Below, one piece after another: positions 1 through 64,000 of a stretch of 64,000 nucleotides of DNA (positions within the stretch are counted from its first letter, which is position 1; the number at the start of each line of letters is the position of its first letter). The DNA comes from Polaribacter sp. Hel1_33_78. GTDB taxonomy: Bacteria; Bacteroidota; Bacteroidia; Flavobacteriales; Flavobacteriaceae. The notes under the pieces are model-generated. The model made no database searches and had not been told where the DNA came from. It saw nothing but the letters and a program-made list of their open reading frames with translations. The stretch lies in the NCBI RefSeq assembly GCF_900106075.1, contig NZ_LT629794.1, positions 2,274,001 through 2,338,000 on the forward strand, given 5' to 3'. The translations under genes were made by a program, and so were the position numbers.

Positions 1-30
1 TTAAAACGGAACTTAAAAATTAAAAAGCAC

Positions 31-188
31 TATGTACAACATCGTATAAAATTTATTGCTAGTTCTAGCTTTCTTACGAAAGACATTGCGGACTTTCTAC
101 CTTGCCTGCGGCAGGCAGGTTTGGTTTGTATTTGCTAAATTAGGTGCTTAAACCACGCAACAAATCATATACAAACACGTTGGCAATA
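31..188 (+). repeat. attC-like site 1, long family, with inserted palindrome
   Basis: The left box TATGTACAAC belongs to a unit that begins outside the window and should start TTGTACATA. The right box GTTGGCAATA opens unit 1. The inner hairpin is degenerate (GAAAG/GACTTTC) and is followed by a GC-rich palindrome absent from sister sites. Confidence 0.8.
101..120. repeat. Short GC-rich palindrome (REP-like) inside attC site 1
   Basis: TGCCTGC at 103-109 and GCAGGCA at 111-117 form a perfect 7-bp stem around one G. It is strikingly GC-rich for this region and is missing from the homologous position of the other long sites, so it looks like an inserted REP-type element. Similar CCTGCC palindromes are scattered in many Bacteroidota genomes; that link is recollection, not tested here. 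Confidence 0.5.
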
Positions 189-205
189 ATTTAAACAGAA
201 CCTAA

Positions 206-1018
206 ATGAAAAACTATTTATTATTAACATTCCTACTAATTACTTCATTATGTAAAGCTGAACATAAAGTCAAAATATACTATGAACAAATTGAAAATGG
301 TTACAATATCTACGCTGATAATGATGAATTTTGCCCAGTAAGTGTAAAAGTTGATTTTGCAGTCACTAATTTAAATATAAAAGGAGGAAACAACAATGTT
401 TATACTATCAATGCAAAGAGCAAAAAACAACTTCTTACGTCACTTCGAGTTTCTAAAAACGGGAAAGCATATAAATTTTCCTTTAAATCCTGGACGAATT
501 ATGGAAAGCATAATAATAAAGAATATGACAATGATTATATATATAACTTACCTTTTAAAACCTCAAAACAATTTAAAATTTATCAAGGTTACAATGGAAC
601 TTTTTCCCATCAAAATGAAAACTCTTTAGATTTCACAATGCCAGTTGGTACAGAATTAACTGCTGTTAGAGAAGGTGTTGTAATTAAGGTAATAGAAAAG
701 AATAACAAAAATTGTGGAAAAGAAGAATGTAAAAAATATAATAATCTTATAATAATTTATCATCCTGACGGAACTTTTGCGGAATATACACATATCAAGC
801 AAAATGGCTCTAAAGTAAAAGTTGGTGACAAAGTTTTAAAAGGACAACAAATTGGATATAGTGGAAATGTTGGATGGAGTACTGGACCACATTTACATCT
901 GGTAGTATTTAATCAAAATTTAGAAAACAGAGAAACGTTGAAAACAAAATTCAAAACAGACGATGGTAGTACTGTAGAATACCTAATCGAAAAGGAAATA
1001 TATTCAAGAAATTATTAA
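206..1018 (+). CDS. Secreted M23 family zinc endopeptidase
   Basis: This 270-residue protein has a signal peptide (about residues 1-18, cut after CKA), so it acts in the periplasm or outside. The C-terminal half is a LytM/M23 domain: His135 and Asp142 in the first metal-binding segment, and an HLH triad in GPHLHLVVF near residue 225. M23 enzymes cut peptidoglycan cross-bridges or glycine-rich peptides; the substrate here is unknown. The first 120 residues resemble the beta-rich pre-domain seen in Bacteroidota members. It is the sole gene of cassette unit 1, which starts TTGGCAATA and ends with the exact complement TATTGCCAA. A Cys pair (KNCGKEEC) in the domain could form a disulfide. Confidence 0.85.
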   Translation: MKNYLLLTFLLITSLCKAEHKVKIYYEQIENGYNIYADNDEFCPVSVKVDFAVTNLNIKGGNNNVYTINAKSKKQLLTSLRVSKNGKAYKFSFKSWTNYGKHNNKEYDNDYIYNLPFKTSKQFKIYQGYNGTFSHQNENSLDFTMPVGTELTAVREGVVIKVIEKNNKNCGKEECKKYNNLIIIYHPDGTFAEYTHIKQNGSKVKVGDKVLKGQQIGYSGNVGWSTGPHLHLVVFNQNLENRETLKTKFKTDDGSTVEYLIEKEIYSRNY

Positions 1019-1024
1019 AAAAAC

Positions 1025-1162
1025 TATTGCCAACACCGTGTAAAATTAATTGCTGGTTTTAGCCAATTTACGAAAGTCCTCGCAGACTTTATATTTGTGT
1101 TTTATTTGCTAACTATAGTGCTTAAAACACTCAACTAATCATACACAACAAAGTTGGCAATA
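1025..1162 (+). repeat. attC-like site 2, long family
   Basis: Left box TATTGCCAAC closes unit 1 and matches its start exactly. Right box GTTGGCAATA opens unit 2. The L arms are GTGTAAAATTAATTGC and a right arm ending CATACAC. Confidence 0.8.
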
Positions 1163-1207
1163 ATTAAGATGAAAATTGCGGAATACAAGAAAAATGGAAA
1201 ATAAAAC

Positions 1208-2314
1208 ATGAAAGTAGTACTTTATATTATACTCGGAATTGCAATAATAGTTGTCGGATTTTTTGTCTGGTTTTTTGTTTTTTTTCTTCAAGTCCCTGAA
1301 TTAAATATCCCTAAAAATTCAAGTGAAAAAGAAAAAATTGTTTTGATTGATAACTGGTTAGAAAAACTAAATTCTCAAAGAAAATTTAATGGCGGAATTC
1401 TAATAACGAAAAATGGAAAGCCAACTTTGGCAAAAACATATGGCTTTACTAATTCCAAGAAAACTGAAAAACTAAATATTAATTCGTCATTTCGCCTTGC
1501 TTCAATCTCAAAACAGTTTACTGCAAGTGGAATAATGCTCTTAAAGGAAAAAGAACAGATTAATTACGACGATTTAGTTTCAAAATATATTTCAAATTTC
1601 CCGTATCATAATGTTACAATTAGAAACTTATTAAATCAAACTTCGGGAATACCTGATTCATATTTAGATTTAGCAGAAAAAGCAAAAGGTAAAATTGGAG
1701 TTTTAACAAATGAAAAAGCAATTAAACTTATAATTGAGAATAAACCCAAAGCTAATTTTGAGCCAAACGAGCAATACGAGTATTCAAATACAAACTACAT
1801 AGCTTTAGCAAGAATAATTGAATTAGTTTCAAATCAATCTTTTGAGAACTTTATGGCGAATAATATTTTCATTCCGTTAGGAATGAATGACACCAGAGTT
1901 TGGAATCTAATTTCAGAAGATAAAACGTTCAAAGGAAAAACTGATGGTTTTGAAGATTTAGCTGGAGAAATTCGAGAAATCAAACCTACATTTATAGATG
2001 GAGTCGCAGGCGATGGTGGCGTTTTTAGTAGTTTAGATGATTTTGTAATATGGGATAAGTTTTGGTACCAAAATAAACTCATTAGTAATGAAAATCTTAA
2101 AGAGGCGTTTAAAAGACCAACATTGAATAATGGAGAGAAATCAAATTACGGATTTGGTTGGGTAATTATAAAGGATGACGTAGTTATGCACAATGGAGCT
2201 TGGTTAGCAGCGAATACTTATTTTGTAAGAAACACTAAAAAGAAAACGAGTTTTGTTCTTTTGGATAATTCATCTAATTTATTTTTTGAAAAGATAATTG
2301 GAAGTATCAGATAA
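1208..2314 (+). CDS. Membrane-anchored serine hydrolase, beta-lactamase/class C family
   Basis: A 368-residue protein with an N-terminal membrane anchor (residues 4-28) and no cleavable signal peptide. The catalytic motifs of the class C beta-lactamase/DD-peptidase fold are present: SISK (Ser99-Lys102), YSN (Tyr192-Asn194) and HNG near residue 336 in place of KTG. Members include D-aminopeptidases, esterases and penicillin-binding-like proteins; antibiotic hydrolysis should not be assumed. The product ends soon after the catalytic domain, with no C-terminal lipocalin-like or TPR extension. It is the only gene of unit 2, whose start and end 9-mers are exact complements. A second, diverged member of the family sits at 15800-17119. 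Confidence 0.85.
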   Translation: MKVVLYIILGIAIIVVGFFVWFFVFFLQVPELNIPKNSSEKEKIVLIDNWLEKLNSQRKFNGGILITKNGKPTLAKTYGFTNSKKTEKLNINSSFRLASISKQFTASGIMLLKEKEQINYDDLVSKYISNFPYHNVTIRNLLNQTSGIPDSYLDLAEKAKGKIGVLTNEKAIKLIIENKPKANFEPNEQYEYSNTNYIALARIIELVSNQSFENFMANNIFIPLGMNDTRVWNLISEDKTFKGKTDGFEDLAGEIREIKPTFIDGVAGDGGVFSSLDDFVIWDKFWYQNKLISNENLKEAFKRPTLNNGEKSNYGFGWVIIKDDVVMHNGAWLAANTYFVRNTKKKTSFVLLDNSSNLFFEKIIGSIR

Positions 2315-2315
2315 C

Positions 2316-2454
2316 TATTGCCAACACCGTATATAATTTATTGCTGGTTATAGCCTACTTACGAAAGTCCTCGCGGACTTTCTTTGTCCGTAATTATTTA
2401 CTAAATTAGTTGCTTGAAACACGCAACAAACCATATACAACAACGTTGTAGCAC
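2316..2454 (+). repeat. attC-like site 3, long family
   Basis: Left box TATTGCCAAC closes unit 2. Right box GTTGTAGCAC opens unit 3. Arms GTATATAATTTATTGC and GCAACAAACCATATAC pair except at three positions that are A opposite C on the top strand, hence T-G wobbles on the bottom strand. Inner hairpin GAAAGTCC/GGACTTTC is perfect. Confidence 0.85.
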
Positions 2455-2475
2455 ATTTGAGAAAATCAAAAAAAA

Positions 2476-3171
2476 TTGAATGAACTTAAGAATATTTGGA
2501 TTTTAACTAAATCTGGATTTTTACCAAAAGAGAAACGAAATTTAAAAGAAACTATATATCTTGGATTGAAACTCTACGGAATTCTAATTCTAATGAAAGG
2601 TTTTTGTTTCGGCATTTCTTACTTTTTAGATTTTTATGATATTTTTAAAATACCAGCACATATTGGCGGAGAAAAAATCAGGAGTTATGGTTCGTTTCAA
2701 CGAATTTTAATAATTGCTATTATAGCACCAATTATAGAAGAATTTGCATATAGGATTGGAATAATATTTTCGAAACAAAACTTAACAATAACTGCAATCG
2801 GAATATCTTATTTTATTTTATTGAGTCTCACTAAATTTCAAAAATTGTATTGCGCATCAATTGCTCTGTCACTTGGCACTATATTGTATTTTAGTCTAAA
2901 AAACAATATTGTTAAATTACTTTCTGAATTATGGAAAGAGAATAGACGAAAAGTGTTTTACGGATTACTTTTAATATTTAGTTTTTTACATTTAGGTAAT
3001 TATGAAATAACAATTGAATTATTGATCTTCTCACCAATAGTCATATTGAGACATTTTTTAGCAGGCTTTATTTACAGTTATGCAAGATTAAACTCTGGAA
3101 TTATTTTAGCAATTTGTCTACATAGTTTGAATAATAGTCTATTATTTATAATATTATTAATCTTTAGATAA
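2476..3171 (+). CDS. CPBP family intramembrane metalloprotease (Abi/CAAX-like)
   Basis: This 231-residue polytopic membrane protein has about six hydrophobic segments. It keeps the CPBP motifs: EEFAYR (Glu88, Glu89, Arg93), a His in FLHLGN near residue 174 and HSLNN near residue 216, together forming the glutamate/histidine site of the Rce1-like fold. Such proteins process membrane peptides or act as immunity proteins to bacteriocins; no partner peptide is visible here. Translation seems to begin at a TTG, since the next in-frame ATG is 40 codons inside. It is the sole gene of unit 3, whose 9-mers TTGTAGCAC/GTGCTACAA are exact complements. Confidence 0.8.
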   Translation: MNELKNIWILTKSGFLPKEKRNLKETIYLGLKLYGILILMKGFCFGISYFLDFYDIFKIPAHIGGEKIRSYGSFQRILIIAIIAPIIEEFAYRIGIIFSKQNLTITAIGISYFILLSLTKFQKLYCASIALSLGTILYFSLKNNIVKLLSELWKENRRKVFYGLLLIFSFLHLGNYEITIELLIFSPIVILRHFLAGFIYSYARLNSGIILAICLHSLNNSLLFIILLIFR

Positions 3172-3175
3172 AAAC

Positions 3176-3315
3176 GTGCTACAACAACGTGCATAATTTA
3201 TTGCTGGTTGATTTTCCTTGCGGAAAATCCTCGGACACTTCCAATGTTGGTTTTTTTTTTAGTATTTTAGTCTAATAACATCGCAACAAAATCATGCACA
3301 AACACGTTGTAAATA
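3176..3315 (+). repeat. attC-like site 4, long family variant
   Basis: Left box GTGCTACAAC matches the head of unit 3 exactly; right box GTTGTAAATA opens unit 4. The arms are changed to GTGCAT/ATGCAC, and the inner hairpin to GATTTTCC/GGAAAATC, so pairing is kept while sequence differs. Confidence 0.8.
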
Positions 3316-3337
3316 ATACGTGAAAAACTGAGCGAAA

Positions 3338-3685
3338 ATGAAATATGCTGAATTTAATATTGAAAAAAATAAAATAGAATTCCTAAACTCTGTATTTGGA
3401 ACTGAAAGTGTTTTATTAAATGGAGAATTAGTTTCAAAAAAATTCTCTTTCTCGGGGATTAAACACGAACTAATCCTGAATTCTGAAAGTTTCATTCTAA
3501 AATCCAAATACGAACTGTTTGACAAACGTGAAATAGAATTGAAATTAATTAAAAACGGAGAAACTGTTGAAAAACAAATTGTGAAAGCTGATAAAAAGCA
3601 CAGAATTTACTGGATGCTGATTGGAATTGGATTGGGAGTTGGAATATATGAACTTGTCAATTTATTAATTGGAAATTTGAATTAA
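3338..3685 (+). CDS. Small hypothetical protein with C-terminal membrane segment
   Basis: I do not recognise this 115-residue protein. Residues 1-85 are predicted beta-rich and charged; residues 91-108 (YWMLIGIGLGVGIYELV) form one membrane segment with a short tail, so it is probably a tail-anchored protein facing the cytoplasm. It fills unit 4, a 0.4-kb cassette whose 9-mers TTGTAAATA/TATTTACAA match exactly, which supports it being a genuine cassette gene although no family is known to me. Confidence 0.65.
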   Translation: MKYAEFNIEKNKIEFLNSVFGTESVLLNGELVSKKFSFSGIKHELILNSESFILKSKYELFDKREIELKLIKNGETVEKQIVKADKKHRIYWMLIGIGLGVGIYELVNLLIGNLN

Positions 3686-3706
3686 TAATTAAAACTGAAA
3701 AAGCAC

Positions 3707-3846
3707 TATTTACAACACCGTATATAATTTATTGCTGGCTTCTTGCTTACTTACGAAAGTCTTCGCGGACTTTCTTGATCGGTAATTATTTACTAAATTA
3801 GTTACTTGAAACACGCAACAAACCATATACAACAACGTTAGCTGTA
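3707..3846 (+). repeat. attC-like site 5, long family
   Basis: Left box TATTTACAAC closes unit 4 exactly; right box GTTAGCTGTA opens unit 5. Inner hairpin GAAAGTCTTCGCGGACTTTC has one G-T step. Confidence 0.8.
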
Positions 3847-3893
3847 ATTAAACTAATAAGAAAATTGAGTCTAAAATTAAAAAGTACAAACTT

Positions 3894-4754
3894 ATGACCA
3901 GAAAAAATTTATGGATAATTGTATTGATTATAGTATTTCTATCGTGCAACAAAGAAGACCAAACTGTTGAAGAAACATTAGAGACCCAAGGACACAATAT
4001 GCTACTTATTGGGAATAGTTTCTTTAAACCTTATGCGCAAAAATTGGATGAATTGGCTATCGATGCTGGATTTGTTGAGCATATCAGCACAAGAATTACC
4101 AGAGGTGGTGATAATGGACGTCCAATTAATTTTTGGAATGATTCATTGATTCAAGAACATTTAAATATTAAGGCAGCTTTAGATCAAGGGGATATAGATA
4201 TTTTCGGGATGACTGCTGGGCATGATTTCGATAATCCTACTGATCGTATTGAAGGCCATCGTGCATGGATAAACTATGCATTACAAAGCAATCCAAACAT
4301 TACCATCTTTATAGCGATACCTCAAATTGATTTCCCTGCAGATTGGGATTCATTAGCTCAAGTTAACGGATACAATACGATTCAAGAGTATTATGATTAT
4401 GTAGTAAATGATATTGTGCATAATGAGATGGTAGACCCATTGCGCGCTGAATTTCTAAATACCAAAATATTCACCATTCCCACTGGTTGGGCATCGTTTG
4501 AACTTGCACAAATGAAACAGGATAATGAACTGTTGGATAATATCGCTTGGTTTGGACCAGAAGCCACTTCACTCTTCAAAGATCATAAGGGGCATCAGGG
4601 AAATATTATTGAAGAGACTGGAAGCTTGGTTTGGCTGAATAGCATATATAATGTTGATTTAATTACGTATGATTATGAAACGAGTTTTAACACAGACTTA
4701 CATGAAATTGCCAAGCAAATAACAGATAATCATGATTCAAATTACAAGTTCTAG
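3894..4754 (+). CDS. Lipoprotein, SGNH-hydrolase-like
   Basis: A 286-residue lipoprotein with lipobox FLSC (Cys18), so probably attached to a cell-envelope membrane. The segment MLLIGNSFFKPYAQKLDEL resembles block I of SGNH/GDSL esterases, with GNS in place of GDS as in the DUF4886-type branch. A late DHKGHQG segment near residue 230 is a candidate for the Asp/His block, but its spacing is not canonical. Its substrate is unknown; sugar-ester or lipid-ester hydrolysis is typical for the fold. It occupies unit 5. Codon use looks slightly less AT-rich than the neighbouring cassettes. Confidence 0.6.
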   Translation: MTRKNLWIIVLIIVFLSCNKEDQTVEETLETQGHNMLLIGNSFFKPYAQKLDELAIDAGFVEHISTRITRGGDNGRPINFWNDSLIQEHLNIKAALDQGDIDIFGMTAGHDFDNPTDRIEGHRAWINYALQSNPNITIFIAIPQIDFPADWDSLAQVNGYNTIQEYYDYVVNDIVHNEMVDPLRAEFLNTKIFTIPTGWASFELAQMKQDNELLDNIAWFGPEATSLFKDHKGHQGNIIEETGSLVWLNSIYNVDLITYDYETSFNTDLHEIAKQITDNHDSNYKF

Positions 4755-4788
4755 GAAAGGATGGTTAATGGAAATGATGAAAATAAAA

Positions 4789-4924
4789 ACAACTAACAAT
4801 GTATATAAAAAATAGGTGAATTAGTGCTAAAATAAAAGATATTGTCTCGTATCAAACTTTTTGCTTAACCGAAGGTTTCGTGCTTCGAAATCGCCTACTT
4901 TTCATATACTAAACGTTAGCAGTC
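4789..4924 (+). repeat. attC-like site 6, AAAAAATAG family
   Basis: Left box ACAACTAAC; right box GTTAGCAGTC. Arms GTATATAAAAAATAGG and CCTACTTTTCATATAC pair except at two positions, both A opposite C on the top strand. The interior is unrelated to the long family. Confidence 0.75.
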
Positions 4925-5008
4925 AGCAAAAAATAAAACCCAAAATACCTGTAGAAATTTCAATAAAAATTATATAATTCAACAAATTCACTCTCTAAAT
5001 GAACTAAA

Positions 5009-5566
5009 ATGGATAACAAAAAAATACTTAATCAATTTAATAAAAAAGCAAATGAATGGTTAGTTGACTTAAGAATGATGGATGAAGAGGTAATTCAAAT
5101 TAAGCCCTCTGAAACATCATGGTCTATTTCAGAGGTATATGACCATGTAATGAGGGTAGCAAGAAGTTATCAAATTCCAAATCTACAAAAGAGTGTTACA
5201 GAATTGGCTAAAAGAAAGAAACGAAAAAACAAATACGGAATAGCCATTTTCGACTTAGGATATAGGAAAGACGTACATATAAAAATGGAAAAATTTCCAA
5301 AGCCATTAGTTGAAGCTTTCACACCTGCTAAAAGGGATAAAAGAGATTTAGTCAAAGATTTCTTATCCTTCATCAAAGAAGTTAATGAGCTGCAAGATAT
5401 TTTAGAAAAGAGTGGCAAAGATCATAAGCAATATCATTTCATGTTTGGTGATATCAATACGAGAGAATGGTTTTCATTAATTGAACTTCACATTTGGCTG
5501 CATGATAAACAAAAAGCAAAAATAAAAAGGTATATAGAAACTAAAGAATTATGTATAGAATGCTGA
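5009..5566 (+). CDS. DinB-like four-helix protein, copy 1
   Basis: This 185-residue soluble protein has a DinB/YfiT-like layout: an N-terminal helix ending in SWSISEVYDHVMRVA (first metal-ligand-like His near residue 47) and a C-terminal LHIWLHDKQ helix with the second and third His. The family forms metal-binding helical bundles, some being thiol transferases; the activity here is unknown. It is a clear paralogue of the gene at 30372-30914, sharing YQIPN, FPKPLV, FTP and FGDIN segments, although the two sit 25 kb apart in different cassettes. In this copy the C-terminal HH pair seen in the paralogue is HD. Confidence 0.7.
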   Translation: MDNKKILNQFNKKANEWLVDLRMMDEEVIQIKPSETSWSISEVYDHVMRVARSYQIPNLQKSVTELAKRKKRKNKYGIAIFDLGYRKDVHIKMEKFPKPLVEAFTPAKRDKRDLVKDFLSFIKEVNELQDILEKSGKDHKQYHFMFGDINTREWFSLIELHIWLHDKQKAKIKRYIETKELCIEC

Positions 5567-5608
5567 TAGTGAAATTCAGCTAAAACTTCTTATAAAGAAA
5601 AAGCCGAA

Positions 5609-5746
5609 CCGCTAACACCGTGTATAATTAATTGCTAGATGGTGTTTAATGATTACCACGGAAATTCTGTCGAATTTCCTCTACGCATTTCCTTTTTGCT
5701 ATCTTAGAGCTTACGCAACTAACCATACACAAACCCGTTGGGCAAC
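5609..5746 (+). repeat. attC-like site 7, long family variant
   Basis: Left box CCGCTAAC (7 of 9 match to its unit's head); right box GTTGGGCAAC. Arms GTGTATAATTAATTGC and GCAACTAACCATACAC. The inner hairpin is GGAAATTC/GAATTTCC instead of the usual GAAAGTCC pair. Confidence 0.8.
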
Positions 5747-5752
5747 ATTAAT

Positions 5753-6178
5753 ATGAATAAAGAAGAAGCAATAAATATCATAAATGATAATGCTGAGTCT
5801 GAAAATAACAGCTATATGGACTTTATGCACGAGCGTGGTTTGTTTGATAAACATTCCTTTTGGAAATTCTATAATTCAATAAGACTGTTAGGTTATGAAT
5901 TTAGAAATGACGAATCTCTTCCTCGTGAACTGACAAAAAAAATTCTTAAAAGCTATGAATGGCACTTAATTCTAATTGGTTTTCATTTTGATGAAAATGA
6001 CGATAGCAGTATTGATAATTTACCAAAGGATTTTTCACAATATAGTTTGAGATTACGTTGTGCTGTAAATGCTTTTATTGAAGGGAATCCAATATCTGAT
6101 GAATTAGAAGGATACCTAAATGAAGATTTAGATAATAAATTAAAAAACGATTGCCCAACAATACCTAAACTGCATTAA
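5753..6178 (+). CDS. Small acidic hypothetical protein
   Basis: I do not recognise this 141-residue acidic cytoplasmic protein with confidence. It has no signal or membrane segment, is rich in aromatic residues (FWKFYNSIRLLGYEF) and is Asp/Glu-rich toward the end. Size, acidity and solo occurrence in a mobile cassette would fit an immunity-type protein (the Imm40/41 group came to mind), but this is only an impression. ATG at 5753 is preferred over an upstream TTG at 5738 because that TTG lies inside the right box of the attC-like site. Unit 7 heads TTGGGCAA and ends TTGCCCAA. Confidence 0.6.
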   Translation: MNKEEAINIINDNAESENNSYMDFMHERGLFDKHSFWKFYNSIRLLGYEFRNDESLPRELTKKILKSYEWHLILIGFHFDENDDSSIDNLPKDFSQYSLRLRCAVNAFIEGNPISDELEGYLNEDLDNKLKNDCPTIPKLH

Positions 6179-6207
6179 AACGCAGTTTAGCCAATACGTT
6201 TGCAAAC
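6149..6207 (+). repeat. attC-like site 8, short CTAAACTGC family
   Basis: A 59-bp site: left box TTGCCCAAC, right box GTTTGCAAAC, stem CTAAACTGC/GCAGTTTAG with loop ATTAAAAC. Almost the same stem recurs at 12572-12629 and 29345-29403. Confidence 0.8.
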
Positions 6208-6227
6208 ATTAACTTTAAAATATAAAT

Positions 6228-7007
6228 ATGAAATTCAAATTAATTATACTACTTTTTAGTATTTCGATTTACTATGGTTATTCTCAAGAAATAGTTAAAC
6301 AATATCACGAAAATGGACAATTACGTATAATAGGAAAAATGGAAAATGGAAAACCAGAAGGAGTATGGAAAATCTACCACGAGAATGGACAATTAGCTGA
6401 AATAGGAAAAGTGGAAAATGGAAAACAAGAGGGAGCATGGAAAACCTATCACGAGAATGGACAATTAGAAACGGAAGGAAAATATGCAAATGAAAAACTA
6501 GACGGAGCATGGAAAACCTACCACGAGAGCGGACAGTTAAAAGGGTAAGAAAATTATGTTAACGGAGAACAAGATGGAGCATGGAAATACTATCACGAGA
6601 ATGGACAGTTATTCAAGATAGGAAAAAATGTAAATGGACAAGCAGAAGGAGTATGGAAAATCTACCACGAGAATGGACAGTTATCCAAGATAGGAAAAAA
6701 TGTAAATGGACAAGCAGAAGGAGAATGGAAATCCTATCACGAGAATGGACAATTAGCTGAAATAGGAAAAATGGAAGATGGAAAACCAGAAGGAGAATGT
6801 AAAATTTATCACGAGAACGGGCAATTATATCAAACGAGATTATGGTCTCAGGGTAAATTCATGGATATAGTTAATTGTTTTGACAATAAGGTCAATGCTT
6901 TAAAGAAAGGGTCCTTAATAAACGGTAATGGAACCGTTCATTATTATAATGAATTAGGCGAGCTTACGGAAACTAAAAATTATATCAATGGAGAAGAACA
7001 AAAATAA
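6228..7007 (+). pseudogene. Secreted MORN-repeat protein interrupted by an in-frame stop
   Basis: Residues 1-20 form a signal peptide (cut near YSQ). The body is a run of about 21-23 residue MORN-like repeats with the core YHENGQL and GxW/CK, roughly eight copies. After 106 codons a TAA at 6546-6548 stops the frame, yet the same frame continues open with the next repeats (ENYVNGEQDGAWKYYHENGQL) to the stop at 7005-7007. One base change (AAA or AAG to TAA) explains this, giving a 259-residue ancestor. MORN-like repeat proteins of this kind are common envelope proteins of unknown role and some are toxin-antitoxin linked. The first 106 residues could still be secreted. Confidence 0.8.
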
Positions 7008-7008
7008 C

Positions 7009-7074
7009 ATTTGCCAACAATATGTATAATGCATGCCCTGCGGGATACGCATTATACATTGAACGTTGGCAATA
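7009..7074 (+). repeat. attC-like site 9, short family
   Basis: A 66-bp site with left box ATTTGCCAAC, right box GTTGGCAATA and stem TGTATAATGC/GCATTATACA around an inner CCTGCGGG turn. Confidence 0.8.
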
Positions 7075-7092
7075 ATTAATAAAAAGAATGAC

Positions 7093-9180
7093 ATGAGAGT
7101 TAAAAAGTTTATTTTAATACTAATACTCTATTCTTCAGGGATTAGCCTAAACGCTCAAACCGAACTCGACTCATTATACGCAATATGGCAAGACAATGCT
7201 CAATTAGACTCAGTTCGCACGAAGGCTTACTATAACTATATATGGAAAGGATTTCTGTATTCTAAGCCAGATTCCGCTCTCATTCTGGCAAAAAATCTTG
7301 TAAAATATGGAGCAGATAAAAAATATCCTAAAGCCAAAAATTTCGGCTATAACATTCAAGGCATTGTTTACAAAAATAAAAGTGATTATACCAAAGCCAT
7401 GGAATTTCAAGAAAAGAGCTTAGCACTTTATAAAAAAGAAGGTGACAAAGAAAATATTGCTAGTACGCTTCATAATATGGCCATTATTTATAGAAGAACA
7501 GGTAATCACGTAAAAGCACTCGAGTATTACAATCAAAGTATCATGATTAATAAGTCGATTAATAACCAAAAAGGAATTGCCAATTCCCTTGCAGGCATTG
7601 GTGTTATTTATTCGAAGCAAGGTAATTACCCAAAAGCCATCACTTATATTGATGAGGGGCTTAAAATCAATGAACAGCTTGGAGACCAAACGGGTATTGC
7701 AGATTTTCAGATCAATATTGGTAGCGTTTATCTTGAACAAGGTGATGATGTTAAAGCCTTAGAGTATTTTAATGAAAGTTTGAATTTTTATAAAGAACAA
7801 GACAACCTATATAGGCTATCAGAAATCTTAAATAATATTGGACTTACATCTCAAAATCAAGGAGATTATGACCAAGCTTTGAGTTATTTCAATCAAAATA
7901 AAACCATTAATGAACGACTCGATAATAAAATTGGTATTGCTAATGACCTCAACGCTATAGGTCTTGTTTACGATAATCTTGGTGACGATAAAAAGGCCTT
8001 GGACTATTACAATCAAAGCTTTAAAATTCAAAAAGAATTTAGGGATAAAAATGGTATGGCTAGATCCAAAATAAATATTGGAGGAGTTTATCTTACCCAA
8101 AGCAACTACTCTAAATCTGTAGATAATTGCCAAAAAGGGTACCAATTGGCGTTATCTGTTAATGATCTTATGGCGCAAAGGGATGCTTGCAAATGCCTAT
8201 ACGATGCTTTCAAAGCAAAACGTAAAGCAAATGAAGCTTTATTTTATATGGAAAAAATAAGGCTGCTTGATGACAGTCTTAATCTCAAAGAAACCGCAAC
8301 AAAACTTCAGCAAATGGAGTTTAAAAAGGCAATATTAGCCGATAGTTTGGAATTCTCAAAAAAGCAAGCGATTGGAAAAATGAAATTAGAGAAATCTGAA
8401 AACACCAAGCGAGCATGGATTATTGGCGCTGTTTTACTTCTGCTTTTAGCTGGTGTGATCTATTATGGTTACCGGCAAAAGCGAAAAGCAAACAGGTTCT
8501 TAAAAGAGCGTAATGCATTTGAAATAGAGAACAAAAAGAAAGCCATGACTTTATTTAGCCAACAGGTCTCTCCTGAGGTTGCAAAAGAATTACTGTCTGA
8601 TTCTTACAAATCGGGAGCTAATAAAGTGCGAGCCTGTATCATGTTTCTTGATATTAGGGGGTTTACACCATTCTCTGAATCAAGAAATGCAACAGAGATT
8701 AACCAATATCAAAATGACGTTTTTGGCTTTATGATCGATATTATTAGTGCACATAATGGCATCATAAACCAGTTTATGGGAGATGGATTTTTAGCGTCCT
8801 TTGGTGCACCAGCCTCCCCCGGGAATCACAGCCAAAATGCGGTTAATGCGTCCCTAGAAATACTCAAAGAGCTTGAGGACCGCTGTTCATCTGGTCGATT
8901 AATCGATACTAAAATTGGTATTGGATTGCATACAGGAGAAATCGTAACAGGAAATGTGGGTACTGCTCAAAGAAGACAATACTCAGTGACTGGAAACACG
9001 GTCATATTAGCATCACGAATCGAGCAGTTGAACAAGCAGTTTAAATCGGAGTTGCTTTTATCTAAAGAAGTGATTAATGATCTTAATGACATTGAAAACT
9101 ACACTTTTGAATCGCTTGGCTTCATACAACTAAAAGGTAGAACGGAGCCTGTTGAAGTCATTAAAATGGCATCAAGTTAG
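7093..9180 (+). CDS. TPR sensor protein with class III nucleotide cyclase domain
   Basis: A 695-residue protein: signal peptide (about residues 1-22), eight or so tetratricopeptide repeats (about 65-350) outside the membrane, a coiled linker, one membrane segment (WIIGAVLLLLLAGVIYYGY), and a cytoplasmic class III adenylate/guanylate cyclase domain. The metal-binding aspartates are seen in FLDIRGFT and MGDGFLASFG, and the catalytic Arg is kept in ASRIE. The transition-state Asn four residues before that Arg is replaced by Ile (GNTVILASR; usual GDTVNLAAR), so activity is uncertain. ATG 7093 is chosen because the upstream TTG at 7066 lies in the attC box. The head and tail 9-mers of unit 9 match exactly. 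Confidence 0.85.
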   Translation: MRVKKFILILILYSSGISLNAQTELDSLYAIWQDNAQLDSVRTKAYYNYIWKGFLYSKPDSALILAKNLVKYGADKKYPKAKNFGYNIQGIVYKNKSDYTKAMEFQEKSLALYKKEGDKENIASTLHNMAIIYRRTGNHVKALEYYNQSIMINKSINNQKGIANSLAGIGVIYSKQGNYPKAITYIDEGLKINEQLGDQTGIADFQINIGSVYLEQGDDVKALEYFNESLNFYKEQDNLYRLSEILNNIGLTSQNQGDYDQALSYFNQNKTINERLDNKIGIANDLNAIGLVYDNLGDDKKALDYYNQSFKIQKEFRDKNGMARSKINIGGVYLTQSNYSKSVDNCQKGYQLALSVNDLMAQRDACKCLYDAFKAKRKANEALFYMEKIRLLDDSLNLKETATKLQQMEFKKAILADSLEFSKKQAIGKMKLEKSENTKRAWIIGAVLLLLLAGVIYYGYRQKRKANRFLKERNAFEIENKKKAMTLFSQQVSPEVAKELLSDSYKSGANKVRACIMFLDIRGFTPFSESRNATEINQYQNDVFGFMIDIISAHNGIINQFMGDGFLASFGAPASPGNHSQNAVNASLEILKELEDRCSSGRLIDTKIGIGLHTGEIVTGNVGTAQRRQYSVTGNTVILASRIEQLNKQFKSELLLSKEVINDLNDIENYTFESLGFIQLKGRTEPVEVIKMASS

Positions 9181-9573
9181 TTTCAATTATAACATTTTAA
9201 ATTCATTAGCATAAAGGTTTGGCTATTAAGCTTCAGAAAAAAAAATTAAACTTAAAAATTGAGTTTATTTTGATTTTCAAATTCAATATTTGTCGTTTAC
9301 TTACAACTCCAATGTATTAGAAAAAATTATTGCTCTCAACCAACCTTTAAATATCGCAGAAAGCTATAATGTGAAATTTGAAAATGTAATTGATGATTTG
9401 TAAAAATACGTGAGCCCAACAAATTAATTGGATTTACCTACTAAAAATATTGATCGAATTTATTGAAAGAATAATTTTTAGACCATACTTTTAGTGAATA
9501 TTATTTGTGGATGAATAAAGAGACAGAAAGAAATTATTCATATATTAATTTCTTTGATAGAAAATAAAAATAC
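9181..9573. other. Non-coding tail of unit 9 with a decayed coding remnant
   Basis: This 393-base stretch has no intact gene. Near 9263-9403 the + frame reads as a short peptide (LNQPLNIAESYNVKFENVIDDL before TAA), which looks like the end of a degraded gene, but no family is recognisable. It lies inside the same cassette as the cyclase. Confidence 0.35.
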
Positions 9574-9711
9574 TATTGCCAACATCGTATATAAAAAATA
9601 GCGGTTCAGGTGCAAGCCTGAATCGTTTTTGCATTTAATTAAGTATATTGCTTTACGAAAGGTTAGTGCTTCTAAATCCGCTACTTTTCATATACAAAAC
9701 CGTTGTAACCA
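9574..9711 (+). repeat. attC-like site 10, AAAAAATAG family
   Basis: Left box TATTGCCAAC closes unit 9 exactly; right box GTTGTAACCA opens unit 10. Arms GTATATAAAAAATAGCGG and CCGCTACTTTTCATATAC differ from full complement only at two A-C positions. Confidence 0.85.
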
Positions 9712-9807
9712 ATTAAAACATAGATGACGTAAAGATGTCATATAGATTACGACACCAATGCCAATGCTTTTATTTAGCTTTGCTTTCAACAATTAAACAT
9801 CTCTCAA

Positions 9808-10380
9808 TTGAAGAATAAAGATTTAGCAAAAAGAGTAAAAGAATTAAGAAAGCGAAACGGAATGTCACAAGAACTCTTGGCAGAAAATTCTGGATTAAGT
9901 TTGCGGACAGTTCAAAGAATTGAAAATGGAGAAACCCAACCTACCGGAGATTCTATTAAAAGATTATCTAGTGCCTTAAATGTTACACCTAACGAATTAA
10001 TAGATTGGCATATTATTGAAGATAGTAAAGCTTTATTACTATTAAACTTGTCACAACTAGGGTTTATAGCATTTCCATTACTTGGTATATTAATTCCATT
10101 AATTATTTGGACTTCAAAAAAGGATAAGATAAAAGATATAGACCAAGTCGGAAAATCAATTTTAAATTTTCAAATATCTTGGACCTTACTTTTGTTTTTA
10201 TTAGTTATTGGTCTTTTTATTACCTCAAAACTTGAACTTACAACCATTTCTTTTGCTGGAATACTAATAACTATCAGCGCAATGTATTTTCTAAATTTTG
10301 TAGTTGTAATAACTAATACCCTAAAATACCATAATGGCAAATCTGTAAAGTATCCATCAGTATTTAAATTCTTAAGTTAG
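9808..10380 (+). CDS. XRE-family HTH regulator fused to DUF4870-like membrane domain
   Basis: A 190-residue protein. Residues 5-65 form a Cro/CI-type helix-turn-helix (MSQELLAENSGLSLRTVQRIENGETQPT). The rest holds three to four membrane segments resembling DUF4870/Tic20-like proteins, so it is a DNA-binding domain tethered to the membrane. Its C-terminal part resembles the protein at 24798-25421 (SQL/SQFA, LLGILIPLIIW versus LAGIVLPIAMW, and a Y-P-x3-F ending). Start is a TTG at 9808. It is followed after 15 bases by a second membrane gene in the same cassette, probably co-transcribed; the membrane protein may be its target or partner. The 9-mers of unit 10 match exactly. Confidence 0.75.
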   Translation: MKNKDLAKRVKELRKRNGMSQELLAENSGLSLRTVQRIENGETQPTGDSIKRLSSALNVTPNELIDWHIIEDSKALLLLNLSQLGFIAFPLLGILIPLIIWTSKKDKIKDIDQVGKSILNFQISWTLLLFLLVIGLFITSKLELTTISFAGILITISAMYFLNFVVVITNTLKYHNGKSVKYPSVFKFLS

Positions 10381-10395
10381 TTAAATAAAGAACAA

Positions 10396-10980
10396 ATGAA
10401 TAAATCAAACGACAAAGTAACATTGGAACTTGTATTGCGTCAATGCGTTTTTATAATTCTTAATATTTATGCAATATCTAAATTGTTAGGCGGTCAATTC
10501 TATATGAAAGGAAAAATACCTGATGAAATTGCAAATACTACATTAGGAGAAGCTAGTGGATTTTCATTGGCATGGACATTTATGGGACACTCATATTTTT
10601 ATATTTTGTTCATTGGTGTTTTTCAACTTTCAGGAGCTTGGTTTCTATTATGGAATAAAACAAAATTGATAGGAGTATTGATATTAATACCTATAATGGT
10701 AAACATAATTGTATTCGATATTATTTTTCTTGATGTATATCCAGCATTAGCCAATGCCATAATAGTTCTTTTGATGTTATTCTTAATTCTATTTTTCAAT
10801 GGAGAAATAATAAAAGATATTGTCATTAAGCTTACTAACTTCCAATCAAAAACTAGTGTTCCTATTAAAAAAAGATTAATCACTTTTGGAATTACTATCT
10901 TGTTTATTATATTAATTTTCAGTTTTGATTCATTCATTGAATACTGGCTTGGAGCTAGTAAAGAAAAAATAATAGAATAA
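10396..10980 (+). CDS. DoxX-like integral membrane protein
   Basis: A 194-residue membrane protein with four central helices in a DoxX-like order (a first helix followed by a Gly-rich LGGQFY loop, then FMGHSYFYILFIGVFQLSGAWFLL) plus a fifth C-terminal helix (FGITILFIILIFSFDSFIEYWLG). DoxX proteins have been tied to quinone or thiol redox, but nothing here fixes a function. It is the second gene of unit 10, 15 bases after the XRE-membrane gene, so a two-gene operon carried as one cassette. Confidence 0.65.
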   Translation: MNKSNDKVTLELVLRQCVFIILNIYAISKLLGGQFYMKGKIPDEIANTTLGEASGFSLAWTFMGHSYFYILFIGVFQLSGAWFLLWNKTKLIGVLILIPIMVNIIVFDIIFLDVYPALANAIIVLLMLFLILFFNGEIIKDIVIKLTNFQSKTSVPIKKRLITFGITILFIILIFSFDSFIEYWLGASKEKIIE

Positions 10981-10984
10981 TAAC

Positions 10985-11122
10985 TGGTTACAACACCTTG
11001 TATAATTAATTGCTAGTTTTAGCTAATTTACGAAAGTCCTCGCGGACCTTCTATTTGGTTTATATTTACTAAATTAGTTGCTTAAATCACGTAACTAATC
11101 TTATACAACAACGTTAGCAAAA
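10985..11122 (+). repeat. attC-like site 11, long family
   Basis: Left box TGGTTACAAC closes unit 10 exactly (TTGTAACCA); right box GTTAGCAAAA opens unit 11. The inner hairpin is GAAAGTCC/GGACCTTC with one mismatch. Confidence 0.85.
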
Positions 11123-11137
11123 ACAAATAGTACCAAA

Positions 11138-12541
11138 ATGAAATATAAAATAATAACTATTTCTATTGTCCTATTTTCTCTATTAGGATGCAAGCTGGAG
11201 GGAGAAAAAAAGGTAGTAACTCAGAATGAGCAAACAATGGATCAAAATGAAATAAAACGCATTGCAAAAGAAACTTACATCGCCTTATTTCCTCTTGTAT
11301 ATAATTATGGTACGATGTACAATCAAGCAATTAATAAGAATGCACCAGAATACATAGGAGGATTTGGAGTCTACAAACACTATGGTTTATCTACTCCAGA
11401 TAATAAGGACATTCCAACACCAAATAATAATACGCCCTATTCTTGGGCATGGGTTGATTTGCGCTCTGAACCGTGGGTATTGACCATGCCTCCCTCAGAT
11501 GGTAATCGATATTATGTGTGTCAATGGGACGATATGTGGGGGTACGTAATTGATGCACCAGGCTCAATAATAGATGGACAAGACGGCGGGAATTACCTAT
11601 TAACTACAAAAGACTTTGACAGACCAATTCCGAAAGGTATTAAGCGTGCGATTAATTCGGAATCTCAGTTTATTGGAACTTTAACTAGAACCGGAGTAAA
11701 TGGTCAAGATGACATCCCAGCGATGGAGTATATACAAAATGGATATATTCTGCAACCATTGAGTTCATACATTGGATCTGAACCTAAAATAATAACAGAA
11801 AATATAAATTGGATTAGCTATGAATCGAGTGACTTAAAGAACATCAATTTCTTTAAGTACGCAAATTTTATGCTAGACTATATCATCCCAAATAAAGCAG
11901 ATCAAACGATGCTTGAAAATGCAAAAAAAATTGGTATTGAAGCTGGCAGGGAATGGCAACTGGATAAAATGGACAGTTCATTTGCGCGAGCGATTAATAC
12001 TGGCATAGAAGAAGCTCTTAAAGAAATTGATCAGCAGATAGCTATTACAAATGACGGTAAAAAGCTATTTAACACAAGAGAAATTATAGGTGAAGATTAT
12101 TTAAATAGAACTGTTGGAGTAATTGTTGGGCAATTTGGGAATTACCCTTCTCAGGCTATGTATCCTAGCTTTAAAACCGACATTAAAGGCGAATTACTTG
12201 ATGGAAGTAAAAAGAATTATTCAATAACTTTCTCTGCTGATGAATTACCAAAGTCTGACTATTTCTGGTCTTTTACAATGTACGATCTTCCAAATCGATT
12301 TTTGGTTGAAAACTCAATAAACAGATACAGCATAGGTAGTCAAACTAAATCATTGAAAAAGGATAAAGACGGTTCGATGACCATTTATTTCCAAACAGAC
12401 TCTCCTGGTGCAAATAAAGAAGGTAATTGGTTACCTACTCCTGAAGGACCTTTCTACACTGTATTGCGCATTTATGGTCCTGATGACAATGTATTAAATG
12501 GATCTTATAAATTGCCAGAAATAATAGAAGTTCAAAATTAA
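11138..12541 (+). CDS. DUF1254/DUF1214 domain lipoprotein
   Basis: A 467-residue lipoprotein (lipobox LLGC, Cys18). The N-terminal half has the DUF1254 pattern (YPLVYNYGTMY-type segment, PNNNTPYSWAWVDLRSEPWVLTMP, RYYVCQWDDMWGY) and the C-terminal part DUF1214 (YFWSFTMYDLPNRFLVENSINRYSIG, ending in PGANKEGNWLPTPEGPF). Such proteins are widespread in marine bacteria and of unknown biochemical function, though some are carried near toxin or aromatic-compound genes. It is the sole gene of unit 11 (head TTAGCAAAA, tail ATTTGCTAA). Confidence 0.8.
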   Translation: MKYKIITISIVLFSLLGCKLEGEKKVVTQNEQTMDQNEIKRIAKETYIALFPLVYNYGTMYNQAINKNAPEYIGGFGVYKHYGLSTPDNKDIPTPNNNTPYSWAWVDLRSEPWVLTMPPSDGNRYYVCQWDDMWGYVIDAPGSIIDGQDGGNYLLTTKDFDRPIPKGIKRAINSESQFIGTLTRTGVNGQDDIPAMEYIQNGYILQPLSSYIGSEPKIITENINWISYESSDLKNINFFKYANFMLDYIIPNKADQTMLENAKKIGIEAGREWQLDKMDSSFARAINTGIEEALKEIDQQIAITNDGKKLFNTREIIGEDYLNRTVGVIVGQFGNYPSQAMYPSFKTDIKGELLDGSKKNYSITFSADELPKSDYFWSFTMYDLPNRFLVENSINRYSIGSQTKSLKKDKDGSMTIYFQTDSPGANKEGNWLPTPEGPFYTVLRIYGPDDNVLNGSYKLPEIIEVQN

Positions 12542-12571
12542 GAGAGATTATTTTGAATCAGATAAAAAAGC

Positions 12572-12629
12572 ATTTGCTAACAAAACCTAAACTGCATTGA
12601 AACGCAGTTTAGCCAAACCGTTGCCAACC
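12572..12629 (+). repeat. attC-like site 12, short CTAAACTGC family
   Basis: Left box ATTTGCTAAC, right box GTTGCCAACC, stem CTAAACTGC/GCAGTTTAG. It is nearly identical in its interior to the site at 29345-29403. Confidence 0.8.
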
Positions 12630-12647
12630 ATTAGATGAAAATTGCGA

Positions 12648-13568
12648 ATGAAAGAATATTTCCTACTTCGATTTAAAATGCTAAACAGGAAAATGATTGA
12701 TTTCGGACTTCCTCTTTTGATTGGATATACACTTTTACCATTTGTATTTGTTTTATTATCTAATTACTTATTTGAAAAAACAGAATTTGCTAATTATATT
12801 TACGGATTACTTGCAGTAAGTTTCGTTTCAAAATTAAGTGAACCAAAAAGAAATGATTTTTTAAAATCTATATTTAATAAATACAATTACAAAAAATTGA
12901 GAATATTAGAAAATATTATCTATTGTTTGCCTTTTACTCTTTTTTTAATTTATCAAAAACAATTTCTCTTTTCTGTAATATTAAATTTATGTGTCACTAT
13001 TATAATGTTGTTCAACTTTAGCACAAATCTAAATGTAACAATTCCAACACCATTCAGTAAAAATCCTTTTGAATTTACTGTTGGCTTTAGAAAGACATTT
13101 TATGTTTTTCCAATAGCTTATTTCTTAACTTATATTTCAGTCACAGTTGGAAATTTTAACCTCGGTGTTTTTTCTATGCTATTAATTGGAATTACTTGCT
13201 TTTCCTATTATTCAAAAACAGAAAACGAATATTTTGTTTGGAATTACAATTTATCCTCAAAAGAATTTTTATTAGAAAAAATGAAAACGTGCTTAACCTA
13301 TTTTTCAATTTTAAGTTTACCAATTATAATTACATTAGGGATTTCATTTTTTAATCAAATAGATATTTTAATTGTTTTTATTTTTTTATGTTATGCTTAT
13401 CTCACGACAATAATTTTTGCTAAATATTCATCTTTCCCAAATGAAATGAATATGTCAAAAGTAATTTTAATTGGATTAAGTTTTATGTTTCCGCCAATAC
13501 TTTTAATATTTATTCCTCTTTTTTATTCTCAATCTATTAAAAAATTAAATACCATTTTAAATGATTAA
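12648..13568 (+). CDS. Multi-pass membrane protein, likely ABC exporter permease subunit
   Basis: A hydrophobic protein of about 306 residues with roughly eight membrane helices and no soluble domain. Its stop overlaps the start of an ABC ATPase by 8 bases, so the two are translationally coupled and it is best read as the permease of that transporter. No sequence family is obvious, as is common for small Bacteroidota ABC-2-like exporters. ATG at 12648 is preferred to a TTG two codons upstream. An ATG at 12635 in another frame sits in a leader also seen upstream of the gene at 1208. Confidence 0.7.
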   Translation: MKEYFLLRFKMLNRKMIDFGLPLLIGYTLLPFVFVLLSNYLFEKTEFANYIYGLLAVSFVSKLSEPKRNDFLKSIFNKYNYKKLRILENIIYCLPFTLFLIYQKQFLFSVILNLCVTIIMLFNFSTNLNVTIPTPFSKNPFEFTVGFRKTFYVFPIAYFLTYISVTVGNFNLGVFSMLLIGITCFSYYSKTENEYFVWNYNLSSKEFLLEKMKTCLTYFSILSLPIIITLGISFFNQIDILIVFIFLCYAYLTTIIFAKYSSFPNEMNMSKVILIGLSFMFPPILLIFIPLFYSQSIKKLNTILND

Positions 13569-14241
13569 AATTAAAAAATTATCAAAGTTTTATGGTAAAA
13601 ATCAAGTTCTAAATTCAATAGATTTAGAATTTGAAAAAGGAAAAATATATGGCATTGTTGGAGAAAACGGAGCAGGAAAAACAACACTATTTAGATGTAT
13701 TTCAGGACTTGAAAATTATAAAGGAAATATCTCATCTGACTATACTAAATTAAAAGACCATTTAGGACTTTTATTAACAGAACCGTTCTTTTTCTCTAAA
13801 ATTACTGGAAAAGAATATATACAACTTCTTGCCAACACAAGACAAATAGAATTATCCAATATTGAGAACAAAAACATATTTGATTTGCCGTTAAATCAGT
13901 ACGCTTCTACTTATTCCACAGGAATGAAAAAGAAATTGGCTTTAACTGCTATTCTTTTGCAACAAAACGATGTTTTTATTCTGGACGAACCTTTTAATGG
14001 CGTTGATATACAAAGTAATTTAATTATAACTGAAATTATAAAAAGGTTTAAAGAATTAGAAAAAACAGTAATTATTTCTTCTCACATATTTTCAACTTTA
14101 GCGGATACTTGTGATGAAATTCATTTAATGAAAAACGGAGAAATTATAAAGAAAGTAAAACAAGTAGATTTTAATAATCTCGAAAAGGAAATGAAAGAAT
14201 TTACAGTCGGAAATAGAATTAACAAACTTGAGTTGAAATAA
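13561..14241 (+). CDS. ABC transporter ATP-binding protein
   Basis: This 226-residue ATPase has all NBD motifs: Walker A GENGAGKTTL (about residues 34-43), signature STGMKKKLALTA, Walker B VFILDEPFNGVD and switch His in SSHIF. It energises export or membrane remodelling by the permease encoded just upstream, with which it overlaps by 8 bases. The pair fills unit 12, whose head TTGCCAACC and tail GGTTTGCAA differ at one base. The C-terminus is short, with no regulatory extension. The substrate is unknown. Confidence 0.85.
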   Translation: MIKIKKLSKFYGKNQVLNSIDLEFEKGKIYGIVGENGAGKTTLFRCISGLENYKGNISSDYTKLKDHLGLLLTEPFFFSKITGKEYIQLLANTRQIELSNIENKNIFDLPLNQYASTYSTGMKKKLALTAILLQQNDVFILDEPFNGVDIQSNLIITEIIKRFKELEKTVIISSHIFSTLADTCDEIHLMKNGEIIKKVKQVDFNNLEKEMKEFTVGNRINKLELK

Positions 14242-14246
14242 ATAAC

Positions 14247-14386
14247 GGTTTGCAACACCACATATAATTTATTGCTGGCTTCTTACCTACTAGCGAAAGT
14301 CCTCTCGGACTTTCTTTGTCCGTTATTATTTACTAAATTAGTTGCTCGAAACACACAACAAACCATATACAAACACGTTAGCCCTA
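14247..14386 (+). repeat. attC-like site 13, long family
   Basis: Left box GGTTTGCAAC; right box GTTAGCCCTA. Inner hairpin GAAAGTCCTCTCGGACTTTC. Confidence 0.8.
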
Positions 14387-14401
14387 ATTAAAAAAAACTG
14401 T

Positions 14402-15646
14402 ATGCAAAAATTCAAACAATCAACTTTGACATTTTTATTCATTTTAATATCAATTCCAATCTTAAATGCTCAAGTTAAGGATTGTAGCTGTAAAACAGAC
14501 TTAGAATTTTTAAATCAGAAAATTGAGCAAACACCTTCATATAAAGTAAATAAGGAGAATTATAAGTTGGAGTATGCTAAGACAAAAAAAAGCATAGAAA
14601 ATTTAAATTCTGGTTACGATTGTTTTCTTCAATTGAATAAATTAATGTTATCACTAAATGATAGACATTGTAATCTATATGGAATAAACAAAGGATTAGA
14701 TGAAGAATCAAAAAAAGATACATCTAAATTTGAAGAATTTAAAGTATCAAATCTTTATAATGTTTACCCAAGACCTGAAATAAATTTAGATAGCCTAAAG
14801 AAATCGTTAAAGCAGAAAGCTACTGCCTCTATTGAAGGTGTTTACTACAGAAAAGGGTATTTGACGCTAGGAGTATATAAAACGATAAATAGTAATGATT
14901 ACAGAGCAATTATTTTAGAATCTGAAATGGATGTTTGGGAAGTTGGAGAAGTAATTTACACTTTAGTTCCTTACGGTAACAATTATTTATTAGCTGTTGG
15001 TGGAAGTCTGTACAGTAAAAGAATGATATCTTATGGCGAGAGGATTGAAAACGGTGTTTTCCTAACTATGCAATTTCAAAAAGATAATTCAAAAGCTAAT
15101 AATTCCATTTCATTATATCCAGAATCTACCTATTTAAGAAAGGAAATATCGCCTGAAACTACTTATTTAAAAATAGGTAGTTTCAACTCTTGGAATCCTA
15201 CACTTTCTGAGGCATATAAATTTTACAAATCTCTAGAAGGAACTTTGACAAAGAACAATCTAATTCTTGACTTACGAGATAATGGTGGTGGTGGAGATAG
15301 AAACTCTAAAGGATTGTATAAAATATTGAAAAAATATATTAAAAAAAATAATGTTTACGTTTTGGTTAATCATAGAACCGCAAGTAATGCAGAACAGTTT
15401 GTATATAAACTAAATGATTTTGGAAATTGTACAATCCTCGGAAATAGAACAAGTGGAACAGCAACGTACGAAAAAGTAAACTCTAATTACAATCTACCTT
15501 GTGAAAATTACATTGTAGTTCTAACATCTAAAAAGCATATTAAGTATCTAAAATTAGAATCTATGGGCCTTGAACCAGATATAAAACTGGCAGTTGAAAA
15601 TGATTGGATGATACAAGTACAAAACTATATCGAGAGAAATAACTAG
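14402..15646 (+). CDS. Secreted S41 family (C-terminal-processing-like) peptidase
   Basis: A 414-residue protein with a signal peptide (cut near LNAQ, about residue 24). The C-terminal third is a peptidase S41 domain: NLILDLRDNGGG, then the presumed nucleophile Ser in TASNAEQF and NRTSGTATYE. It lacks an obvious PDZ domain, like many Bacteroidota S41 paralogues of unknown substrate. Start at ATG 14402; an upstream TTG at 14342 lies in the attC-like site. The TAG stop (15644-15646) is itself the first three bases of the next site's left box, so gene end and recombination site overlap. Head TTAGCCCTA and tail TAGGGCTAA of unit 13 match exactly. Confidence 0.8.
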   Translation: MQKFKQSTLTFLFILISIPILNAQVKDCSCKTDLEFLNQKIEQTPSYKVNKENYKLEYAKTKKSIENLNSGYDCFLQLNKLMLSLNDRHCNLYGINKGLDEESKKDTSKFEEFKVSNLYNVYPRPEINLDSLKKSLKQKATASIEGVYYRKGYLTLGVYKTINSNDYRAIILESEMDVWEVGEVIYTLVPYGNNYLLAVGGSLYSKRMISYGERIENGVFLTMQFQKDNSKANNSISLYPESTYLRKEISPETTYLKIGSFNSWNPTLSEAYKFYKSLEGTLTKNNLILDLRDNGGGGDRNSKGLYKILKKYIKKNNVYVLVNHRTASNAEQFVYKLNDFGNCTILGNRTSGTATYEKVNSNYNLPCENYIVVLTSKKHIKYLKLESMGLEPDIKLAVENDWMIQVQNYIERNN

Positions 15647-15782
15647 GGCTAACAACGTATAAAATTAATTGCTGGTAAAAGCCTATTTACGAAAGTCCTC
15701 GCGGACCTTCTATTTGGTTTGTATTTACTAAATTAGTTGCTTAAACCACGCAACAAAATCGTACACAAAACCGTTGTATGCA
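15644..15782 (+). repeat. attC-like site 14, long family
   Basis: Left box TAGGGCTAAC matches unit 13's head exactly and includes the stop codon of the S41 gene. Right box GTTGTATGCA. Confidence 0.85.
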
Positions 15783-15799
15783 ATTAAAAAAAAACTCAA

Positions 15800-17119
15800 A
15801 TGAAAAAAAATATTGTAATTCTATTCATATCTATATTATCAGTTCAAGTTTGTTTATCTCAAACTATTGACACTTTAAAATTAAATAATTATTTCAAATC
15901 ATTAGATTCAAATAATAAATTTATGGGCAGTTTTGCTTTGATGAAAGATGGAAAATTAATTTATAAAAATCAAATTGGATATTCTGATATTGAAAAACAG
16001 AAAAGACAAAATGAAAATACAAAGTATAGGATTGGTTCAATTTCAAAAACTTTTACATCAGTTTTAATTTTTAAAGCAATTGAAGAAGGGAAATTGGATT
16101 TAGATAAAACTATAAATAATTATTTCCCAAATGTAAAAAACAGCAACTCAATTACTATTAGTAATTTGTTAAATCACAGAAGTGGAATTCATAACTTCAC
16201 CAATGATGCGGAATATTTAGAATATAATACAAAACCAAAAAATGAAACTGAAATGCTATCAATAATTTCAAAATTTGATAGTGATTTTGAACCAAATTCA
16301 AAATCAGAATATAGTAATTCAAATTATGTGCTTTTATCTTATATACTAGAAAAAACATATAATCGAACATTTTCGGAAATTTTAAAAAATAAAATAGTTA
16401 GTCCAATTGAATTAAAGAATACATTTTTTGGAGGTAAAATAAACTTAAAAAACAATGAATCTAATTCTTATTCATACAATGGGAAATGGGAAAAACAAAC
16501 TGAAACTGATATGTCGATTCCAATAGGTGCTGGAGGAATAGTTTCTACACCGAGCGATTTATTGAAATTTGCGGAAGCTCTCTTCTCCTTCAAGATTATT
16601 TCTAAAAATAGCTTGTCTAAAATGGAAAAATTAGAAGATAATTATGGAATGGGTTTATTTAAAATGCCTTTTTATGATAAATATAGTTTTGGACATACTG
16701 GCGGTATTGATGGTTTTAGTTCTGTATTTGGATATTTTCCTGAGGAAAAATCTGCTTTTGCCTTAACTTCAAACGGAACTAATTATGATAATAATGAAAT
16801 ATCAATTGCATTATTAAGTGTGTTATTCAATAAACCTTTTGAAAGTCCTTCATTTAAAATTTATGATTTAAAATCAAAAGATTTAGACAAATTTCTAGGC
16901 ATTTATTCAAGTCCTAGCTTTCCTTTAAAAATAACAATTACAAAATCAGAAAAAATTTTAATTGCTCAAGCGACAGGTCAATCTGCATTTAATTTAGAAG
17001 CTATTGAAAAAAATAAATTTGAGTTTAAGCAGGCAGGAATAGTTTTAGAATTTGACACTATTAATAAACAAATGACTTTAAAACAAGGTGGAGGAACATT
17101 TAAACTAACGAAAGAATAA
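15800..17119 (+). CDS. Secreted serine hydrolase, beta-lactamase/class C family
   Basis: A 439-residue protein with a signal peptide (about residues 1-20). Motifs: SISK (Ser80-Lys83), YSN (Tyr171-Asn173) and HTGG near residue 298. After the catalytic domain, residues 350-439 form a beta-rich C-terminal domain (YLG-type SSPSFPLKITITK... FEFKQAGIVLEFD), as in Bacteroidota D-aminopeptidase/esterase-like members. The substrate cannot be told from sequence. The cassette's head (TTGTATGCA) and tail (TGTGGCCAA) do not match, unlike most units, which suggests that an internal deletion or exchange fused two cassettes. Confidence 0.85.
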   Translation: MKKNIVILFISILSVQVCLSQTIDTLKLNNYFKSLDSNNKFMGSFALMKDGKLIYKNQIGYSDIEKQKRQNENTKYRIGSISKTFTSVLIFKAIEEGKLDLDKTINNYFPNVKNSNSITISNLLNHRSGIHNFTNDAEYLEYNTKPKNETEMLSIISKFDSDFEPNSKSEYSNSNYVLLSYILEKTYNRTFSEILKNKIVSPIELKNTFFGGKINLKNNESNSYSYNGKWEKQTETDMSIPIGAGGIVSTPSDLLKFAEALFSFKIISKNSLSKMEKLEDNYGMGLFKMPFYDKYSFGHTGGIDGFSSVFGYFPEEKSAFALTSNGTNYDNNEISIALLSVLFNKPFESPSFKIYDLKSKDLDKFLGIYSSPSFPLKITITKSEKILIAQATGQSAFNLEAIEKNKFEFKQAGIVLEFDTINKQMTLKQGGGTFKLTKE

Positions 17120-17120
17120 C

Positions 17121-17326
17121 TGTGGCCAACAATGTATAAAAAACATAGGGCGTTTCTGCTAAATTAAAAGGTCTGTGTACATTAACAAAGTCTGCTAAAT
17201 ATAAAATTTAGCATTTCTATAGTAGAAAAGATAAAAGCAAAATATTTATATTTAGCTAAGTAATAGATCGAAACGAAGGTGCTTATCAACTGCCCTACGT
17301 TTCTTATACAAATACGGCTGGCAATA
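17121..17326 (+). repeat. attC-like site 15, long divergent
   Basis: Left box TGTGGCCAAC; right box degenerate (GCTGGCAATA, T to C in GTT). The about 200-bp interior belongs to neither main family and contains TCTGCTAAA repeats. Confidence 0.6.
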
Positions 17327-17335
17327 ATTAGAAAA

Positions 17336-18070
17336 ATGACATTGAGAAGTAACATCATATTGATTTTGACTATCGTTCTTTTTGGATGCAGAGAAGATAA
17401 AAACACTTCTAAGAATCAGATGGCACAAAAATCTTCTACTAATATTGAAAAAGTTGACACTTCAATTACTGTGCAAGAGATTGCTGAACTGAATACAGAG
17501 AGTGAGCCTGTAATTAATGACAACTTATTAGAAATAAAATTTGAAGAATTCTCTATTGAAATAGATAGTCTTGAAGTTTGGGATGAGGAAGAGAAATTAA
17601 AAGAACAACAAAAGGACACCGCAAGAATTTATTTAGAATTAGGAGAAACCATTGAAGTACAGAAACTGAAAATTCACAAGATAAAGGAAGGTCAGATAAG
17701 AATTTATCAACGATTCGAAAATAGTATAACAGTTATGAATGAAGGACCACATTGTGATTTAACCGAATGGAAACACTACAATTCTAATTGGAAAGAACTG
17801 CAAATTGAAAATAGTCAATTTTTAACCGAGAGTTATTCTGAACAAGATTGGGATAAATTCATAGAGGTAGACATGAATGAATTACGAGAAGCTGTGAGAG
17901 TAAAATGCGGAGAAGGTTGGGCAGAACATGTAAAAGATGTAAAATCACCTACTGAATATCCTTTTGGAATAAGTACTAGTAGAATTTTCTTTAAGATTGA
18001 GTTTATTGAACAAGATTCAGAATATTTAAAAGAACGAATAATTTCAATTGAAATACCAATGGGTTGTTAA
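17336..18070 (+). CDS. Hypothetical lipoprotein
   Basis: A 244-residue lipoprotein (lipobox LFGC, about Cys18) that I do not recognise. It is strongly acidic, with a linker rich in Glu/Ser/Thr (residues 25-75) followed by a globular region containing two more Cys (GPHCDLTEWKHY and VKCGEGW) and a final Cys as last residue (PMGC). The Cys pattern may form disulfides in the periplasm or outside. ATG 17336 is preferred over 17279, which lies in the attC-like site. Confidence 0.65.
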   Translation: MTLRSNIILILTIVLFGCREDKNTSKNQMAQKSSTNIEKVDTSITVQEIAELNTESEPVINDNLLEIKFEEFSIEIDSLEVWDEEEKLKEQQKDTARIYLELGETIEVQKLKIHKIKEGQIRIYQRFENSITVMNEGPHCDLTEWKHYNSNWKELQIENSQFLTESYSEQDWDKFIEVDMNELREAVRVKCGEGWAEHVKDVKSPTEYPFGISTSRIFFKIEFIEQDSEYLKERIISIEIPMGC

Positions 18071-18078
18071 ATGAAAAA

Positions 18079-18278
18079 TTATTACCAACAATGACTATAC
18101 GTAATGCGGGTTTTCTGCTAAACGAAAGGTCAGAGCATTTAAGGAAGTCCGCCAATACTTTAATTTGGTGTTTAAAGTGAATAAATTAAAAACAAAATAT
18201 AAACTCCTGGCTACGTACAAAATTTGAAAACTCCGCTTTTCAAATCCCGCACTGCGCATAGCCGAGATGTTAGCTAAC
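18079..18278 (+). repeat. attC-like site 16, long divergent
   Basis: Left box TTATTACCAAC; right box GTTAGCTAAC. Arms CTATACGTAATGCGGG and CCCGCACTGCGCATAG pair with three mismatches, two of them A-C on the top strand. Confidence 0.65.
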
Positions 18279-18297
18279 ATTTAAAAACGAAATAACA

Positions 18298-18990
18298 TTG
18301 AAAAAAAGAAAGTGGAAAAAATATAGCTTCGAGTTTTTATCAATTTTTATTGCATTGATTTCTGCATTTGCCTTGAATAATTGGAATGATAACAGAAAGG
18401 ATAACATAGCTGAATCGAAAATCTTATTGGAAATATTAAATGGCTTAGAAAACGATAAAGTTGATATAGGCTTAAACATTGAAGGACATCAAATGGGAAT
18501 AAAATCTTGCGAATTTTGGAGAAAAATTTTTATTAATAAAAGAACTAACCTCGACACCTTACAACAACACTATTTTGTTTTAACAAGAGATTTTATTTCA
18601 ATTCAGAATGTTTCTGGTTATGAAACATTAAAATCGCGAGGGTTTGAATTAATTAAAAACGACTCTTTAAGAACAAGAATAATATCTTTATATGAGATTG
18701 ATTACCAAACTCTAAGAAAACTAGAAGAGGAATATAACGAACTACAATTCCAAAAAAATTATTTTAAAGAAATAAATAAAATGATTTCACCATATTTTAC
18801 ATTTGATTCAAAAGGAAATATTAGTGAAATGGAATTTCCTATTAATTTAAGTGAAACTGAAAGAAAAACCCTACTGAGTTACCTTTGGAAAATTCAAACA
18901 AACAGGAAATTTATTTTACAATCATATAATCAAACAAAAGATAATATAACTGAATTAGCTACAAAGATTGAGATAGAATTAAAACGTTAG
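18298..18990 (+). CDS. DUF6090-like membrane-anchored protein
   Basis: A 230-residue protein with a basic N-terminus, one membrane segment (EFLSIFIALISAFALNNW, residues 12-29) and a long, mostly helical extracytoplasmic or cytoplasmic domain. The block FIALISAFALNNWNDNRKDNIAESKILLEI is typical of the Bacteroidota DUF6090 family, which has no known function. Translation seems to start at TTG 18298. Its TAG stop falls within the following site's left box. Confidence 0.65.
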   Translation: MKKRKWKKYSFEFLSIFIALISAFALNNWNDNRKDNIAESKILLEILNGLENDKVDIGLNIEGHQMGIKSCEFWRKIFINKRTNLDTLQQHYFVLTRDFISIQNVSGYETLKSRGFELIKNDSLRTRIISLYEIDYQTLRKLEEEYNELQFQKNYFKEINKMISPYFTFDSKGNISEMEFPINLSETERKTLLSYLWKIQTNRKFILQSYNQTKDNITELATKIEIELKR

Positions 18991-19125
18991 TTAACACCGT
19001 ACAAAATTAATTGCTTGCTTCTTGCTTACTCACGAAAATCCTCTCGGACTTTCTTTGTCCGTTATTATTTACTAAATTAGTTGCTTAAACCACGCAACTA
19101 ACCTTATACAACAACGCTAACATTA
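18985..19125 (+). repeat. attC-like site 17, long family
   Basis: Left box CGTTAGTTAAC (8 of 9 with unit 16's head TTAGCTAAC); right box degenerate, GCTAACATTA in place of GTT. Interior is of the main long type. Confidence 0.7.
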
Positions 19126-19140
19126 AGTTGAAAAAATATT

Positions 19141-19650
19141 ATGAAATATAATCTAAAAAAAATTGCATTAGTTGCTGAAATATTTGGAGGAATTGCAATC
19201 CTAATTTCCTTAATTTTCGTAGGTATTCAATTCAAAGAAAATACTAAGGCAACAAGATCAGCTACGGCACTAGCAACTGTTTCTGAAATGACTTCGTGGT
19301 ACAGTAATATAGGTAATAGCGAGCGTGGAAGTTATATATTCTGGAACTTTCTGAGCAATCCCGATTCGCTAAAACCTGAAGAAAGGTTTCAAGCTATAAT
19401 GAATATTCATGGAGCTATGTTAGCATTTCAAAATAGTTATTATTTAGTTAAAGAAGGAACACTTGACCAGGAGATTCAACAATCACTTTTGGAAATTATC
19501 AATGGAATTAAAACGACTCCTGGATTTCTTGTGTTTTGGAAAGCAAGAAAATCTATATTCCTTAAGGAATTTCAAGAATATGTTGAGGAAATAATAGCAT
19601 CTAAAAAAGTCACTTCGGAAGGTGTTTATGAAATAGTTGAAAAAAAATAA
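19141..19650 (+). CDS. Hypothetical protein with N-terminal membrane anchor
   Basis: A 169-residue protein. Residues 8-28 (IALVAEIFGGIAILISLIFVG) form one membrane helix, followed by QFKENTKATRSATALATV and a helical soluble domain of about 130 residues with conserved-looking Trp and Phe positions. This layout is common among uncharacterised marine bacterial proteins, but I cannot name a family. It is the sole gene of unit 17; head CTAACATTA and tail TAATGCCAA match at 6 of 9. Confidence 0.6.
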   Translation: MKYNLKKIALVAEIFGGIAILISLIFVGIQFKENTKATRSATALATVSEMTSWYSNIGNSERGSYIFWNFLSNPDSLKPEERFQAIMNIHGAMLAFQNSYYLVKEGTLDQEIQQSLLEIINGIKTTPGFLVFWKARKSIFLKEFQEYVEEIIASKKVTSEGVYEIVEKK

Positions 19651-19652
19651 CC

Positions 19653-19791
19653 TAATGCCAACAACATGTATAATTAATTGCTAGGTCACTGCCGACTTAC
19701 GAAAATTCCGCTGGAATTTTCTATCTGTGATTTGTTTGCTAACTTTAAGGCTTAACCACGCAACTAACCAAATACAACAACGTTGTGTGTA
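19653..19791 (+). repeat. attC-like site 18, long family
   Basis: Left box TAATGCCAAC; right box GTTGTGTGTA. Inner hairpin AAAATTCC/GGAATTTT replaces the common one. Confidence 0.75.
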
Positions 19792-19802
19792 ATTATAAAA
19801 TT

Positions 19803-20300
19803 ATGATGGATAAGATTATTAAATACCAAAATGATTCTGAAAAAAACTTTGAACAGAAGAAAAATATAAAAACAATTATAAATTATATTATCGCTTTCAT
19901 TCTCTTCTTGTTATCAACAATTATTTCAGCATTTACATTTCCATTAAGGTTTGTATATAAAAAAACAATTCGAAGAAATTCTGATTCAAAAATCATACAC
20001 CTTAATGCTAGAAATATAGATTCAGTTTTGAAAAAAGAAAAATTAGTTTTAATAGACTTTTGGGCTGAATGGTGTGGGCCATGCTTAATGATGAATTCTA
20101 CAATGGAAAAATTTGCGACTGAATCAAATGGTATAAGAATTACTAAGGTTAACGCTGATTTAAATGGGAAATTAATAAATAAATTCAAAATAAAGGGCTT
20201 ACCACAATTTATTCTAATGAAAAATGGGGAAGAAATAAAAAGGCATGCAGGAGCAATGACAATTTTTGAATTGACTAAATTTTGTGATGAAAGCAAATAA
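19803..20300 (+). CDS. Membrane-anchored thioredoxin
   Basis: A protein of about 165 residues. A basic N-terminus leads into one long hydrophobic segment (IINYIIAFILFLLSTIISAFTFPLRFVY), then a thioredoxin domain with DFWAEWCGPC active site, the cis-Pro segment KGLPQFILMKNGEE and a final helix. Thioredoxins reduce disulfides. The positive inside rule (many Lys before and Arg/Lys after the segment) leaves the side of the membrane unclear. Start at ATG 19803; a GTG at 19785 is inside the attC-like box. Confidence 0.8.
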   Translation: MMDKIIKYQNDSEKNFEQKKNIKTIINYIIAFILFLLSTIISAFTFPLRFVYKKTIRRNSDSKIIHLNARNIDSVLKKEKLVLIDFWAEWCGPCLMMNSTMEKFATESNGIRITKVNADLNGKLINKFKIKGLPQFILMKNGEEIKRHAGAMTIFELTKFCDESK

Positions 20301-20305
20301 AAAAC

Positions 20306-20507
20306 TACATATAACGCAGTATATAAAACATAGCTAATAAGAGCTATATCGGAAGGTTTACACGTATTTGAGTAGACCTCCAAATTTTTAAATTTGGCTT
20401 ATAGAATTCAAAAAATAGAAACAAAACATAAAAATTTGGCCCGTGTATAACCCGAAAGCTTCGTGCTTCTAAATCGCCTACTTTTCATATACTAAACGTT
20501 GTATGCC
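20306..20507 (+). repeat. attC-like site 19, 200-bp family
   Basis: Left box TACATATAAC; right box GTTGTATGCC. The interior (AAACATAGCTAATAAGAGC, GAAGGTTTAC, CCAAATTTTTAAATTTGG) is nearly identical to that of the site at 22539-22748, which flanks the other side of the three-gene unit. Confidence 0.7.
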
Positions 20508-20521
20508 ATTTGAGAGCAACC

Positions 20522-20941
20522 TTATTGGAAATTAAGCAACATAGAATTATAATTATCTTGAACTGTTTGAATAATTAAAGTCTTATCCGAATTCAAGCCT
20601 TCGATATCATCTATTTCATTAAATTCTCGCATATTGGAATTTCCCCACAAACTGAATTCAATAATTATTGGAGTTAAACGAATCCCTTTTTCCGTTAGCA
20701 AATAAATATTTTCTTTTTTGTTATCTGGCACTTTCGTTTTGAAAATCAGTTTATACGATTCTAACAATTTTAATCGTGCAGATAAAATACTTGGTGCAAT
20801 CTTTTCATCTGAATCAGAAATTTCCTTGAAAGTCTTTTTGTGCTTAACAAGCATATCTCTAATGATTAACAAAGACCATTTATCACCTATTACATCTAAT
20901 GCAGATGAAATTGGACAGCCAGAGCGAAATTCTTTTTTCAT
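20522..20941 (-). CDS. HxlR/MarR-like winged-helix regulator
   Basis: A 139-residue HxlR-type regulator, with the family's redox- or electrophile-sensing Cys near the N-terminus (Cys9 in SGCPISSALDVIGDKWSLLIIRDM) followed by the winged-helix domain (FKEISDSDEKIAPSILSARLKLLESYKLI and a wing YLLTEKG). It is the only clear minus-strand gene in the array. It is transcribed divergently from two membrane genes at 21030-22533, with a perfect 7-bp inverted repeat in between, so it most likely controls that pair and itself. The last 30 residues are a divergent acidic tail. Confidence 0.85.
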   Translation of the reverse strand: MKKEFRSGCPISSALDVIGDKWSLLIIRDMLVKHKKTFKEISDSDEKIAPSILSARLKLLESYKLIFKTKVPDNKKENIYLLTEKGIRLTPIIIEFSLWGNSNMREFNEIDDIEGLNSDKTLIIQTVQDNYNSMLLNFQ

Positions 20942-20954
20942 TTTTTACAAACTA

Positions 20955-20975
20955 TTACTATTAATTCGATAGTAA
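20955..20975. promoter_or_regulatory. Candidate HxlR operator
   Basis: TTACTAT (20955-20961) and ATAGTAA (20969-20975) form a perfect inverted repeat with a 7-base spacer in the 88-base gap between the divergent regulator and membrane genes. Size and place suit a dimeric winged-helix repressor; binding is inferred. Confidence 0.6.
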
Positions 20976-21029
20976 TTATTATTTTTGCTTTCAATTCCAT
21001 AGCAAAAATACAAAAATTAAATAGAAATT

Positions 21030-21731
21030 ATGTTAGCAGGACATTTTACCACGGCATTAATAGCAAAACAAAAATTCCCAAAAGGAACGTTACTTTATTT
21101 TTTAATTATATCCCAATTACAAGATTTTTTATGGTTTACCTTTCACTATTTAGGGCTTGAACTAACCAATCCTAGTGATGCCTTTGATGCTACTTTAAGT
21201 AATATGGCAGTAGATATGTTATACAGTCACGATTTGTTACCACAATTATTTTGGTTGGCGATTGTTTTCTTACTTGGAAAATTTCTATTCAAAAGCACCA
21301 AAATTGGCTTAATAAGTGTCGCTTTGGTGTCAATCCATTTTGTTTTAGATTTCTTTTCAGGTCATATGCATCATATTTTTGGGGCAAATACCATGGAAGC
21401 TGGTCTTGGATTGTATGCATCTAATCCTTATTTAGCCATTTTAATAGAAGCTTTATTTAGTTTTGGTGCTATGTGGTATTTCTTTAGAGAAGAAGCAAAA
21501 AAAGGAATTATTAGAACTACAAAAAATAGAATTGCAATTATTTCTGTTTTCGCTTATGGAATTATTTTTATGCTACTAATTGCTACAAAATCTTTTAGAG
21601 AGTTATTTGGTATTCCAGAATTTGATTTAGGATTTAATACCAATATGCCTACGCTCATTTTTACATACGGAGCAATGCTTTATTGCTTGAATTATTGTAC
21701 GCCGAAGTTTACGCTTGACAAAAAACAATAA
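21030..21731 (+). CDS. Polytopic membrane protein (YdjM-like metal-dependent hydrolase look)
   Basis: A 233-residue integral membrane protein with about six helices. An N-terminal GHFTTALIAKQKFP, a VLDFFSGHMHHIF segment and HYLG/HDLL positions give a His/Asp distribution similar to membrane-bound metal-dependent hydrolases, but this is a weak likeness. It lies divergent from the HxlR regulator and four bases upstream of a second membrane gene, so the two form an operon probably under HxlR control. Confidence 0.65.
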   Translation: MLAGHFTTALIAKQKFPKGTLLYFLIISQLQDFLWFTFHYLGLELTNPSDAFDATLSNMAVDMLYSHDLLPQLFWLAIVFLLGKFLFKSTKIGLISVALVSIHFVLDFFSGHMHHIFGANTMEAGLGLYASNPYLAILIEALFSFGAMWYFFREEAKKGIIRTTKNRIAIISVFAYGIIFMLLIATKSFRELFGIPEFDLGFNTNMPTLIFTYGAMLYCLNYCTPKFTLDKKQ

Positions 21732-21735
21732 GGGA

Positions 21736-22533
21736 ATGATTGAAGGAACATTAAATTTTATTAAGGAATTGAAAATTAGGAACGAATCCTTGTTTTATTT
21801 TGGTTTGTTCTGCTTATCTCTTTCAATAATATTTATCTTTTTAACCAAACTTACAACTACCCAAGTTCATGGAGTAAACGCTTGGTTTAAGCCGTTAAAA
21901 TTTGCTATTTCAATAGGTTTATTTGCTTGGACAATGGCTTGGTATTGTCATTATTTGTCAAATTTTAATGTAACACCTTTCAATTGGACAGTAATCATTT
22001 TATTTGGTTTTGAACTTACTTATATTGCTTTTCAAGCCTCTAAAGGACAATTATCACACTTCAACTTTGACACACCACTTTATTCTATATTATATTCGTT
22101 AATGGGTTTGGCGGCCGTAATCGTTACACTCTATTCGGCTTATATTGGCTTCCTCTTTTTTACACAGTCCTTTCCAAATTTACCAAGTCATTTTATTTGG
22201 GCAATTCGTTTAGGAATCTTGATTTTTGTTATTTTTTCATTTGAAGGCGCTTTAATGAGCTCTCAGATGAGTCATAGCGTTGGTGCAATAAATGATAACT
22301 CAAATTGGTGGATTATAGGTTGGAGCAAAACTGTAGGTGATTTAAGAGTTTCGCACTTTATTGGAATGCACGCTTTACAGCTACTTCCATTGCTTTCTTT
22401 TTATCTCTTTAAAAATACAAAAGCCACTATCATTATTTCATTGCTTTACGCAGTTCTTGCTACCACAACATTAGTTCAAGCTTTAAATGGAAAACCAATT
22501 TTTACGCAAAACAAACAAAAGGAATCGAAATAA
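21736..22533 (+). CDS. Hypothetical polytopic membrane protein
   Basis: A 265-residue membrane protein with seven or more helices and short loops; a conserved-looking GVNAWFKPLKFAISIGLF segment and a His/Trp-rich part (VSHFIGMHALQLLPLL) stand out. Similar uncharacterised proteins occur in Flavobacteriia. ATG 21736 lies four bases after the preceding stop and follows AGGGA, one of the few Shine-Dalgarno-like sites here; a TTG at 21715 would overlap the upstream gene. It closes unit 19, a three-gene cassette that carries its own regulator. Confidence 0.6.
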   Translation: MIEGTLNFIKELKIRNESLFYFGLFCLSLSIIFIFLTKLTTTQVHGVNAWFKPLKFAISIGLFAWTMAWYCHYLSNFNVTPFNWTVIILFGFELTYIAFQASKGQLSHFNFDTPLYSILYSLMGLAAVIVTLYSAYIGFLFFTQSFPNLPSHFIWAIRLGILIFVIFSFEGALMSSQMSHSVGAINDNSNWWIIGWSKTVGDLRVSHFIGMHALQLLPLLSFYLFKNTKATIIISLLYAVLATTTLVQALNGKPIFTQNKQKESK

Positions 22534-22538
22534 AAACA

Positions 22539-22748
22539 GCATGCAACAATGTATATAAAACATAGCTAATAAGAACTAAATCGAAAGGTTTACAACTATT
22601 TTAGTAGACCTCCAAATTTTTAAATTTGGCTTATAGAATTGAAAAATAGAAACAAAATATAAAAATTCGGCCCGTGTATAATCTGAATACAAGTACTTTT
22701 TTACACGCTTCGTTTCATATACGGAGACGTTGCACACCATTTTGACAG
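22539..22748 (+). repeat. attC-like site 20, 200-bp family
   Basis: Left box GCATGCAAC (7 of 9 with the unit's head TTGTATGCC); right box GTTGCACACC. The interior is nearly the same as site 19. Confidence 0.7.
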
Positions 22749-22820
22749 TCCTAATCCTGAATAAGTAATGTTAAACGAGAATAATTATTCAAAACACTTA
22801 AAATTAAATAAATTTATCTA

Positions 22821-24287
22821 ATGATTATGAAAAATTCAATAAGCCTTTTAAAAAAAAATATCCAATTTACTTTAGCTATATTGTTACTCTTTTTTAGCTG
22901 TTCAGATGATTCGTCAAATGATACAAATACCATAGTTTCTGATACAAATACCATAGTTTCGTTAAAATCTGAATTCGCTTCAAACCTGAACAAAATCATA
23001 GAAGGTAAGCAAATAAGTTTTACAGAAAAATCTGAAGGCGAGCCAACGAGTTGGAGTTGGACTTTTGAAGGAGGTACCCCAGCAACATCTAATGAAAAAA
23101 ATCCTGTAATATCGTATAGTGAACAGGGTACTTTTAAAGTATCTCTTGCTGTCTCTAAAGACGATGCTAGTGAAACTATAGAAAAAGAAAATTTGATCGA
23201 TGTATTAGCTTTATTTGACGAAAATGAAGTGCCAGAAACGCAATTGTGTAAACTTGATAAAATATTTACAAATGATTATGTAGATATAGGCTTCCCTAAT
23301 AATGGGCCATCATCATCACTAGGACAAGTTAATATTCAAGTATTATTTGTAGACTTCCCTGACGCTGTCGCTTCTCAAACAACAACTTCTATTTTTAATT
23401 TATTAGAAAATATTAATACTGAATTCTACGAAGAGATGTCCTACGGTAAAATGGAAATAAACCTACTGCCATACCGTTCTTGGTTAAGACTTAGTTCGGT
23501 TTCGTCACAATATGCTGAAAGTCTAAATTCTTCTTCTGGACATCTTTCATTTATTCAAGAAGCGGTTGATTTGGCAGATGACCAAGTTGATTTTAGCGAT
23601 ACAGATATTGTGTTAGTAATGTCCAATCCTGATGCTTCCGAAATTGAATATGGCCCAACTTTTGGATCCCTAAATGATAGTTTCGCTATAAATGCAGATG
23701 GAAATAGTATTCTAACTGGAATTACTTCTGGATTCGATTTTAATTATTGGGGAGGTATTTGGCTTGCACATGAAATGGGACACTCTTTAGGGCTACTTGA
23801 CTTATACCCTTACAGTAACTCTAATAATCACAGATACGTTGGTGGTTTTGGAGTTATGGGAATACAATCAGGAAAAGCACCAGGCTTTTTTGCATATGAA
23901 AGATGGTTACTAGGCTGGATTGATGATTCACAAATTTATTGCCATTCAGAGGGATCGATAACTATAGAAATACAAGAGTTAGCTACTGAAGGAGGAATAA
24001 AGGCATTATCAGTGCCTCTAAACTCAAACAGAGCTATTTTAATCGAGAGTAGAAAAAAGAAGGGTTTCGACTCTTCTATGCGAAAAGAAGGAGCGCTAGT
24101 TTATGTTATTGATACTTCTGTACCAAGAGGTCAAGGTCCTTTAAGGATTTTACAAAATTCTAATACTGGCAGCATGAAAGAAAATGCACCTATGATAGCT
24201 GGAGATATTTACACTTACCAAGGAGTCACAATAGAAGTTATAGAATCTAAATCATCTAGTGACATAATCCAAGTTACAATACAATAA
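22821..24287 (+). CDS. Lipoprotein M6-like metallopeptidase with PKD domain
   Basis: A 488-residue lipoprotein (lipobox LFFSC, Cys27). Residues 55-130 are a PKD-like beta domain (SWSWTFEGGTPATSNEKNPVISYSEQGTFKVSL). The catalytic region has HEMGHSLGLLD (His317, Glu318, His321 and a downstream Asp), typical of M6 immune inhibitor A-like and related gluzincin/metzincin peptidases, followed by a beta-rich C-terminal region. It should sit on the cell surface and degrade proteins. A perfect 21-base tandem repeat near 22917-22961 duplicates the peptide DTNTIVS in the linker after the lipobox. An IS3 transposase fragment begins six bases after its stop. Confidence 0.8.
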   Translation: MIMKNSISLLKKNIQFTLAILLLFFSCSDDSSNDTNTIVSDTNTIVSLKSEFASNLNKIIEGKQISFTEKSEGEPTSWSWTFEGGTPATSNEKNPVISYSEQGTFKVSLAVSKDDASETIEKENLIDVLALFDENEVPETQLCKLDKIFTNDYVDIGFPNNGPSSSLGQVNIQVLFVDFPDAVASQTTTSIFNLLENINTEFYEEMSYGKMEINLLPYRSWLRLSSVSSQYAESLNSSSGHLSFIQEAVDLADDQVDFSDTDIVLVMSNPDASEIEYGPTFGSLNDSFAINADGNSILTGITSGFDFNYWGGIWLAHEMGHSLGLLDLYPYSNSNNHRYVGGFGVMGIQSGKAPGFFAYERWLLGWIDDSQIYCHSEGSITIEIQELATEGGIKALSVPLNSNRAILIESRKKKGFDSSMRKEGALVYVIDTSVPRGQGPLRILQNSNTGSMKENAPMIAGDIYTYQGVTIEVIESKSSSDIIQVTIQ

Positions 24288-24292
24288 TAACG

Positions 24293-24697
24293 GATATTTA
24301 CTCTAGAAAAATAGTTGGTTATGATGTTAGTGATAGATTAAAACTTAAAGGAAGTGTTAGAGCACTTAATAAAGCGATTTACCAAGCTAAAAATATTAAT
24401 GGGCTAACACATCATTCAGACATAGGAATAAAGTATTGTAGCAATGTTTGCACACAAATACTTAAAAGAAAAAAGATAGATATTAGTATAGCGGAAGAAA
24501 ATCATTGTTACGAAAACGCAATGGCAGAAGGTGTAAATGGCATCTTAAAAGATAAATTTTATCTCGATCAAACTTTTGATAGCGTGGATAACGCTAAAAG
24601 AACTGCAAAAAAAGCAATTAATTTATACAACGAAATAAGATTACACTTATATTTAGCCTTTAAAACACCTAATATGGTATATAAATTATCAGCCTAA
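24293..24697 (+). pseudogene. IS3-family transposase (OrfB) 3' fragment
   Basis: An open frame of 135 codons without a usable start encodes the C-terminal half of an IS3-type DDE integrase: YSRKIVGYDVSD, GLTHHSDIGIKYCS with the second catalytic Asp, and NHCYENAMAEGVNGILKDKFYLD with the Glu, then LYNEIRLHLYL. The N-terminal half and the left end of the element are missing, so it is an inactive remnant. It splits cassette unit 20 between the M6 peptidase and the DUF4870 gene. Confidence 0.8.
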
Positions 24698-24710
24698 ATT
24701 CAATTTTAAA

Positions 24711-24738
24711 CTGTAGCCATATTTCAGGACTAGACATT
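24711..24738 (+). repeat. Probable right end of the IS3 remnant
   Basis: The segment TGTAGCCATATTTCAGGACT about 14 bases after the transposase stop resembles the terminal inverted repeat of Bacteroidota IS3 elements. No matching left end was found upstream, in line with a deletion. Confidence 0.4.
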
Positions 24739-24797
24739 ACTGAAAACTAGACTAATTTTTAAAAAAACTAAAAACTAACCATTTAGAGAGAATTAAA

Positions 24798-25421
24798 ATG
24801 AGATTACTAAAAAATATATTTTTTGTATTCATATTTGTTATTGTTGGTTTATATCTTGGAGGCAAGCACGGTATTTACTTAACAGAAAACAATATCGTAG
24901 ATTTGGGCGCAACGGCAGGAAATCTCTTGTATCCTCTTTTCTGGTTAATAATGGCTGTAGTTGGTGGTATACTATCTGGTCTCACTGGTCTCATAATAGT
25001 TATTATTCTTTCAAGATTCCACAAACCAAACAAGGATAAAAGACTCAATAATAATTACAAAAAGGGTGCAGAATTTAAACCATGGGGAATGGAACAGAAT
25101 CAATTCTGTATGCTACTGCACCTATCGCAATTCGCAAGTCTCTTAATTCCACTAGCTGGTATTGTATTGCCTATTGCAATGTGGGCTTCAAATAAAGGCC
25201 AAAGTGAATTAGTTGACAAACAGGGTAAGAATATCTTGAATTGGTTAATTAGTTGCTTGATATACTTAGTAATTAGCTCAATTCTTTCATTTATTCTAAT
25301 TGGAATACCCTTGCTAATTATTTTAGGAATTTGCTCTTTAATATTTACAATTACTGGAGCCATAAAAGCAAATGACGGCAGTGTTTATACATACCCGTTA
25401 ACAATGACTTTTATTAGATAG
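24798..25421 (+). CDS. DUF4870-like membrane protein
   Basis: A 207-residue membrane protein. Two N-terminal helices (residues 5-25 and 40-75) are followed by a DUF4870/Tic20-like unit (FCMLLHLSQFASLLIPLAGIVLPIAMW ... GKNILNWLISCLIYLVISSILSFIL ... GSVYTYPLTMTFIR). The C-terminal 110 residues are related to the membrane part of the XRE fusion at 9808-10380. Function unknown. The two extra N-terminal helices are not part of the usual domain. Confidence 0.7.
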   Translation: MRLLKNIFFVFIFVIVGLYLGGKHGIYLTENNIVDLGATAGNLLYPLFWLIMAVVGGILSGLTGLIIVIILSRFHKPNKDKRLNNNYKKGAEFKPWGMEQNQFCMLLHLSQFASLLIPLAGIVLPIAMWASNKGQSELVDKQGKNILNWLISCLIYLVISSILSFILIGIPLLIILGICSLIFTITGAIKANDGSVYTYPLTMTFIR

Positions 25422-25548
25422 GTTCTGTTTATCAGAAAAACTATATACCTAAAGAAATAAAAAGTAGTGAAACTTATTTGTTGAAATACAGAAAGAATCA
25501 TTAAAATTTTGTGTATCAATTGAATCAAAAAGTCTCATGAATAACACA

Positions 25549-25687
25549 TACACCCAACAAAGTATAAAATTTATAACATATTTAAAGAAAAATTGTAAAA
25601 CCAAAACAACCAACTAACATTTGTACTAGGCTGAAAAACCTCCGGGTTTTAAGCCGCACAAATCTTATACAAAACAGGTTATATTTA
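25549..25687 (+). repeat. attC-like site 21, degenerate
   Basis: Left box CACCCAAC, right box GTTATATTTA. Arms AGTATAAAATTT and CTTATAC are only partly complementary. An inner hairpin AAAACCTCCGGGTTTT is perfect. Its unit's head (TTGCACACC) does not match its tail. Confidence 0.5.
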
Positions 25688-25695
25688 AGCAACAA

Positions 25696-26919
25696 ATGAA
25701 AATAAAATTAATTCTCACCATTTTCTTATCGCTTATTACCATTTTAGGAAAAGCACAATCTAGATATAACATAATCTATGAAAAACAATTAGGACAAAAT
25801 TTTGCCGGAGAAAATATTAATGCAGGTTTTCATTTACTCGATTATGCAGACTCATTGTTCATGCCGAAAAAAATTATTAAAACTGAAAATAATTTCGCTA
25901 AAGTTATCAACCCTCTTTTTCGTTTTAGCAAACTATTTTTTACCAATTATCTAATAACTGATTTTGCGATGACGATGAATCATGAAAGATTTGGTCATGG
26001 ATACAGAATGCTCGAGGCAGGCGGTTCAATTGATGAAATTGTGTACAATATGCCACCACCTTTCACCAATAAATTCTCTTTTATACGTTTGAAATATCCG
26101 TCTAATTTTACAAATCAGCAGGGTTTAATGATAAATTTAGGTGGTTCTGAAACTAATCTTATCCTTTCAGATATAATGAGAAAAAATATTTTATTGGATG
26201 AGAAGTTCAATTATAATTTTGGCCTTGCCTATCTTTATGGAAGCAATGATATGCCGGGCTACACAGCCTTTGTTACCAATCCAGGTGCTGACCCTATACA
26301 ATATAGGCAAAACATAAATCAGCTATATGGTGGTGAACCACTTACCCGTGAAAAGATGCGTGCCTATTCGTTCATTGCACTATTGACCGATCCTATGAAT
26401 TTTTATGCCCTGAAATCTGTCTTTTATGATTATATCATCAAAGGAAGACATAGCTCTAAAGTAGGTATGATAAAACTAAGCAAAAGACTTAAATATTTGC
26501 CTAGGTTTAGATTTGAATACACACCATATGGGCCTGAATTGGTTTATCAGAATTACCTTAAGTTAGATTCTAAATTAATGCTGTTTAGTTTTAGTCATTC
26601 AGACGCTGCGTTGCCTAATTCATGGCGATTCACTGCTAATATTTGGAATTTAAAATCGTCCGATTATCTTTCATTTAACCTATCAGGACAAATCTGGAAC
26701 CAACCTAATATTGAGTTTTATCAGAATGATAAACTTATAGCATCTGAGGGCTTTGGAGGTCAATTTATATCTACTGTTAATTATGATATTAGCAAAGACA
26801 AAAACCTCTATGGATTTACATTTCAAGCGGGCTATAAATCAACAGGATACGCTATTGGAGAACAATTAAATAAGGGATGGATAATGAGAGGAGGTTTAAC
26901 TTTTAAATTAGGAAATTAA
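25696..26919 (+). CDS. Secreted or outer-membrane hypothetical protein
   Basis: A 407-residue protein with a signal peptide (cut near GKAQ, about residue 21). The final residues (GWIMRGGLTFKLGN) and the alternating hydrophobic C-terminal half suggest an outer-membrane beta-barrel or surface beta protein. The segment NHERFGHGYR near residue 95 resembles a zinc motif but has three residues between HE and H, so a canonical HExxH is not present. I do not recognise the family. Confidence 0.6.
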   Translation: MKIKLILTIFLSLITILGKAQSRYNIIYEKQLGQNFAGENINAGFHLLDYADSLFMPKKIIKTENNFAKVINPLFRFSKLFFTNYLITDFAMTMNHERFGHGYRMLEAGGSIDEIVYNMPPPFTNKFSFIRLKYPSNFTNQQGLMINLGGSETNLILSDIMRKNILLDEKFNYNFGLAYLYGSNDMPGYTAFVTNPGADPIQYRQNINQLYGGEPLTREKMRAYSFIALLTDPMNFYALKSVFYDYIIKGRHSSKVGMIKLSKRLKYLPRFRFEYTPYGPELVYQNYLKLDSKLMLFSFSHSDAALPNSWRFTANIWNLKSSDYLSFNLSGQIWNQPNIEFYQNDKLIASEGFGGQFISTVNYDISKDKNLYGFTFQAGYKSTGYAIGEQLNKGWIMRGGLTFKLGN

Positions 26920-26924
26920 AGCCT

Positions 26925-26996
26925 GTAGATAACAATATGTATAGTGCATAGCACCCCCCGGGATGTAAGGGTAACATACACTAAACCTCCTCTGTA
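26925..26996 (+). repeat. attC-like site 22, short, degenerate
   Basis: Left box GTAGATAAC; right end lacks GTT and reads TCCTCTGTA. The interior (TGTATAGTGCATAGC ... CATACACTA) is a decayed relative of site 9. The right box is shared in sequence with site 24. Confidence 0.5.
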
Positions 26997-27038
26997 ATTT
27001 TGACGCAACTTTGGATCTACAAGAAAAGACATTCAATT

Positions 27039-27704
27039 ATGAATACAAAACTTATTTTATTTCTAACATTAATTTTTCTACTTTTTAGTTGTAATACAGA
27101 CGATGAAAACGCTGTTACTTATCCAGAAACTGTAGAGTTAGCTTATGATTTTCAAAATGACAATCAATCTTGGGAAGGTGACTTCGCGAATTATCCTTTG
27201 GGTGAAGAGATTTTTTATGAATTAAGCTACGAACTCTCCAATTCACCAACACCTTTAAACACAAACTCAGGAGCACTAAAACAATCAGGAAATAATCATT
27301 CTGACGATTTATTTATGTTTTTTAGAAGACAAATAAATGGACTTAAGCCGAATACCGATTATAGAGTTCCTTATGAAATTGAGTTTGCCAGTGATGTTGC
27401 AGGTGGACAAGTTGGGGTTGGAGGAAGTCCAGGAGAAAGTGTTACAATTAAAGCAGGTGCTGTAATAACAAAACCCGAAAAAGTCAATCAATCAGGATTT
27501 TATCAAATGAATATGGACAAAAACAATAAAGCAAATAGTGGTTTTGAAACCTATCTAATTTCAGATGCAACTGCTACATTTGACCGAATTGGAATTAACG
27601 GAGAAAAGTATAATTCTGAAACTATACATTTGACAACACTTGATAATTTAAATGAGGAATTTACAACTGTTTGGAATTCTGAAAAATTAATGAGTGAAAT
27701 ATAA
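27039..27704 (+). CDS. Hypothetical lipoprotein, apparently chimeric 3' end
   Basis: A 221-residue lipoprotein (lipobox LFSC). Residues 1-165 are over 85% identical by eye to the protein at 29458-30165 (PETVELAYDFQNDNQSWEGDF, SGNNHSDDLFMFFRRQINGLKPNTDYR, KPEKVNQSGFYQMNMDKNN). At NSG the two part company completely: this copy ends FETYLISDATATFDRIGING..., the other in a different beta-rich tail. The cassette head predicts a tail TACAGAGAA, which the other copy has, but the real tail here is GACATACAA. Gene and site evidence together indicate replacement of the 3' part by that of another cassette. The original 5' domain looks like a ligand-binding jelly roll. Confidence 0.7.
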   Translation: MNTKLILFLTLIFLLFSCNTDDENAVTYPETVELAYDFQNDNQSWEGDFANYPLGEEIFYELSYELSNSPTPLNTNSGALKQSGNNHSDDLFMFFRRQINGLKPNTDYRVPYEIEFASDVAGGQVGVGGSPGESVTIKAGAVITKPEKVNQSGFYQMNMDKNNKANSGFETYLISDATATFDRIGINGEKYNSETIHLTTLDNLNEEFTTVWNSEKLMSEI

Positions 27705-27709
27705 ATAAC

Positions 27710-27873
27710 GACATACAACAATCTTTATAGTTAATGGCTGTTATAGACAATTATAATTACAAATAATTTCAACCCAAAGCCTATTTTCACGCCTAGGCGT
27801 GAAGTGATTTTTAAATAACTTCTTTAGTTTGGTTGGCAAAAAAAACCGGATCATAGCAATCTGTTAGCAAACA
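27710..27873 (+). repeat. attC-like site 23, atypical
   Basis: Left box GACATACAAC; right box GTTAGCAAAC. Arms are poorly paired, but an inner hairpin TTCACGCC/GGCGTGAA (27786-27803) is perfect. Confidence 0.5.
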
Positions 27874-27890
27874 AAAAATAATATCAGAAA

Positions 27891-29340
27891 ATGAAAATTA
27901 ATACTTTACTTATCTTAATTGTTTTATCTCCTATTACATCTATTGCTCAATCTATAGATTTTCAAGAAGATACAACCGTAAACAACTTATATGATTCCAG
28001 GCAAGGCTCTTGTGCCATGGCTGATATCGACAATGACGGTGACCTTGACTTAATAATCACAGGTGCCGATGCTCAATTGACTAACCGCAAGACCACATTA
28101 TACAGCAATGACGGTCTTGGGAATTTTACCGAAATAATTGGAACTGGACTTTCTAATTGGTCGGAAGGAGGAAAAATAGCTTTTGCGGATGTTGATGGAG
28201 ATACTGACCAAGATTTGCTGATTACCGGAAGAGATGGTAGTGCAAATTATTATGTCCATTTTTACTTGAATGACGGAAGCGGTAATTTCACACCAGATAC
28301 CACCCAACCTTTTGAACCATCTATAGGGGGCAATCTTGAATTTGCGGATATAGATAATGATGGAGACTTGGATTTATTTATGACTGGCCGTGACAACAAC
28401 AATTTGATATTTTCAAAACTTTACCAAAATGATGGCACAGGAGGGTTCTCTGAAATGACATCCACTCCTTTTCTTTCTGAAGGAGGTTCAGCCTCTGCTT
28501 TTTTTGACATGGATAATGATAATGATCTGGATCTTATTCTAGCAGGAAAGAATAACAGCAATCAAAAAAAGACAACGCTGTATGAAAATGATGGGGCAGG
28601 CAATTTTAGTTTGGTAAGCAACACACCTTTTGAAAATGTTGATTTTGCTGCCATTGCTATAGATGACTCCGATAACGATAGTGATTTAGATGTACTCATA
28701 AACGGAGAGAATGATTCTGGTGTGCCTATTTGTCAACTATATTTAAATGACGGTACCGGTGCATTCAATCTTCTAGTTGGAACACCTTTTATTCAAACAG
28801 CTTTAGGTACTGTCGACTTTGCTGATTTTGACAATGATAATGATATGGATGTCTTGGTAACTGGCTCGGTAGGAGGGCAAACATTTGCAGCTCATATTTA
28901 TGAAAATCAAGGTATGAACAACTTTAGCTTAGTGGATACACTGGAAACACTTTATTTATCCTCAACAGCCCTTGGAGATATTGACAATGACAATGATCTA
29001 GATGCAATTATCATTGGAATTGCTCAGTTATCTGCTGATATATACAAGCCAAGAGTTTACGAGAATATGCTCACAACTCTTTCAACTGAAAAATACAACT
29101 GATAGTTATAGAGAAAATATATTACTATACCCTAATCCTTCTTCAGGAATCTTAAATATCCAGACCAACCACACATTTACTCCATCGATCAAAATATATA
29201 ATTTAATTGGTGAGTTGGTCTTTTCTGAGGACAATTTGAGCCCAAATAGCCAAATTTCATTAAATCAACCACCAGGAATATATATGATAGTTGTTAAAAC
29301 CAACCGTTCAACTTCTGCATCAAAGTTGATTTTAAAATAA
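27891..29340 (+). pseudogene. FG-GAP/VCBS repeat protein with T9SS sorting domain, frameshifted
   Basis: Signal peptide (cut near SIAQ) followed by seven FG-GAP/VCBS repeats, each with a calcium-loop DxDNDxDLD (for example MADIDNDGDLDLIITG and FADFDNDNDMDVLVTG). The first frame ends at 29102 after LTTLSTEKYN. The next frame carries ILLYPNPSSGILNIQ ... GIYMIVVKTNRSTSASKLILK, a type IX secretion type A C-terminal domain, to 29340. One extra A in the run at 29089-29093 explains the break; removing it gives LSTENTTDSYREN. Without the sorting domain the 403-residue product would not be attached by T9SS. It could be a sequencing error or genuine decay. The cassette head and tail match at 8 of 9. 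Confidence 0.8.
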
Positions 29341-29344
29341 AAAC

Positions 29345-29403
29345 GATTTGCTAACAAAACCTAAACTGCATTGAAACGCAGTTTAGCCAAACCTTTCTCT
29401 GTA
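29345..29403 (+). repeat. attC-like site 24, short CTAAACTGC family
   Basis: Left box GATTTGCTAAC; right box TTTCTCTGTA, where GTT has become TTT, but the following bases pair exactly with the tail of the next unit (TACAGAGAA). Stem CTAAACTGC/GCAGTTTAG as in sites 8 and 12. Confidence 0.75.
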
Positions 29404-29457
29404 ATTTTGACACATCCATTTTAAATATTGTGCATCTACAAGAAAAAACATTCAATT

Positions 29458-30165
29458 ATGAACACAAAACTTATTTTATTTCTAACATTAATTTTTCTAC
29501 TTTTTAATTGTAATAAAGAAAATGAAAACGTTATTACTTATCCAGAAACTTTAGAGTTAACTTATGATTTTCAAAATGACAACCAATCTTGGGAAGGTGA
29601 CTTCGCAGATTATCCTGTAGGTGAAGAGAGTTTTTATGAATTAAGCTACGAACTCTCTAATTTACCAACACCTTTAAACACAAACTCAGGAGCACTTAAA
29701 CAATCAGGAAATAATCATTCTGACGATTTATTTATGTTTATTAGAAGACAAATAAATGGACTTAAGCCGAATACCGATTATAGAGTTTCTTATGAAATTG
29801 AGTTTGCCAGTGATGTTGCAGATGAACAAGTTGGGGTTGGAGGATCTCCAGGAGAGGGTGTTACAATTAAAGCAGGTGCTGTAATAACAAAACCCGAAAA
29901 AGTCAATCAATCAGGATTTTATCAAATGAATATTGACAAAAACAATCAAGCAAATAGTGGTTCAGATATGGTTATTATCGGAGATTTTTCTAATGATACT
30001 AATCAAAATGAATATACTCTGAAAAACTTAGTGGCTAATGATATTCTTACAGTTTCCACAAATGGTTCAGGTGAATTATGTTTAGTGATTGGCACTGATT
30101 CTGGTTTTGAAGCTACTACAACCATCTATTATAATTTGATTAAAGTGAAATTAGAAAAACAATAA
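29458..30165 (+). CDS. Hypothetical lipoprotein, full-length relative of 27039-27704
   Basis: A 235-residue lipoprotein (lipobox LFNC). The body (residues 35-165) is beta-rich and repeats the sequence of the 27039 gene. The tail SDMVIIGDFSNDTNQNEY... IYYNLIKVKLEKQ has a typical carbohydrate-binding-like ending, so this is likely the undisturbed version. The 9-mers of its cassette are exact complements (TTCTCTGTA/TACAGAGAA). Function unknown; it may be a surface binding protein. Confidence 0.7.
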   Translation: MNTKLILFLTLIFLLFNCNKENENVITYPETLELTYDFQNDNQSWEGDFADYPVGEESFYELSYELSNLPTPLNTNSGALKQSGNNHSDDLFMFIRRQINGLKPNTDYRVSYEIEFASDVADEQVGVGGSPGEGVTIKAGAVITKPEKVNQSGFYQMNIDKNNQANSGSDMVIIGDFSNDTNQNEYTLKNLVANDILTVSTNGSGELCLVIGTDSGFEATTTIYYNLIKVKLEKQ

Positions 30166-30167
30166 AC

Positions 30168-30306
30168 TACAGAGAACAATGGCTATAAGTAATTGCTTTT
30201 ATTCGCATACTTCTGAAAATCCTCGCGAATTTTCTATTCGGTTTATATTTGCTAAATTAGGTGCTTAAACCACGTAAAAAACCATAAACCAATTCATTGT
30301 GCATAA
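30168..30306 (+). repeat. attC-like site 25, long family
   Basis: Left box TACAGAGAAC; right box ATTGTGCATAA, with GTT replaced by ATT. A TATATTTG at 30244-30251 matches the Bacteroidota -7 promoter consensus TAnnTTTG, so this site might also supply a promoter. Confidence 0.7.
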
Positions 30307-30371
30307 TTATGACCCGTACTGAAATATGGCTATAGAATTCTAAAAATTAAAATATTAATCAAAAAACATAA

Positions 30372-30914
30372 ATGAACAAGTCAAAAACATTCGATTATTT
30401 TAATAAGGTTGCGAATACTTGGTTAGAAGATTTAGAAGAGAAAAATGAAGAAGATATATTAATAAACCCTTTTGAAGGATCTTGGTCTATATCAGAACTA
30501 TATGATCACATAATAAAAGTTGCTAGAACCTATCAAATACCAAATTTTAAAAAAAGTGTAACAACTGAAGTAGAAAGAAAGAAAAGAAAAAACATAAAAG
30601 GACTTGTTATTTTTAATGTAGGAATAAAAAAAATTAATATGAAAATTAAAATGGAGAACTTTCCAAAACCATTAGTAAAAGATTTTACACCTATAAAACA
30701 AAACAAGACTGAATTGATTAAAGATTTTAAACAATTTATAAATGAAGTAAATAGCCTAAAGGAGACTTTGTTGAAAAGTAAAAGGAAAAATAAACATTAT
30801 CATCTAATGTTCGGAGATATTAATACGAAAGACTGGTTTACACTAATTGCATTTCATATGGCTCATCACGAAAAGCAAAAGAAAAAAATAAACGAGTTTT
30901 TAAAATCTAGATAA
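30372..30914 (+). CDS. DinB-like four-helix protein, copy 2
   Basis: A 180-residue soluble protein, paralogue of 5009-5566 with about 55% identity by eye. It has the DinB-type layout: SWSISELYDHIIKVA with the first His, and FHMAHHEKQKKKI at the C-terminus with the HxxHH-type pair intact. It probably binds a divalent metal and may be a thiol or small-molecule transferase; the role is unknown. Its cassette head and tail (TTGTGCATAA/TTATGCACAA) are exact over 10 bases. Confidence 0.7.
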   Translation: MNKSKTFDYFNKVANTWLEDLEEKNEEDILINPFEGSWSISELYDHIIKVARTYQIPNFKKSVTTEVERKKRKNIKGLVIFNVGIKKINMKIKMENFPKPLVKDFTPIKQNKTELIKDFKQFINEVNSLKETLLKSKRKNKHYHLMFGDINTKDWFTLIAFHMAHHEKQKKKINEFLKSR

Positions 30915-30926
30915 ATGAATTATTAA

Positions 30927-31014
30927 TTATGCACAAGCCCGTGTATTAAAAATTACTAAATTAGTGCTTAAACAAAGTTGGTTGCGGTTTTTGTAAACAA
31001 ACATGTTGTATGCA
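30927..31014 (+). repeat. attC-like site 26, shortened long family
   Basis: Left box TTATGCACAAG, right box GTTGTATGCA. The 88-bp interior keeps the TACTAAATTAGTGCTTAAAC block of the long family but has lost the GAAAGTCC hairpin. Confidence 0.65.
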
Positions 31015-31039
31015 ATGCCGAAAAATAAACCTGTAATAA

Positions 31040-31711
31040 ATGAAAATGAGTCAGTTTTGGATTAGAGTTTTAGGAGTTTTTGGAATATTAGGTGGATTGA
31101 TTTTATTAGCTGGAGATATGCTTTTGTATTATGACCCAGTCAATATGAGTTTAAAGCAGAATATGGGAAATGCTTCTGACTTTAGAATTATTGCAAGTGG
31201 AGTTTGTGCGCTGTTTGCAGCTTGGTTTTATATGCTTGGATTAGGTCAAGTTTATTATGCATTTAAAACAACAAAACCAATTTTCAGAAATGGTACGTTG
31301 ATTTCTTTCGGAAGTATCTTAATATCATATGGAATCGTTCACGGAGCATTCCTTGCTATTGCGACAACTGCAAAATTAGCGACTGAACATAGTCTTGACA
31401 TAAATGAGGCTGTTTTACTGTCTGAAAAAACAAACGAAATTTTGAGATTATTCGTATATCCATTGTTCGGAATTTTATCCATTCTATTTATTAGTCAGGT
31501 ATGGAAAAGAAAAACATTATATCCAAGATGGATTATCCTTTTTTTTCCACTTATTCCATTTTTGATTGAGGATTTAGTTACGAAGTATTTACAAAACGAC
31601 ATTTGGATTATAATAAAAGGAGGTTATTTAAACATCATTTTGGTTATCTTTTTTACAGCATCGACAATTGCATTATGGAATATCAAAAAATCCGAAATAA
31701 TTAGTGAATAA
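31040..31711 (+). CDS. Six-helix membrane protein (DUF6796-like)
   Basis: A 223-residue integral membrane protein with six or seven helices. N-terminal GVFGILGGLILLAGDMLLYYDP followed by a small loop, and later GTLISFGSILISYGIVHGAF, resemble the DUF6796 group; the assignment is from memory. Function unknown. It is the sole gene of unit 26. Confidence 0.6.
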   Translation: MKMSQFWIRVLGVFGILGGLILLAGDMLLYYDPVNMSLKQNMGNASDFRIIASGVCALFAAWFYMLGLGQVYYAFKTTKPIFRNGTLISFGSILISYGIVHGAFLAIATTAKLATEHSLDINEAVLLSEKTNEILRLFVYPLFGILSILFISQVWKRKTLYPRWIILFFPLIPFLIEDLVTKYLQNDIWIIIKGGYLNIILVIFFTASTIALWNIKKSEIISE

Positions 31712-31717
31712 AGCACA

Positions 31718-31858
31718 ACATACAACACCGTATATAATTTATTTGCTGGCTTCATGCCTACTTTCAAAAGTCCTCGCGGACTTTCTTGGTCGCTAATTAT
31801 TTACTAAATTAGTTGCTAGAAACACGCAACGAGATCATACACCAATACTTTAGCCATA
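31718..31858 (+). repeat. attC-like site 27, long family
   Basis: Left box ACATACAAC (7 of 9 with unit 26's head); right end CTTTAGCCATA, where GTT has become TTT. Inner hairpin AAAAGTCC/GGACTTTC. Confidence 0.7.
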
Positions 31859-31865
31859 ATTAGAA

Positions 31866-32771
31866 ATGACGAACATTAAACTTAAAATTACAGTAATCGG
31901 ATTCTTATTTTTATTCCTTAATCTATTTGGACAAAAAACTGAATTAGGATATAAAACAAAGAATTATACAGTCTATTCAGAAGATAAAGACGAATATATT
32001 CTAAAAATAACTTTTCCCAGGAATTATAATTCTGACAAAGAATATAAAACGCTTTATTATTTAGATGCTTATTGGCTTGCAGAAATTACTCTTGGTTCTT
32101 ATACTATATTGGATTTATGTAATTATGTGGAAGATGTTGTTTTTGTTGGTATTTCATTAAACGGCACTCAAAAAGATTGGCATAAGCAAAGAGATATGGA
32201 TTTTACTCCTTCGCAATTTAGAAATCTTGGACTTTTAGAAGATTTAAAAAAAATCAATCCAGATAATAACATTAAAATTACTGTCAAAACTGGAAGTGGA
32301 AATCAACTCGGAAAAGAAAGTACTGGAGGTGCAAATTTATTTTTAGCTTTTTTAGAGAATCAAGTAATTGAATTTGTAGAAAAAGAATATCCTAATCTTA
32401 ATAAACGAAGAGGTTTACTTGGTCATTCTTTTGGAGGTCTTTTTGGATTTTACACTTTACAAAATCGTCCGGAACTATTCCAGGATTTACTAATAATCTC
32501 TGCCTCTTTATCTTGGAATTCATCGGAATTGGTTGGCAAAGGAAAATTTGAAAAATTTAAAGATTCAAAAAACGAAATAAGACTTTATCATAGTTATGGA
32601 GAAAAAGAAATCAATGGTATTAAAACTTCAAATAATGATATAAGTTTAATTCTAACTGAATTAAAACTTGAAAACTTGAGTTATAAATTTGACCCAGTTA
32701 AAAATACTAACCATCATTCCGTGTTATCAAGAGCAATTTATGATGGATTATTATATTTGTATAAAAAATAA
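31866..32771 (+). CDS. Secreted esterase D-like alpha/beta hydrolase
   Basis: A 301-residue protein with a signal peptide (about residues 1-22). The nucleophile elbow is GHSFGG (Ser188), and NHHSVLSRAI near residue 283 supplies the catalytic His, as in the putative-esterase (esterase D/IroE-like) family. Substrates of relatives include siderophore and sugar esters; none can be assigned here. It is the last intact cassette gene. Its head TTAGCCATA and tail TATTACCAA match at 6 of 9. Confidence 0.8.
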   Translation: MTNIKLKITVIGFLFLFLNLFGQKTELGYKTKNYTVYSEDKDEYILKITFPRNYNSDKEYKTLYYLDAYWLAEITLGSYTILDLCNYVEDVVFVGISLNGTQKDWHKQRDMDFTPSQFRNLGLLEDLKKINPDNNIKITVKTGSGNQLGKESTGGANLFLAFLENQVIEFVEKEYPNLNKRRGLLGHSFGGLFGFYTLQNRPELFQDLLIISASLSWNSSELVGKGKFEKFKDSKNEIRLYHSYGEKEINGIKTSNNDISLILTELKLENLSYKFDPVKNTNHHSVLSRAIYDGLLYLYKK

Positions 32772-32772
32772 C

Positions 32773-32842
32773 TATTACCAACAATGTGCATAAATAATAG
32801 CGGTTTAAGTGATGAAACGAAAGTAAAAATATAAAACAAGGG
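32773..32842 (+). repeat. attC-like site 28, truncated: right boundary of the array
   Basis: Left box TATTACCAAC with arm TGTGCATAAATAATAGCGG of the AAAAAATAG family. The right half is missing: sequence passes directly into a TonB-receptor fragment. The array therefore ends here by deletion or insertion. Confidence 0.7.
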
Positions 32843-33444
32843 GCAGTGCAATCCCGTTTGTCTGGAAATGATTTAACTACCTTTTTACAGAGTCTAATGT
32901 CTGACACTATAGAATCTATTGAAATCATTTCCAATCCTAGTGCGCAATATGAAGCAGAGGGATCAGGAGGTATCATTAATATCCGACTTAAAAAAGCAGT
33001 AGCTAGGAACTCAATGGAACCGCTGCTTCTAGTTTTACTAAAGGCGAAGAATACCGCTACAGCAGCAATGTATCCTTAAATTTCGGTCTTGAAAAACTTC
33101 AAACGAGCTTTGACATCACCCAGTCGTATAATAAGAATTTCGTTGGTTTTGACGATCGCAAACAACAAAATAATGTGGCACTGTTGCTCGACTCCAAAGA
33201 CAACCAGATTAGAGATGGGTATAATGTTGGATTAGCACAAGAATCTCAATTAAACGACAAACACTTTGTGGGCCTTAATGGCCGTGGCATTTTTAATACT
33301 GTCGATAACAGATTAAATAGTTTTACTGATATTTTCAAGGTACAACCTCCAGAACTGTCTGAAATCTTACGCTCACAATCCTTTGCAGGTGGAACTTCGA
33401 CCAATTATTTAGTTAATGGTTTTCATGTATCGAATTGCCAATAG
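32843..33444 (+). pseudogene. TonB-dependent receptor fragment, frameshifted
   Basis: An internal piece of a TonB-dependent outer-membrane receptor: the plug-domain hallmark SIEIISNPSAQYEAEGSGGIINIRLKK appears in one frame (to about 33010). Barrel sequence follows in another frame (SFTKGEEYRYSSNVSLNFGLEKLQ, VGFDDRKQQNNVALLLDSKDN, LNGRGIFNTVDNRL) to the stop at 33442. Both ends of the gene are missing, and at least one frameshift lies between about 33000 and 33030. It resembles the OMP_b-brl_3 group without a full plug. It marks the edge between array and core chromosome. Confidence 0.75.
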
Positions 33445-34000
33445 TGAAATGAAAAACATTTTTAAAATAAAGAATTGAGCTAAAAAACAACCTTTTTCTT
33501 TATTAAGTTTTGGTAATATTTTTTCTTGCATTGTTGAATTAGAATACATCTCCAATGTCGATTTATTTTCAATACAACAAGCCACACATAGCACTTTATT
33601 TTTTTTAGTAGTTATTTAATTCTTAGCACTAAAACATAGCTTGCATGATAAGAATGTACTAATTTTACTATGGCAAAAGTCTGTTTTAGTAGTTTATTAG
33701 AAACTACAACTAATGCTAGCTTTTTTGCTCTTTCTTTGTTTAAAAACAAAACTGCTATTTATCATGTTCTACGAGCCTCTTTCTACAAAAAAAGCCTGCT
33801 ACTAAAAGCTGAACACAAAATTTCTAGCAGAATATATAAAAATACTATAAGAATGATGAAGATCATTAGCTCATAAAGTCTTCAATCATAACTTTAAACA
33901 AATTTTAAAAAATTATGCAAAAATTTGTAATCGCTTTATAATTGCCAAATTTTTTATTATATAAGCGACTTATTATATACCAAATAGTTGGGAAAAATAA
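33445..34000. other. Intergenic region with no supported gene
   Basis: About 560 bases of AT-rich sequence between the receptor fragment and the leu operon terminator. Short open frames on both strands look random in composition. I see no RNA gene or repeat. Confidence 0.5.
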
Positions 34001-34046
34001 AAAACTAAATAAAAGTATCCGAAATTAAATACTTTTATTTAGTTTT
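34001..34046 (-). terminator. Rho-independent terminator of the leu operon
   Basis: A perfect 18-bp inverted repeat (34001-34018 with 34029-34046; core AAATAAAAGTAT/ATACTTTTATTT) lies just past the leuB stop on the minus strand and ends in a T run on that strand. Confidence 0.75.
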
Positions 34047-34061
34047 ATATGGTCTAAATTT

Positions 34062-35117
34062 TTAGACGTTTTTCGCTAACCAATCTCCTACTTCCTTCGT
34101 TCCGTAAGCTTTTCCTCCATCTGCTAAATCTTCCGTAACAATGCCTTCGTTTAAAGCATCGTTTACAACAGCTCTAATTGCTTTTCCTTCTTCTTGTAAA
34201 CCAAAGTTTTCAAACATCATTGCTGCAGACAAGATCGTTGCCATTGGATTTGCAATATTTAATCCAGTTGCTTGTGGATATGAACCATGGATTGGCTCAA
34301 ATAAACCTATTTTTAAACCAAGAGATGCACTTGGCATTAAGCCCATAGATCCAGAAATTACAGAAGCTTCGTCTGTTAAAATATCTCCGAATAAGTTTTC
34401 AGTAATTAAAACATCATAACTATTTGGCCACTGCACTAAACGCATTGCAACTGCATCTACAAACTCATAAGAAACCGTAACCTCTGGATAATCTTTTTCC
34501 ATTGCTTGCACGGTTTCTCTCCATAAACGAGATGTTTCTAAAACATTTGCTTTATCTACACAACATAATTTTTTAGAACGTGTCATTGCTAATTCAAAAC
34601 CTTTTTTTGCCAAACGAATTACCTCAGCTCTTGTGTACACACAATTATCAAATGCAGTTTCTCCAGCATCTCTTCTACCCTTTTCACCAAAGTAAATACC
34701 TCCAGTTAATTCACGTAAAAAAACCAAATCAGTTCCTTCAATACGTTCTCTTTTTAGAGGAGATTTGTCTAACAAAGAAGGAAATGTAAATGTTGGTCTT
34801 ACGTTTGCGAATAAGCCCAATTTTTTACGCATTTTCAGTAAACCTTGCTCTGGACGAACTTTTGCTAAAGGGTCGTTATCAAATCTTGGATGACCAATTG
34901 CACCAAATAAAACAGCATCTGAAGCTTCACAAATTTCGTGTGTTTCATCTGGATAAGGCTCTCCGACTGCATCAATTGCAGCAGCACCTGTTAGAGCTGG
35001 TTTCCAATTGATTTCATGATTGAATTTTTTTGCGATCGCATTAGATACTTTTACGGCTTGGTCTATTACTTCAGGACCAATTCCATCTCCTGCTAATACT
35101 GCTATATTTAATTTCAT
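34062..35117 (-). CDS. leuB: 3-isopropylmalate dehydrogenase
   Basis: A 351-residue enzyme that oxidises and decarboxylates 3-isopropylmalate to 2-oxoisocaproate with NAD in leucine synthesis. Clear motifs: GDGIGPEV at the N-terminus, VFLRELTGGIYFGEKG, the catalytic Tyr/Lys region, ITENLFGDILTDEAS metal-binding aspartates and EPIHGSYP. Length is normal. It is the last gene of the leuC-leuD-leuA-leuB operon, 81 bases after leuA, with a terminator beyond it. Confidence 0.95.
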   Translation of the reverse strand: MKLNIAVLAGDGIGPEVIDQAVKVSNAIAKKFNHEINWKPALTGAAAIDAVGEPYPDETHEICEASDAVLFGAIGHPRFDNDPLAKVRPEQGLLKMRKKLGLFANVRPTFTFPSLLDKSPLKRERIEGTDLVFLRELTGGIYFGEKGRRDAGETAFDNCVYTRAEVIRLAKKGFELAMTRSKKLCCVDKANVLETSRLWRETVQAMEKDYPEVTVSYEFVDAVAMRLVQWPNSYDVLITENLFGDILTDEASVISGSMGLMPSASLGLKIGLFEPIHGSYPQATGLNIANPMATILSAAMMFENFGLQEEGKAIRAVVNDALNEGIVTEDLADGGKAYGTKEVGDWLAKNV

Positions 35118-35198
35118 TTTTTTAATTTTTTGACTGGTATTTATAGTCTTTTATTTTTTATTTCAACAAATCACCTACGCTTAAAAAGCAAATGTTAT

Positions 35199-36719
35199 TT
35201 AAATGATATTCAACATTTTTTCTGCAGCTTTTATTGCAGATACTGTTTGATCTGAATCTAAACCACGGGTTATAAATTCCTTTTCTTCTCTTTTCCAAGT
35301 AATAATAGTTTCACATAGTGCATCGGAATTACTTCCCGGAGGAATTCTTACTCCGTAATCAATTAATGCGGGTAATTCTTTTTTACTGTGAATTTTATAC
35401 ATTTTTTTTAATGCATTCATAAAAGCATCAAACTGACCATCGCCTTGAGCGTGTGCTTCATATAAAACACCTTCAACTCTTAATTGTAAAGTAGTAGATG
35501 GTTTCATTCCTTTTGCATGCCCTAAAACATAATTTTCTACAACTACACGTTTTTCAATTGTGTCGCTATCTAAAACATCAGAAATTATATAAGGTAAATC
35601 TTCTTGAGAAACAACTTCTTTTTTGTCTCCTAATTCAATAATTCTTTGAGTAACTTTCTTTAATTCTTCATCATTTAAGCTGATACCTAAATCTTGTAAG
35701 TTCTTTTGAATATTGGCTTTTCCGGATGTTTTCCCTAATGCATATTTCCGTTTTCTACCAAACCGTTCTGGCATTAAATCATTAAAATATAAATTATTTT
35801 TATTATCACCGTCTGCGTGAATCCCTGCCGTTTGCGTAAAGACATTTGCTCCAACTACAGGCTTATTTACCGGAATTCTAAAACCTGAAAATGTTTCTAC
35901 TAACTTACTTACCTTGTGAAGTGCTTTTTCGTTTGTTGTAATTTTTACATCCGTTAAGAAATCTTTAATCACCGCCAAAACACTTGCCATTGGAGCATTT
36001 CCTGCACGTTCTCCCATTCCATTAATGGTTAAATGCAATCCATTTACACCTGCTTTTACAGCTTCCATTACATTAGCAACTCCTAAATCATAATCATTAT
36101 GACCATGAAAATCGATATGAATTTTTGGGTATTTTGTACGAACCTCATCAATATATAAAAAAGTTTCTTTAGGCGTTAATACCCCTAAGGTATCTGGTAA
36201 TAAAACACGTTCTATATTTTGAGCCACTAAAAAATCTAAATATTCAAATACGTAAGTTTTAGAGTTGCGCATTCCGTTAGACCAATCCTCTAAGTATATA
36301 TTCGTTTTTATATGATTTGCCGCTGCTAGGTCAATAGCCACTTTAATATCTGAAAAATGTTGCTCAGGTGTTTTTTTTAGTTGATGCGTTAAATGATTTA
36401 AAGAACCTTTGGTTAATAAATTCTGTACTTTTGCGCCAGCATCGATCATCCATTCAATTGATTTTCCACCATCAACAAAAGTCAGGACCTCTATTTTATC
36501 CAAACAACTATTTTCATGAGCCCAAGAAGTAATCTTTTTAACAGCCTGCAATTCCCCTTCAGAAACACGAGCAGATGCAATTTCTAAACGGTCTACTTTT
36601 AATTCTTCCAGTAATAATTTTGCGATTGTTAACTTTTCAGAAACTGAAAACGACACCCCTGATGTTTGTTCTCCATCACGCAGTGTCGTGTCCATTATTT
36701 CAATCTTTCTACTTCCCAT
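35199..36719 (-). CDS. leuA: 2-isopropylmalate synthase family (LeuA or citramalate synthase)
   Basis: A 506-residue enzyme with the HMGL-like barrel (MDTTLRDGEQTSGVSFS, HGHNDYDLGVAN metal-binding HxH, NGMGERAGNA) and a C-terminal regulatory dimer domain (about 400-506). It condenses acetyl-CoA with 2-oxoisovalerate (LeuA) or with pyruvate (CimA). The length and start resemble the CimA-type branch as much as classical LeuA, and both use the neighbouring leuCD and leuB, so substrate is left open. It lies 23 bases after leuD in the operon. Confidence 0.85.
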   Translation of the reverse strand: MGSRKIEIMDTTLRDGEQTSGVSFSVSEKLTIAKLLLEELKVDRLEIASARVSEGELQAVKKITSWAHENSCLDKIEVLTFVDGGKSIEWMIDAGAKVQNLLTKGSLNHLTHQLKKTPEQHFSDIKVAIDLAAANHIKTNIYLEDWSNGMRNSKTYVFEYLDFLVAQNIERVLLPDTLGVLTPKETFLYIDEVRTKYPKIHIDFHGHNDYDLGVANVMEAVKAGVNGLHLTINGMGERAGNAPMASVLAVIKDFLTDVKITTNEKALHKVSKLVETFSGFRIPVNKPVVGANVFTQTAGIHADGDNKNNLYFNDLMPERFGRKRKYALGKTSGKANIQKNLQDLGISLNDEELKKVTQRIIELGDKKEVVSQEDLPYIISDVLDSDTIEKRVVVENYVLGHAKGMKPSTTLQLRVEGVLYEAHAQGDGQFDAFMNALKKMYKIHSKKELPALIDYGVRIPPGSNSDALCETIITWKREEKEFITRGLDSDQTVSAIKAAEKMLNII

Positions 36720-36741
36720 ACTTTAACCTAAAAAAAACTTT

Positions 36742-37341
36742 TTAAAATGGTCTTGTCTCAGCAAAAGCTGTAATCTCGTTTTCAATATTTTTTAAGTAAT
36801 CTATATCGTCAAAACCATTTAACATATTGTCTTTTTTGTAAGCATTAATTACAAAAGATTCAGATTCACCTGTGGCTACTAAAGTTACCGTTTGATTTGG
36901 TAAATCAACTTTAATGGCTGTTTTTGGATCTGCCATAATTGCTGCAAACAAAGTATCTGCAAATTCAGCTGAAACTTGCACTGGTAAAACACCTACATTT
37001 AAACAGTTATTTTTAAAAATGTCTGCAAATGCTGATGAAATAACACAGCGCAATCCAAAATCATATACAGACCAAGCTGCATGTTCTCTTGATGAGCCAG
37101 AACCAAAGTTTCTACCTCCAACTAAAATTTTAGAACCTGCATAAATCTCTTTATTTAATGGAAACTCTGCTTTTGGTGTTCCGTCTTGATTGTATCTCCA
37201 ATCACGAAAAAAATTGACATCAAAATCTACACGTTCTGTTGCTTTTAAAAAACGAGCAGGAATTATTTGATCTGTGTCAACATTCTCTGTTGGTAGCGGA
37301 TATGCTGTACTTGTTAATAATTGAAATTTATCGTAAGCCAT
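36742..37341 (-). CDS. leuD: 3-isopropylmalate dehydratase small subunit
   Basis: A 199-residue swivel-domain subunit with ENVDTDQIIPARFLK and GRNFGSGSSREHAAW, partner of LeuC in isomerising 2- to 3-isopropylmalate (or citramalate). Normal length. It lies 98 bases after leuC and 23 bases before leuA on the minus strand. Confidence 0.95.
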   Translation of the reverse strand: MAYDKFQLLTSTAYPLPTENVDTDQIIPARFLKATERVDFDVNFFRDWRYNQDGTPKAEFPLNKEIYAGSKILVGGRNFGSGSSREHAAWSVYDFGLRCVISSAFADIFKNNCLNVGVLPVQVSAEFADTLFAAIMADPKTAIKVDLPNQTVTLVATGESESFVINAYKKDNMLNGFDDIDYLKNIENEITAFAETRPF

Positions 37342-37439
37342 ATTTTTAAGTATTCATTACCCATTTTCAATTGGCAATGTTTATTCGTTTATTTATTTTT
37401 TTTAGATATCATTTTTCACTAAAAGCGATTACTAGACTG

Positions 37440-38840
37440 TTATCCAACAAGTAATGTTCTTGGGTCAGTTACAACTCCTTCCACCGCAGATGCTGCCGCA
37501 ACAAGAGGTGATGCTAATAATGTTCTAGATCCTGGTCCTTGTCTTCCTTCGAAGTTTCTATTAGATGTCGATACTGATAATTTTCCTGCTGGAATTTTAT
37601 CATCATTCATTGCTAAACATGCTGAGCAACCTGGTTCTCTCAAAACAAAACCTGCCTCTGTAATAATTTTATCTAAGCCCTCTTTATTTATTTGATCTAC
37701 TACTTTATGAGATCCTGGAACTAACCAAGCAGTAACATTGTCTGCTTTTTGACGCCCTTCAACAATAGAACAAAATGCTCTAAAGTCTTCAATTCGTCCA
37801 TTAGTACAGGAACCTAAGAATACAAAATCAATTTCTTTACCAATCATAGAATCGCCTTCATTAAAAGACATATATCCTAAAGATTTTCGATAAGTTTCTA
37901 CACCACCTTCTAAGCTTTCTGCCGTTGGAATCGATTTTGTTACCCCCATTCCCATTCCTGGGTTTGTACCGTAGGTAATCATTGGTTCAATATCTGACGC
38001 TTGATAATTAAATTCTACATCAAACGCTGCCCCTTCTTCAGTATATAAAGTTTCCCAATATTTCATGGCTTTGTCCCAATCTGCTCCTTTCGGAGTTTGA
38101 GCACGTCCCTTTATATATTCGAAAGTTTTAGCGTCTGGAGCAATCATACCTCCACGAGCACCCATCTCAATAGATAGATTACAAACAGTCATACGGCCCT
38201 CCATAGACATATCTTCAAAAACATCTCCTGCATATTCTACAAAATAACCTGTAGCTCCGGAAGTTGTTTGTTTTGCAATGATGTATAAAGCGACATCTTT
38301 AGGTGTGACTCCCAAACCTAATTTACCATTTACGTTGATACGCATTTTCTTAGGTTTTGGTTGCATAATGCATTGAGTAGATAAAACCATTTCTACTTCC
38401 GATGTACCGATACCAAAAGCGATCGCTCCAAACGCTCCGTGCGTAGATGTATGAGAATCTCCACAAACTATCGTGGCACCAGGCAAAGTAATTCCGTTTT
38501 CTGGACCTACAACATGCACAATTCCGTTATTTTCATCTCCTAAACCCCAGTGAGAAATACCATGTTTTGCAGCATTGATTTCTAAAGCGTCTAATTGATT
38601 TGCTGACAAGGCATCTTCTACCGGTAAATGTTGATTTATAGTAGGTGTATTATGATCTGCAGTTGCGAATGTACGCTTTGGATAAACTACGGTGTTACCT
38701 CTACTCTCTAATCCTAAAAATGCTACGGGACTTGTAACTTCATGGATAAAATGACGGTCTATAAAAAACACATCTGGTCCGTCTTTAACTTGACGAACAA
38801 CGTGTGAATCCCATACTTTGTCAAATAATGTATTTGCCAT
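37440..38840 (-). CDS. leuC: 3-isopropylmalate dehydratase large subunit
   Basis: A 466-residue aconitase-family enzyme. Cysteine ligands for the 4Fe-4S cluster are seen in FLGSCTNGR and [10 protein letters not shown], and the substrate-binding [14 protein letters not shown] block is intact. It forms the heterodimer with LeuD. It is the first gene of the leu operon. Confidence 0.95.
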
Positions 38841-39227
38841 TTGTTTCTTCTTTAACTATTCAAATTATAATCAATTTTCAAAAATAACGTTTTTATTGTG
38901 TTTTGCTGTAGTTCGTAATAATTCAAGCATTATATTCAACCGTTGAGGAAAGTTTTATCTAACTGATTAACAATAAATTAAATTGTTAAAAAATACGATG
39001 TCTATTTATTTTGAAGGACTGTGATTTTTTATACTTAAGAGTATTTTCTTTTCAATGATGAAAGAGAAGTCTTGAATATTGGACTTTCCATAAAAATTTA
39101 ATCTCTAGGAGAAATAAAAGTATGAAAATTAAATATTACAACTAGTTTTATCGCATTTGATTTTTTTATATTTCTGTAAATCGCTAACTCCTACTTCTTG
39201 TTTGACCAAGTTTGATCTTAACATAAC
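38841..39227. other. Leader region upstream of leuC
   Basis: A 387-base gap between leuC and the PfkB gene, both minus strand. It must hold the leu promoter. Only weak hairpins are seen (for example ATACTTAAGAGTAT near 39032); no leader peptide rich in Leu codons or known riboswitch was recognised. Confidence 0.4.
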
Positions 39228-40148
39228 TTATACCAATTTCAAAATTTTCTCAATATTTTCTTTGTGCGCTAAATCTGAACCTTCACTTAGGGTTGCTGAT
39301 ACCCCGCAAGCAACTCCCCAACGTAACATGTTTTTTGGAGTTTCGTTTTGAGTAATACCATAAATTAAACCTGCTACCATGCTATCTCCTGCTCCGATTG
39401 TACTTTTTACAGAAATTACAGGTGCTGTTATGTATTCAATGCCGTTTTTATGCGCCATAAATGCACCATCTTTCCCTAAAGAAACCACTACATATTTTGC
39501 AATGTTGGACGTTACCAATTGCATTGCAAATTCTTCTCGTTCTTTTGCAGACAATGACTCTTTTCCTGCCAAACGTGCCAATTCTTTTTGATTGGGTTTT
39601 ATTAAAAATAACTCATTTTTTAAAACCTCACTAAATACAGGCCCCGACGTATCAACAATTACCTTTACGCCTTTTGATGTTAAATTTTGAATGATTTTTG
39701 AATAGTACTCCGTTGGCAATCCTTTAGGTAAACTGCCACTAATTACAAAAATATCTCCGTCTGCCACTTGCTCCTTTATTAATTGCTCTATATTTTTCAT
39801 TTCAGCCTCTGAAAAAGAAGCTGTTGGCATTCCAAATCTGAATTGCAAACCTGTTTTCATATCAAAAACGGCAAAATTTTCTCGAGTCCAAATTGAAATT
39901 GGTGTTGAAAATACAGATACATGCTCTTCTTGTAATAATTCGATTAAATGCTCGCCAGTTTTACCACCATAAGGAAATAAGCAATGACTTTCTATCCCTA
40001 ATCTATGCAAAACTCTAGAGATATTTATACCTCCACCTCCTGGATGATATGTAATATCATGGCATTCTAATTTATCAAAAGGTATCATTTCTGTTACTTT
40101 TGCACTTTTATCTAAAGCTGGGTTGATGGTCAACGTAACTACTTTCAT
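39228..40148 (-). CDS. 1-phosphofructokinase-family sugar kinase (PfkB/FruK-like)
   Basis: A 306-residue ribokinase-fold kinase. The start TLTINPALDKSAKV and HPGGGGINISRVLHRLG (signature 1) and TIGAGDSMVAGLIYG (signature 2, with catalytic Asp) place it in the 1-phosphofructokinase/tagatose-6-phosphate kinase group. It phosphorylates a sugar phosphate with ATP; the exact sugar is not fixed by sequence and there is no PTS gene nearby. It is probably a single-gene unit. Confidence 0.85.
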   Translation of the reverse strand: MKVVTLTINPALDKSAKVTEMIPFDKLECHDITYHPGGGGINISRVLHRLGIESHCLFPYGGKTGEHLIELLQEEHVSVFSTPISIWTRENFAVFDMKTGLQFRFGMPTASFSEAEMKNIEQLIKEQVADGDIFVISGSLPKGLPTEYYSKIIQNLTSKGVKVIVDTSGPVFSEVLKNELFLIKPNQKELARLAGKESLSAKEREEFAMQLVTSNIAKYVVVSLGKDGAFMAHKNGIEYITAPVISVKSTIGAGDSMVAGLIYGITQNETPKNMLRWGVACGVSATLSEGSDLAHKENIEKILKLV

Positions 40149-40293
40149 TTTTTCATATATTAAAAAGAATGATAAAGGTACTTTTTTTGATGATTTAAAA
40201 GCTTTTTTTATGTTGAAAAAATGCCTAATTAATATTTTAAAATGAAAGAATTTGACTAAGCTTTAAGTTCTTTTATTAGAGCAGGTGACTTTA

Positions 40294-40522
40294 AGCTTTT
40301 GAGTACACTTTTATTAAAAAAAATAATTTTAATACTGCTTTAGAGGTTTTTAAAATAAATACAAACTTACACCCTAAAAGTTCAAATATTTTTAATAGTT
40401 TCGGAGAGGTTTATCTTTTGAAGAAAGATACAGCGAGTGCAATTGTGATCTTTAAAAAATCCTTATCGATTATTGTGGAAAATAGAAGTTCTCAGCGAGT
40501 TTTAACGAAAATAAGTGAATAA
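40294..40522 (+). pseudogene. TPR-tail remnant of a lost gene
   Basis: A + frame without start reads FNTALEVFKINTNLHPKSSN, then NSFGEVYLLKKDTASAIVIFKKSL, to TAA at 40520-40522. This is the familiar TPR-like C-terminal tail of Flavobacteriia serine hydrolases and other secreted proteins. Stops lie upstream in frame, so only the 3' end remains. Confidence 0.55.
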
Positions 40523-40525
40523 TAA

Positions 40526-41062
40526 ATGAACCTACACACTATTAAATATCCCATAGGAATGGCAAATATTCCAAAGCAAATCACCAAAAAAAACATTGAG
40601 GATTGGATTTTTGTATTGGAAACTTTCCCTCAAAATTTAGAGTACTTAACACGATCGTTATCCGATAATCAATTAGATACCCCTTATAGAGCGAAAGGCT
40701 GGTCGATTAGGCAAGTTGTGCATCATTGTTATGATAGTCATCACAATTCTTATATACGCTTTAAATGGGCTTTAACAGAAGATACACCAATTATTAAAGC
40801 CTATTTTGAAGAACGTTGGGCAGAACTGCATGATTCTAAATCTGCCCCTATTTCCCTATCTTTTGATTCCTTAAAAGCTTTGCATGCTACATGGGTGTAT
40901 TTGTTAAGAGGATTAACTGATCAGGAGTTAGAAAAAAAATTTATACATCCTTCAGAAAATAAAGAAGTTAGTTTAAAAAAAAATATAGGCATATATGCTT
41001 GGCATTGCAATCATCATTTTGCACATATAGATCAGTTGCTAATTCATAAAGGTTGGAAATAA
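40526..41062 (+). CDS. YfiT/BstA-like DinB-family metal-dependent transferase
   Basis: A 178-residue four-helix protein of the YfiT branch: YPIGMANIPKQIT start, GWSIRQVVHHCYDSHHNSYIRFKWAL with metal His, and GIYAWHCNHHFAHIDQL at the C-terminus. Relatives in Bacillus are bacillithiol S-transferases that bind Ni or Zn. It is unlike the two cassette DinB proteins except in fold. Its start is four bases after the decayed TPR remnant. Confidence 0.85.
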   Translation: MNLHTIKYPIGMANIPKQITKKNIEDWIFVLETFPQNLEYLTRSLSDNQLDTPYRAKGWSIRQVVHHCYDSHHNSYIRFKWALTEDTPIIKAYFEERWAELHDSKSAPISLSFDSLKALHATWVYLLRGLTDQELEKKFIHPSENKEVSLKKNIGIYAWHCNHHFAHIDQLLIHKGWK

Positions 41063-41126
41063 GAGACCTTACCAATTTTGTTTTTTTGTTATAAAAATAC
41101 TTATCTTTAATTTTTAATTTTACTAT

Positions 41127-41591
41127 ATGAGAACTGCTAAAGAATATTTTGATGAATACGCTTTAAGTCATCAAAATAAAACAAATCAAACCATACATTA
41201 CATTTGTGTCCCATTAATTTTTTTTAGTATTATCGGCCTACTAATGAGCATACCAAATGTAATTTTAGAAAACATATTAAACTTATCTAATCCCCTACTC
41301 GAAAACTGGGCCGTAGTTATTGGCCTTATTATTTCTATCTTTTATATACGTTTAGAGTTTTGGTATGCTATGGAAATGTTGTTTGTAATTCTAGTATGTA
41401 TTGTTGGGAATTTTTGGTTGAGTAATCAGGTAAACTTGCTATATACATCAATCATTATTTTTGTGGTGGCTTGGATTGGCCAATTTTATGGACATAAAAT
41501 AGAAGGGGCAAAACCATCTTTTTTAAAAGATTTAGAATTTTTATTGATTGGTCCTCTATGGGTAATTCAAAAATTAGGAAAAAAAAAGTAA
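41127..41591 (+). CDS. Mpo1-like (DUF962) membrane protein
   Basis: A 154-residue membrane protein with four helices and the family start RTAKEYFDEYALSHQNKTNQTIHYICVP (His of the catalytic Fe-binding site), with a later QFYGHKIEG. Yeast Mpo1 is an Fe2+-dependent dioxygenase in alpha-oxidation of 2-hydroxy fatty acids; bacterial members are uncharacterised. Stop and next start are three bases apart, so it is in an operon with the CsaA-like gene. Confidence 0.8.
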   Translation: MRTAKEYFDEYALSHQNKTNQTIHYICVPLIFFSIIGLLMSIPNVILENILNLSNPLLENWAVVIGLIISIFYIRLEFWYAMEMLFVILVCIVGNFWLSNQVNLLYTSIIIFVVAWIGQFYGHKIEGAKPSFLKDLEFLLIGPLWVIQKLGKKK

Positions 41592-41594
41592 ACG

Positions 41595-41933
41595 ATGAAA
41601 GACGAAATTACATTTGAAGACTTTTTAAAAATTGATATTAGAATAGGAACTATTGTTGATGTCAATGATTTTCCTGAAGCAAGAAAACCTGCTTATCAAC
41701 TTAAAATTGATTTTGGTGCTTTAGGGATAAAAAAATCAAGTGCTCAAATAACAGATCTGTATACAAAAGAGGATTTACTAAATGCACAAGTTTCTGCAAT
41801 CGTTAATTTTAAATCGAGACAAATTGCTAATTTCATGAGCGAATGTTTAGTCTTGGGTGTTCATAATACCGAAGGAAATGTTGTCTTATTAAAAGCTTCA
41901 AAAGGAATTAAAAACGGAGAGCAGATTTGTTAA
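41595..41933 (+). CDS. CsaA-like tRNA-binding domain protein
   Basis: A 112-residue OB-fold protein: FLKIDIRIGTIVDVNDFPEARKPAYQLKIDFG and the C-terminal SECLVLGVHNTEGNVVLLK match CsaA/YtpR-type tRNA-binding domains. CsaA has been reported to act as a secretion chaperone in Bacillus. It lies three bases after the Mpo1-like gene. Confidence 0.85.
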   Translation: MKDEITFEDFLKIDIRIGTIVDVNDFPEARKPAYQLKIDFGALGIKKSSAQITDLYTKEDLLNAQVSAIVNFKSRQIANFMSECLVLGVHNTEGNVVLLKASKGIKNGEQIC

Positions 41934-42074
41934 ATTTCAACTTTTTCACGGCTTAACAAGTGATACTACTTCGATAAAAAATAATATGATTTGTTATTAA
42001 TATTTTTTCAAAAAACTCATCAACCTAATTTAAGAATAATCATGCACAAGTTAGAATTAAAACTAAATAAGTAA

Positions 42075-42233
42075 TTAATTTTTAGGATTATTCAAAATTA
42101 CCAAAGCACCAATCACGCCAGGAATCCAGCCACAAAGGGTTAATAATAGAATAATGAAGAAAGAACCACAACCTTTTCCTAATACTGATAAAGGCGGAAA
42201 AACAATGGCTAGTAAAACTCTAAAAAAACTCAT
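42075..42233 (-). CDS. YqaE/Pmp3 family small membrane protein
   Basis: A 52-residue two-helix protein with ATG at 42233. MSFFRVLLAIVFPPLSVLGKGCG and a second helix with GWIPGVIGALVIL are the UPF0057 hallmarks. Members are stress-linked proteins affecting membrane potential in yeast (Pmp3) and many bacteria. Confidence 0.85.
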   Translation of the reverse strand: MSFFRVLLAIVFPPLSVLGKGCGSFFIILLLTLCGWIPGVIGALVILNNPKN

Positions 42234-42321
42234 TTATATATTTATTTGTTTATATCAATAAGACGTTTAACTATTGACTTTGTTACATAATTACGTTTCG
42301 ATACCTTCAAATATTTGAGGG

Positions 42322-42340
42322 TATTATAATAATAATAATA
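42322..42340. repeat. TAA microsatellite
   Basis: About five TAA/ATA triplets (TATAATAATAATAATA) directly beside the large palindrome; it could vary in copy number. Confidence 0.5.
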
Positions 42341-42383
42341 GCTCAAAAGTTGCAAATTTAAAATTTGCAACTTTTGAGCTATT
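42337..42383. terminator. 23-bp palindromic terminator
   Basis: AATAGCTCAAAAGTTGCAAATTT (two segments, 42337-42359) is repeated inverted at 42361-42383 around one base. It follows the M14 peptidase gene on the minus strand and precedes yqaE, so it likely ends the peptidase transcript, possibly in both directions. Confidence 0.65.
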
Positions 42384-42483
42384 AAAAACTTCTTAATGCA
42401 ATTTTCTTCATTCTTTACAAAATAAATCGAATTGACAATTTAAGAGACAAAGCTATTACACTTTGTTTCTTTGTAAGGAAAAC

Positions 42484-44973
42484 TTACATTTTATCACCAA
42501 AGAAAATAGCATTCATTAATAACTTATTTGTTCCATACCAAAAAGCTCTAAAATTTGTATTATCCGTAAAAACGATGACGCTACCCTTACCTAACCTTTG
42601 CACCTTAAAGGGAACTGTATTTTTAATAACTTTTGCATTTTCTTTGGAAATATAACCACTCAATAATGGGCTTGATGTATACTGAATTGGGTTGTTATAA
42701 CTCTTTTTATCAGCTTTAATAAACAATGTTGAGTTTCTAAACAACGCTATTTTATCGTTCTTATATCCAAAATTAATAGGATGCGATCTATCTAAATTTG
42801 CTTCAAAAATTGCTCCACCAATATATTGTGCGCCAGACTGTAAAGATTTATTTTCAAATGAAACATTCTTAATGGTATCCATTTTTTGTTTATCAAATTG
42901 TAAGCTAATCATTTTGTTGCTCGACAACCATTTTGCAGTATTTTTATAGCCAACTAAAACTCCACCATTTTTAACCCAAGTTTTTAATTTATCAATAGCT
43001 ACTTTATCAATCTTACTACTAGGTATCACTATATGTGTGTATTTACTGATATCTATATTTGTAAAATAACTCATATCTAAACGAGTTAAATGCATATCAA
43101 AACGCTGATCTAACAAATGCCAGATTTCCCCAGAATCATTTCCTGCAATTCCGTTTCCGACTAACATTGCCACTTTTGGTTTTTTAATGGCGCTAAAATT
43201 GTTACTTCCTAAGTCAATACCTTCATTTAAACCTGTGGCTACTCCTTTTATCTGCACATGGCTTGCAATTGCTGCATTCTTTAAAAATTGATATAAATCG
43301 GTAGCATTTAATTTTTGGTTTTGAACTGGAATAAAAATGGTTCCATATTCATAAGAATTACCCTCATTTTTAAAATTCTTCATAGATACTTTTGCACGCA
43401 AACCTTCTTGCAAAATAGCATTTAAAGCTTTTGGAGTGTAATATTCATTCCAAGGCATTAAATAACCATAATCGCTTTTAAAAGAAACAGTTCCATTCTT
43501 TATTTTTAAATTTGTGATTTCACTACCTGCTTTTGCAAGCGATATATTTTCTGCATAATCAACACCAAAAGCATGATTAAAAGTCCATGCAGAAACATCG
43601 TAAAATAGACTGTCTTTAAATGTTTTTCGCACATTAAACATAGCTTTTACCAAACGTTGATTTTTCTGATTCATAGGCACTACATAACTGTATCCTTTTT
43701 TAAATTTTTTACCTTTAACCGAAAAATCAGATTTTATTTCATGAATATCTACTTGATGACGCTTTAAGACTTCTGCCAAATGAAAGCTTTTTGCCCCATC
43801 TTTTTCGTCACCAAAAACAATTGCTTTTTTCTCTCCAGAATTTCTAGATTCTTTGTAAAAATCTTGCTGATATTGTAAAATTTTAACACGCATATTTTTT
43901 GCAGCTTCTAAAGTTGATAATGCTGCTGTAAATTGATTTCTTATTGTAAACGGAAAGGTTAAAACTCCGTTTACTGTTTCCTGAGCATGTCCTCTTGAAC
44001 TGGCTTGCTCAAACAAAATCCCTATACTTCCATTGATATCTGGAAACGTTGAACCTTTGCCGTAGTAAAAATCATCAAAACTTTCTTCTGAATAATATAA
44101 CGAACCAATTTTATCTAAAGCTTTTGCATGATATGTTGCAATTTCTTTGGTTAAATCTTGATTCATTTGTGGTGTTAACGGATTTGTTCTGGAAGGAATT
44201 CCTGGTTGAAAAAAGAAACTAGCATTGCTACCCATTTCATGATGATCTGTTAATATATTGGGCAACCACTTATGAAAACTAGCAATTCTTGCTTTACTTT
44301 CTGGCAGTTGAACTGGCAACCAATCTCTATTCATATCAAACTGATAATGATTGGTTCTACCTCTTGGCCAAATCTCATTATACTCTCTATCATTTGGATC
44401 TGGGTTTATATTTTTACTTTTATTTATATTCGCCCAATACGCAAAACGTTGCAAACCATCTGGATTAAAAGATGGATCAAATAAAATAACAGTATTCCTT
44501 AATAAATCATCGATATTTTCTGCAGCAGCCAAATAATAAGCAACAGCTAAAGCTGCATTAGAGCCACTTGGTTCATTTCCATGAATAGAAAATCCTTGAT
44601 ACACAACAATTGGATTTTTTGAAATATCTACAGAACTATTATTGGTTGCATTAATATGTGCTTGTCTAATTTCTTCTATGTTTTTATGATTTTCAGGTGC
44701 AGTAATTGTTAATAATAACAATGGTCTTCCTTCATAGGTTGTACCTCTGGTCTCTATCGAAATTCGATCAGAAGAGGATGCTAAAACCTTCATATATTCT
44801 GTTAATTTGTCATGGGTAACATGCCATTCACCTACTTCATGCCCAATAATTTCTATAGGGGTTGGAACACTTTTATTATACGTTACGTTATTTGGTAAAT
44901 AGTAAGACAAATCAACTTTTTGAGCTGATATTGAAATGGATAGAAATAGAAAGAATACGATTAGTTTTTTCAT
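42484..44973 (-). CDS. Secreted M14 zinc carboxypeptidase-like protein
   Basis: An 829-residue protein with a signal peptide (about residues 1-18, cut near SAQ). The M14 domain has HGNE (zinc His/Glu) in YQGFSIHGNEPSG, third zinc ligand His in DHHEMG, and catalytic Glu in GILFEQASSRG. The C-terminal half contains a glutamine amidotransferase-like (GATase1/ThuA-type) domain (KVAMLVGNGIAGNDSGEIWHLLDQ) as in Bacteroidota homologues. ATG 44973 is chosen because the signal peptide follows at once. Confidence 0.85.
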   Translation of the reverse strand: MKKLIVFFLFLSISISAQKVDLSYYLPNNVTYNKSVPTPIEIIGHEVGEWHVTHDKLTEYMKVLASSSDRISIETRGTTYEGRPLLLLTITAPENHKNIEEIRQAHINATNNSSVDISKNPIVVYQGFSIHGNEPSGSNAALAVAYYLAAAENIDDLLRNTVILFDPSFNPDGLQRFAYWANINKSKNINPDPNDREYNEIWPRGRTNHYQFDMNRDWLPVQLPESKARIASFHKWLPNILTDHHEMGSNASFFFQPGIPSRTNPLTPQMNQDLTKEIATYHAKALDKIGSLYYSEESFDDFYYGKGSTFPDINGSIGILFEQASSRGHAQETVNGVLTFPFTIRNQFTAALSTLEAAKNMRVKILQYQQDFYKESRNSGEKKAIVFGDEKDGAKSFHLAEVLKRHQVDIHEIKSDFSVKGKKFKKGYSYVVPMNQKNQRLVKAMFNVRKTFKDSLFYDVSAWTFNHAFGVDYAENISLAKAGSEITNLKIKNGTVSFKSDYGYLMPWNEYYTPKALNAILQEGLRAKVSMKNFKNEGNSYEYGTIFIPVQNQKLNATDLYQFLKNAAIASHVQIKGVATGLNEGIDLGSNNFSAIKKPKVAMLVGNGIAGNDSGEIWHLLDQRFDMHLTRLDMSYFTNIDISKYTHIVIPSSKIDKVAIDKLKTWVKNGGVLVGYKNTAKWLSSNKMISLQFDKQKMDTIKNVSFENKSLQSGAQYIGGAIFEANLDRSHPINFGYKNDKIALFRNSTLFIKADKKSYNNPIQYTSSPLLSGYISKENAKVIKNTVPFKVQRLGKGSVIVFTDNTNFRAFWYGTNKLLMNAIFFGDKM

Positions 44974-45054
44974 CTTAATAAAAGTTTGATTACCTCCCAA
45001 ATATAAGAATTCAAAAAGGTTATATTTGGTTCTTTAACAATAATATAAAAAATT

Positions 45055-46158
45055 ATGTATATCAAACGTATTTTCCCAATAAAAGGGATGCTGAAATGGA
45101 CTAAAAGAGAAATCTTCTTATTCATATTAATTGGCACAATTCCGGTTATTTTATTTGATATCGTTGGGCTAAAATGGCTGAATGTACCTTGGTTACCATT
45201 AGGCGTTTTTGGAACTGCAATTTCTTTTTTAATCAGTTTTAAAAATAATGCGTCCTATGACCGCTTGTGGGAAGCTCGTAAAATTTGGGGAGGCATTGTA
45301 AATACATCTAGATCTTGGACTATTATGGTCAAAGATTTCATTGACAATACACATGCAAAAACACTTCTTTCTGCAGATGAATTACAAGCTGTAAAAAAAG
45401 AGTTAGTTCACAGACATATTGCCTGGCTAACAGCTTTACGTTATCAAATGAGAGGAGACAAGCCTTGGGAAACTCATTTAAAAAAGGATAAACAAAATGC
45501 AGCTTTTAGAGAAAACCATTATTTAGTTTTTGAAGATAGAATCCCCATTAGGGAGGCTATAAAATCATACATTTCTGAAGAAGAATTTGAAGAAATTTTT
45601 AGCAAAGGGAACAAACCATCTCAACTTTTAGGAATACAATCTAAACGTTTAAAAGAGTTAATGAACAAGGGTTTTATTGAAGATTTCAGGCACATGGAAA
45701 TGATGAATATCTTAGTTGAGTTTTACACATTACAAGGAAAATCTGAACGTATTAAGAACTTTCCGTATCCGAGACAGTATGCAACATTAAACTATATTTT
45801 TGTTTGGATTTTTATCTTTCTTTTACCCTTTGGAATTATGCAAAGTTTTGAAGCTATTGGAAGTCATATTATGGAAGAATTATTGGAGCATTCATCTAGT
45901 ACAAATTTGAGACATATTATTCAAGAATTTATAGCTAATCATTTTGTTTGGTTTTCAATACCCTTCAGTGCTTTATTATCTTGGGTTTTTCATACTATGG
46001 AAAAAATTGGAGAAAATACAGAGAATCCTTTTGAAGGCGGCGTCAATGACATACCAATAACAGATTTAAGTAGAGGTATAGAAATAGATATTCGTCAGTT
46101 GATAAACGACAAAGATATACCGGAACCTTATATTTGGAAGAATGATATTGTTATGTAA
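45055..46158 (+). CDS. Bestrophin-family (RFP-TM) anion channel-like protein
   Basis: A 367-residue membrane protein of the UPF0187/bestrophin family. The motif block FLISFKNNASYDRLWEARKIWGGIVN is diagnostic, with four membrane segments around 20-65 and 245-315 and the C-terminal ENPFEGGVNDIPI. Bacterial members form pentameric channels, chiefly cation- or chloride-conducting. A TATATTTG -7-like box at 45021-45028 lies just upstream. Confidence 0.85.
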   Translation: MYIKRIFPIKGMLKWTKREIFLFILIGTIPVILFDIVGLKWLNVPWLPLGVFGTAISFLISFKNNASYDRLWEARKIWGGIVNTSRSWTIMVKDFIDNTHAKTLLSADELQAVKKELVHRHIAWLTALRYQMRGDKPWETHLKKDKQNAAFRENHYLVFEDRIPIREAIKSYISEEEFEEIFSKGNKPSQLLGIQSKRLKELMNKGFIEDFRHMEMMNILVEFYTLQGKSERIKNFPYPRQYATLNYIFVWIFIFLLPFGIMQSFEAIGSHIMEELLEHSSSTNLRHIIQEFIANHFVWFSIPFSALLSWVFHTMEKIGENTENPFEGGVNDIPITDLSRGIEIDIRQLINDKDIPEPYIWKNDIVM

Positions 46159-46201
46159 AACAAAAAAAACGGAAATTAAAACATCCGTCTTTTTTTGTTT
46201 T
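46157..46201 (+). terminator. Rho-independent terminator after bestrophin gene
   Basis: ACGGA (46169-46173) pairs with TCCGT (46184-46188), extended by an A run and a long T run (CTTTTTTTG). It separates the convergent bestrophin and DUF1338 genes. Confidence 0.75.
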
Positions 46202-46215
46202 CATGAAATTAAGAT

Positions 46216-47028
46216 TTACACTTCTTGTAATTTCATATCTGTACTTTCAAAAATCTTATCTGCAGAACCTGCTATGAAACCAGAATATAATTCGCCATTA
46301 TACATTGCATGACGAAATGCAAATTCATAATAGCAAGACGTAATTTCTTTGGTAGTTTCTTTAAATACTATGGGTATTTTATCCGCTAAAACACTAGACT
46401 GTTCTAATAACTCAGAAGGAGTTCCTTTAATTTCTCCTCCCGATGTATTTATTTTAAAATGATTGTCTTTTAAGAACTGATTCACTTCTTGTAAAGTATC
46501 AAAAGAACTTAATCTATTCACATCAACTGTAAAATGATTCGAGCAAAACCCATTCACATAGAGCCATGCTGCATATTCAGTTTCTGTTTGTAGTTTTTGG
46601 TAAATTTCAAAAGAAGGTTGGTCCCATAAACGTCCCTTAAACACCAAATCTGACGGATGTAATTCTTCTAAAGCGATACTCTCAATCATGTTCTTTACTA
46701 TTTCTTGTAATTCTGAAGAAAACTCTTTAGTTAATAATTGACTTATAAAAACTCTAGGTAAGTTTTTATTAGTCGCATGCTCATAATGTTTAGCATATAA
46801 TTTTTTCTTTTCAAAATGATAATCCCCACATTCTATATAACCTGCCTCTATAAATGGAGCCGCTAACACTTTAATATTTACACGATCGTCATCAAAAGTT
46901 CTAAAGGCAACATGATCATTATAAACCACATCTCCTCTGCTTTCAAATAAGTCTTTAATTCTTTTTGCGGAAGGTGTTCTTTCTGTATATTCCTTCCACA
47001 ATTTCTCAAAAATTTGGATAGTATCCAT
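46216..47028 (-). CDS. DUF1338 iron-dependent 2-oxoadipate dioxygenase-like (HglS family)
   Basis: A 270-residue protein of the DUF1338 family. HglS/YdcJ members are Fe(II) enzymes converting 2-oxoadipate to D-2-hydroxyglutarate and CO2 in lysine breakdown. Metal and substrate residues are seen: His39 and Arg43 in DHVAFRTF, His in SNHFTVDVN and Glu in YYEFAFRHAMYNGELYSGF. It is shorter than E. coli YdcJ (about 450 residues), as in other Bacteroidota and plant members. ATG 47028 follows the usual start; a TTG extension at 47079 is doubtful. It is divergent from an Lrp regulator, with a YdiJ-type dehydrogenase following on. Confidence 0.85.
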   Translation of the reverse strand: MDTIQIFEKLWKEYTERTPSAKRIKDLFESRGDVVYNDHVAFRTFDDDRVNIKVLAAPFIEAGYIECGDYHFEKKKLYAKHYEHATNKNLPRVFISQLLTKEFSSELQEIVKNMIESIALEELHPSDLVFKGRLWDQPSFEIYQKLQTETEYAAWLYVNGFCSNHFTVDVNRLSSFDTLQEVNQFLKDNHFKINTSGGEIKGTPSELLEQSSVLADKIPIVFKETTKEITSCYYEFAFRHAMYNGELYSGFIAGSADKIFESTDMKLQEV

Positions 47029-47114
47029 GTATATAAAATTTTTGAACAAAAATAAATAGATTACTTTATTTATAGACAAATTTTAAGTAATTTTATTTTT
47101 TTATTTATCATAAT

Positions 47115-47159
47115 AAGTTAAATTAATTTTAATAGATTAAAATAAAATTAATTTAACTT
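47115..47159. promoter_or_regulatory. Perfect 17-bp inverted repeat, candidate Lrp operator
   Basis: AAGTTAAATTAATTTTA (47115-47131) and its exact complement (47143-47159) flank an 11-base centre, in the divergent gap between the DUF1338 and Lrp genes. Position and dyad fit binding of an Lrp/AsnC octamer to control both genes; a terminator is unlikely because it sits 22 bases before the Lrp start. Confidence 0.6.
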
Positions 47160-47181
47160 TAAATAATCCACAATATTTATC

Positions 47182-47640
47182 ATGGAAAATCAATTTGATT
47201 ATATCGATAAACAAATTTTACAAAAACTACAATTAGACGCTCGAAAAGCCTACTCCCAAATTGCAAGTGAATTAAAAGTATCAAATTCTTTAGTGCATCA
47301 ACGAATTAAAAAATTGACTGAACTAGGTGTGGTAACAAATGCTGAATTTATTCTTAATGAAAAAAAACTAGGGTATAAAACGAAATCATATACCGGAATC
47401 CGACTAAGGGAAGCACGTTTTGCAAAAAGTGTAATGGAAGCATTAGAAAAAATTAAAGAAGTCACAGAATGTAATTATGTTTCTGGAAATTATGCCATTT
47501 TCGCGCTTATATTTGCTCGCGATAATGAACACTTAAAAAATATTTTATATGAACAAGTACATCTAATCAATGGGGTTGCTGGTACTGATACATTTATCTG
47601 TTTTGACACTGGTTTTAAAAGAAATATTTCAATTGAATAA
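47182..47640 (+). CDS. Lrp/AsnC family regulator
   Basis: A 152-residue regulator: helix-turn-helix in residues 7-60 (DKQILQKLQLDARKAYSQIASELKVSNSLVHQRIKKLTELGV) and an RAM effector-binding domain from about 70 (CNYVSGNYAIFALIFARD). Such proteins sense amino acids, and the divergent neighbour suggests lysine, 2-aminoadipate or 2-oxoadipate as a guess. Likely autoregulated through the inverted repeat upstream. Confidence 0.9.
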   Translation: MENQFDYIDKQILQKLQLDARKAYSQIASELKVSNSLVHQRIKKLTELGVVTNAEFILNEKKLGYKTKSYTGIRLREARFAKSVMEALEKIKEVTECNYVSGNYAIFALIFARDNEHLKNILYEQVHLINGVAGTDTFICFDTGFKRNISIE

Positions 47641-47846
47641 GCAAAGCCTTACATTTCAGCCTTCTCAAATTATGAACTTTGCGAAAAAAAAGCAAAAACC
47701 ATGCATTAATAGAAAAAAAAATGCTTTGTAAAGATTTAAATAATAAAATCCATAAAATTTTAGATTAGCCCCTAGTTTTTACATATTTAAAAATTATTAT
47801 TGTCATATTTGTATTTATAAATAGCACTCATTTTTATAGGTAACTA

Positions 47847-50744
47847 ATGATTGATAATTCTAACTTAGACACTTTACATAACTCACTTTCTGGTGATGTT
47901 CTTTTCGATAATTTACAAAAATCAATCTATGCCACAGATGCATCTGTGTATCGCAAGATTCCTTTGGCTGTTGCGTTTCCAAAGGATGAAAAAGACATCA
48001 AGACTTTAATTGATTTTGCTATAAAAAACAGCATTACTTTAATTCCTAGAACAGCAGGAACTTCTTTGGCAGGACAATGTGTTGGAGACGGAATTGTAGT
48101 GGATGTTTCTAAACATTTTACAGATATTATTTCATTTGATGAACAAGCAAAAAAAATCACTTTACAACCAGGAATTGTTCGAGATTCATTAAATCTTTTT
48201 CTAAAACCATTTGGTTTATTTTTTGGTCCAAACACATCCACCTCGAACAGATGTATGATTGGTGGTATGGTTGGTAATAATTCCTCGGGAAGTACATCTA
48301 TAAAATACGGTGTTACACGCGATAAAGTTTTAGAAATTGATGCTATTTTAAGTGACGGAAGCTCTGCAAATTTTAAAGAAATTACTTCTGAAGAATTTAT
48401 AAAAAAAACAAAAGAAAACACTTTAGAAGGCAAGATTTATAAGAGTATTTATGCGGAACTTTCTTCTAAAGAAAACCAACATGAAATCAAAAATGAATTT
48501 CCTAAAGAGATTATTCATAGAAGAAATACCGGCTATGCTGTTGATGAATTTTTGATATCTGATTTATTTGGAGGAAAATCACCAACGATTAACGTCGCAA
48601 AATTTCTTTCCGGAAGTGAAGGAACCTTGGCTTTTTCGACTGCAATCACTTTACAACTAGATGATGTTGCTCCTAAAGAAAGTATTATGGTTTGTAGCCA
48701 CTTTACAACTATTAAAGAGAGTTTAAAAGCCACTGTTACGGCAATGAATCACAATTTATATAATTGTGAGTTAATGGATAAAACTATTTTAGATTGTACA
48801 AAAAGTAACCGAGAACAAGCAAAAAATAGGTTCTTTTTACAAGGAGATCCTGAAGCAGTATTAATGTTAGAAGTGTCTGCAAATACTATTGAAGAAGCAG
48901 AAGTTTTAGCAAGTAATTTAATCACAGATTTAGAAAAAAATAACTTTGGGTACCATCATCCAAAAGTATTTGGAAAAGACATTGCTAAAGTACATCATTT
49001 ACGAAAAGCAGGTTTAGGATTACTAGGAAATATGATAGGCGATAAAAAAGCTGTTGCATGTATTGAAGATACTGCTGTGGCTTTAGAAGATTTGCCAAAT
49101 TATATTGAAGAATTCAGTAAAATTATGGATAAATATCAGCAAAATGCCGTTTATTATGCTCATGCCGGAGCTGGTGAATTGCATTTACGTCCGATTTTGA
49201 ATTTAAAGAAAAAGGAAGATGTTGTTTTATTTAGAAAAATTACTACTGAAACCGCTGAATTAGTAAAAAAATACAAAGGCTCTTTTAGTGGAGAACATGG
49301 AGATGGTATTGTGCGCGCAGAATTTATTCCGTTAATGATAGGCGAACAAAATTATCAGTTATTAAGACGCATTAAAAAAGCTTTCGATCCAAACAATATT
49401 TTTAATCAAGGAAAAATTACAGATGCTTTTTCGATGGACAAAAACCTCCGTTATGAAATTGATAGAACAGAGCCACAAATAGATACGATTCAAGATTTTT
49501 CTGATAGCGAGGGAATTTTAAAATTAGCTGAAAAATGCAATGGCTCTGGAGATTGCAGAAAACCTGCAGAAGCAGGTGGAACGATGTGCCCAAGTTATAG
49601 AGCTACCAAAAATGAGAAAGACACCACACGGGCAAGAGCAAATATGTTACGGGAAGTTTTAACAAATAATGAGGCTAAAAACAAATTCGATTCTAAAGAA
49701 CTGAAAGAAGTTTTAGATCTCTGTTTAAGCTGCAAAGCATGTGCCTCTGAATGCCCAAGTAATGTAGATATTGCGACCATGAAAGCTGAGTTTTTATTTC
49801 AATATCAAGAAACAAATGGGTATCCATTAAGAAGTAAATTGTTTGCCAATAATGCAAAACTCAATAAACTAGGAAGTATAGTACCTGCTTTATCAAACTT
49901 AGTTTTAAATACATCGATCGCAAAATCTTTTATGGGAGTTGCTTTAGAACGAACTGTTCCAAAATTAGCTCCTAAAACATTAAAAAAATGGTTTTTAAAA
50001 CAACCAAAATCAAAAAACACTAAAACCATATATTTATTTTGTGATGAGTTTACTAATTTTTACGATGTCGAAATTGGTAAAGATGCTTTTCACTTGTTAG
50101 CAAAATTAGGTTATAATTTAGAAATTATAAATCACGAAGAAAGCGGAAGAAGTTATATTTCTAAAGGTTTTTTAAAAGAAGCCAAAAAAGTTTGTGATCA
50201 AAACATTAGCATTTTTAAAGATCTTATTACTGAAAAAACTCCATTGATAGGAATTGAACCTTCAGCAATTTTAACTTTTAAAGATGAATATATTCGATTG
50301 GCAGACGATACGCTTTCAGCGAAAAAAATAGCTAAAAACACTTTTACTTTTGAAGAGTTTTTAGCCAAAGAGTTCAAAAATAAAAATATAGATACTAGTT
50401 TATTTACAACAAAGCCTAGAACATTGAAGGTTCACGGTCACTGCCACCAAAAGGCATTATCTGGAACGCATGCCAGTTTTCAGATGTTGAATATTCCTAA
50501 AAATTATTCTGTAACTATACTAAACACTGGATGCTGCGGCATGGCCGGGTCTTTTGGATACGAGAAAGAACATTATGCTATTTCCATGCAAGTTGGTGAA
50601 GATACTTTGTTTCCGAAGATTAGAAATTGTAGTTCGGAAACAGAAATTGCAGCGGCTGGAACAAGTTGCAGACATCAAATTTTTGATGGCACAAAACGCA
50701 TTGCAAAACATCCTATAACATTGTTGAAAGAAGCCTTAAATTAA
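47847..50744 (+). CDS. YdiJ-like FAD/4Fe-4S D-2-hydroxyacid (D-2-hydroxyglutarate) dehydrogenase
   Basis: A 965-residue fused enzyme. Residues 20-250 are the FAD-binding PCMH domain (IPRTAGTSLAGQCVG, GGMVGNNSSGSTSIKYG), 260-520 the FAD-linked oxidase C-domain, 560-640 two 4Fe-4S clusters (CNGSGDCRKP...MCPSYR; CLSCKACASECPS) and 850-950 CCG domains (HGHCHQKAL, NTGCCGMAGSFG). E. coli and Pseudomonas YdiJ proteins of this layout oxidise D-2-hydroxyglutarate to 2-oxoglutarate. It lies 206 bases after the Lrp gene, and it would use the product of the DUF1338 enzyme. Confidence 0.85.
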   Translation: MIDNSNLDTLHNSLSGDVLFDNLQKSIYATDASVYRKIPLAVAFPKDEKDIKTLIDFAIKNSITLIPRTAGTSLAGQCVGDGIVVDVSKHFTDIISFDEQAKKITLQPGIVRDSLNLFLKPFGLFFGPNTSTSNRCMIGGMVGNNSSGSTSIKYGVTRDKVLEIDAILSDGSSANFKEITSEEFIKKTKENTLEGKIYKSIYAELSSKENQHEIKNEFPKEIIHRRNTGYAVDEFLISDLFGGKSPTINVAKFLSGSEGTLAFSTAITLQLDDVAPKESIMVCSHFTTIKESLKATVTAMNHNLYNCELMDKTILDCTKSNREQAKNRFFLQGDPEAVLMLEVSANTIEEAEVLASNLITDLEKNNFGYHHPKVFGKDIAKVHHLRKAGLGLLGNMIGDKKAVACIEDTAVALEDLPNYIEEFSKIMDKYQQNAVYYAHAGAGELHLRPILNLKKKEDVVLFRKITTETAELVKKYKGSFSGEHGDGIVRAEFIPLMIGEQNYQLLRRIKKAFDPNNIFNQGKITDAFSMDKNLRYEIDRTEPQIDTIQDFSDSEGILKLAEKCNGSGDCRKPAEAGGTMCPSYRATKNEKDTTRARANMLREVLTNNEAKNKFDSKELKEVLDLCLSCKACASECPSNVDIATMKAEFLFQYQETNGYPLRSKLFANNAKLNKLGSIVPALSNLVLNTSIAKSFMGVALERTVPKLAPKTLKKWFLKQPKSKNTKTIYLFCDEFTNFYDVEIGKDAFHLLAKLGYNLEIINHEESGRSYISKGFLKEAKKVCDQNISIFKDLITEKTPLIGIEPSAILTFKDEYIRLADDTLSAKKIAKNTFTFEEFLAKEFKNKNIDTSLFTTKPRTLKVHGHCHQKALSGTHASFQMLNIPKNYSVTILNTGCCGMAGSFGYEKEHYAISMQVGEDTLFPKIRNCSSETEIAAAGTSCRHQIFDGTKRIAKHPITLLKEALN

Positions 50745-50753
50745 AAGAATACT

Positions 50754-50782
50754 AAACTAAGAAAAATTCATTTTCTTAGTTT
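50754..50782 (+). terminator. Rho-independent terminator after the YdiJ-like gene
   Basis: AAACTAAGAAAA (50754-50765) pairs with TTTTCTTAGTTT (50771-50782), followed by ATTTTT. Confidence 0.75.
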
Positions 50783-51150
50783 ATTTTTAGCTTAAGACTC
50801 ACTATTTTATTCTCTTTTATTTTATAAAACCTCTTTTTAAGGGCAAAACCTATAAGGTGTTTAGAATCAATAATTTTATGAACACTATTTTTTTCTACTT
50901 TTTGTCATGTATGATGTCTTCCAAAAGAGGGAGAAAAGAATCAACATGAATCTCAAATATTAAACCTTTTCTACTCTCAATAAAGTCTTTACGACTTCAA
51001 TAAAATATTTCAATTTCATTTAAAAATTAATCTTTTGAAAAAAATATTGTGACTGATCTGGGTCATTTTATACTTGAAACTTCCTATTTATTTTTGTTAA
51101 AGAAATATAAGATTGTTAAATCAAAAAAATTAATATTTAAATTAAAAATC
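50783..51150. other. Intergenic region
   Basis: About 370 bases with no supported gene. It presumably holds the promoter of the following secreted protein. Confidence 0.5.
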
Positions 51151-52827
51151 ATGAAAAAACTTACACTATTAGTATTCGTATTGCTTTTATGTTGTTTTAG
51201 CCCAAAAAGCTTTGGGCAAATAACCGAATTTCCTTACGAACAAGGATTTGAAGACCCAGTCTTCACTGAAGGGGACAGCATCTATTTTATACCTAATTGG
51301 TTTGGAAATTATGTTGATAATTATAGAATATTCCAAGACAACACAACTTTCAGAGATGGTGGAAAATCATTAGGGCTTTGGCCTGTTGCTGCCGAAGGTG
51401 AGGAAGAAGAAGAAGTAGAAGTATTTGTCCAAGTTAATCTTAACCTTACAGGTCTTGAGAATGTTGTAGCTGATTTTTGGGCTTCAACGATAGCCACAGG
51501 TGATCAGAAACACTTGAAACTTTATTTAAAAGTATCCACAGATGGTGGGGAAACCTTTGGCCCTAAAATTCTTATGGGTGGAGGCGAGCTTGGTTTTTCA
51601 AACGAGGATACGCCATTTCAGAAATACACCTATGCGCTGCATTCTGATGCTTTTGATGAGCCAAATGTTGTATTGCATTTCTTAGCGAAGTCAGGTGCTA
51701 AAAAAGGAGTACCACCCAAAGTTCTTATTGATGATATAACTATTTTTGCCGCAGACGAAGACATTTATCCTCCTCTAGTGCTAGATCCATCAGTTATAAG
51801 TACCACTGAAATAGAGGTACAGTTTAGTGAAGCCGTGAGTACTACCGCCAATCTATTCTCGGCTGATAACTATACTTTTTTAGAAGGCGCTTTTGATATG
51901 CCAATTGTAAGTAACGTAACTCTTAAAGCCTCAGACATTATAACCCTTACCCTAGATCCCGGCATTAGTATTGGAAAATATTACGAACTCGAAATCGCAA
52001 ATATTGAAGATCTTGCAGGAAATGTTATGGAGACTAGTATTGCTGAATTAATCCATAACCCGCTAGCAGAAGGATTGGTTATAACAGAAATCATGTATGA
52101 TGAACCACCTGCCGAACAGGAAGATAAACTTGAATTTATAGAGTTGTTTAATATTACGGAGACACCTATAGAATTAGGAGGTCTTAGAATAAAAGGAGGT
52201 ATCGCTAGTGGTAAATTACCAGAATACACCTTGGAACCTGGTGCTTATTGGGTTACAGCTAAAGATGCAGCGGCATTCAGTGCTTTTTTTGGAGTACCTG
52301 CTTTTGAATGGAAAGGTGCAAATTTAAGTAATGATGAAGCTGAATTACTTTATATTGAAAACACACAGCATCATTCAGGAATCGTGATAGATTCATTAAC
52401 CTATAACATAGGTGGTGAATGGCCACAAGGTGCTATAGGACTTGGATATTCTATGGAACTTATAGACCCTTTATCTGATAATAGTGATCCTGCAAATTGG
52501 AGAGATGCTACAGATTTCGTTGGAATCTATGAAGGAGTTAATATCTATGCAAGTCCTGGATCTGCCGGAACAGGTATCCTTAAAGTTGCAGAGGAGTCTC
52601 TTGAAAAAGGTATCGCTATGTATCCTAACCCTGTTCATAATGTTTTGTATATTAATTCTAAATCGCCATTAACAAAAGTAGAAATATATTCTTTGCTTGG
52701 TAATAAAATAAAAGAGGTTAGAACAAATTTAAACTCTATAGAAACAAAATATTTAAGCCAAGGAGTTTACATTGTTAAGGTATACTCCGAAAACGGTAGT
52801 AAAACAATGAAAATTGTAAAAAATTAA
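51151..52827 (+). CDS. Secreted lamin-tail-domain protein with T9SS sorting domain
   Basis: A 558-residue protein. Signal peptide to about residue 23 (KSFGQ), a jelly-roll region (FPYEQGFEDPVF ... VDDI-type DDITIFAADED), an Ig-like domain (SVISTTEIEVQFSEAV), a lamin-tail (LTD) domain (VITEIMYDEPPAEQEDKLEFIELFN ... GLGYSMELIDP) and a type IX secretion type A tail (IAMYPNPVHNVLYINSK ... GVYIVKVYSENG). It is exported and held on the surface or released by T9SS. A GTG start at 51049 would add a non-signal extension and is not preferred. Confidence 0.85.
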   Translation: MKKLTLLVFVLLLCCFSPKSFGQITEFPYEQGFEDPVFTEGDSIYFIPNWFGNYVDNYRIFQDNTTFRDGGKSLGLWPVAAEGEEEEEVEVFVQVNLNLTGLENVVADFWASTIATGDQKHLKLYLKVSTDGGETFGPKILMGGGELGFSNEDTPFQKYTYALHSDAFDEPNVVLHFLAKSGAKKGVPPKVLIDDITIFAADEDIYPPLVLDPSVISTTEIEVQFSEAVSTTANLFSADNYTFLEGAFDMPIVSNVTLKASDIITLTLDPGISIGKYYELEIANIEDLAGNVMETSIAELIHNPLAEGLVITEIMYDEPPAEQEDKLEFIELFNITETPIELGGLRIKGGIASGKLPEYTLEPGAYWVTAKDAAAFSAFFGVPAFEWKGANLSNDEAELLYIENTQHHSGIVIDSLTYNIGGEWPQGAIGLGYSMELIDPLSDNSDPANWRDATDFVGIYEGVNIYASPGSAGTGILKVAEESLEKGIAMYPNPVHNVLYINSKSPLTKVEIYSLLGNKIKEVRTNLNSIETKYLSQGVYIVKVYSENGSKTMKIVKN

Positions 52828-52898
52828 ATGAATAAAATGTACAATTGACAATCTTATTATGTTATTCTTATTTAATTTTTTAAAAAATTAATTTAAAG

Positions 52899-52924
52899 TC
52901 TCCGAGAGTTTTAACTCTCGGAGA
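52899..52924 (+). terminator. Rho-independent terminator
   Basis: TCTCCGAGAGTT and AACTCTCGGAGA (52899-52910 and 52913-52924) form a 12-bp perfect stem followed by TTTTATTT, after the lamin-tail gene. Confidence 0.85.
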
Positions 52925-53426
52925 TTTTATTTACTCAGGTATTTATAAGTCTTATCTAAAAGAAAATGAGCTTCTTTTTAAAACAAACTCACTAAAACAC
53001 TGAGTTTAAAACAATAAATTATTTGGAAAAAGTGCTTTTAATTTTCTAATTTATGTTCAGAAAATTATCTTTGGCATATAAAACAACTTAATATCTAAAC
53101 ATAATTTATTTTATTTTTAGATATCGAAGTATCTAAAACATAGTCGGTTTTTGTTTTTACAATTACCTTTTAATAATTAAGATCTTTAAGAACATAATCT
53201 TTAAGAAGTTTGTATTTTGCTGCTCTTTAAAAGAAAATTAATTCAACTTGCAGGTACTTTGTTAGAACTAAAGTAGATGTTAATTTCGCATCAGCTATTT
53301 TGTATTAATTTTCGTAGAATCTATTTTAAAAGAAAATACTGAAAGTATAGCGCATTAGTATTTGTTTATAGATATTCCTAAAATTAATTTTTTTGTGTTA
53401 TCGTAATTTAGAAAACATATAATAAT
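52925..53426. other. Intergenic region
   Basis: About 500 bases of AT-rich sequence with no supported gene or RNA. Confidence 0.5.
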
Positions 53427-54428
53427 ATGAGTAAAAAGAGCAAATATATAGCTGATGAAAATCGCTATAAAAAAATGAAATATAGAAGAACCGGAAACAG
53501 CGGTCTATTATTACCTGAACTTTCTTTTGGTTTATGGCATAATTTCGGAGATAACGACAATTTAAATACCGCAAGAAATCTTTTAAAATGTGCTTTTGAT
53601 AATGGAATTACACATTTTGATTTAGCTAATAATTATGGTCCTCCACCTGGATCTGCTGAAATAAATTTTGGAAAAATATTAAAAAAAGATTTTAAAAATT
53701 ACCGAGATGAATTGATTATATCATCAAAAGCTGGTTATGGAATGTGGCCTGGTCCTTATGGAGATTTCGGATCTAAAAAATTTTTAGTGGCTAGTTTAGA
53801 TCAAAGTTTACAAAGAATGGGATTGGATTATGTTGACATTTTTTATCATCACAGACCCGATTACGATACGCCTCTAGAAGAAACTATGGGTGCCTTAGAT
53901 TTAATGGTTAGACAAGGAAAAGCCTTGTACGTAGGTATTTCTAATTATCAACCAAAAGAAGCTGAAAAGGCTTTTAAAATCTTGAAAAATTTAGGAACTC
54001 CATGTTTAATTCATCAGCCAAATTACAACCTATTTAATCGTTGGATTGAAGACGGGTTATTAGATGTATTAGAAAGCTCAAGAGTTGGTGCTATTTGCTT
54101 TTCCCCTTTAGCACAGGGAATGTTAACTGATAAATATATTAATGGATTGCCAAAAGATTCAAGAGCGGTGAAGGATAGCCCTTTTTTAAATACGAATCAA
54201 GTTTTAGAAATGCTTCCAAAAATTAAGGCATTAGATGAAGTTGCCAAAAATAGAAATCAGACTTTAGCACAAATGGCAATTTCTTGGATTTTAAAGGATG
54301 ATAGAATTACCTCTGTTTTAATTGGCGCTAGTAAAACTGAACAAATTTTAGACAGTTTAAAAGCCATTGAAACTACTTCTTTTTTTGATGACGAGCTGAC
54401 TAAAATTAATGAAATTCTTAGTTCCTAA
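53427..54428 (+). CDS. Aldo/keto reductase (YghZ-like)
   Basis: A 333-residue AKR of the YghZ/Kvbeta-like group. Catalytic tetrad: Asp and Tyr in FDLANNYGPPPGSAE, Lys in SSKAGYGMWPGPYG, His in DIFYHHRPD. NADPH-binding residues lie in SVLIGASKTEQI. E. coli YghZ reduces methylglyoxal and L-glyceraldehyde 3-phosphate. Normal length. Confidence 0.9.
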   Translation: MSKKSKYIADENRYKKMKYRRTGNSGLLLPELSFGLWHNFGDNDNLNTARNLLKCAFDNGITHFDLANNYGPPPGSAEINFGKILKKDFKNYRDELIISSKAGYGMWPGPYGDFGSKKFLVASLDQSLQRMGLDYVDIFYHHRPDYDTPLEETMGALDLMVRQGKALYVGISNYQPKEAEKAFKILKNLGTPCLIHQPNYNLFNRWIEDGLLDVLESSRVGAICFSPLAQGMLTDKYINGLPKDSRAVKDSPFLNTNQVLEMLPKIKALDEVAKNRNQTLAQMAISWILKDDRITSVLIGASKTEQILDSLKAIETTSFFDDELTKINEILSS

Positions 54429-54484
54429 ATATGAAAACATTTTTGTTACTTAATTTATAAATTAGTGCGCTAAAATGTATAAAA

Positions 54485-54507
54485 AAAGCACTCGAAATGA
54501 GTGCTTT
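54485..54507. terminator. Bidirectional terminator
   Basis: AAAGCACTC (54485-54493) and GAGTGCTTT (54499-54507) lie between the convergent aldo/keto reductase and OmpA-like genes. Confidence 0.8.
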
Positions 54508-54533
54508 ATAAATTTAATCTATTTTTTATTTTA

Positions 54534-55400
54534 TTATTTTGTATCAGGGTCTGAAGATAACATTGCAAAAAACTTATCTAAATTAGGTAAAATAACAATT
54601 CGTGTTCTACGATTTCTTGCTCTGTTTTCTTTAGAGTTATTTTTAACTAAGGGCATAGAACTTCCTCTACCTGCAGCAATTAATCTATTGGACTTTATAA
54701 AATATTTTTTTTCTAAAAGTCTAACAATAGCCGTGGCTCTTTTTACACTTAAATCCCAATTATCTTTCAGAGCATTTGTAGGGTTATTTAATGTTTTAGA
54801 GTCTGTATGACCTTCAATCATTACATCCATACTAGGTTCTGAATTAATAACATCTGCTATTTTCTGCAATAAAGGATTCGCCTTTTTATTTACGTCAAAA
54901 CTACCCGATGCAAACAATAATTTGTTCGAAACTGAGATCATAACAACTGTATTTTCTATGTTGATATTAATATCTTCTTCTGAGTACATTCCTGCAGAAC
55001 GCATCGATTTTTTCACCTTATAGTCTACAGCCAAATTTATAGAATCCTTCAATGTTTTAGCTTGAGCAACTTTTTTCGCATCAATCTTAGATAACGTTTT
55101 TCCTAATTCAACTTTCTGCTTTTCAGACAAAACGGTTATATCATCATCTGTAAAGCCTAAATTACTTCTTTCTAAAGTTACGTTTTCATCTCTTAAAGAA
55201 TTAATTTTATTATTGTAATTCTCTACGCGTTTTTCAATACTTCTAAACTTAGCTTCTAGTCTTTCTTTTTCAATTGTTGTTTTCTGAAGACTAGCTTTGG
55301 TATTTATTAATTTTTCATCTAATTCTAAGTATTTCTTTTTAGAAACGCATGACGCTACTAATAAAAACATTACGGTAATAGGGATAATTATTTTCTTCAT
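54534..55400 (-). CDS. OmpA-family peptidoglycan-binding lipoprotein
   Basis: A 288-residue lipoprotein (lipobox VASC, about Cys18). Residues 22-75 are a coiled coil (ELDEKLINTKASLQKTTIEKERLEAK) and the C-terminal 130 an OmpA domain (FASGSFDVNKKANPLLQKIADVI, EGHTDSKTL, RNRRTRIVILP) that binds meso-diaminopimelate in the wall. It ties the outer membrane to peptidoglycan. It is 54 bases downstream of valS on the same strand. Confidence 0.9.
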   Translation of the reverse strand: MKKIIIPITVMFLLVASCVSKKKYLELDEKLINTKASLQKTTIEKERLEAKFRSIEKRVENYNNKINSLRDENVTLERSNLGFTDDDITVLSEKQKVELGKTLSKIDAKKVAQAKTLKDSINLAVDYKVKKSMRSAGMYSEEDININIENTVVMISVSNKLLFASGSFDVNKKANPLLQKIADVINSEPSMDVMIEGHTDSKTLNNPTNALKDNWDLSVKRATAIVRLLEKKYFIKSNRLIAAGRGSSMPLVKNNSKENRARNRRTRIVILPNLDKFFAMLSSDPDTK

Positions 55401-55454
55401 TAGTTTTAATTTAATTTTTAGCAAATATAAACTCTTGTTTGTAAATCTATCAAT

Positions 55455-58091
55455 TTATTTAAGTGATTTTAAACTACTTTTAATAGTTTCAATTTTTGCC
55501 TTTGTATCCGCTTCTTTTTTACGCTCTAAAGTAATTACTTGTTCTGGCGCATTTGCTACAAAACGCTCATTAGATAACTTTTTTGTGATTCCGAATAAAA
55601 AACCTTCTGCTCTTTTTAATTCCCCTTCTAATTTATTTATTTCTGCTTCTATATCAATATTTTCAATAGAAATTGGTACAAAATATTCATTTGATTTCAC
55701 TCTAAATGAGGCTCCATCTACTTTTTCCGAAACAGGTTTTATTGTTGACGTGTTTGTTAGTTTCTGAATAACAGTATCAAATTTATTTGAATTCTTTTCT
55801 ACATCAATTACAAACAAGTCAATAGTGTCTTTAAAAGCAATGTTTTTATTTTTTCGAATTGTCCTAATTCCTGAAACAACCTCAGTTGCAAATTCAAAAT
55901 CACTAATAATATTAGCATTGAAATCTTTAACTACTGGATATTTCGCAATAATTAATGCCTCTTCTGGAGTTCTATCTGCTATATATTGCCAAATTTCTTC
56001 CGATAAAAATGGCATAAATGGATGCAATACTTTTAGATTATTTTCTAATACAATAATAATTGCATCAAATGTTTTCTTATCTATTGGCTGTTGATATGCT
56101 GGTTTAACAATTTCTAATAACCACGAAGAAAAATCATCATTAATTAGTTTATAAATTGCCATTAAAGCATCTGACAAGCGATATTTAGAAAAATGATCTT
56201 CTATTTCTGCTAATGTTTTTTGAAACTTTGCTTCATACCATTCTAAACCAATTTTTGCAGTTTCTGGCTGCGCTAAACTTCCATCAATTTCCCAACCTTT
56301 TATCAAGCGGAAAGCATTCCAAATTTTATTTGCAAATCCTTTTCCTTGCTGACATAAATCTTCGTCAAACATTAAATCATTTCCAGCAGCAGAGCTCAAC
56401 AGTAGTCCAACTCTTACACCATCTGCACCATAATCGTCAATCAATTTTAAAGCATCAGGCGAGTTACCTAAAGATTTAGACATTTTTCGCCTTTGCTTAT
56501 CTCTTACCAATCCTGTTAAATAAACATTCTGAAAAGGTTTTTCATCTTTATATTCGTATCCCGCCACAATCATTCTGGCTACCCAGAAAAACAAAATATC
56601 TGGCCCAGTAACTAAATCATTTGTGGGATAGTAATATTTAATTTCTTCGTTTTCTGGATTTCTGATTCCGTCAAAAACTGACATTGGCCATAACCAAGAA
56701 GAAAACCAAGTATCAAGCGCATCACTATCCTGACGTAGATTGTTCGCTGTTAGTTCATCGTTTTTAGTCTTTTCCTGTGCTAAAATTAATGCTTCTTCCA
56801 TACTTTCCGCAACAACAAAATCTTCTTTTCCATCACCATAGAAATAAGCAGGAATTTGTTGTCCCCACCAAAGTTGACGAGATATATTCCAATCACGAAC
56901 GTTTTCCATCCAATGACGATATGTGTTTTCGAATTTTTTTGGATATAAATTAATCTCAGCATCTTCTCCTAAAACAGCATCAATAGCAGGCTTTGCTAAA
57001 TCCTTCATCTTTAAAAACCATTGATCTGATAATCTTGGTTCTATTACAGCTTTTGTTCTTTCTGAGGTTCCTACTTTATTTGTATGAACTTCAGTTTTGA
57101 CTAAAAACCCTTTTTCTTCTAATTCTTTTGAAATTTCTTTACGAACTACAAATCTATCTTTTCCTTGATAATGCAATCCAAAGGAATTTAAAGAAGCATC
57201 ATCATTAAAAATATCTATCACTTCTAACTTGTGCTTATCTCCTAAATTCTTATCGTTTTCATCATGCGCAGGCGTCACTTTCAAACAACCGGTACCAAAT
57301 TCAACATCAACATATTCATCTTCAATAATAGGAATAACTCTATTGCATAAAGGAACAATTGCTTTTTTCCCTTTTAAATGCCTAAAGCGCACATCGTTTG
57401 GGTTGATACAAATTGCAGTATCGCCAAAAATAGTTTCTGGTCTTGTAGTAGCAATCGTTAAGGTATCTTCTGAACCTTCAATTTTATATTCTAAATAGTA
57501 TAAATTTCCTTGTCTTTCTTCATGAATTACCTCTTCATCAGAAAGTGTAGTTTTAGCTTCAGGATCCCAGTTTACCATTCTATAACCGCGGTAAATTAAA
57601 CCTTTATTATATAAATCAACAAAAACCTTAATGACAGATTCAGACATTTCTGGATCCATTGTAAAAGCAGTTCTTTCCCAATCACAAGAAGCACCTAACT
57701 TTTTTAATTGTTCTAAAATAATACCTCCATATTCATCTTTCCAATCAAAAGCATGTTGTAAAAATTCTTCTCGCGTTAAATCGCTTTTATTAATTCCTTC
57801 CTCTTTTAACTTCGCAACAACTTTTGCTTCTGTAGCAATTGATGCATGATCTGTACCCGGAACCCAACAAGCATTTTTACCCAACAAACGAGCACGTCTA
57901 ATTAATACATCTTGAATTGTATTATTCAACATATGTCCCATATGTAAGACACCTGTTACGTTTGGTGGCGGAATTACGATCGTATAAGGCTCTCTCTCAT
58001 CTGGTGTTGAATGAAAATAATTATTTTTCATCCAGTAGTCATACCATTTATCTTCTACCTGGCTTGCATCATATTTAGATGGAATTGTCAT
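55455..58091 (-). CDS. valS: Valyl-tRNA synthetase
   Basis: An 878-residue class I synthetase charging tRNA-Val. HIGH-type signature [15 protein letters not shown] near residue 41, editing domain [20 protein letters not shown] signature [10 protein letters not shown] near 520, anticodon-binding helices and a C-terminal coiled coil (about 800-878). ATG 58091 is preferred; a TTG at 58124 would add 11 residues. Confidence 0.97.
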
Positions 58092-58214
58092 ACTTTGGAA
58101 TGGTTTTTTAAATATCGTTGGCAAAAATACAATTATCTATTTTGTCGAGAAAATTAGTGATTGATTTTTTAAAACAAATTATTAACGTTAATTTTACCAT
58201 GTAAAAAAGTAATT

Positions 58215-58625
58215 ATGAAAACTTTCGGAACTTTATTAGTAGTATTTTTTATCTCTTTTTCCACAAGCGCTCAAGAGTTTAAATTTGAAAAAGAAACTAT
58301 TGATTATGGAAAAATTAGCAAAGGATCTAATGGCGAAAGAGTTTTTATTTTTACAAATACAGGTACTCAACCTTTAATTATAAAAAACATTCAATCTTCT
58401 TGTGGCTGCACAGTGCCTAAAAAACCTGAAAAGCCAATTATGCCAGGCGAAAAAGGAGAAATTAAAGTTTCTTATGATACGAAAAGAGTTGGCGGTTTTT
58501 CTAAAGCAATCACAATTTTTTCGAATGCAAAAAATGCACGAAAAGTGATTAAAATTAAAGGTATTGTAAATAAAGGAGTTTCTTTACAAAAGGAGAAAAG
58601 TATGCTCTCTAATTTTAGAGATTAG
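58215..58625 (+). CDS. Secreted DUF1573 protein
   Basis: A 136-residue protein with a signal peptide (to about SAQ, residue 19) and one DUF1573 Ig-like domain with GERVFIFTNTGTQPLIIKNIQSSCGCTVPKKPEKPIMPG. The CGC segment is invariant in the family. Function unknown; common in Bacteroidota. Divergent from valS. Confidence 0.85.
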   Translation: MKTFGTLLVVFFISFSTSAQEFKFEKETIDYGKISKGSNGERVFIFTNTGTQPLIIKNIQSSCGCTVPKKPEKPIMPGEKGEIKVSYDTKRVGGFSKAITIFSNAKNARKVIKIKGIVNKGVSLQKEKSMLSNFRD

Positions 58626-58626
58626 G

Positions 58627-59967
58627 TTAAACTTTTTTTTCTAAACGAAATTCATATTGTAATTTTTTACCATTTCTACTCACAATAATTTTTATTTTCT
58701 TTTGGTCTCTTTCTTGAAACTTTAAGATAATATCATTCATCGTTAACTCATGAGCTGGTTTGTCATTAATTTTTAAAATAATGTCATCTTTTTTTAACCC
58801 TACTTTATCTCCAGGAGAATTTTTAATAACATTTTTTATTCTGTAGGAAGATTTAAACTTATAAGCAAAGCTAGTAATAAAACTAATTGCATTCTTTTTT
58901 TCTGATTGCCTTTGATATCCGTCAAAATTAGATACCGCCACTTGCTCTTTTACCAATTGTTTTCCATTGTAAACAACATCTAATCCTGTCATATTATAAT
59001 TAAACCCCTTAGAAAACCAACTATTCTTTTTTAGCATTATTTTTTTATTAGGGTAATCAAACCAAACTTTAAATCTTCTTAATATACCCGCACCAATACT
59101 GCCATTTCTTTCTTGAAAACTTCTTGCATTTTTAGTAGATACTGAATCTAAAAAAGACACTGTTGGATTTTGAATTTCAAATGCACCTAGTTTAATTTTC
59201 GGGATTCTACTTCTATTTCCATAAATGGCACCACTTAAACCTTCCCCTAAAATATCGTTAAAAAAACGCTTTGGTGTTTTAATTTCTTTTTTTGTATTCT
59301 CAAATAGCCAAATAGCATCACTTCCGCCTGAATCTACTAATAACTTAACAAACGTCAACTCACTGCCAATTGTATCTAACTGAACCTCGGCTTGTATATA
59401 CGGTTTTCTTCTATACATTTGAATTGGAAAAACTTCACATTTTCTACATTTCTTGTAAGTATAAGTATCCGGGTTATAAAAATCAATTTTTTTAAATTTA
59501 TAATTTACCTTTACTATAAAATGGCTTAAAATATTGTAGCCAATTATTCCGTGAATTGTCTTTCCCATTTTGCCAGACAAATCAAAATGATCTTGTAAGA
59601 TTACATATATAGTCTCATTACTATTCACTATGTTTTTAAGGGAAATACTATTTTTATATGACAATAACGCATCTACAGACTCCCCTTTTCCTAAACCCTG
59701 CAGCTGCACTTTTTTAACGTTTTTAAGTCCAATACTATCATTTTTTGTGATGTTAAATAAAATAGTTTTACTTACTCCTGAATCTAAAATAAAAGATAAT
59801 TTTTTGCCATTTATCTTTAAAGGAATCACTATTAAATTATTAATCAACTCAAAATTTACACGTTGATGATTTTTACTTTTATCCAGAAAATGAAAACCTT
59901 TTTGTGCTTTTGTTGACAAAGAAAAGTTGAAAAATAAAATAAGAAAAAGTATCAGAGTTTTTTTCAA
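58627..59967 (-). CDS. Secreted retropepsin-like aspartyl protease with PDZ domain
   Basis: A 446-residue protein with a signal peptide (cut near TKAQ). Two pepsin-like lobes contain FILDSGVSKT (Asp62) and LLVDSGGSDAI (Asp212), followed by a PDZ domain (about 355-440; NSPGDKVGLKKDDIILKINDKPAHEL). This layout is found in uncharacterised Bacteroidota proteins related to clan AA peptidases. A CRKC pair near 174 could form a disulfide. Its end is one base from the DUF1573 gene (convergent). Confidence 0.85.
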   Translation of the reverse strand: MKKTLILFLILFFNFSLSTKAQKGFHFLDKSKNHQRVNFELINNLIVIPLKINGKKLSFILDSGVSKTILFNITKNDSIGLKNVKKVQLQGLGKGESVDALLSYKNSISLKNIVNSNETIYVILQDHFDLSGKMGKTIHGIIGYNILSHFIVKVNYKFKKIDFYNPDTYTYKKCRKCEVFPIQMYRRKPYIQAEVQLDTIGSELTFVKLLVDSGGSDAIWLFENTKKEIKTPKRFFNDILGEGLSGAIYGNRSRIPKIKLGAFEIQNPTVSFLDSVSTKNARSFQERNGSIGAGILRRFKVWFDYPNKKIMLKKNSWFSKGFNYNMTGLDVVYNGKQLVKEQVAVSNFDGYQRQSEKKNAISFITSFAYKFKSSYRIKNVIKNSPGDKVGLKKDDIILKINDKPAHELTMNDIILKFQERDQKKIKIIVSRNGKKLQYEFRLEKKV

Positions 59968-60122
59968 AAAAAATAAATATTAAAGATTTAACCTTAAGAT
60001 ACAATTATATGCTATGGTTTTTATGCTTTTAGCAAATATTTAACCTTTAAAGATTCTGAAATTAAAATGCAGATATAAAATATATTTCGCAAATTTGCAT
60101 CTAAATCATCCAATCAATTATT

Positions 60123-61313
60123 ATGCCTTCTATATCTAAAAAAGGATTACAAATGCCAGAATCACCAATTAGAAAATTGGTGCCATATGCAGAAGATGCT
60201 AAAAAAAGAGGAACAAAAGTTTTTCATTTAAATATTGGCCAACCAGATATAAAAACACCACAAGTTGCCTTAGATGCGGTTAAAAATAACGAGCTACAAA
60301 CATTAGCGTATGCAAGATCTGAAGGTTCTGAAGAATACCGGAATAAACTTGCCAATTATTATATAAATAATAATATCAATGTTGCTGCAGATAATATTGT
60401 TGTGACCACTGGTGGCTCTGAAGCATTACTTTTTACGATAGGAAGTATCACGGATCCTGGTGATGAAATTATTATTCCAGAACCTTTTTATGCAAATTAT
60501 AATGGTTTTTCTACTGCTTCTGGAGTGACCGTAGTGCCTGTAATTTCTAAAATTGAAGATAATTTTGCTTTACCGAAAATTGAAGACTTTGAGAAACTCA
60601 TCACAAAAAGGACAAAAGCAATTTTAATCTGTAATCCTGGGAATCCAACAGGTTACTTATACTCAAAAGAAGAAATTGAAAAACTGAAAAAAATTGTTTT
60701 AAATCACGATTTATATTTAATTGCTGATGAAGTTTATAGAGAGTTTACCTATGATGGCTTGCATCATACCTCTGTATTGTCTTTAGAGGGTATAGAACAG
60801 AATGCTATTGTCATAGATTCGGTTTCTAAACGTTACAGCATGTGTGGAGCGAGAATTGGTTGTATAGTTTCAAAAAATGATAACTTTATAAAAACTGCCA
60901 TTAAATTCGCACAAGCACGTTTAAGTCCGCCAACGTATGCATTAATTGCAAGTGAAGCTGCGTTAGACACCCCACAAAGTTATTTTGATGATGTAAAAGA
61001 AGAGTATGTTGAAAGAAGAAATACTTTAATTACAGAATTAAACAAGATAGAAGGTGTAAAAGTTGCCAATCCAAAAGGAGCTTTTTATTGTGTTGCAGAA
61101 TTGCCTGTTAAAGATTCTGATCATTTTGCACAATGGATGTTGGAAGAATTCAATTATAATAATGAAACTGTGATGGTTGCTCCGGCTAGTGGATTTTACT
61201 CCACAGAAGGTGAAGGTAAAAACCAAGTAAGAATTGCCTATGTTTTAAATAAAAAAGACTTAATTAGGTCTGTTGAAATTATTGCTGAAGCTTTAAAACA
61301 ATATAATAGTTAA
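60123..61313 (+). CDS. Class I/II pyridoxal-phosphate aminotransferase
   Basis: A 396-residue fold-type I aminotransferase of the AspC-like family: NPGNPTG (Asn174), ADEVYREF (Asp202) and the PLP lysine Lys236 in IDSVSKRYSMCGARIG. The last Arg in NQVRIAYVLNKKDL binds the substrate carboxylate. Substrate is likely aspartate, aromatic or branched; not fixed. murB begins right after its stop. Confidence 0.9.
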   Translation: MPSISKKGLQMPESPIRKLVPYAEDAKKRGTKVFHLNIGQPDIKTPQVALDAVKNNELQTLAYARSEGSEEYRNKLANYYINNNINVAADNIVVTTGGSEALLFTIGSITDPGDEIIIPEPFYANYNGFSTASGVTVVPVISKIEDNFALPKIEDFEKLITKRTKAILICNPGNPTGYLYSKEEIEKLKKIVLNHDLYLIADEVYREFTYDGLHHTSVLSLEGIEQNAIVIDSVSKRYSMCGARIGCIVSKNDNFIKTAIKFAQARLSPPTYALIASEAALDTPQSYFDDVKEEYVERRNTLITELNKIEGVKVANPKGAFYCVAELPVKDSDHFAQWMLEEFNYNNETVMVAPASGFYSTEGEGKNQVRIAYVLNKKDLIRSVEIIAEALKQYNS

Positions 61314-62324
61314 TTGATTATTCAAAAAAACATATCATTAAAAAAATACAACACCTTTGGAATTGATGTAAATGCCAAACGTTTTATTTCTGTTGGTTCA
61401 GTCTATCAACTTCAGCAATTACTAATTGCTGAAAAAAATATTTTTTTAATTTCTGGAGGAAGTAATATGTTACTCACAAAAGATATTGAAAAATTAGTTG
61501 TACATATTGATATTAAAGGGATTTCTATTGATCGAGAAGATAATAATGATGTTTATCTAACGGTTAATGCTGGTGAAGATTGGCATCAATTTGTTGTATG
61601 GTGCGTTTCAAATAATTTTGGAGGAATAGAAAATTTATCTCTAATACCTGGAAACGTTGGTACGTGTCCTATCCAAAACATTGGTGCTTATGGTGTAGAA
61701 GTAAAAGACAGCATTACTAAAGTTGAAGCCATAGAAATTGAAACAAGAAAATTGATTCAGTTTTCTAATGAAGCGTGTAATTTCGGATATCGAAATTCGA
61801 TTTTTAAAAATGAAGCAAAAGGAAAATATATTTTGACTTCAGTAAGTTTTAAACTGACTAAAAAAAATCACCAATTAAATACTTCTTACGGAGCAATTGA
61901 GGATAAGTTGGCATTCAATAAAATTATAAATCCTACTTTAAAAAATATTTCTGATGCCGTTATTGCTATCAGAAATTCGAAATTACCAGATCCTAAGAAA
62001 TTAGGAAATAGCGGTAGTTTTTTTAAAAATCCTATAATATCCAAACAGCACTTTTCAGCACTTCAGAAAGAACATCAAAATATACCGAGTTATGTAATTT
62101 CCGACACTGAAGTTAAAGTACCAGCCGGTTGGTTAGTGGAACAAGTTGGATTTAAAGGAAAACGTTTTGGAGACGCCGGAGTCCACAAAAATCAAGCTTT
62201 AGTGCTTGTAAATTATGGAAATGCTTCTGGCACAGAGATTTATCAGCTTTCTGAAAAAATTCAAGAAATGGTGTATAACAAATTTAAAATTTCTTTGGAG
62301 ATTGAAGTAAATATTATCAATTAA
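61314..62324 (+). CDS. murB: UDP-N-acetylenolpyruvoylglucosamine reductase
   Basis: A 336-residue FAD enzyme that reduces UDP-GlcNAc-enolpyruvate to UDP-MurNAc in wall synthesis. Signatures: ISGGSNMLL, SLIPGNVGTCPIQNIGAYGVEVKD, FGYRNSIFK, LGNSGSFFKNP and VPAGWLVEQVGFKGKRFGDAGVHKNQALVLVN. It starts at a TTG one base past the preceding stop codon, as the first in-frame ATG is about 50 codons inside conserved sequence. The type I form (with the third domain region) fits the length. Confidence 0.95.
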   Translation: MIIQKNISLKKYNTFGIDVNAKRFISVGSVYQLQQLLIAEKNIFLISGGSNMLLTKDIEKLVVHIDIKGISIDREDNNDVYLTVNAGEDWHQFVVWCVSNNFGGIENLSLIPGNVGTCPIQNIGAYGVEVKDSITKVEAIEIETRKLIQFSNEACNFGYRNSIFKNEAKGKYILTSVSFKLTKKNHQLNTSYGAIEDKLAFNKIINPTLKNISDAVIAIRNSKLPDPKKLGNSGSFFKNPIISKQHFSALQKEHQNIPSYVISDTEVKVPAGWLVEQVGFKGKRFGDAGVHKNQALVLVNYGNASGTEIYQLSEKIQEMVYNKFKISLEIEVNIIN

Positions 62325-62330
62325 AGAATT

Positions 62331-62978
62331 TTATATTTCTTTTTTTAATATTTCTATATGGCGTTTTAATCTCCGTATATCTAAAGCGAGTGTCCCATTA
62401 TATACACCTCTAATTCTTCCTTTTTTATCAACTAGCACAAAATTTTCTGTATGAATAAACTCACTTTCATCTTTAGTCTTCTTAAAATCTTCATCTGCAA
62501 AATAAGATGTTCTTGCTATTTTATAAATAGCCTTCCTATCACCAGTAACCAAATGCCATTTCGTATCGATTACTTTTTTATCCAAAGCATATTTTTTAAT
62601 TTTTTCTACAGTATCTACCCAAGGCATCACAGAATGTGACAGCAATAGAATGTCTTTATCTTCCTTGTAATTTTCTTGAATTGACCTCATGTTTTTGGCT
62701 AATATCGGACAAATACTAGGACAAGTTGTAAAGAAAAAATCTGCAATATAAATTTTACCTCTAAAATCTTTATTAGTTATATTTTGTGAGTTTTGATTTG
62801 TAAATTGAAAAGGAGCAATTGTATGAATCGTTGCATATGAATCATCACTTTCAGCAATCCATTCAGGAGTAAACGCTGCTGAATTATAAAAAGGAAGTGT
62901 TTTTGTTTTATCTATAGTAGTCTCTTTTTTACAAGAAACAAAAAAGATAAAAATAAAAAATATTGAATTAAATTTCAT
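62331..62978 (-). CDS. SCO1/SenC-family lipoprotein
   Basis: A 215-residue thioredoxin-fold lipoprotein (lipobox FVSC). CxxxC copper-binding motif in FTTCPSICPILAKNM, later His in the SHSVMPWVDTVE/EFIHTENFVLVDKKG segments. SCO proteins help deliver copper to cytochrome oxidase or act as thiol reductants. Last gene of an operon read YHYH protein, MORN protein, SCO on the minus strand. Confidence 0.85.
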   Translation of the reverse strand: MKFNSIFFIFIFFVSCKKETTIDKTKTLPFYNSAAFTPEWIAESDDSYATIHTIAPFQFTNQNSQNITNKDFRGKIYIADFFFTTCPSICPILAKNMRSIQENYKEDKDILLLSHSVMPWVDTVEKIKKYALDKKVIDTKWHLVTGDRKAIYKIARTSYFADEDFKKTKDESEFIHTENFVLVDKKGRIRGVYNGTLALDIRRLKRHIEILKKEI

Positions 62979-62979
62979 A

Positions 62980-63582
62980 CTATTTAATTTCAGTTTTTAA
63001 AACACTTACACATTTTTTCAATCCAATTAAACCATGCCTTTCTCCATTTATAGTATAAAAATTGGCTCTTAACTTACCTTTTAAATCCCACATTTTTTGG
63101 CTACCAGATTCTTTACCTTGCACAAAATTAAAATACTTTGTGAGCATTCCGTTAGTATACCAATCTTTAACTACCCCATGATAAACGCCTTTATTGTTAA
63201 AATGATACTCAAACATTTGTACTCCGTTCTTATACCAACCTTTATGAACACCTGACTTTAAACCTTTTATATAAAAACGTTCAAACCATTGCTCCCCATT
63301 TCTATACCAACCCAAAAAAAAGCCCTGTCTTTTTCCTTGATAATATTCTGATTTTGATTTGATATTTTCATCCTCATAAAACTCATTTACGATACCAGAA
63401 TACTGTTTTCCCTCAAAATATAAAATGCCATTTTTTAGTTTTAAATGATTGTTAACTTTATTAATTTCTATCGATGGAATCTTCATTTTATAGACTGAAG
63501 AAATGTTTTCGTTTTCTTGAACTGTATCATCACAAGAAAAGAAAAAAAGAAAAATTAATATGTTAATTTTTACAAACTTCAA
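62980..63582 (-). CDS. MORN-repeat lipoprotein
   Basis: A 200-residue lipoprotein (lipobox FFSC). From residue 45 on it has MORN-like repeats with GWYRNGEQWFERFYIKG, GWYKNGVQMFEYHFNNKG and DWYTNGMLTKYFNF. The function of such lipoproteins is unknown. One base separates its stop from the SCO1 gene. It differs in sequence from the cassette MORN gene at 6228. Confidence 0.8.
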   Translation of the reverse strand: MKFVKINILIFLFFFSCDDTVQENENISSVYKMKIPSIEINKVNNHLKLKNGILYFEGKQYSGIVNEFYEDENIKSKSEYYQGKRQGFFLGWYRNGEQWFERFYIKGLKSGVHKGWYKNGVQMFEYHFNNKGVYHGVVKDWYTNGMLTKYFNFVQGKESGSQKMWDLKGKLRANFYTINGERHGLIGLKKCVSVLKTEIK

Positions 63583-63585
63583 AAA

Positions 63586-64000
63586 CTATCTTGTTATAGT
63601 ACCTGCTGTTCCAAAAAAACCATTACCATTTAAATATGGATCTTCGTTTGTAATGTGATAGTGGTAAATTCCATCAGGAAAATCGGCCGTTACAGATGTA
63701 TGACCATGATAATCGTCTAAATCTGCGTTCGTAACTGTTGTTCCATTTTCCTCTGGCCCATATACAGGGAATCCATCAGAAAGTAATCCCAAAAACGCAT
63801 CTTTACCAAACTGATCTGTTAAGTAACTCGGCTCTATATGATAATGATATTGTGTCCCCGCCGGGTGCCCTAGCCATTGATCAAAAGAATTTATTTCATT
63901 TGTTAAAGCCTGATTGTTTGGTCCTGCATATTGATTAAAAAAAACAATTCCGTTTCTAGAGATTCCTATTGGTCCTAAAGGAGTGGCACTTTTAGTAGTT
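63586..64000 (-). CDS. YHYH domain protein, N-terminus outside the window
   Basis: A partial protein of at least 137 residues entering from the right edge. Twin YHYH motifs are seen (PAGTQYHYHIEPSYLTDQFG and PDGIYHYHITNEDPYLNGNGFFGTAGTI), with GLLSDGFPVYGPEE between them, as in secreted YHYH-domain proteins of Bacteroidota. First gene in the operon with the MORN and SCO genes, which hints at a link with copper or redox metal binding. Confidence 0.85.
   Translation of the reverse strand, partial: TTKSATPLGPIGISRNGIVFFNQYAGPNNQALTNEINSFDQWLGHPAGTQYHYHIEPSYLTDQFGKDAFLGLLSDGFPVYGPEENGTTVTNADLDDYHGHTSVTADFPDGIYHYHITNEDPYLNGNGFFGTAGTITR

Follow-up and report, generated by a model that had tools for sequence, protein, structure and literature searches.

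The chain of gene cassettes in the chromosome of Polaribacter sp. Hel1_33_78 is 144,000 bases long, and positions 1-32842 (forward strand) of the window, meaning the whole stretch of 64,000 nucleotides analysed here, form its right (distal) end. We are highly confident that these positions make up the far end of a large integron-like element in the chromosome, run by a recombinase that is neither IntI nor XerC/D. The whole array extends from an attI-like core at contig position 2162652 to about 2306842 on the forward strand, starting about 111.3 kb to the left of the window and directly after the recombinase gene; in window positions 33000-64000 the covariance model R1 (see below) found no site at E <= 1. 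The original prediction of an integron-like cassette array is borne out, with linked cassette ends, a recombinase and an attI-like site all present, but the array is larger than proposed, and its start, which had been put at window position 1, lies about 111 kb further left. Of the two labels then offered, integron array or CALIN, integron-like holds and CALIN does not for the main array, where recombinase, attI-like site and cassettes make up a complete platform. Judged by its sequence, the system appears to work like an integron, and by the tests described below it is not an IntI integron.

Site anatomy and strand

Placement by hand gave 28 attC-like sites in positions 1-32842, with both ends present in 26. 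Fifteen of these sites served to build R1, its secondary structure being set by hand, and at E <= 1 the model recovers 20 of the 28, although recovery of those 15 is no test; the eight that it misses are the short sites 8, 12 and 24 together with sites 16, 22, 23, 26 and 28. The sites, all on the forward strand (+), are as follows.

34-185, +, attC-like site 1, long form with extra hairpin; by hand, R1
1028-1159, +, attC-like site 2; by hand, R1
2319-2451, +, attC-like site 3; by hand, R1
3179-3312, +, attC-like site 4; by hand, R1
3710-3843, +, attC-like site 5; by hand, R1
4791-4921, +, attC-like site 6, second subtype; by hand, R1
5610-5743, +, attC-like site 7; by hand, R1
6153-6204, +, attC-like site 8, short, 52 nt; by hand only, missed by R1
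7012-7071, +, attC-like site 9, short, 60 nt; by hand, R1
9577-9708, +, attC-like site 10, second subtype; by hand, R1
10988-11119, +, attC-like site 11; by hand, R1
12575-12626, +, attC-like site 12, short, 52 nt; by hand only, missed by R1
14250-14383, +, attC-like site 13; by hand, R1
15647-15779, +, attC-like site 14; by hand, R1
17124-17323, +, attC-like site 15, long, degenerate 3' core; 3' end from R1
18083-18275, +, attC-like site 16, long, 193 nt; by hand only, missed by R1
18989-19122, +, attC-like site 17, 3' core GCT; by hand, R1
19656-19788, +, attC-like site 18; by hand, R1
20309-20504, +, attC-like site 19, long, 196 nt; by hand, R1
22541-22735, +, attC-like site 20, long, 195 nt; by hand, R1
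25552-25684, +, attC-like site 21, diverged; by hand, R1
26927-26993, +, attC-like site 22, short, degenerate 3' core; by hand only, missed by R1
27713-27869, +, attC-like site 23, diverged; by hand only, missed by R1
29349-29400, +, attC-like site 24, short, degenerate 3' core; by hand only, missed by R1
30171-30302, +, attC-like site 25, 3' core ATT; by hand, R1
30931-31011, +, attC-like site 26, degenerate 5' core; start by eye and approximate, missed by R1
31720-31855, +, attC-like site 27, 3' core TTT; by hand, R1
32776-32842, +, attC-like site 28, 5' part only, array end; by hand, missed by R1

The common form is 130-135 nt long, in keeping with the predicted length of about 135 bp, which does not cover the short (52-67 nt) and long (about 193-200 nt) forms. 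A loose scan for paired AAC...GTT patterns was of no use in this A+T-rich sequence, and the consensus that RNAalifold drew from 15 sites was weak (-0.88 kcal/mol) and lacked the outer arm, because a site's two outer arms come from different cassettes. In an Rfam scan of the window neither attC nor a related family came up; the matches, to microRNA families at 42336-57200, were weak.

Site anatomy and linked ends can be read directly from the letters. The cassette border lies in GTT, and the two ends of one cassette belong together: its opening bases are the reverse complement of the bases ending in AAC of its own site. Across 26 pairs in the window the ends match at 5.54 of 7 variable positions, versus 2.73 within single sites, and none of 100,000 permutations scored as high; 176 pairs from relatives give 5.93 versus 2.72, and the linkage holds across the whole array too. 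The cores depart from those of IntI integrons, with RYYYAAC in 32 of 338 sites, GTTRRRY in 27 and both in 6, while bare AAC occurs in 332 and bare GTT in 327. The bottom strand folds better than the top in 237 of 242 sites (90 vs 143 in random stretches), and among top-strand mismatches A/C outnumber G/T, with 31 A/C and 4 G/T in the outer arm and, in the L box, 62 and 13. Strand and pairing counts are not independent, since the 338 sites are mutually related. Mutation bias could be an additional source of the A/C excess.

These features suggest that the sites most likely act as folded single bottom strands, which would be the substrate of recombination. In the cassette circle the two ends would pair over 10 bp, a fixed A/C position and 3 more bp, and an inner stem would follow beyond a spacer of unequal length (3 and 6 nt). 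The same integron-like element could instead be run by its recombinase on double-stranded sites in the ordinary manner of tyrosine recombinases, which we consider unlikely, though worth weighing. The domain held necessary for single-strand recombination in the accessible text of PMC7790495 is missing here, and attI-like sites of type 2 are palindromic; against this stand the bottom-strand bias and the variable ends pairing within one cassette, which make sense if a strand folds.

The recombinase and its attI-like site

The array is headed, in cassette direction, by a gene for a tyrosine recombinase of 387 aa (2161461-2162624, forward strand). A search for a tyrosine recombinase to the left of the window had been proposed, and one is found there, 111 kb away, but the IntI-specific part expected of it is missing: residues 186-242 of IntI4, the additional domain (I2), face 14 residues of the recombinase, and an alignment of 28 such recombinases, in all of which the catalytic residues are invariant, shows no insert. 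The spacing from the GLR to the HxLRH motif is 89-92 in this protein and in 25 of 34 relatives in which both motifs were found (two of the 34 gave 209, likely from a wrong motif, and seven gave none), compared with 98 in 20 of 20 Xer proteins and 130-133 in IntI, five of six of which have 132-133. No protein of the genome passes the integron integrase model TIGR02249 (best 210.7 bits, cut-off 265), and against the XerA equivalog NF040815 the recombinase scores 211.5 bits, under the curated cut-off of 220. In a tree of 61 proteins the recombinase, Xer and IntI groups separate; long branches call for caution, and all six IntI included are close to class 1. Taken together, the sequences point to a recombinase lineage distinct from IntI and XerC/D. 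An S24 repressor, a DinB-like and a DnaE-like polymerase lie just upstream of the recombinase in its own genome, but a tblastn search of 40 stretches from relatives turned up none of these, so we do not claim an SOS link as part of the system.

Sites of this type also occur on mobile DNA. A database search with one window site returned two plasmid records and one phage record, while a short site as query gave no match in phages; site 3 resembles part of a Tenacibaculum finnmarkense plasmid, with 93.7% identity across 94% of the site. Polaribacter phage P12002L carries R1 sites in 28000-40000, five of them at E <= 1e-5, with its genes on the strand opposite to the model's sites; of nine neighbouring pairs checked, five match at 5 or 6 positions and one at all 7. 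According to the accessible text of PMC9892861, the P12002L cluster is a CALIN of unknown source from which two sites were tested, and IntI1 recombined the bottom but not the top strand of a P12002L site; that text mentions neither a recombinase nor a host array of this type for the phage. Matches to the recombinase itself in phages reach at most about 71% coverage at 32-38% identity among the 8 of 54 matches listed.

The activity of IntI1 on a site from a phage that also holds model-matched sites, together with the integron-type layout, the GTT border and the bottom-strand bias, could be taken to mean that this is a true IntI integron, or a left-behind cluster of IntI-type attC sites, that has merely diverged. 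We regard this as very improbable: it is already contradicted because the IntI domain is missing, and the model scores, the motif spacing, the rarity of sites fitting both core consensuses and, with the cautions given, the tree speak against it as well. The integron nature originally suggested is supported by the layout but not by the recombinase or the cores.

The position and strand of the recombinase gene and the attI-like cores are likewise read straight from the genomes. The attI-like core of the Hel1_33_78 array lies 31 nt behind the recombinase stop. Complementarity of such a core to the first site was seen in 26 of 32 loci, compared with 36 of 992 control arms; in the other 6 of 32 no matching core was found. 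When 20 stretches around recombinase genes were compared with 20 Xer control stretches, 192 of 193 sites lay round the recombinase (in 20/20 stretches), all downstream and all on its strand, and one lay round Xer. Across 15 named loci none of 58 sites is upstream of the recombinase. Two stretches are outliers with one site each, which in the first, of 20 kb, lies 12 kb from the gene and in the second 7.7 kb; at locus L084 no site was found in the recombinase gene and the 10 kb behind it. It is extremely improbable that the host XerC/XerD move the cassettes in trans, like dif modules. Xer proteins related to the recombinase are present in every genome searched (among the matches listed), and position is a weak argument against a trans-acting pair, but besides the near absence of sites in the Xer stretches, the attI-like site and the steady place of the array behind the other recombinase favour the latter.

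Under our preferred reading, the recombinase at the array head would be the enzyme that acts on the sites, inserting circular cassettes at the attI-like site, which lies 30-200 nt downstream of the recombinase gene, so that new cassettes would enter next to that gene, and shuffling cassettes by recombination at the GTT core of the attC-like sites.

Cassette cargo, exchange and distribution

The single gene direction and the position of sites 3' of genes that had been noted are borne out, with one exception in direction: 31 window ORFs taken as genes lie on the forward strand and one, HxlR-like (20522-20941), on the reverse. The cargo, noted as non-homologous, is mixed, with 14 of 30 scanned proteins falling in no Pfam family. 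Gene order, which might have been fixed, varies between relatives. One cassette with GTT borders is common to the array and Polaribacter sp. Hel1_85, between unrelated neighbours; the middle kilobase of this shared cassette is not alike. A cassette border is common to two genera, as the sequences show. Comparing the array with 35 loci by blastn gave 37 blocks of at least 220 bases, 21 of which are the recombinase gene. We practically discount the idea that the sites are intergenic repeats with an RNA role, or a spreading REP-like or MITE-like element, without cassette movement: they do fold as RNA too, lie behind genes and have isolated copies elsewhere, but this gives no reason for a unit end complementary to its own start a kilobase away or for units with GTT borders common to genera, and it is already contradicted because the cassette ends are linked.

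The same genome holds a second array of at least 13 sites (2020893-2049323) without such a recombinase beside it, for which the CALIN label could be apt, and single isolated site copies elsewhere; the genome-wide R1 scan scored the 150 best of 4413 first-look candidates, and its counts are lower bounds. Sites occur in 132 of 149 Flavobacteriaceae genomes examined, in a scan that covered up to 22 rows per genome and whose site counts are again lower bounds; two genomes have at least 103 and at least 94. The recombinase (E <= 1e-60) is found in 68 of the 132 genomes with sites and in 3 of the 17 without (Fisher p 0.0096), a genome-level co-occurrence that is only moderate. No match at this cut-off was found in 64 of the 132; therefore the sites outlive or outreach the recombinase family, or recombinases lie beyond the cut.

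Likeness to known systems

Among gene-capture platforms integrons are the best known, and surveys, in their accessible text, find them rare in Bacteroidota: IntegronFinder 2.0 reports there one complete integron in Bacteroidetes proper (Salinibacter), and a 2008 survey, in its accessible part, took in no integrases but those with the additional domain. A system reaching about 100 sites in a single Flavobacteriaceae genome would change this picture. On balance we lean slightly towards a second kind of integron, in which a recombinase without I2 would capture cassettes via folded bottom strands, as an independent invention or a survivor from before I2, with stores through most Flavobacteriaceae, thinner in other Bacteroidota, and tied to the classic pool via IntI1. 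The accessible text of PMC7790495 calls I2 necessary for capturing cassettes and for recombining single strands, a claim that a capture platform lacking this domain opens to direct testing. One phage of the host group with such sites is already in print; our literature search, which took in neither preprints nor most subscription journals and may have missed papers that use other wording, found no paper on the chromosomal system.

Among the systems most like this one are the Vibrio superintegron and other sedentary chromosomal integrons with IntI (classic features in part from the accessible text of PMC2727003), which share the unidirectional array, the cassettes that mostly hold one gene followed by its site, the recombinase and attI-like site at one end, the GTT border, the better-folding bottom strand and a size above 100 kb. 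Unlike them, the recombinase here lacks the IntI domain and its gene points in cassette direction, the core is not GTTRRRY, complementary ends of 10 + 3 bp that include a fixed A/C position stand in place of the 7-bp R box, and the spacer is 3 and 6 nt. Archaeal integrons, as the accessible text of PMC9668308 describes them, also have attI directly behind the integrase gene, cassette arrays and cross-recognised sites, but their IntI carry the IntI-specific domain. The P12002L attC cluster (PMC9892861, accessible text) shares the model-recognised sites and the matching cassette ends. Compared with XerA/XerC-like archaeal recombinases (5hxy, 4a8e; NF040815), the recombinase here has about 70 additional residues that form an extra N-terminal domain, and its gene is followed by a cassette array.

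The array and the recombinase beside it

Within window positions 1-32842 we placed by hand 28 related sites, the number given in the original prediction, of which 26 have both ends. A covariance model of these attC-like sites (R1), trained on 15 of the 28, recovers 20 of them at E <= 1 in a search of the window, a count that includes training sites, and has no match at this threshold at 33000-64000. Across the whole genome, a single contig (G000:C1) of 3.23 Mb, R1 gave at least 94 matches at E <= 1 with 150 candidates scored. The plus-strand matches of the main array run from 2169079 to 2306842 and the window spans 2274001-2338000, so that what the window contains is the right-hand end of a single large array. 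A tyrosine recombinase is encoded at the array's left end.

Features of the window's genome (R1 matches at E <= 1)
2161461-2162624, + strand (as the array): gene of the 387-aa tyrosine recombinase, at the left end of the main array
2169079-2306842, + strand: main array, at least 75 R1 matches
G000:C1:2020893-2049323, + strand: second array, at least 13 R1 matches
Elsewhere in the genome, three on the - strand: at least 6 scattered R1 matches

No recombinase of the main-array type was seen adjoining the second array. Just before the main-array recombinase, at G000:C1:2156367-2161369 (L016:2367-7369 in the numbering of that locus), lie genes for an S24-type repressor (-) and for DinB-like and DnaE-like polymerases (+), an arrangement that would fit SOS regulation; a search of 40 stretches from relatives turned up none of the three genes close to the recombinase.

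When 20-kb stretches around 20 recombinase homologues (3 kb before and 16 kb behind the gene start; 19 single-contig genomes and one two-contig genome) were compared with equal stretches around the best-matching Xer-like protein in each of 20 single-contig genomes, 192 of 193 R1 matches at E <= 0.01 fell in the recombinase stretches, all 20 of which were represented, leaving one in the control L061. Within every stretch the sites occupy one strand only, behind the recombinase gene and in its direction. The 3 kb covered ahead of the gene tests this only narrowly, which gives weight to 15 named loci from Polaribacter and uncultured Flavobacteriaceae that have up to 10 kb on each side: none of their 58 sites, spread over 11 loci, stands before the recombinase gene. 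Among the four loci lacking sites, the contig ends at or close behind the gene in three, and in the fourth, L084, no R1 site was found though the contig continues.

We also searched behind the stop codon for an attI-like GTT core that agrees with the first detected site's arm. Within 260 nt, 26 of 32 loci have such a core with at least 6 of the 7 positions matching, compared with 36 of 992 control trials using the arms of other loci. It was not matched in L031, L041, L043, L045, L047 and L076, of which L031, L045 and L076 have the conserved attI-like motif with a different core. Two forms were seen: in one, a motif close to TTATCC and CATATAACCA precede GTT, and the other is palindromic and accompanies the more distant recombinases. 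The window's genome has its core at 2162652, 31 nt behind the recombinase stop, and this core fits the first site 6.4 kb on, which stands behind MmeI-like restriction-modification and helicase genes.

Linked cassette ends and strand preference

The first bases of an integron cassette, just past the GTT crossover, pair with the R box that lies at that cassette's other end. We therefore took the bases from the GTT ending site n-1 and scored them against the reverse complement of those ending in the AAC that starts site n. For 26 pairs in the window, 5.54 of 7 variable positions match, a value reached by none of 100,000 permutations; the same comparison gives 2.73 inside single sites and 2.68 for other pairs. 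The full main array gives 6.09 versus 2.65 (69 pairs). In 20 relatives the mean over 176 neighbouring pairs is 5.93 of 7, with 6 or 7 matches in 142, against 2.72 within 201 single sites (6 or 7 in nine); none of 2000 permutations within loci reached this value. Linkage is low in some loci with few sites (L032, 3.5; L045, 1.0; L048, 4.0). The pairing covers positions 4-10, is interrupted at position 11, where the cassette start has A in 98-99% and usually faces C, and continues over 12-14. PMC2727003 gives the classic R box a length of seven bases, so the paired ends of the present sites are longer.

An A/C mismatch on the top strand is a G/T pair on the bottom strand. At positions 4-10, top-strand mismatches are A/C in 31 cases and G/T in 4, with the majority (67) of neither kind; position 11 is A/C in 181 of 214 pairs. 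The L box of 338 sites shows the same lean (A/C 62, G/T 13), again with a majority (493) of neither kind. With DNA parameters, the bottom strand folds more stably in 237 of 242 circularised, mutually related sites (at least 5/7 matches, gap below 4 kb, at most 150 nt long) and less stably in the other 5, the bottom-strand advantage averaging 4.29 kcal/mol; random controls, one stretch per site from its locus, gave bottom 90 and top 143.

Cassette contents and sharing

Cassette genes and proteins in the window
206-1018: M23 peptidase gene
1208-2314 and 15800-17119: beta-lactamase-fold proteins, role unassigned
7066-9180: TPR-repeat protein whose cyclase domain resembles that of Pycsar cyclases

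Two 300-base stretches in separate cassettes, 27012-27311 and 29431-29730, are 93% identical and likely represent a duplicated cassette gene. Positions 24282-24741, with 84% identity to two places in locus L046, are probably an insertion sequence inside a cassette; by eye, what reads on from 24287 resembles part of a transposase. Past the last site, the sequence at 32880-33450, judged by eye from the nucleotides alone, resembles a broken outer-membrane receptor gene, a candidate only.

One cassette is common to this array and Polaribacter sp. Hel1_85 (L074), the likeness running from the GTT of the preceding site to the GTTAG of its own, with unlike neighbours on both sides and an unlike middle kilobase. 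Locus L070 has a recombinase gene 90% identical over 952 bases to the one here, and beyond that gene shares just one further block with our array (291 bases, 69%). One window site is 93.7% identical to a site on a Tenacibaculum finnmarkense plasmid, which has three R1 sites in 12 kb.

Polaribacter phage P12002L carries, at 28000-40000, ten R1 matches at E <= 1 (five at E <= 1e-5), with cassette ends linked in part. All ten are on the + strand and the genes, mostly methyltransferases and small proteins, mainly on the - strand, so that these cassettes may be inverted relative to their genes.

Distribution and relation to known integrons

Among 149 family genomes, one per genus except one genus with two, 71 have recombinase homologues at E <= 1e-60 and at least 132 have R1 sites at E <= 1e-5. 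In a phylum draw of 345 genomes, where scoring was limited to nine candidates per genome, at least 59 have an R1 match at E <= 1e-6; under the same limits, many genomes of one large family genus (g128) have none.

The published integron literature, as far as it was covered, describes few integrons in Bacteroidota, and one Tenacibaculum genome is given there as integron-free by IntegronFinder 2.0. The nearest prior report we found is the P12002L paper (PMC9892861), in whose assay IntI1 recombined the bottom strand of P12002L_attC2, the top strand giving no recombinants, and attC1 failed; P12002L_attC2 and our R1 matches come from the same phage and are not equated with each other. The original prediction of an integron-like array holds as to kind, the integron; as far as literature searches reach, the recombinase and the grammar of the sites are new to that kind.
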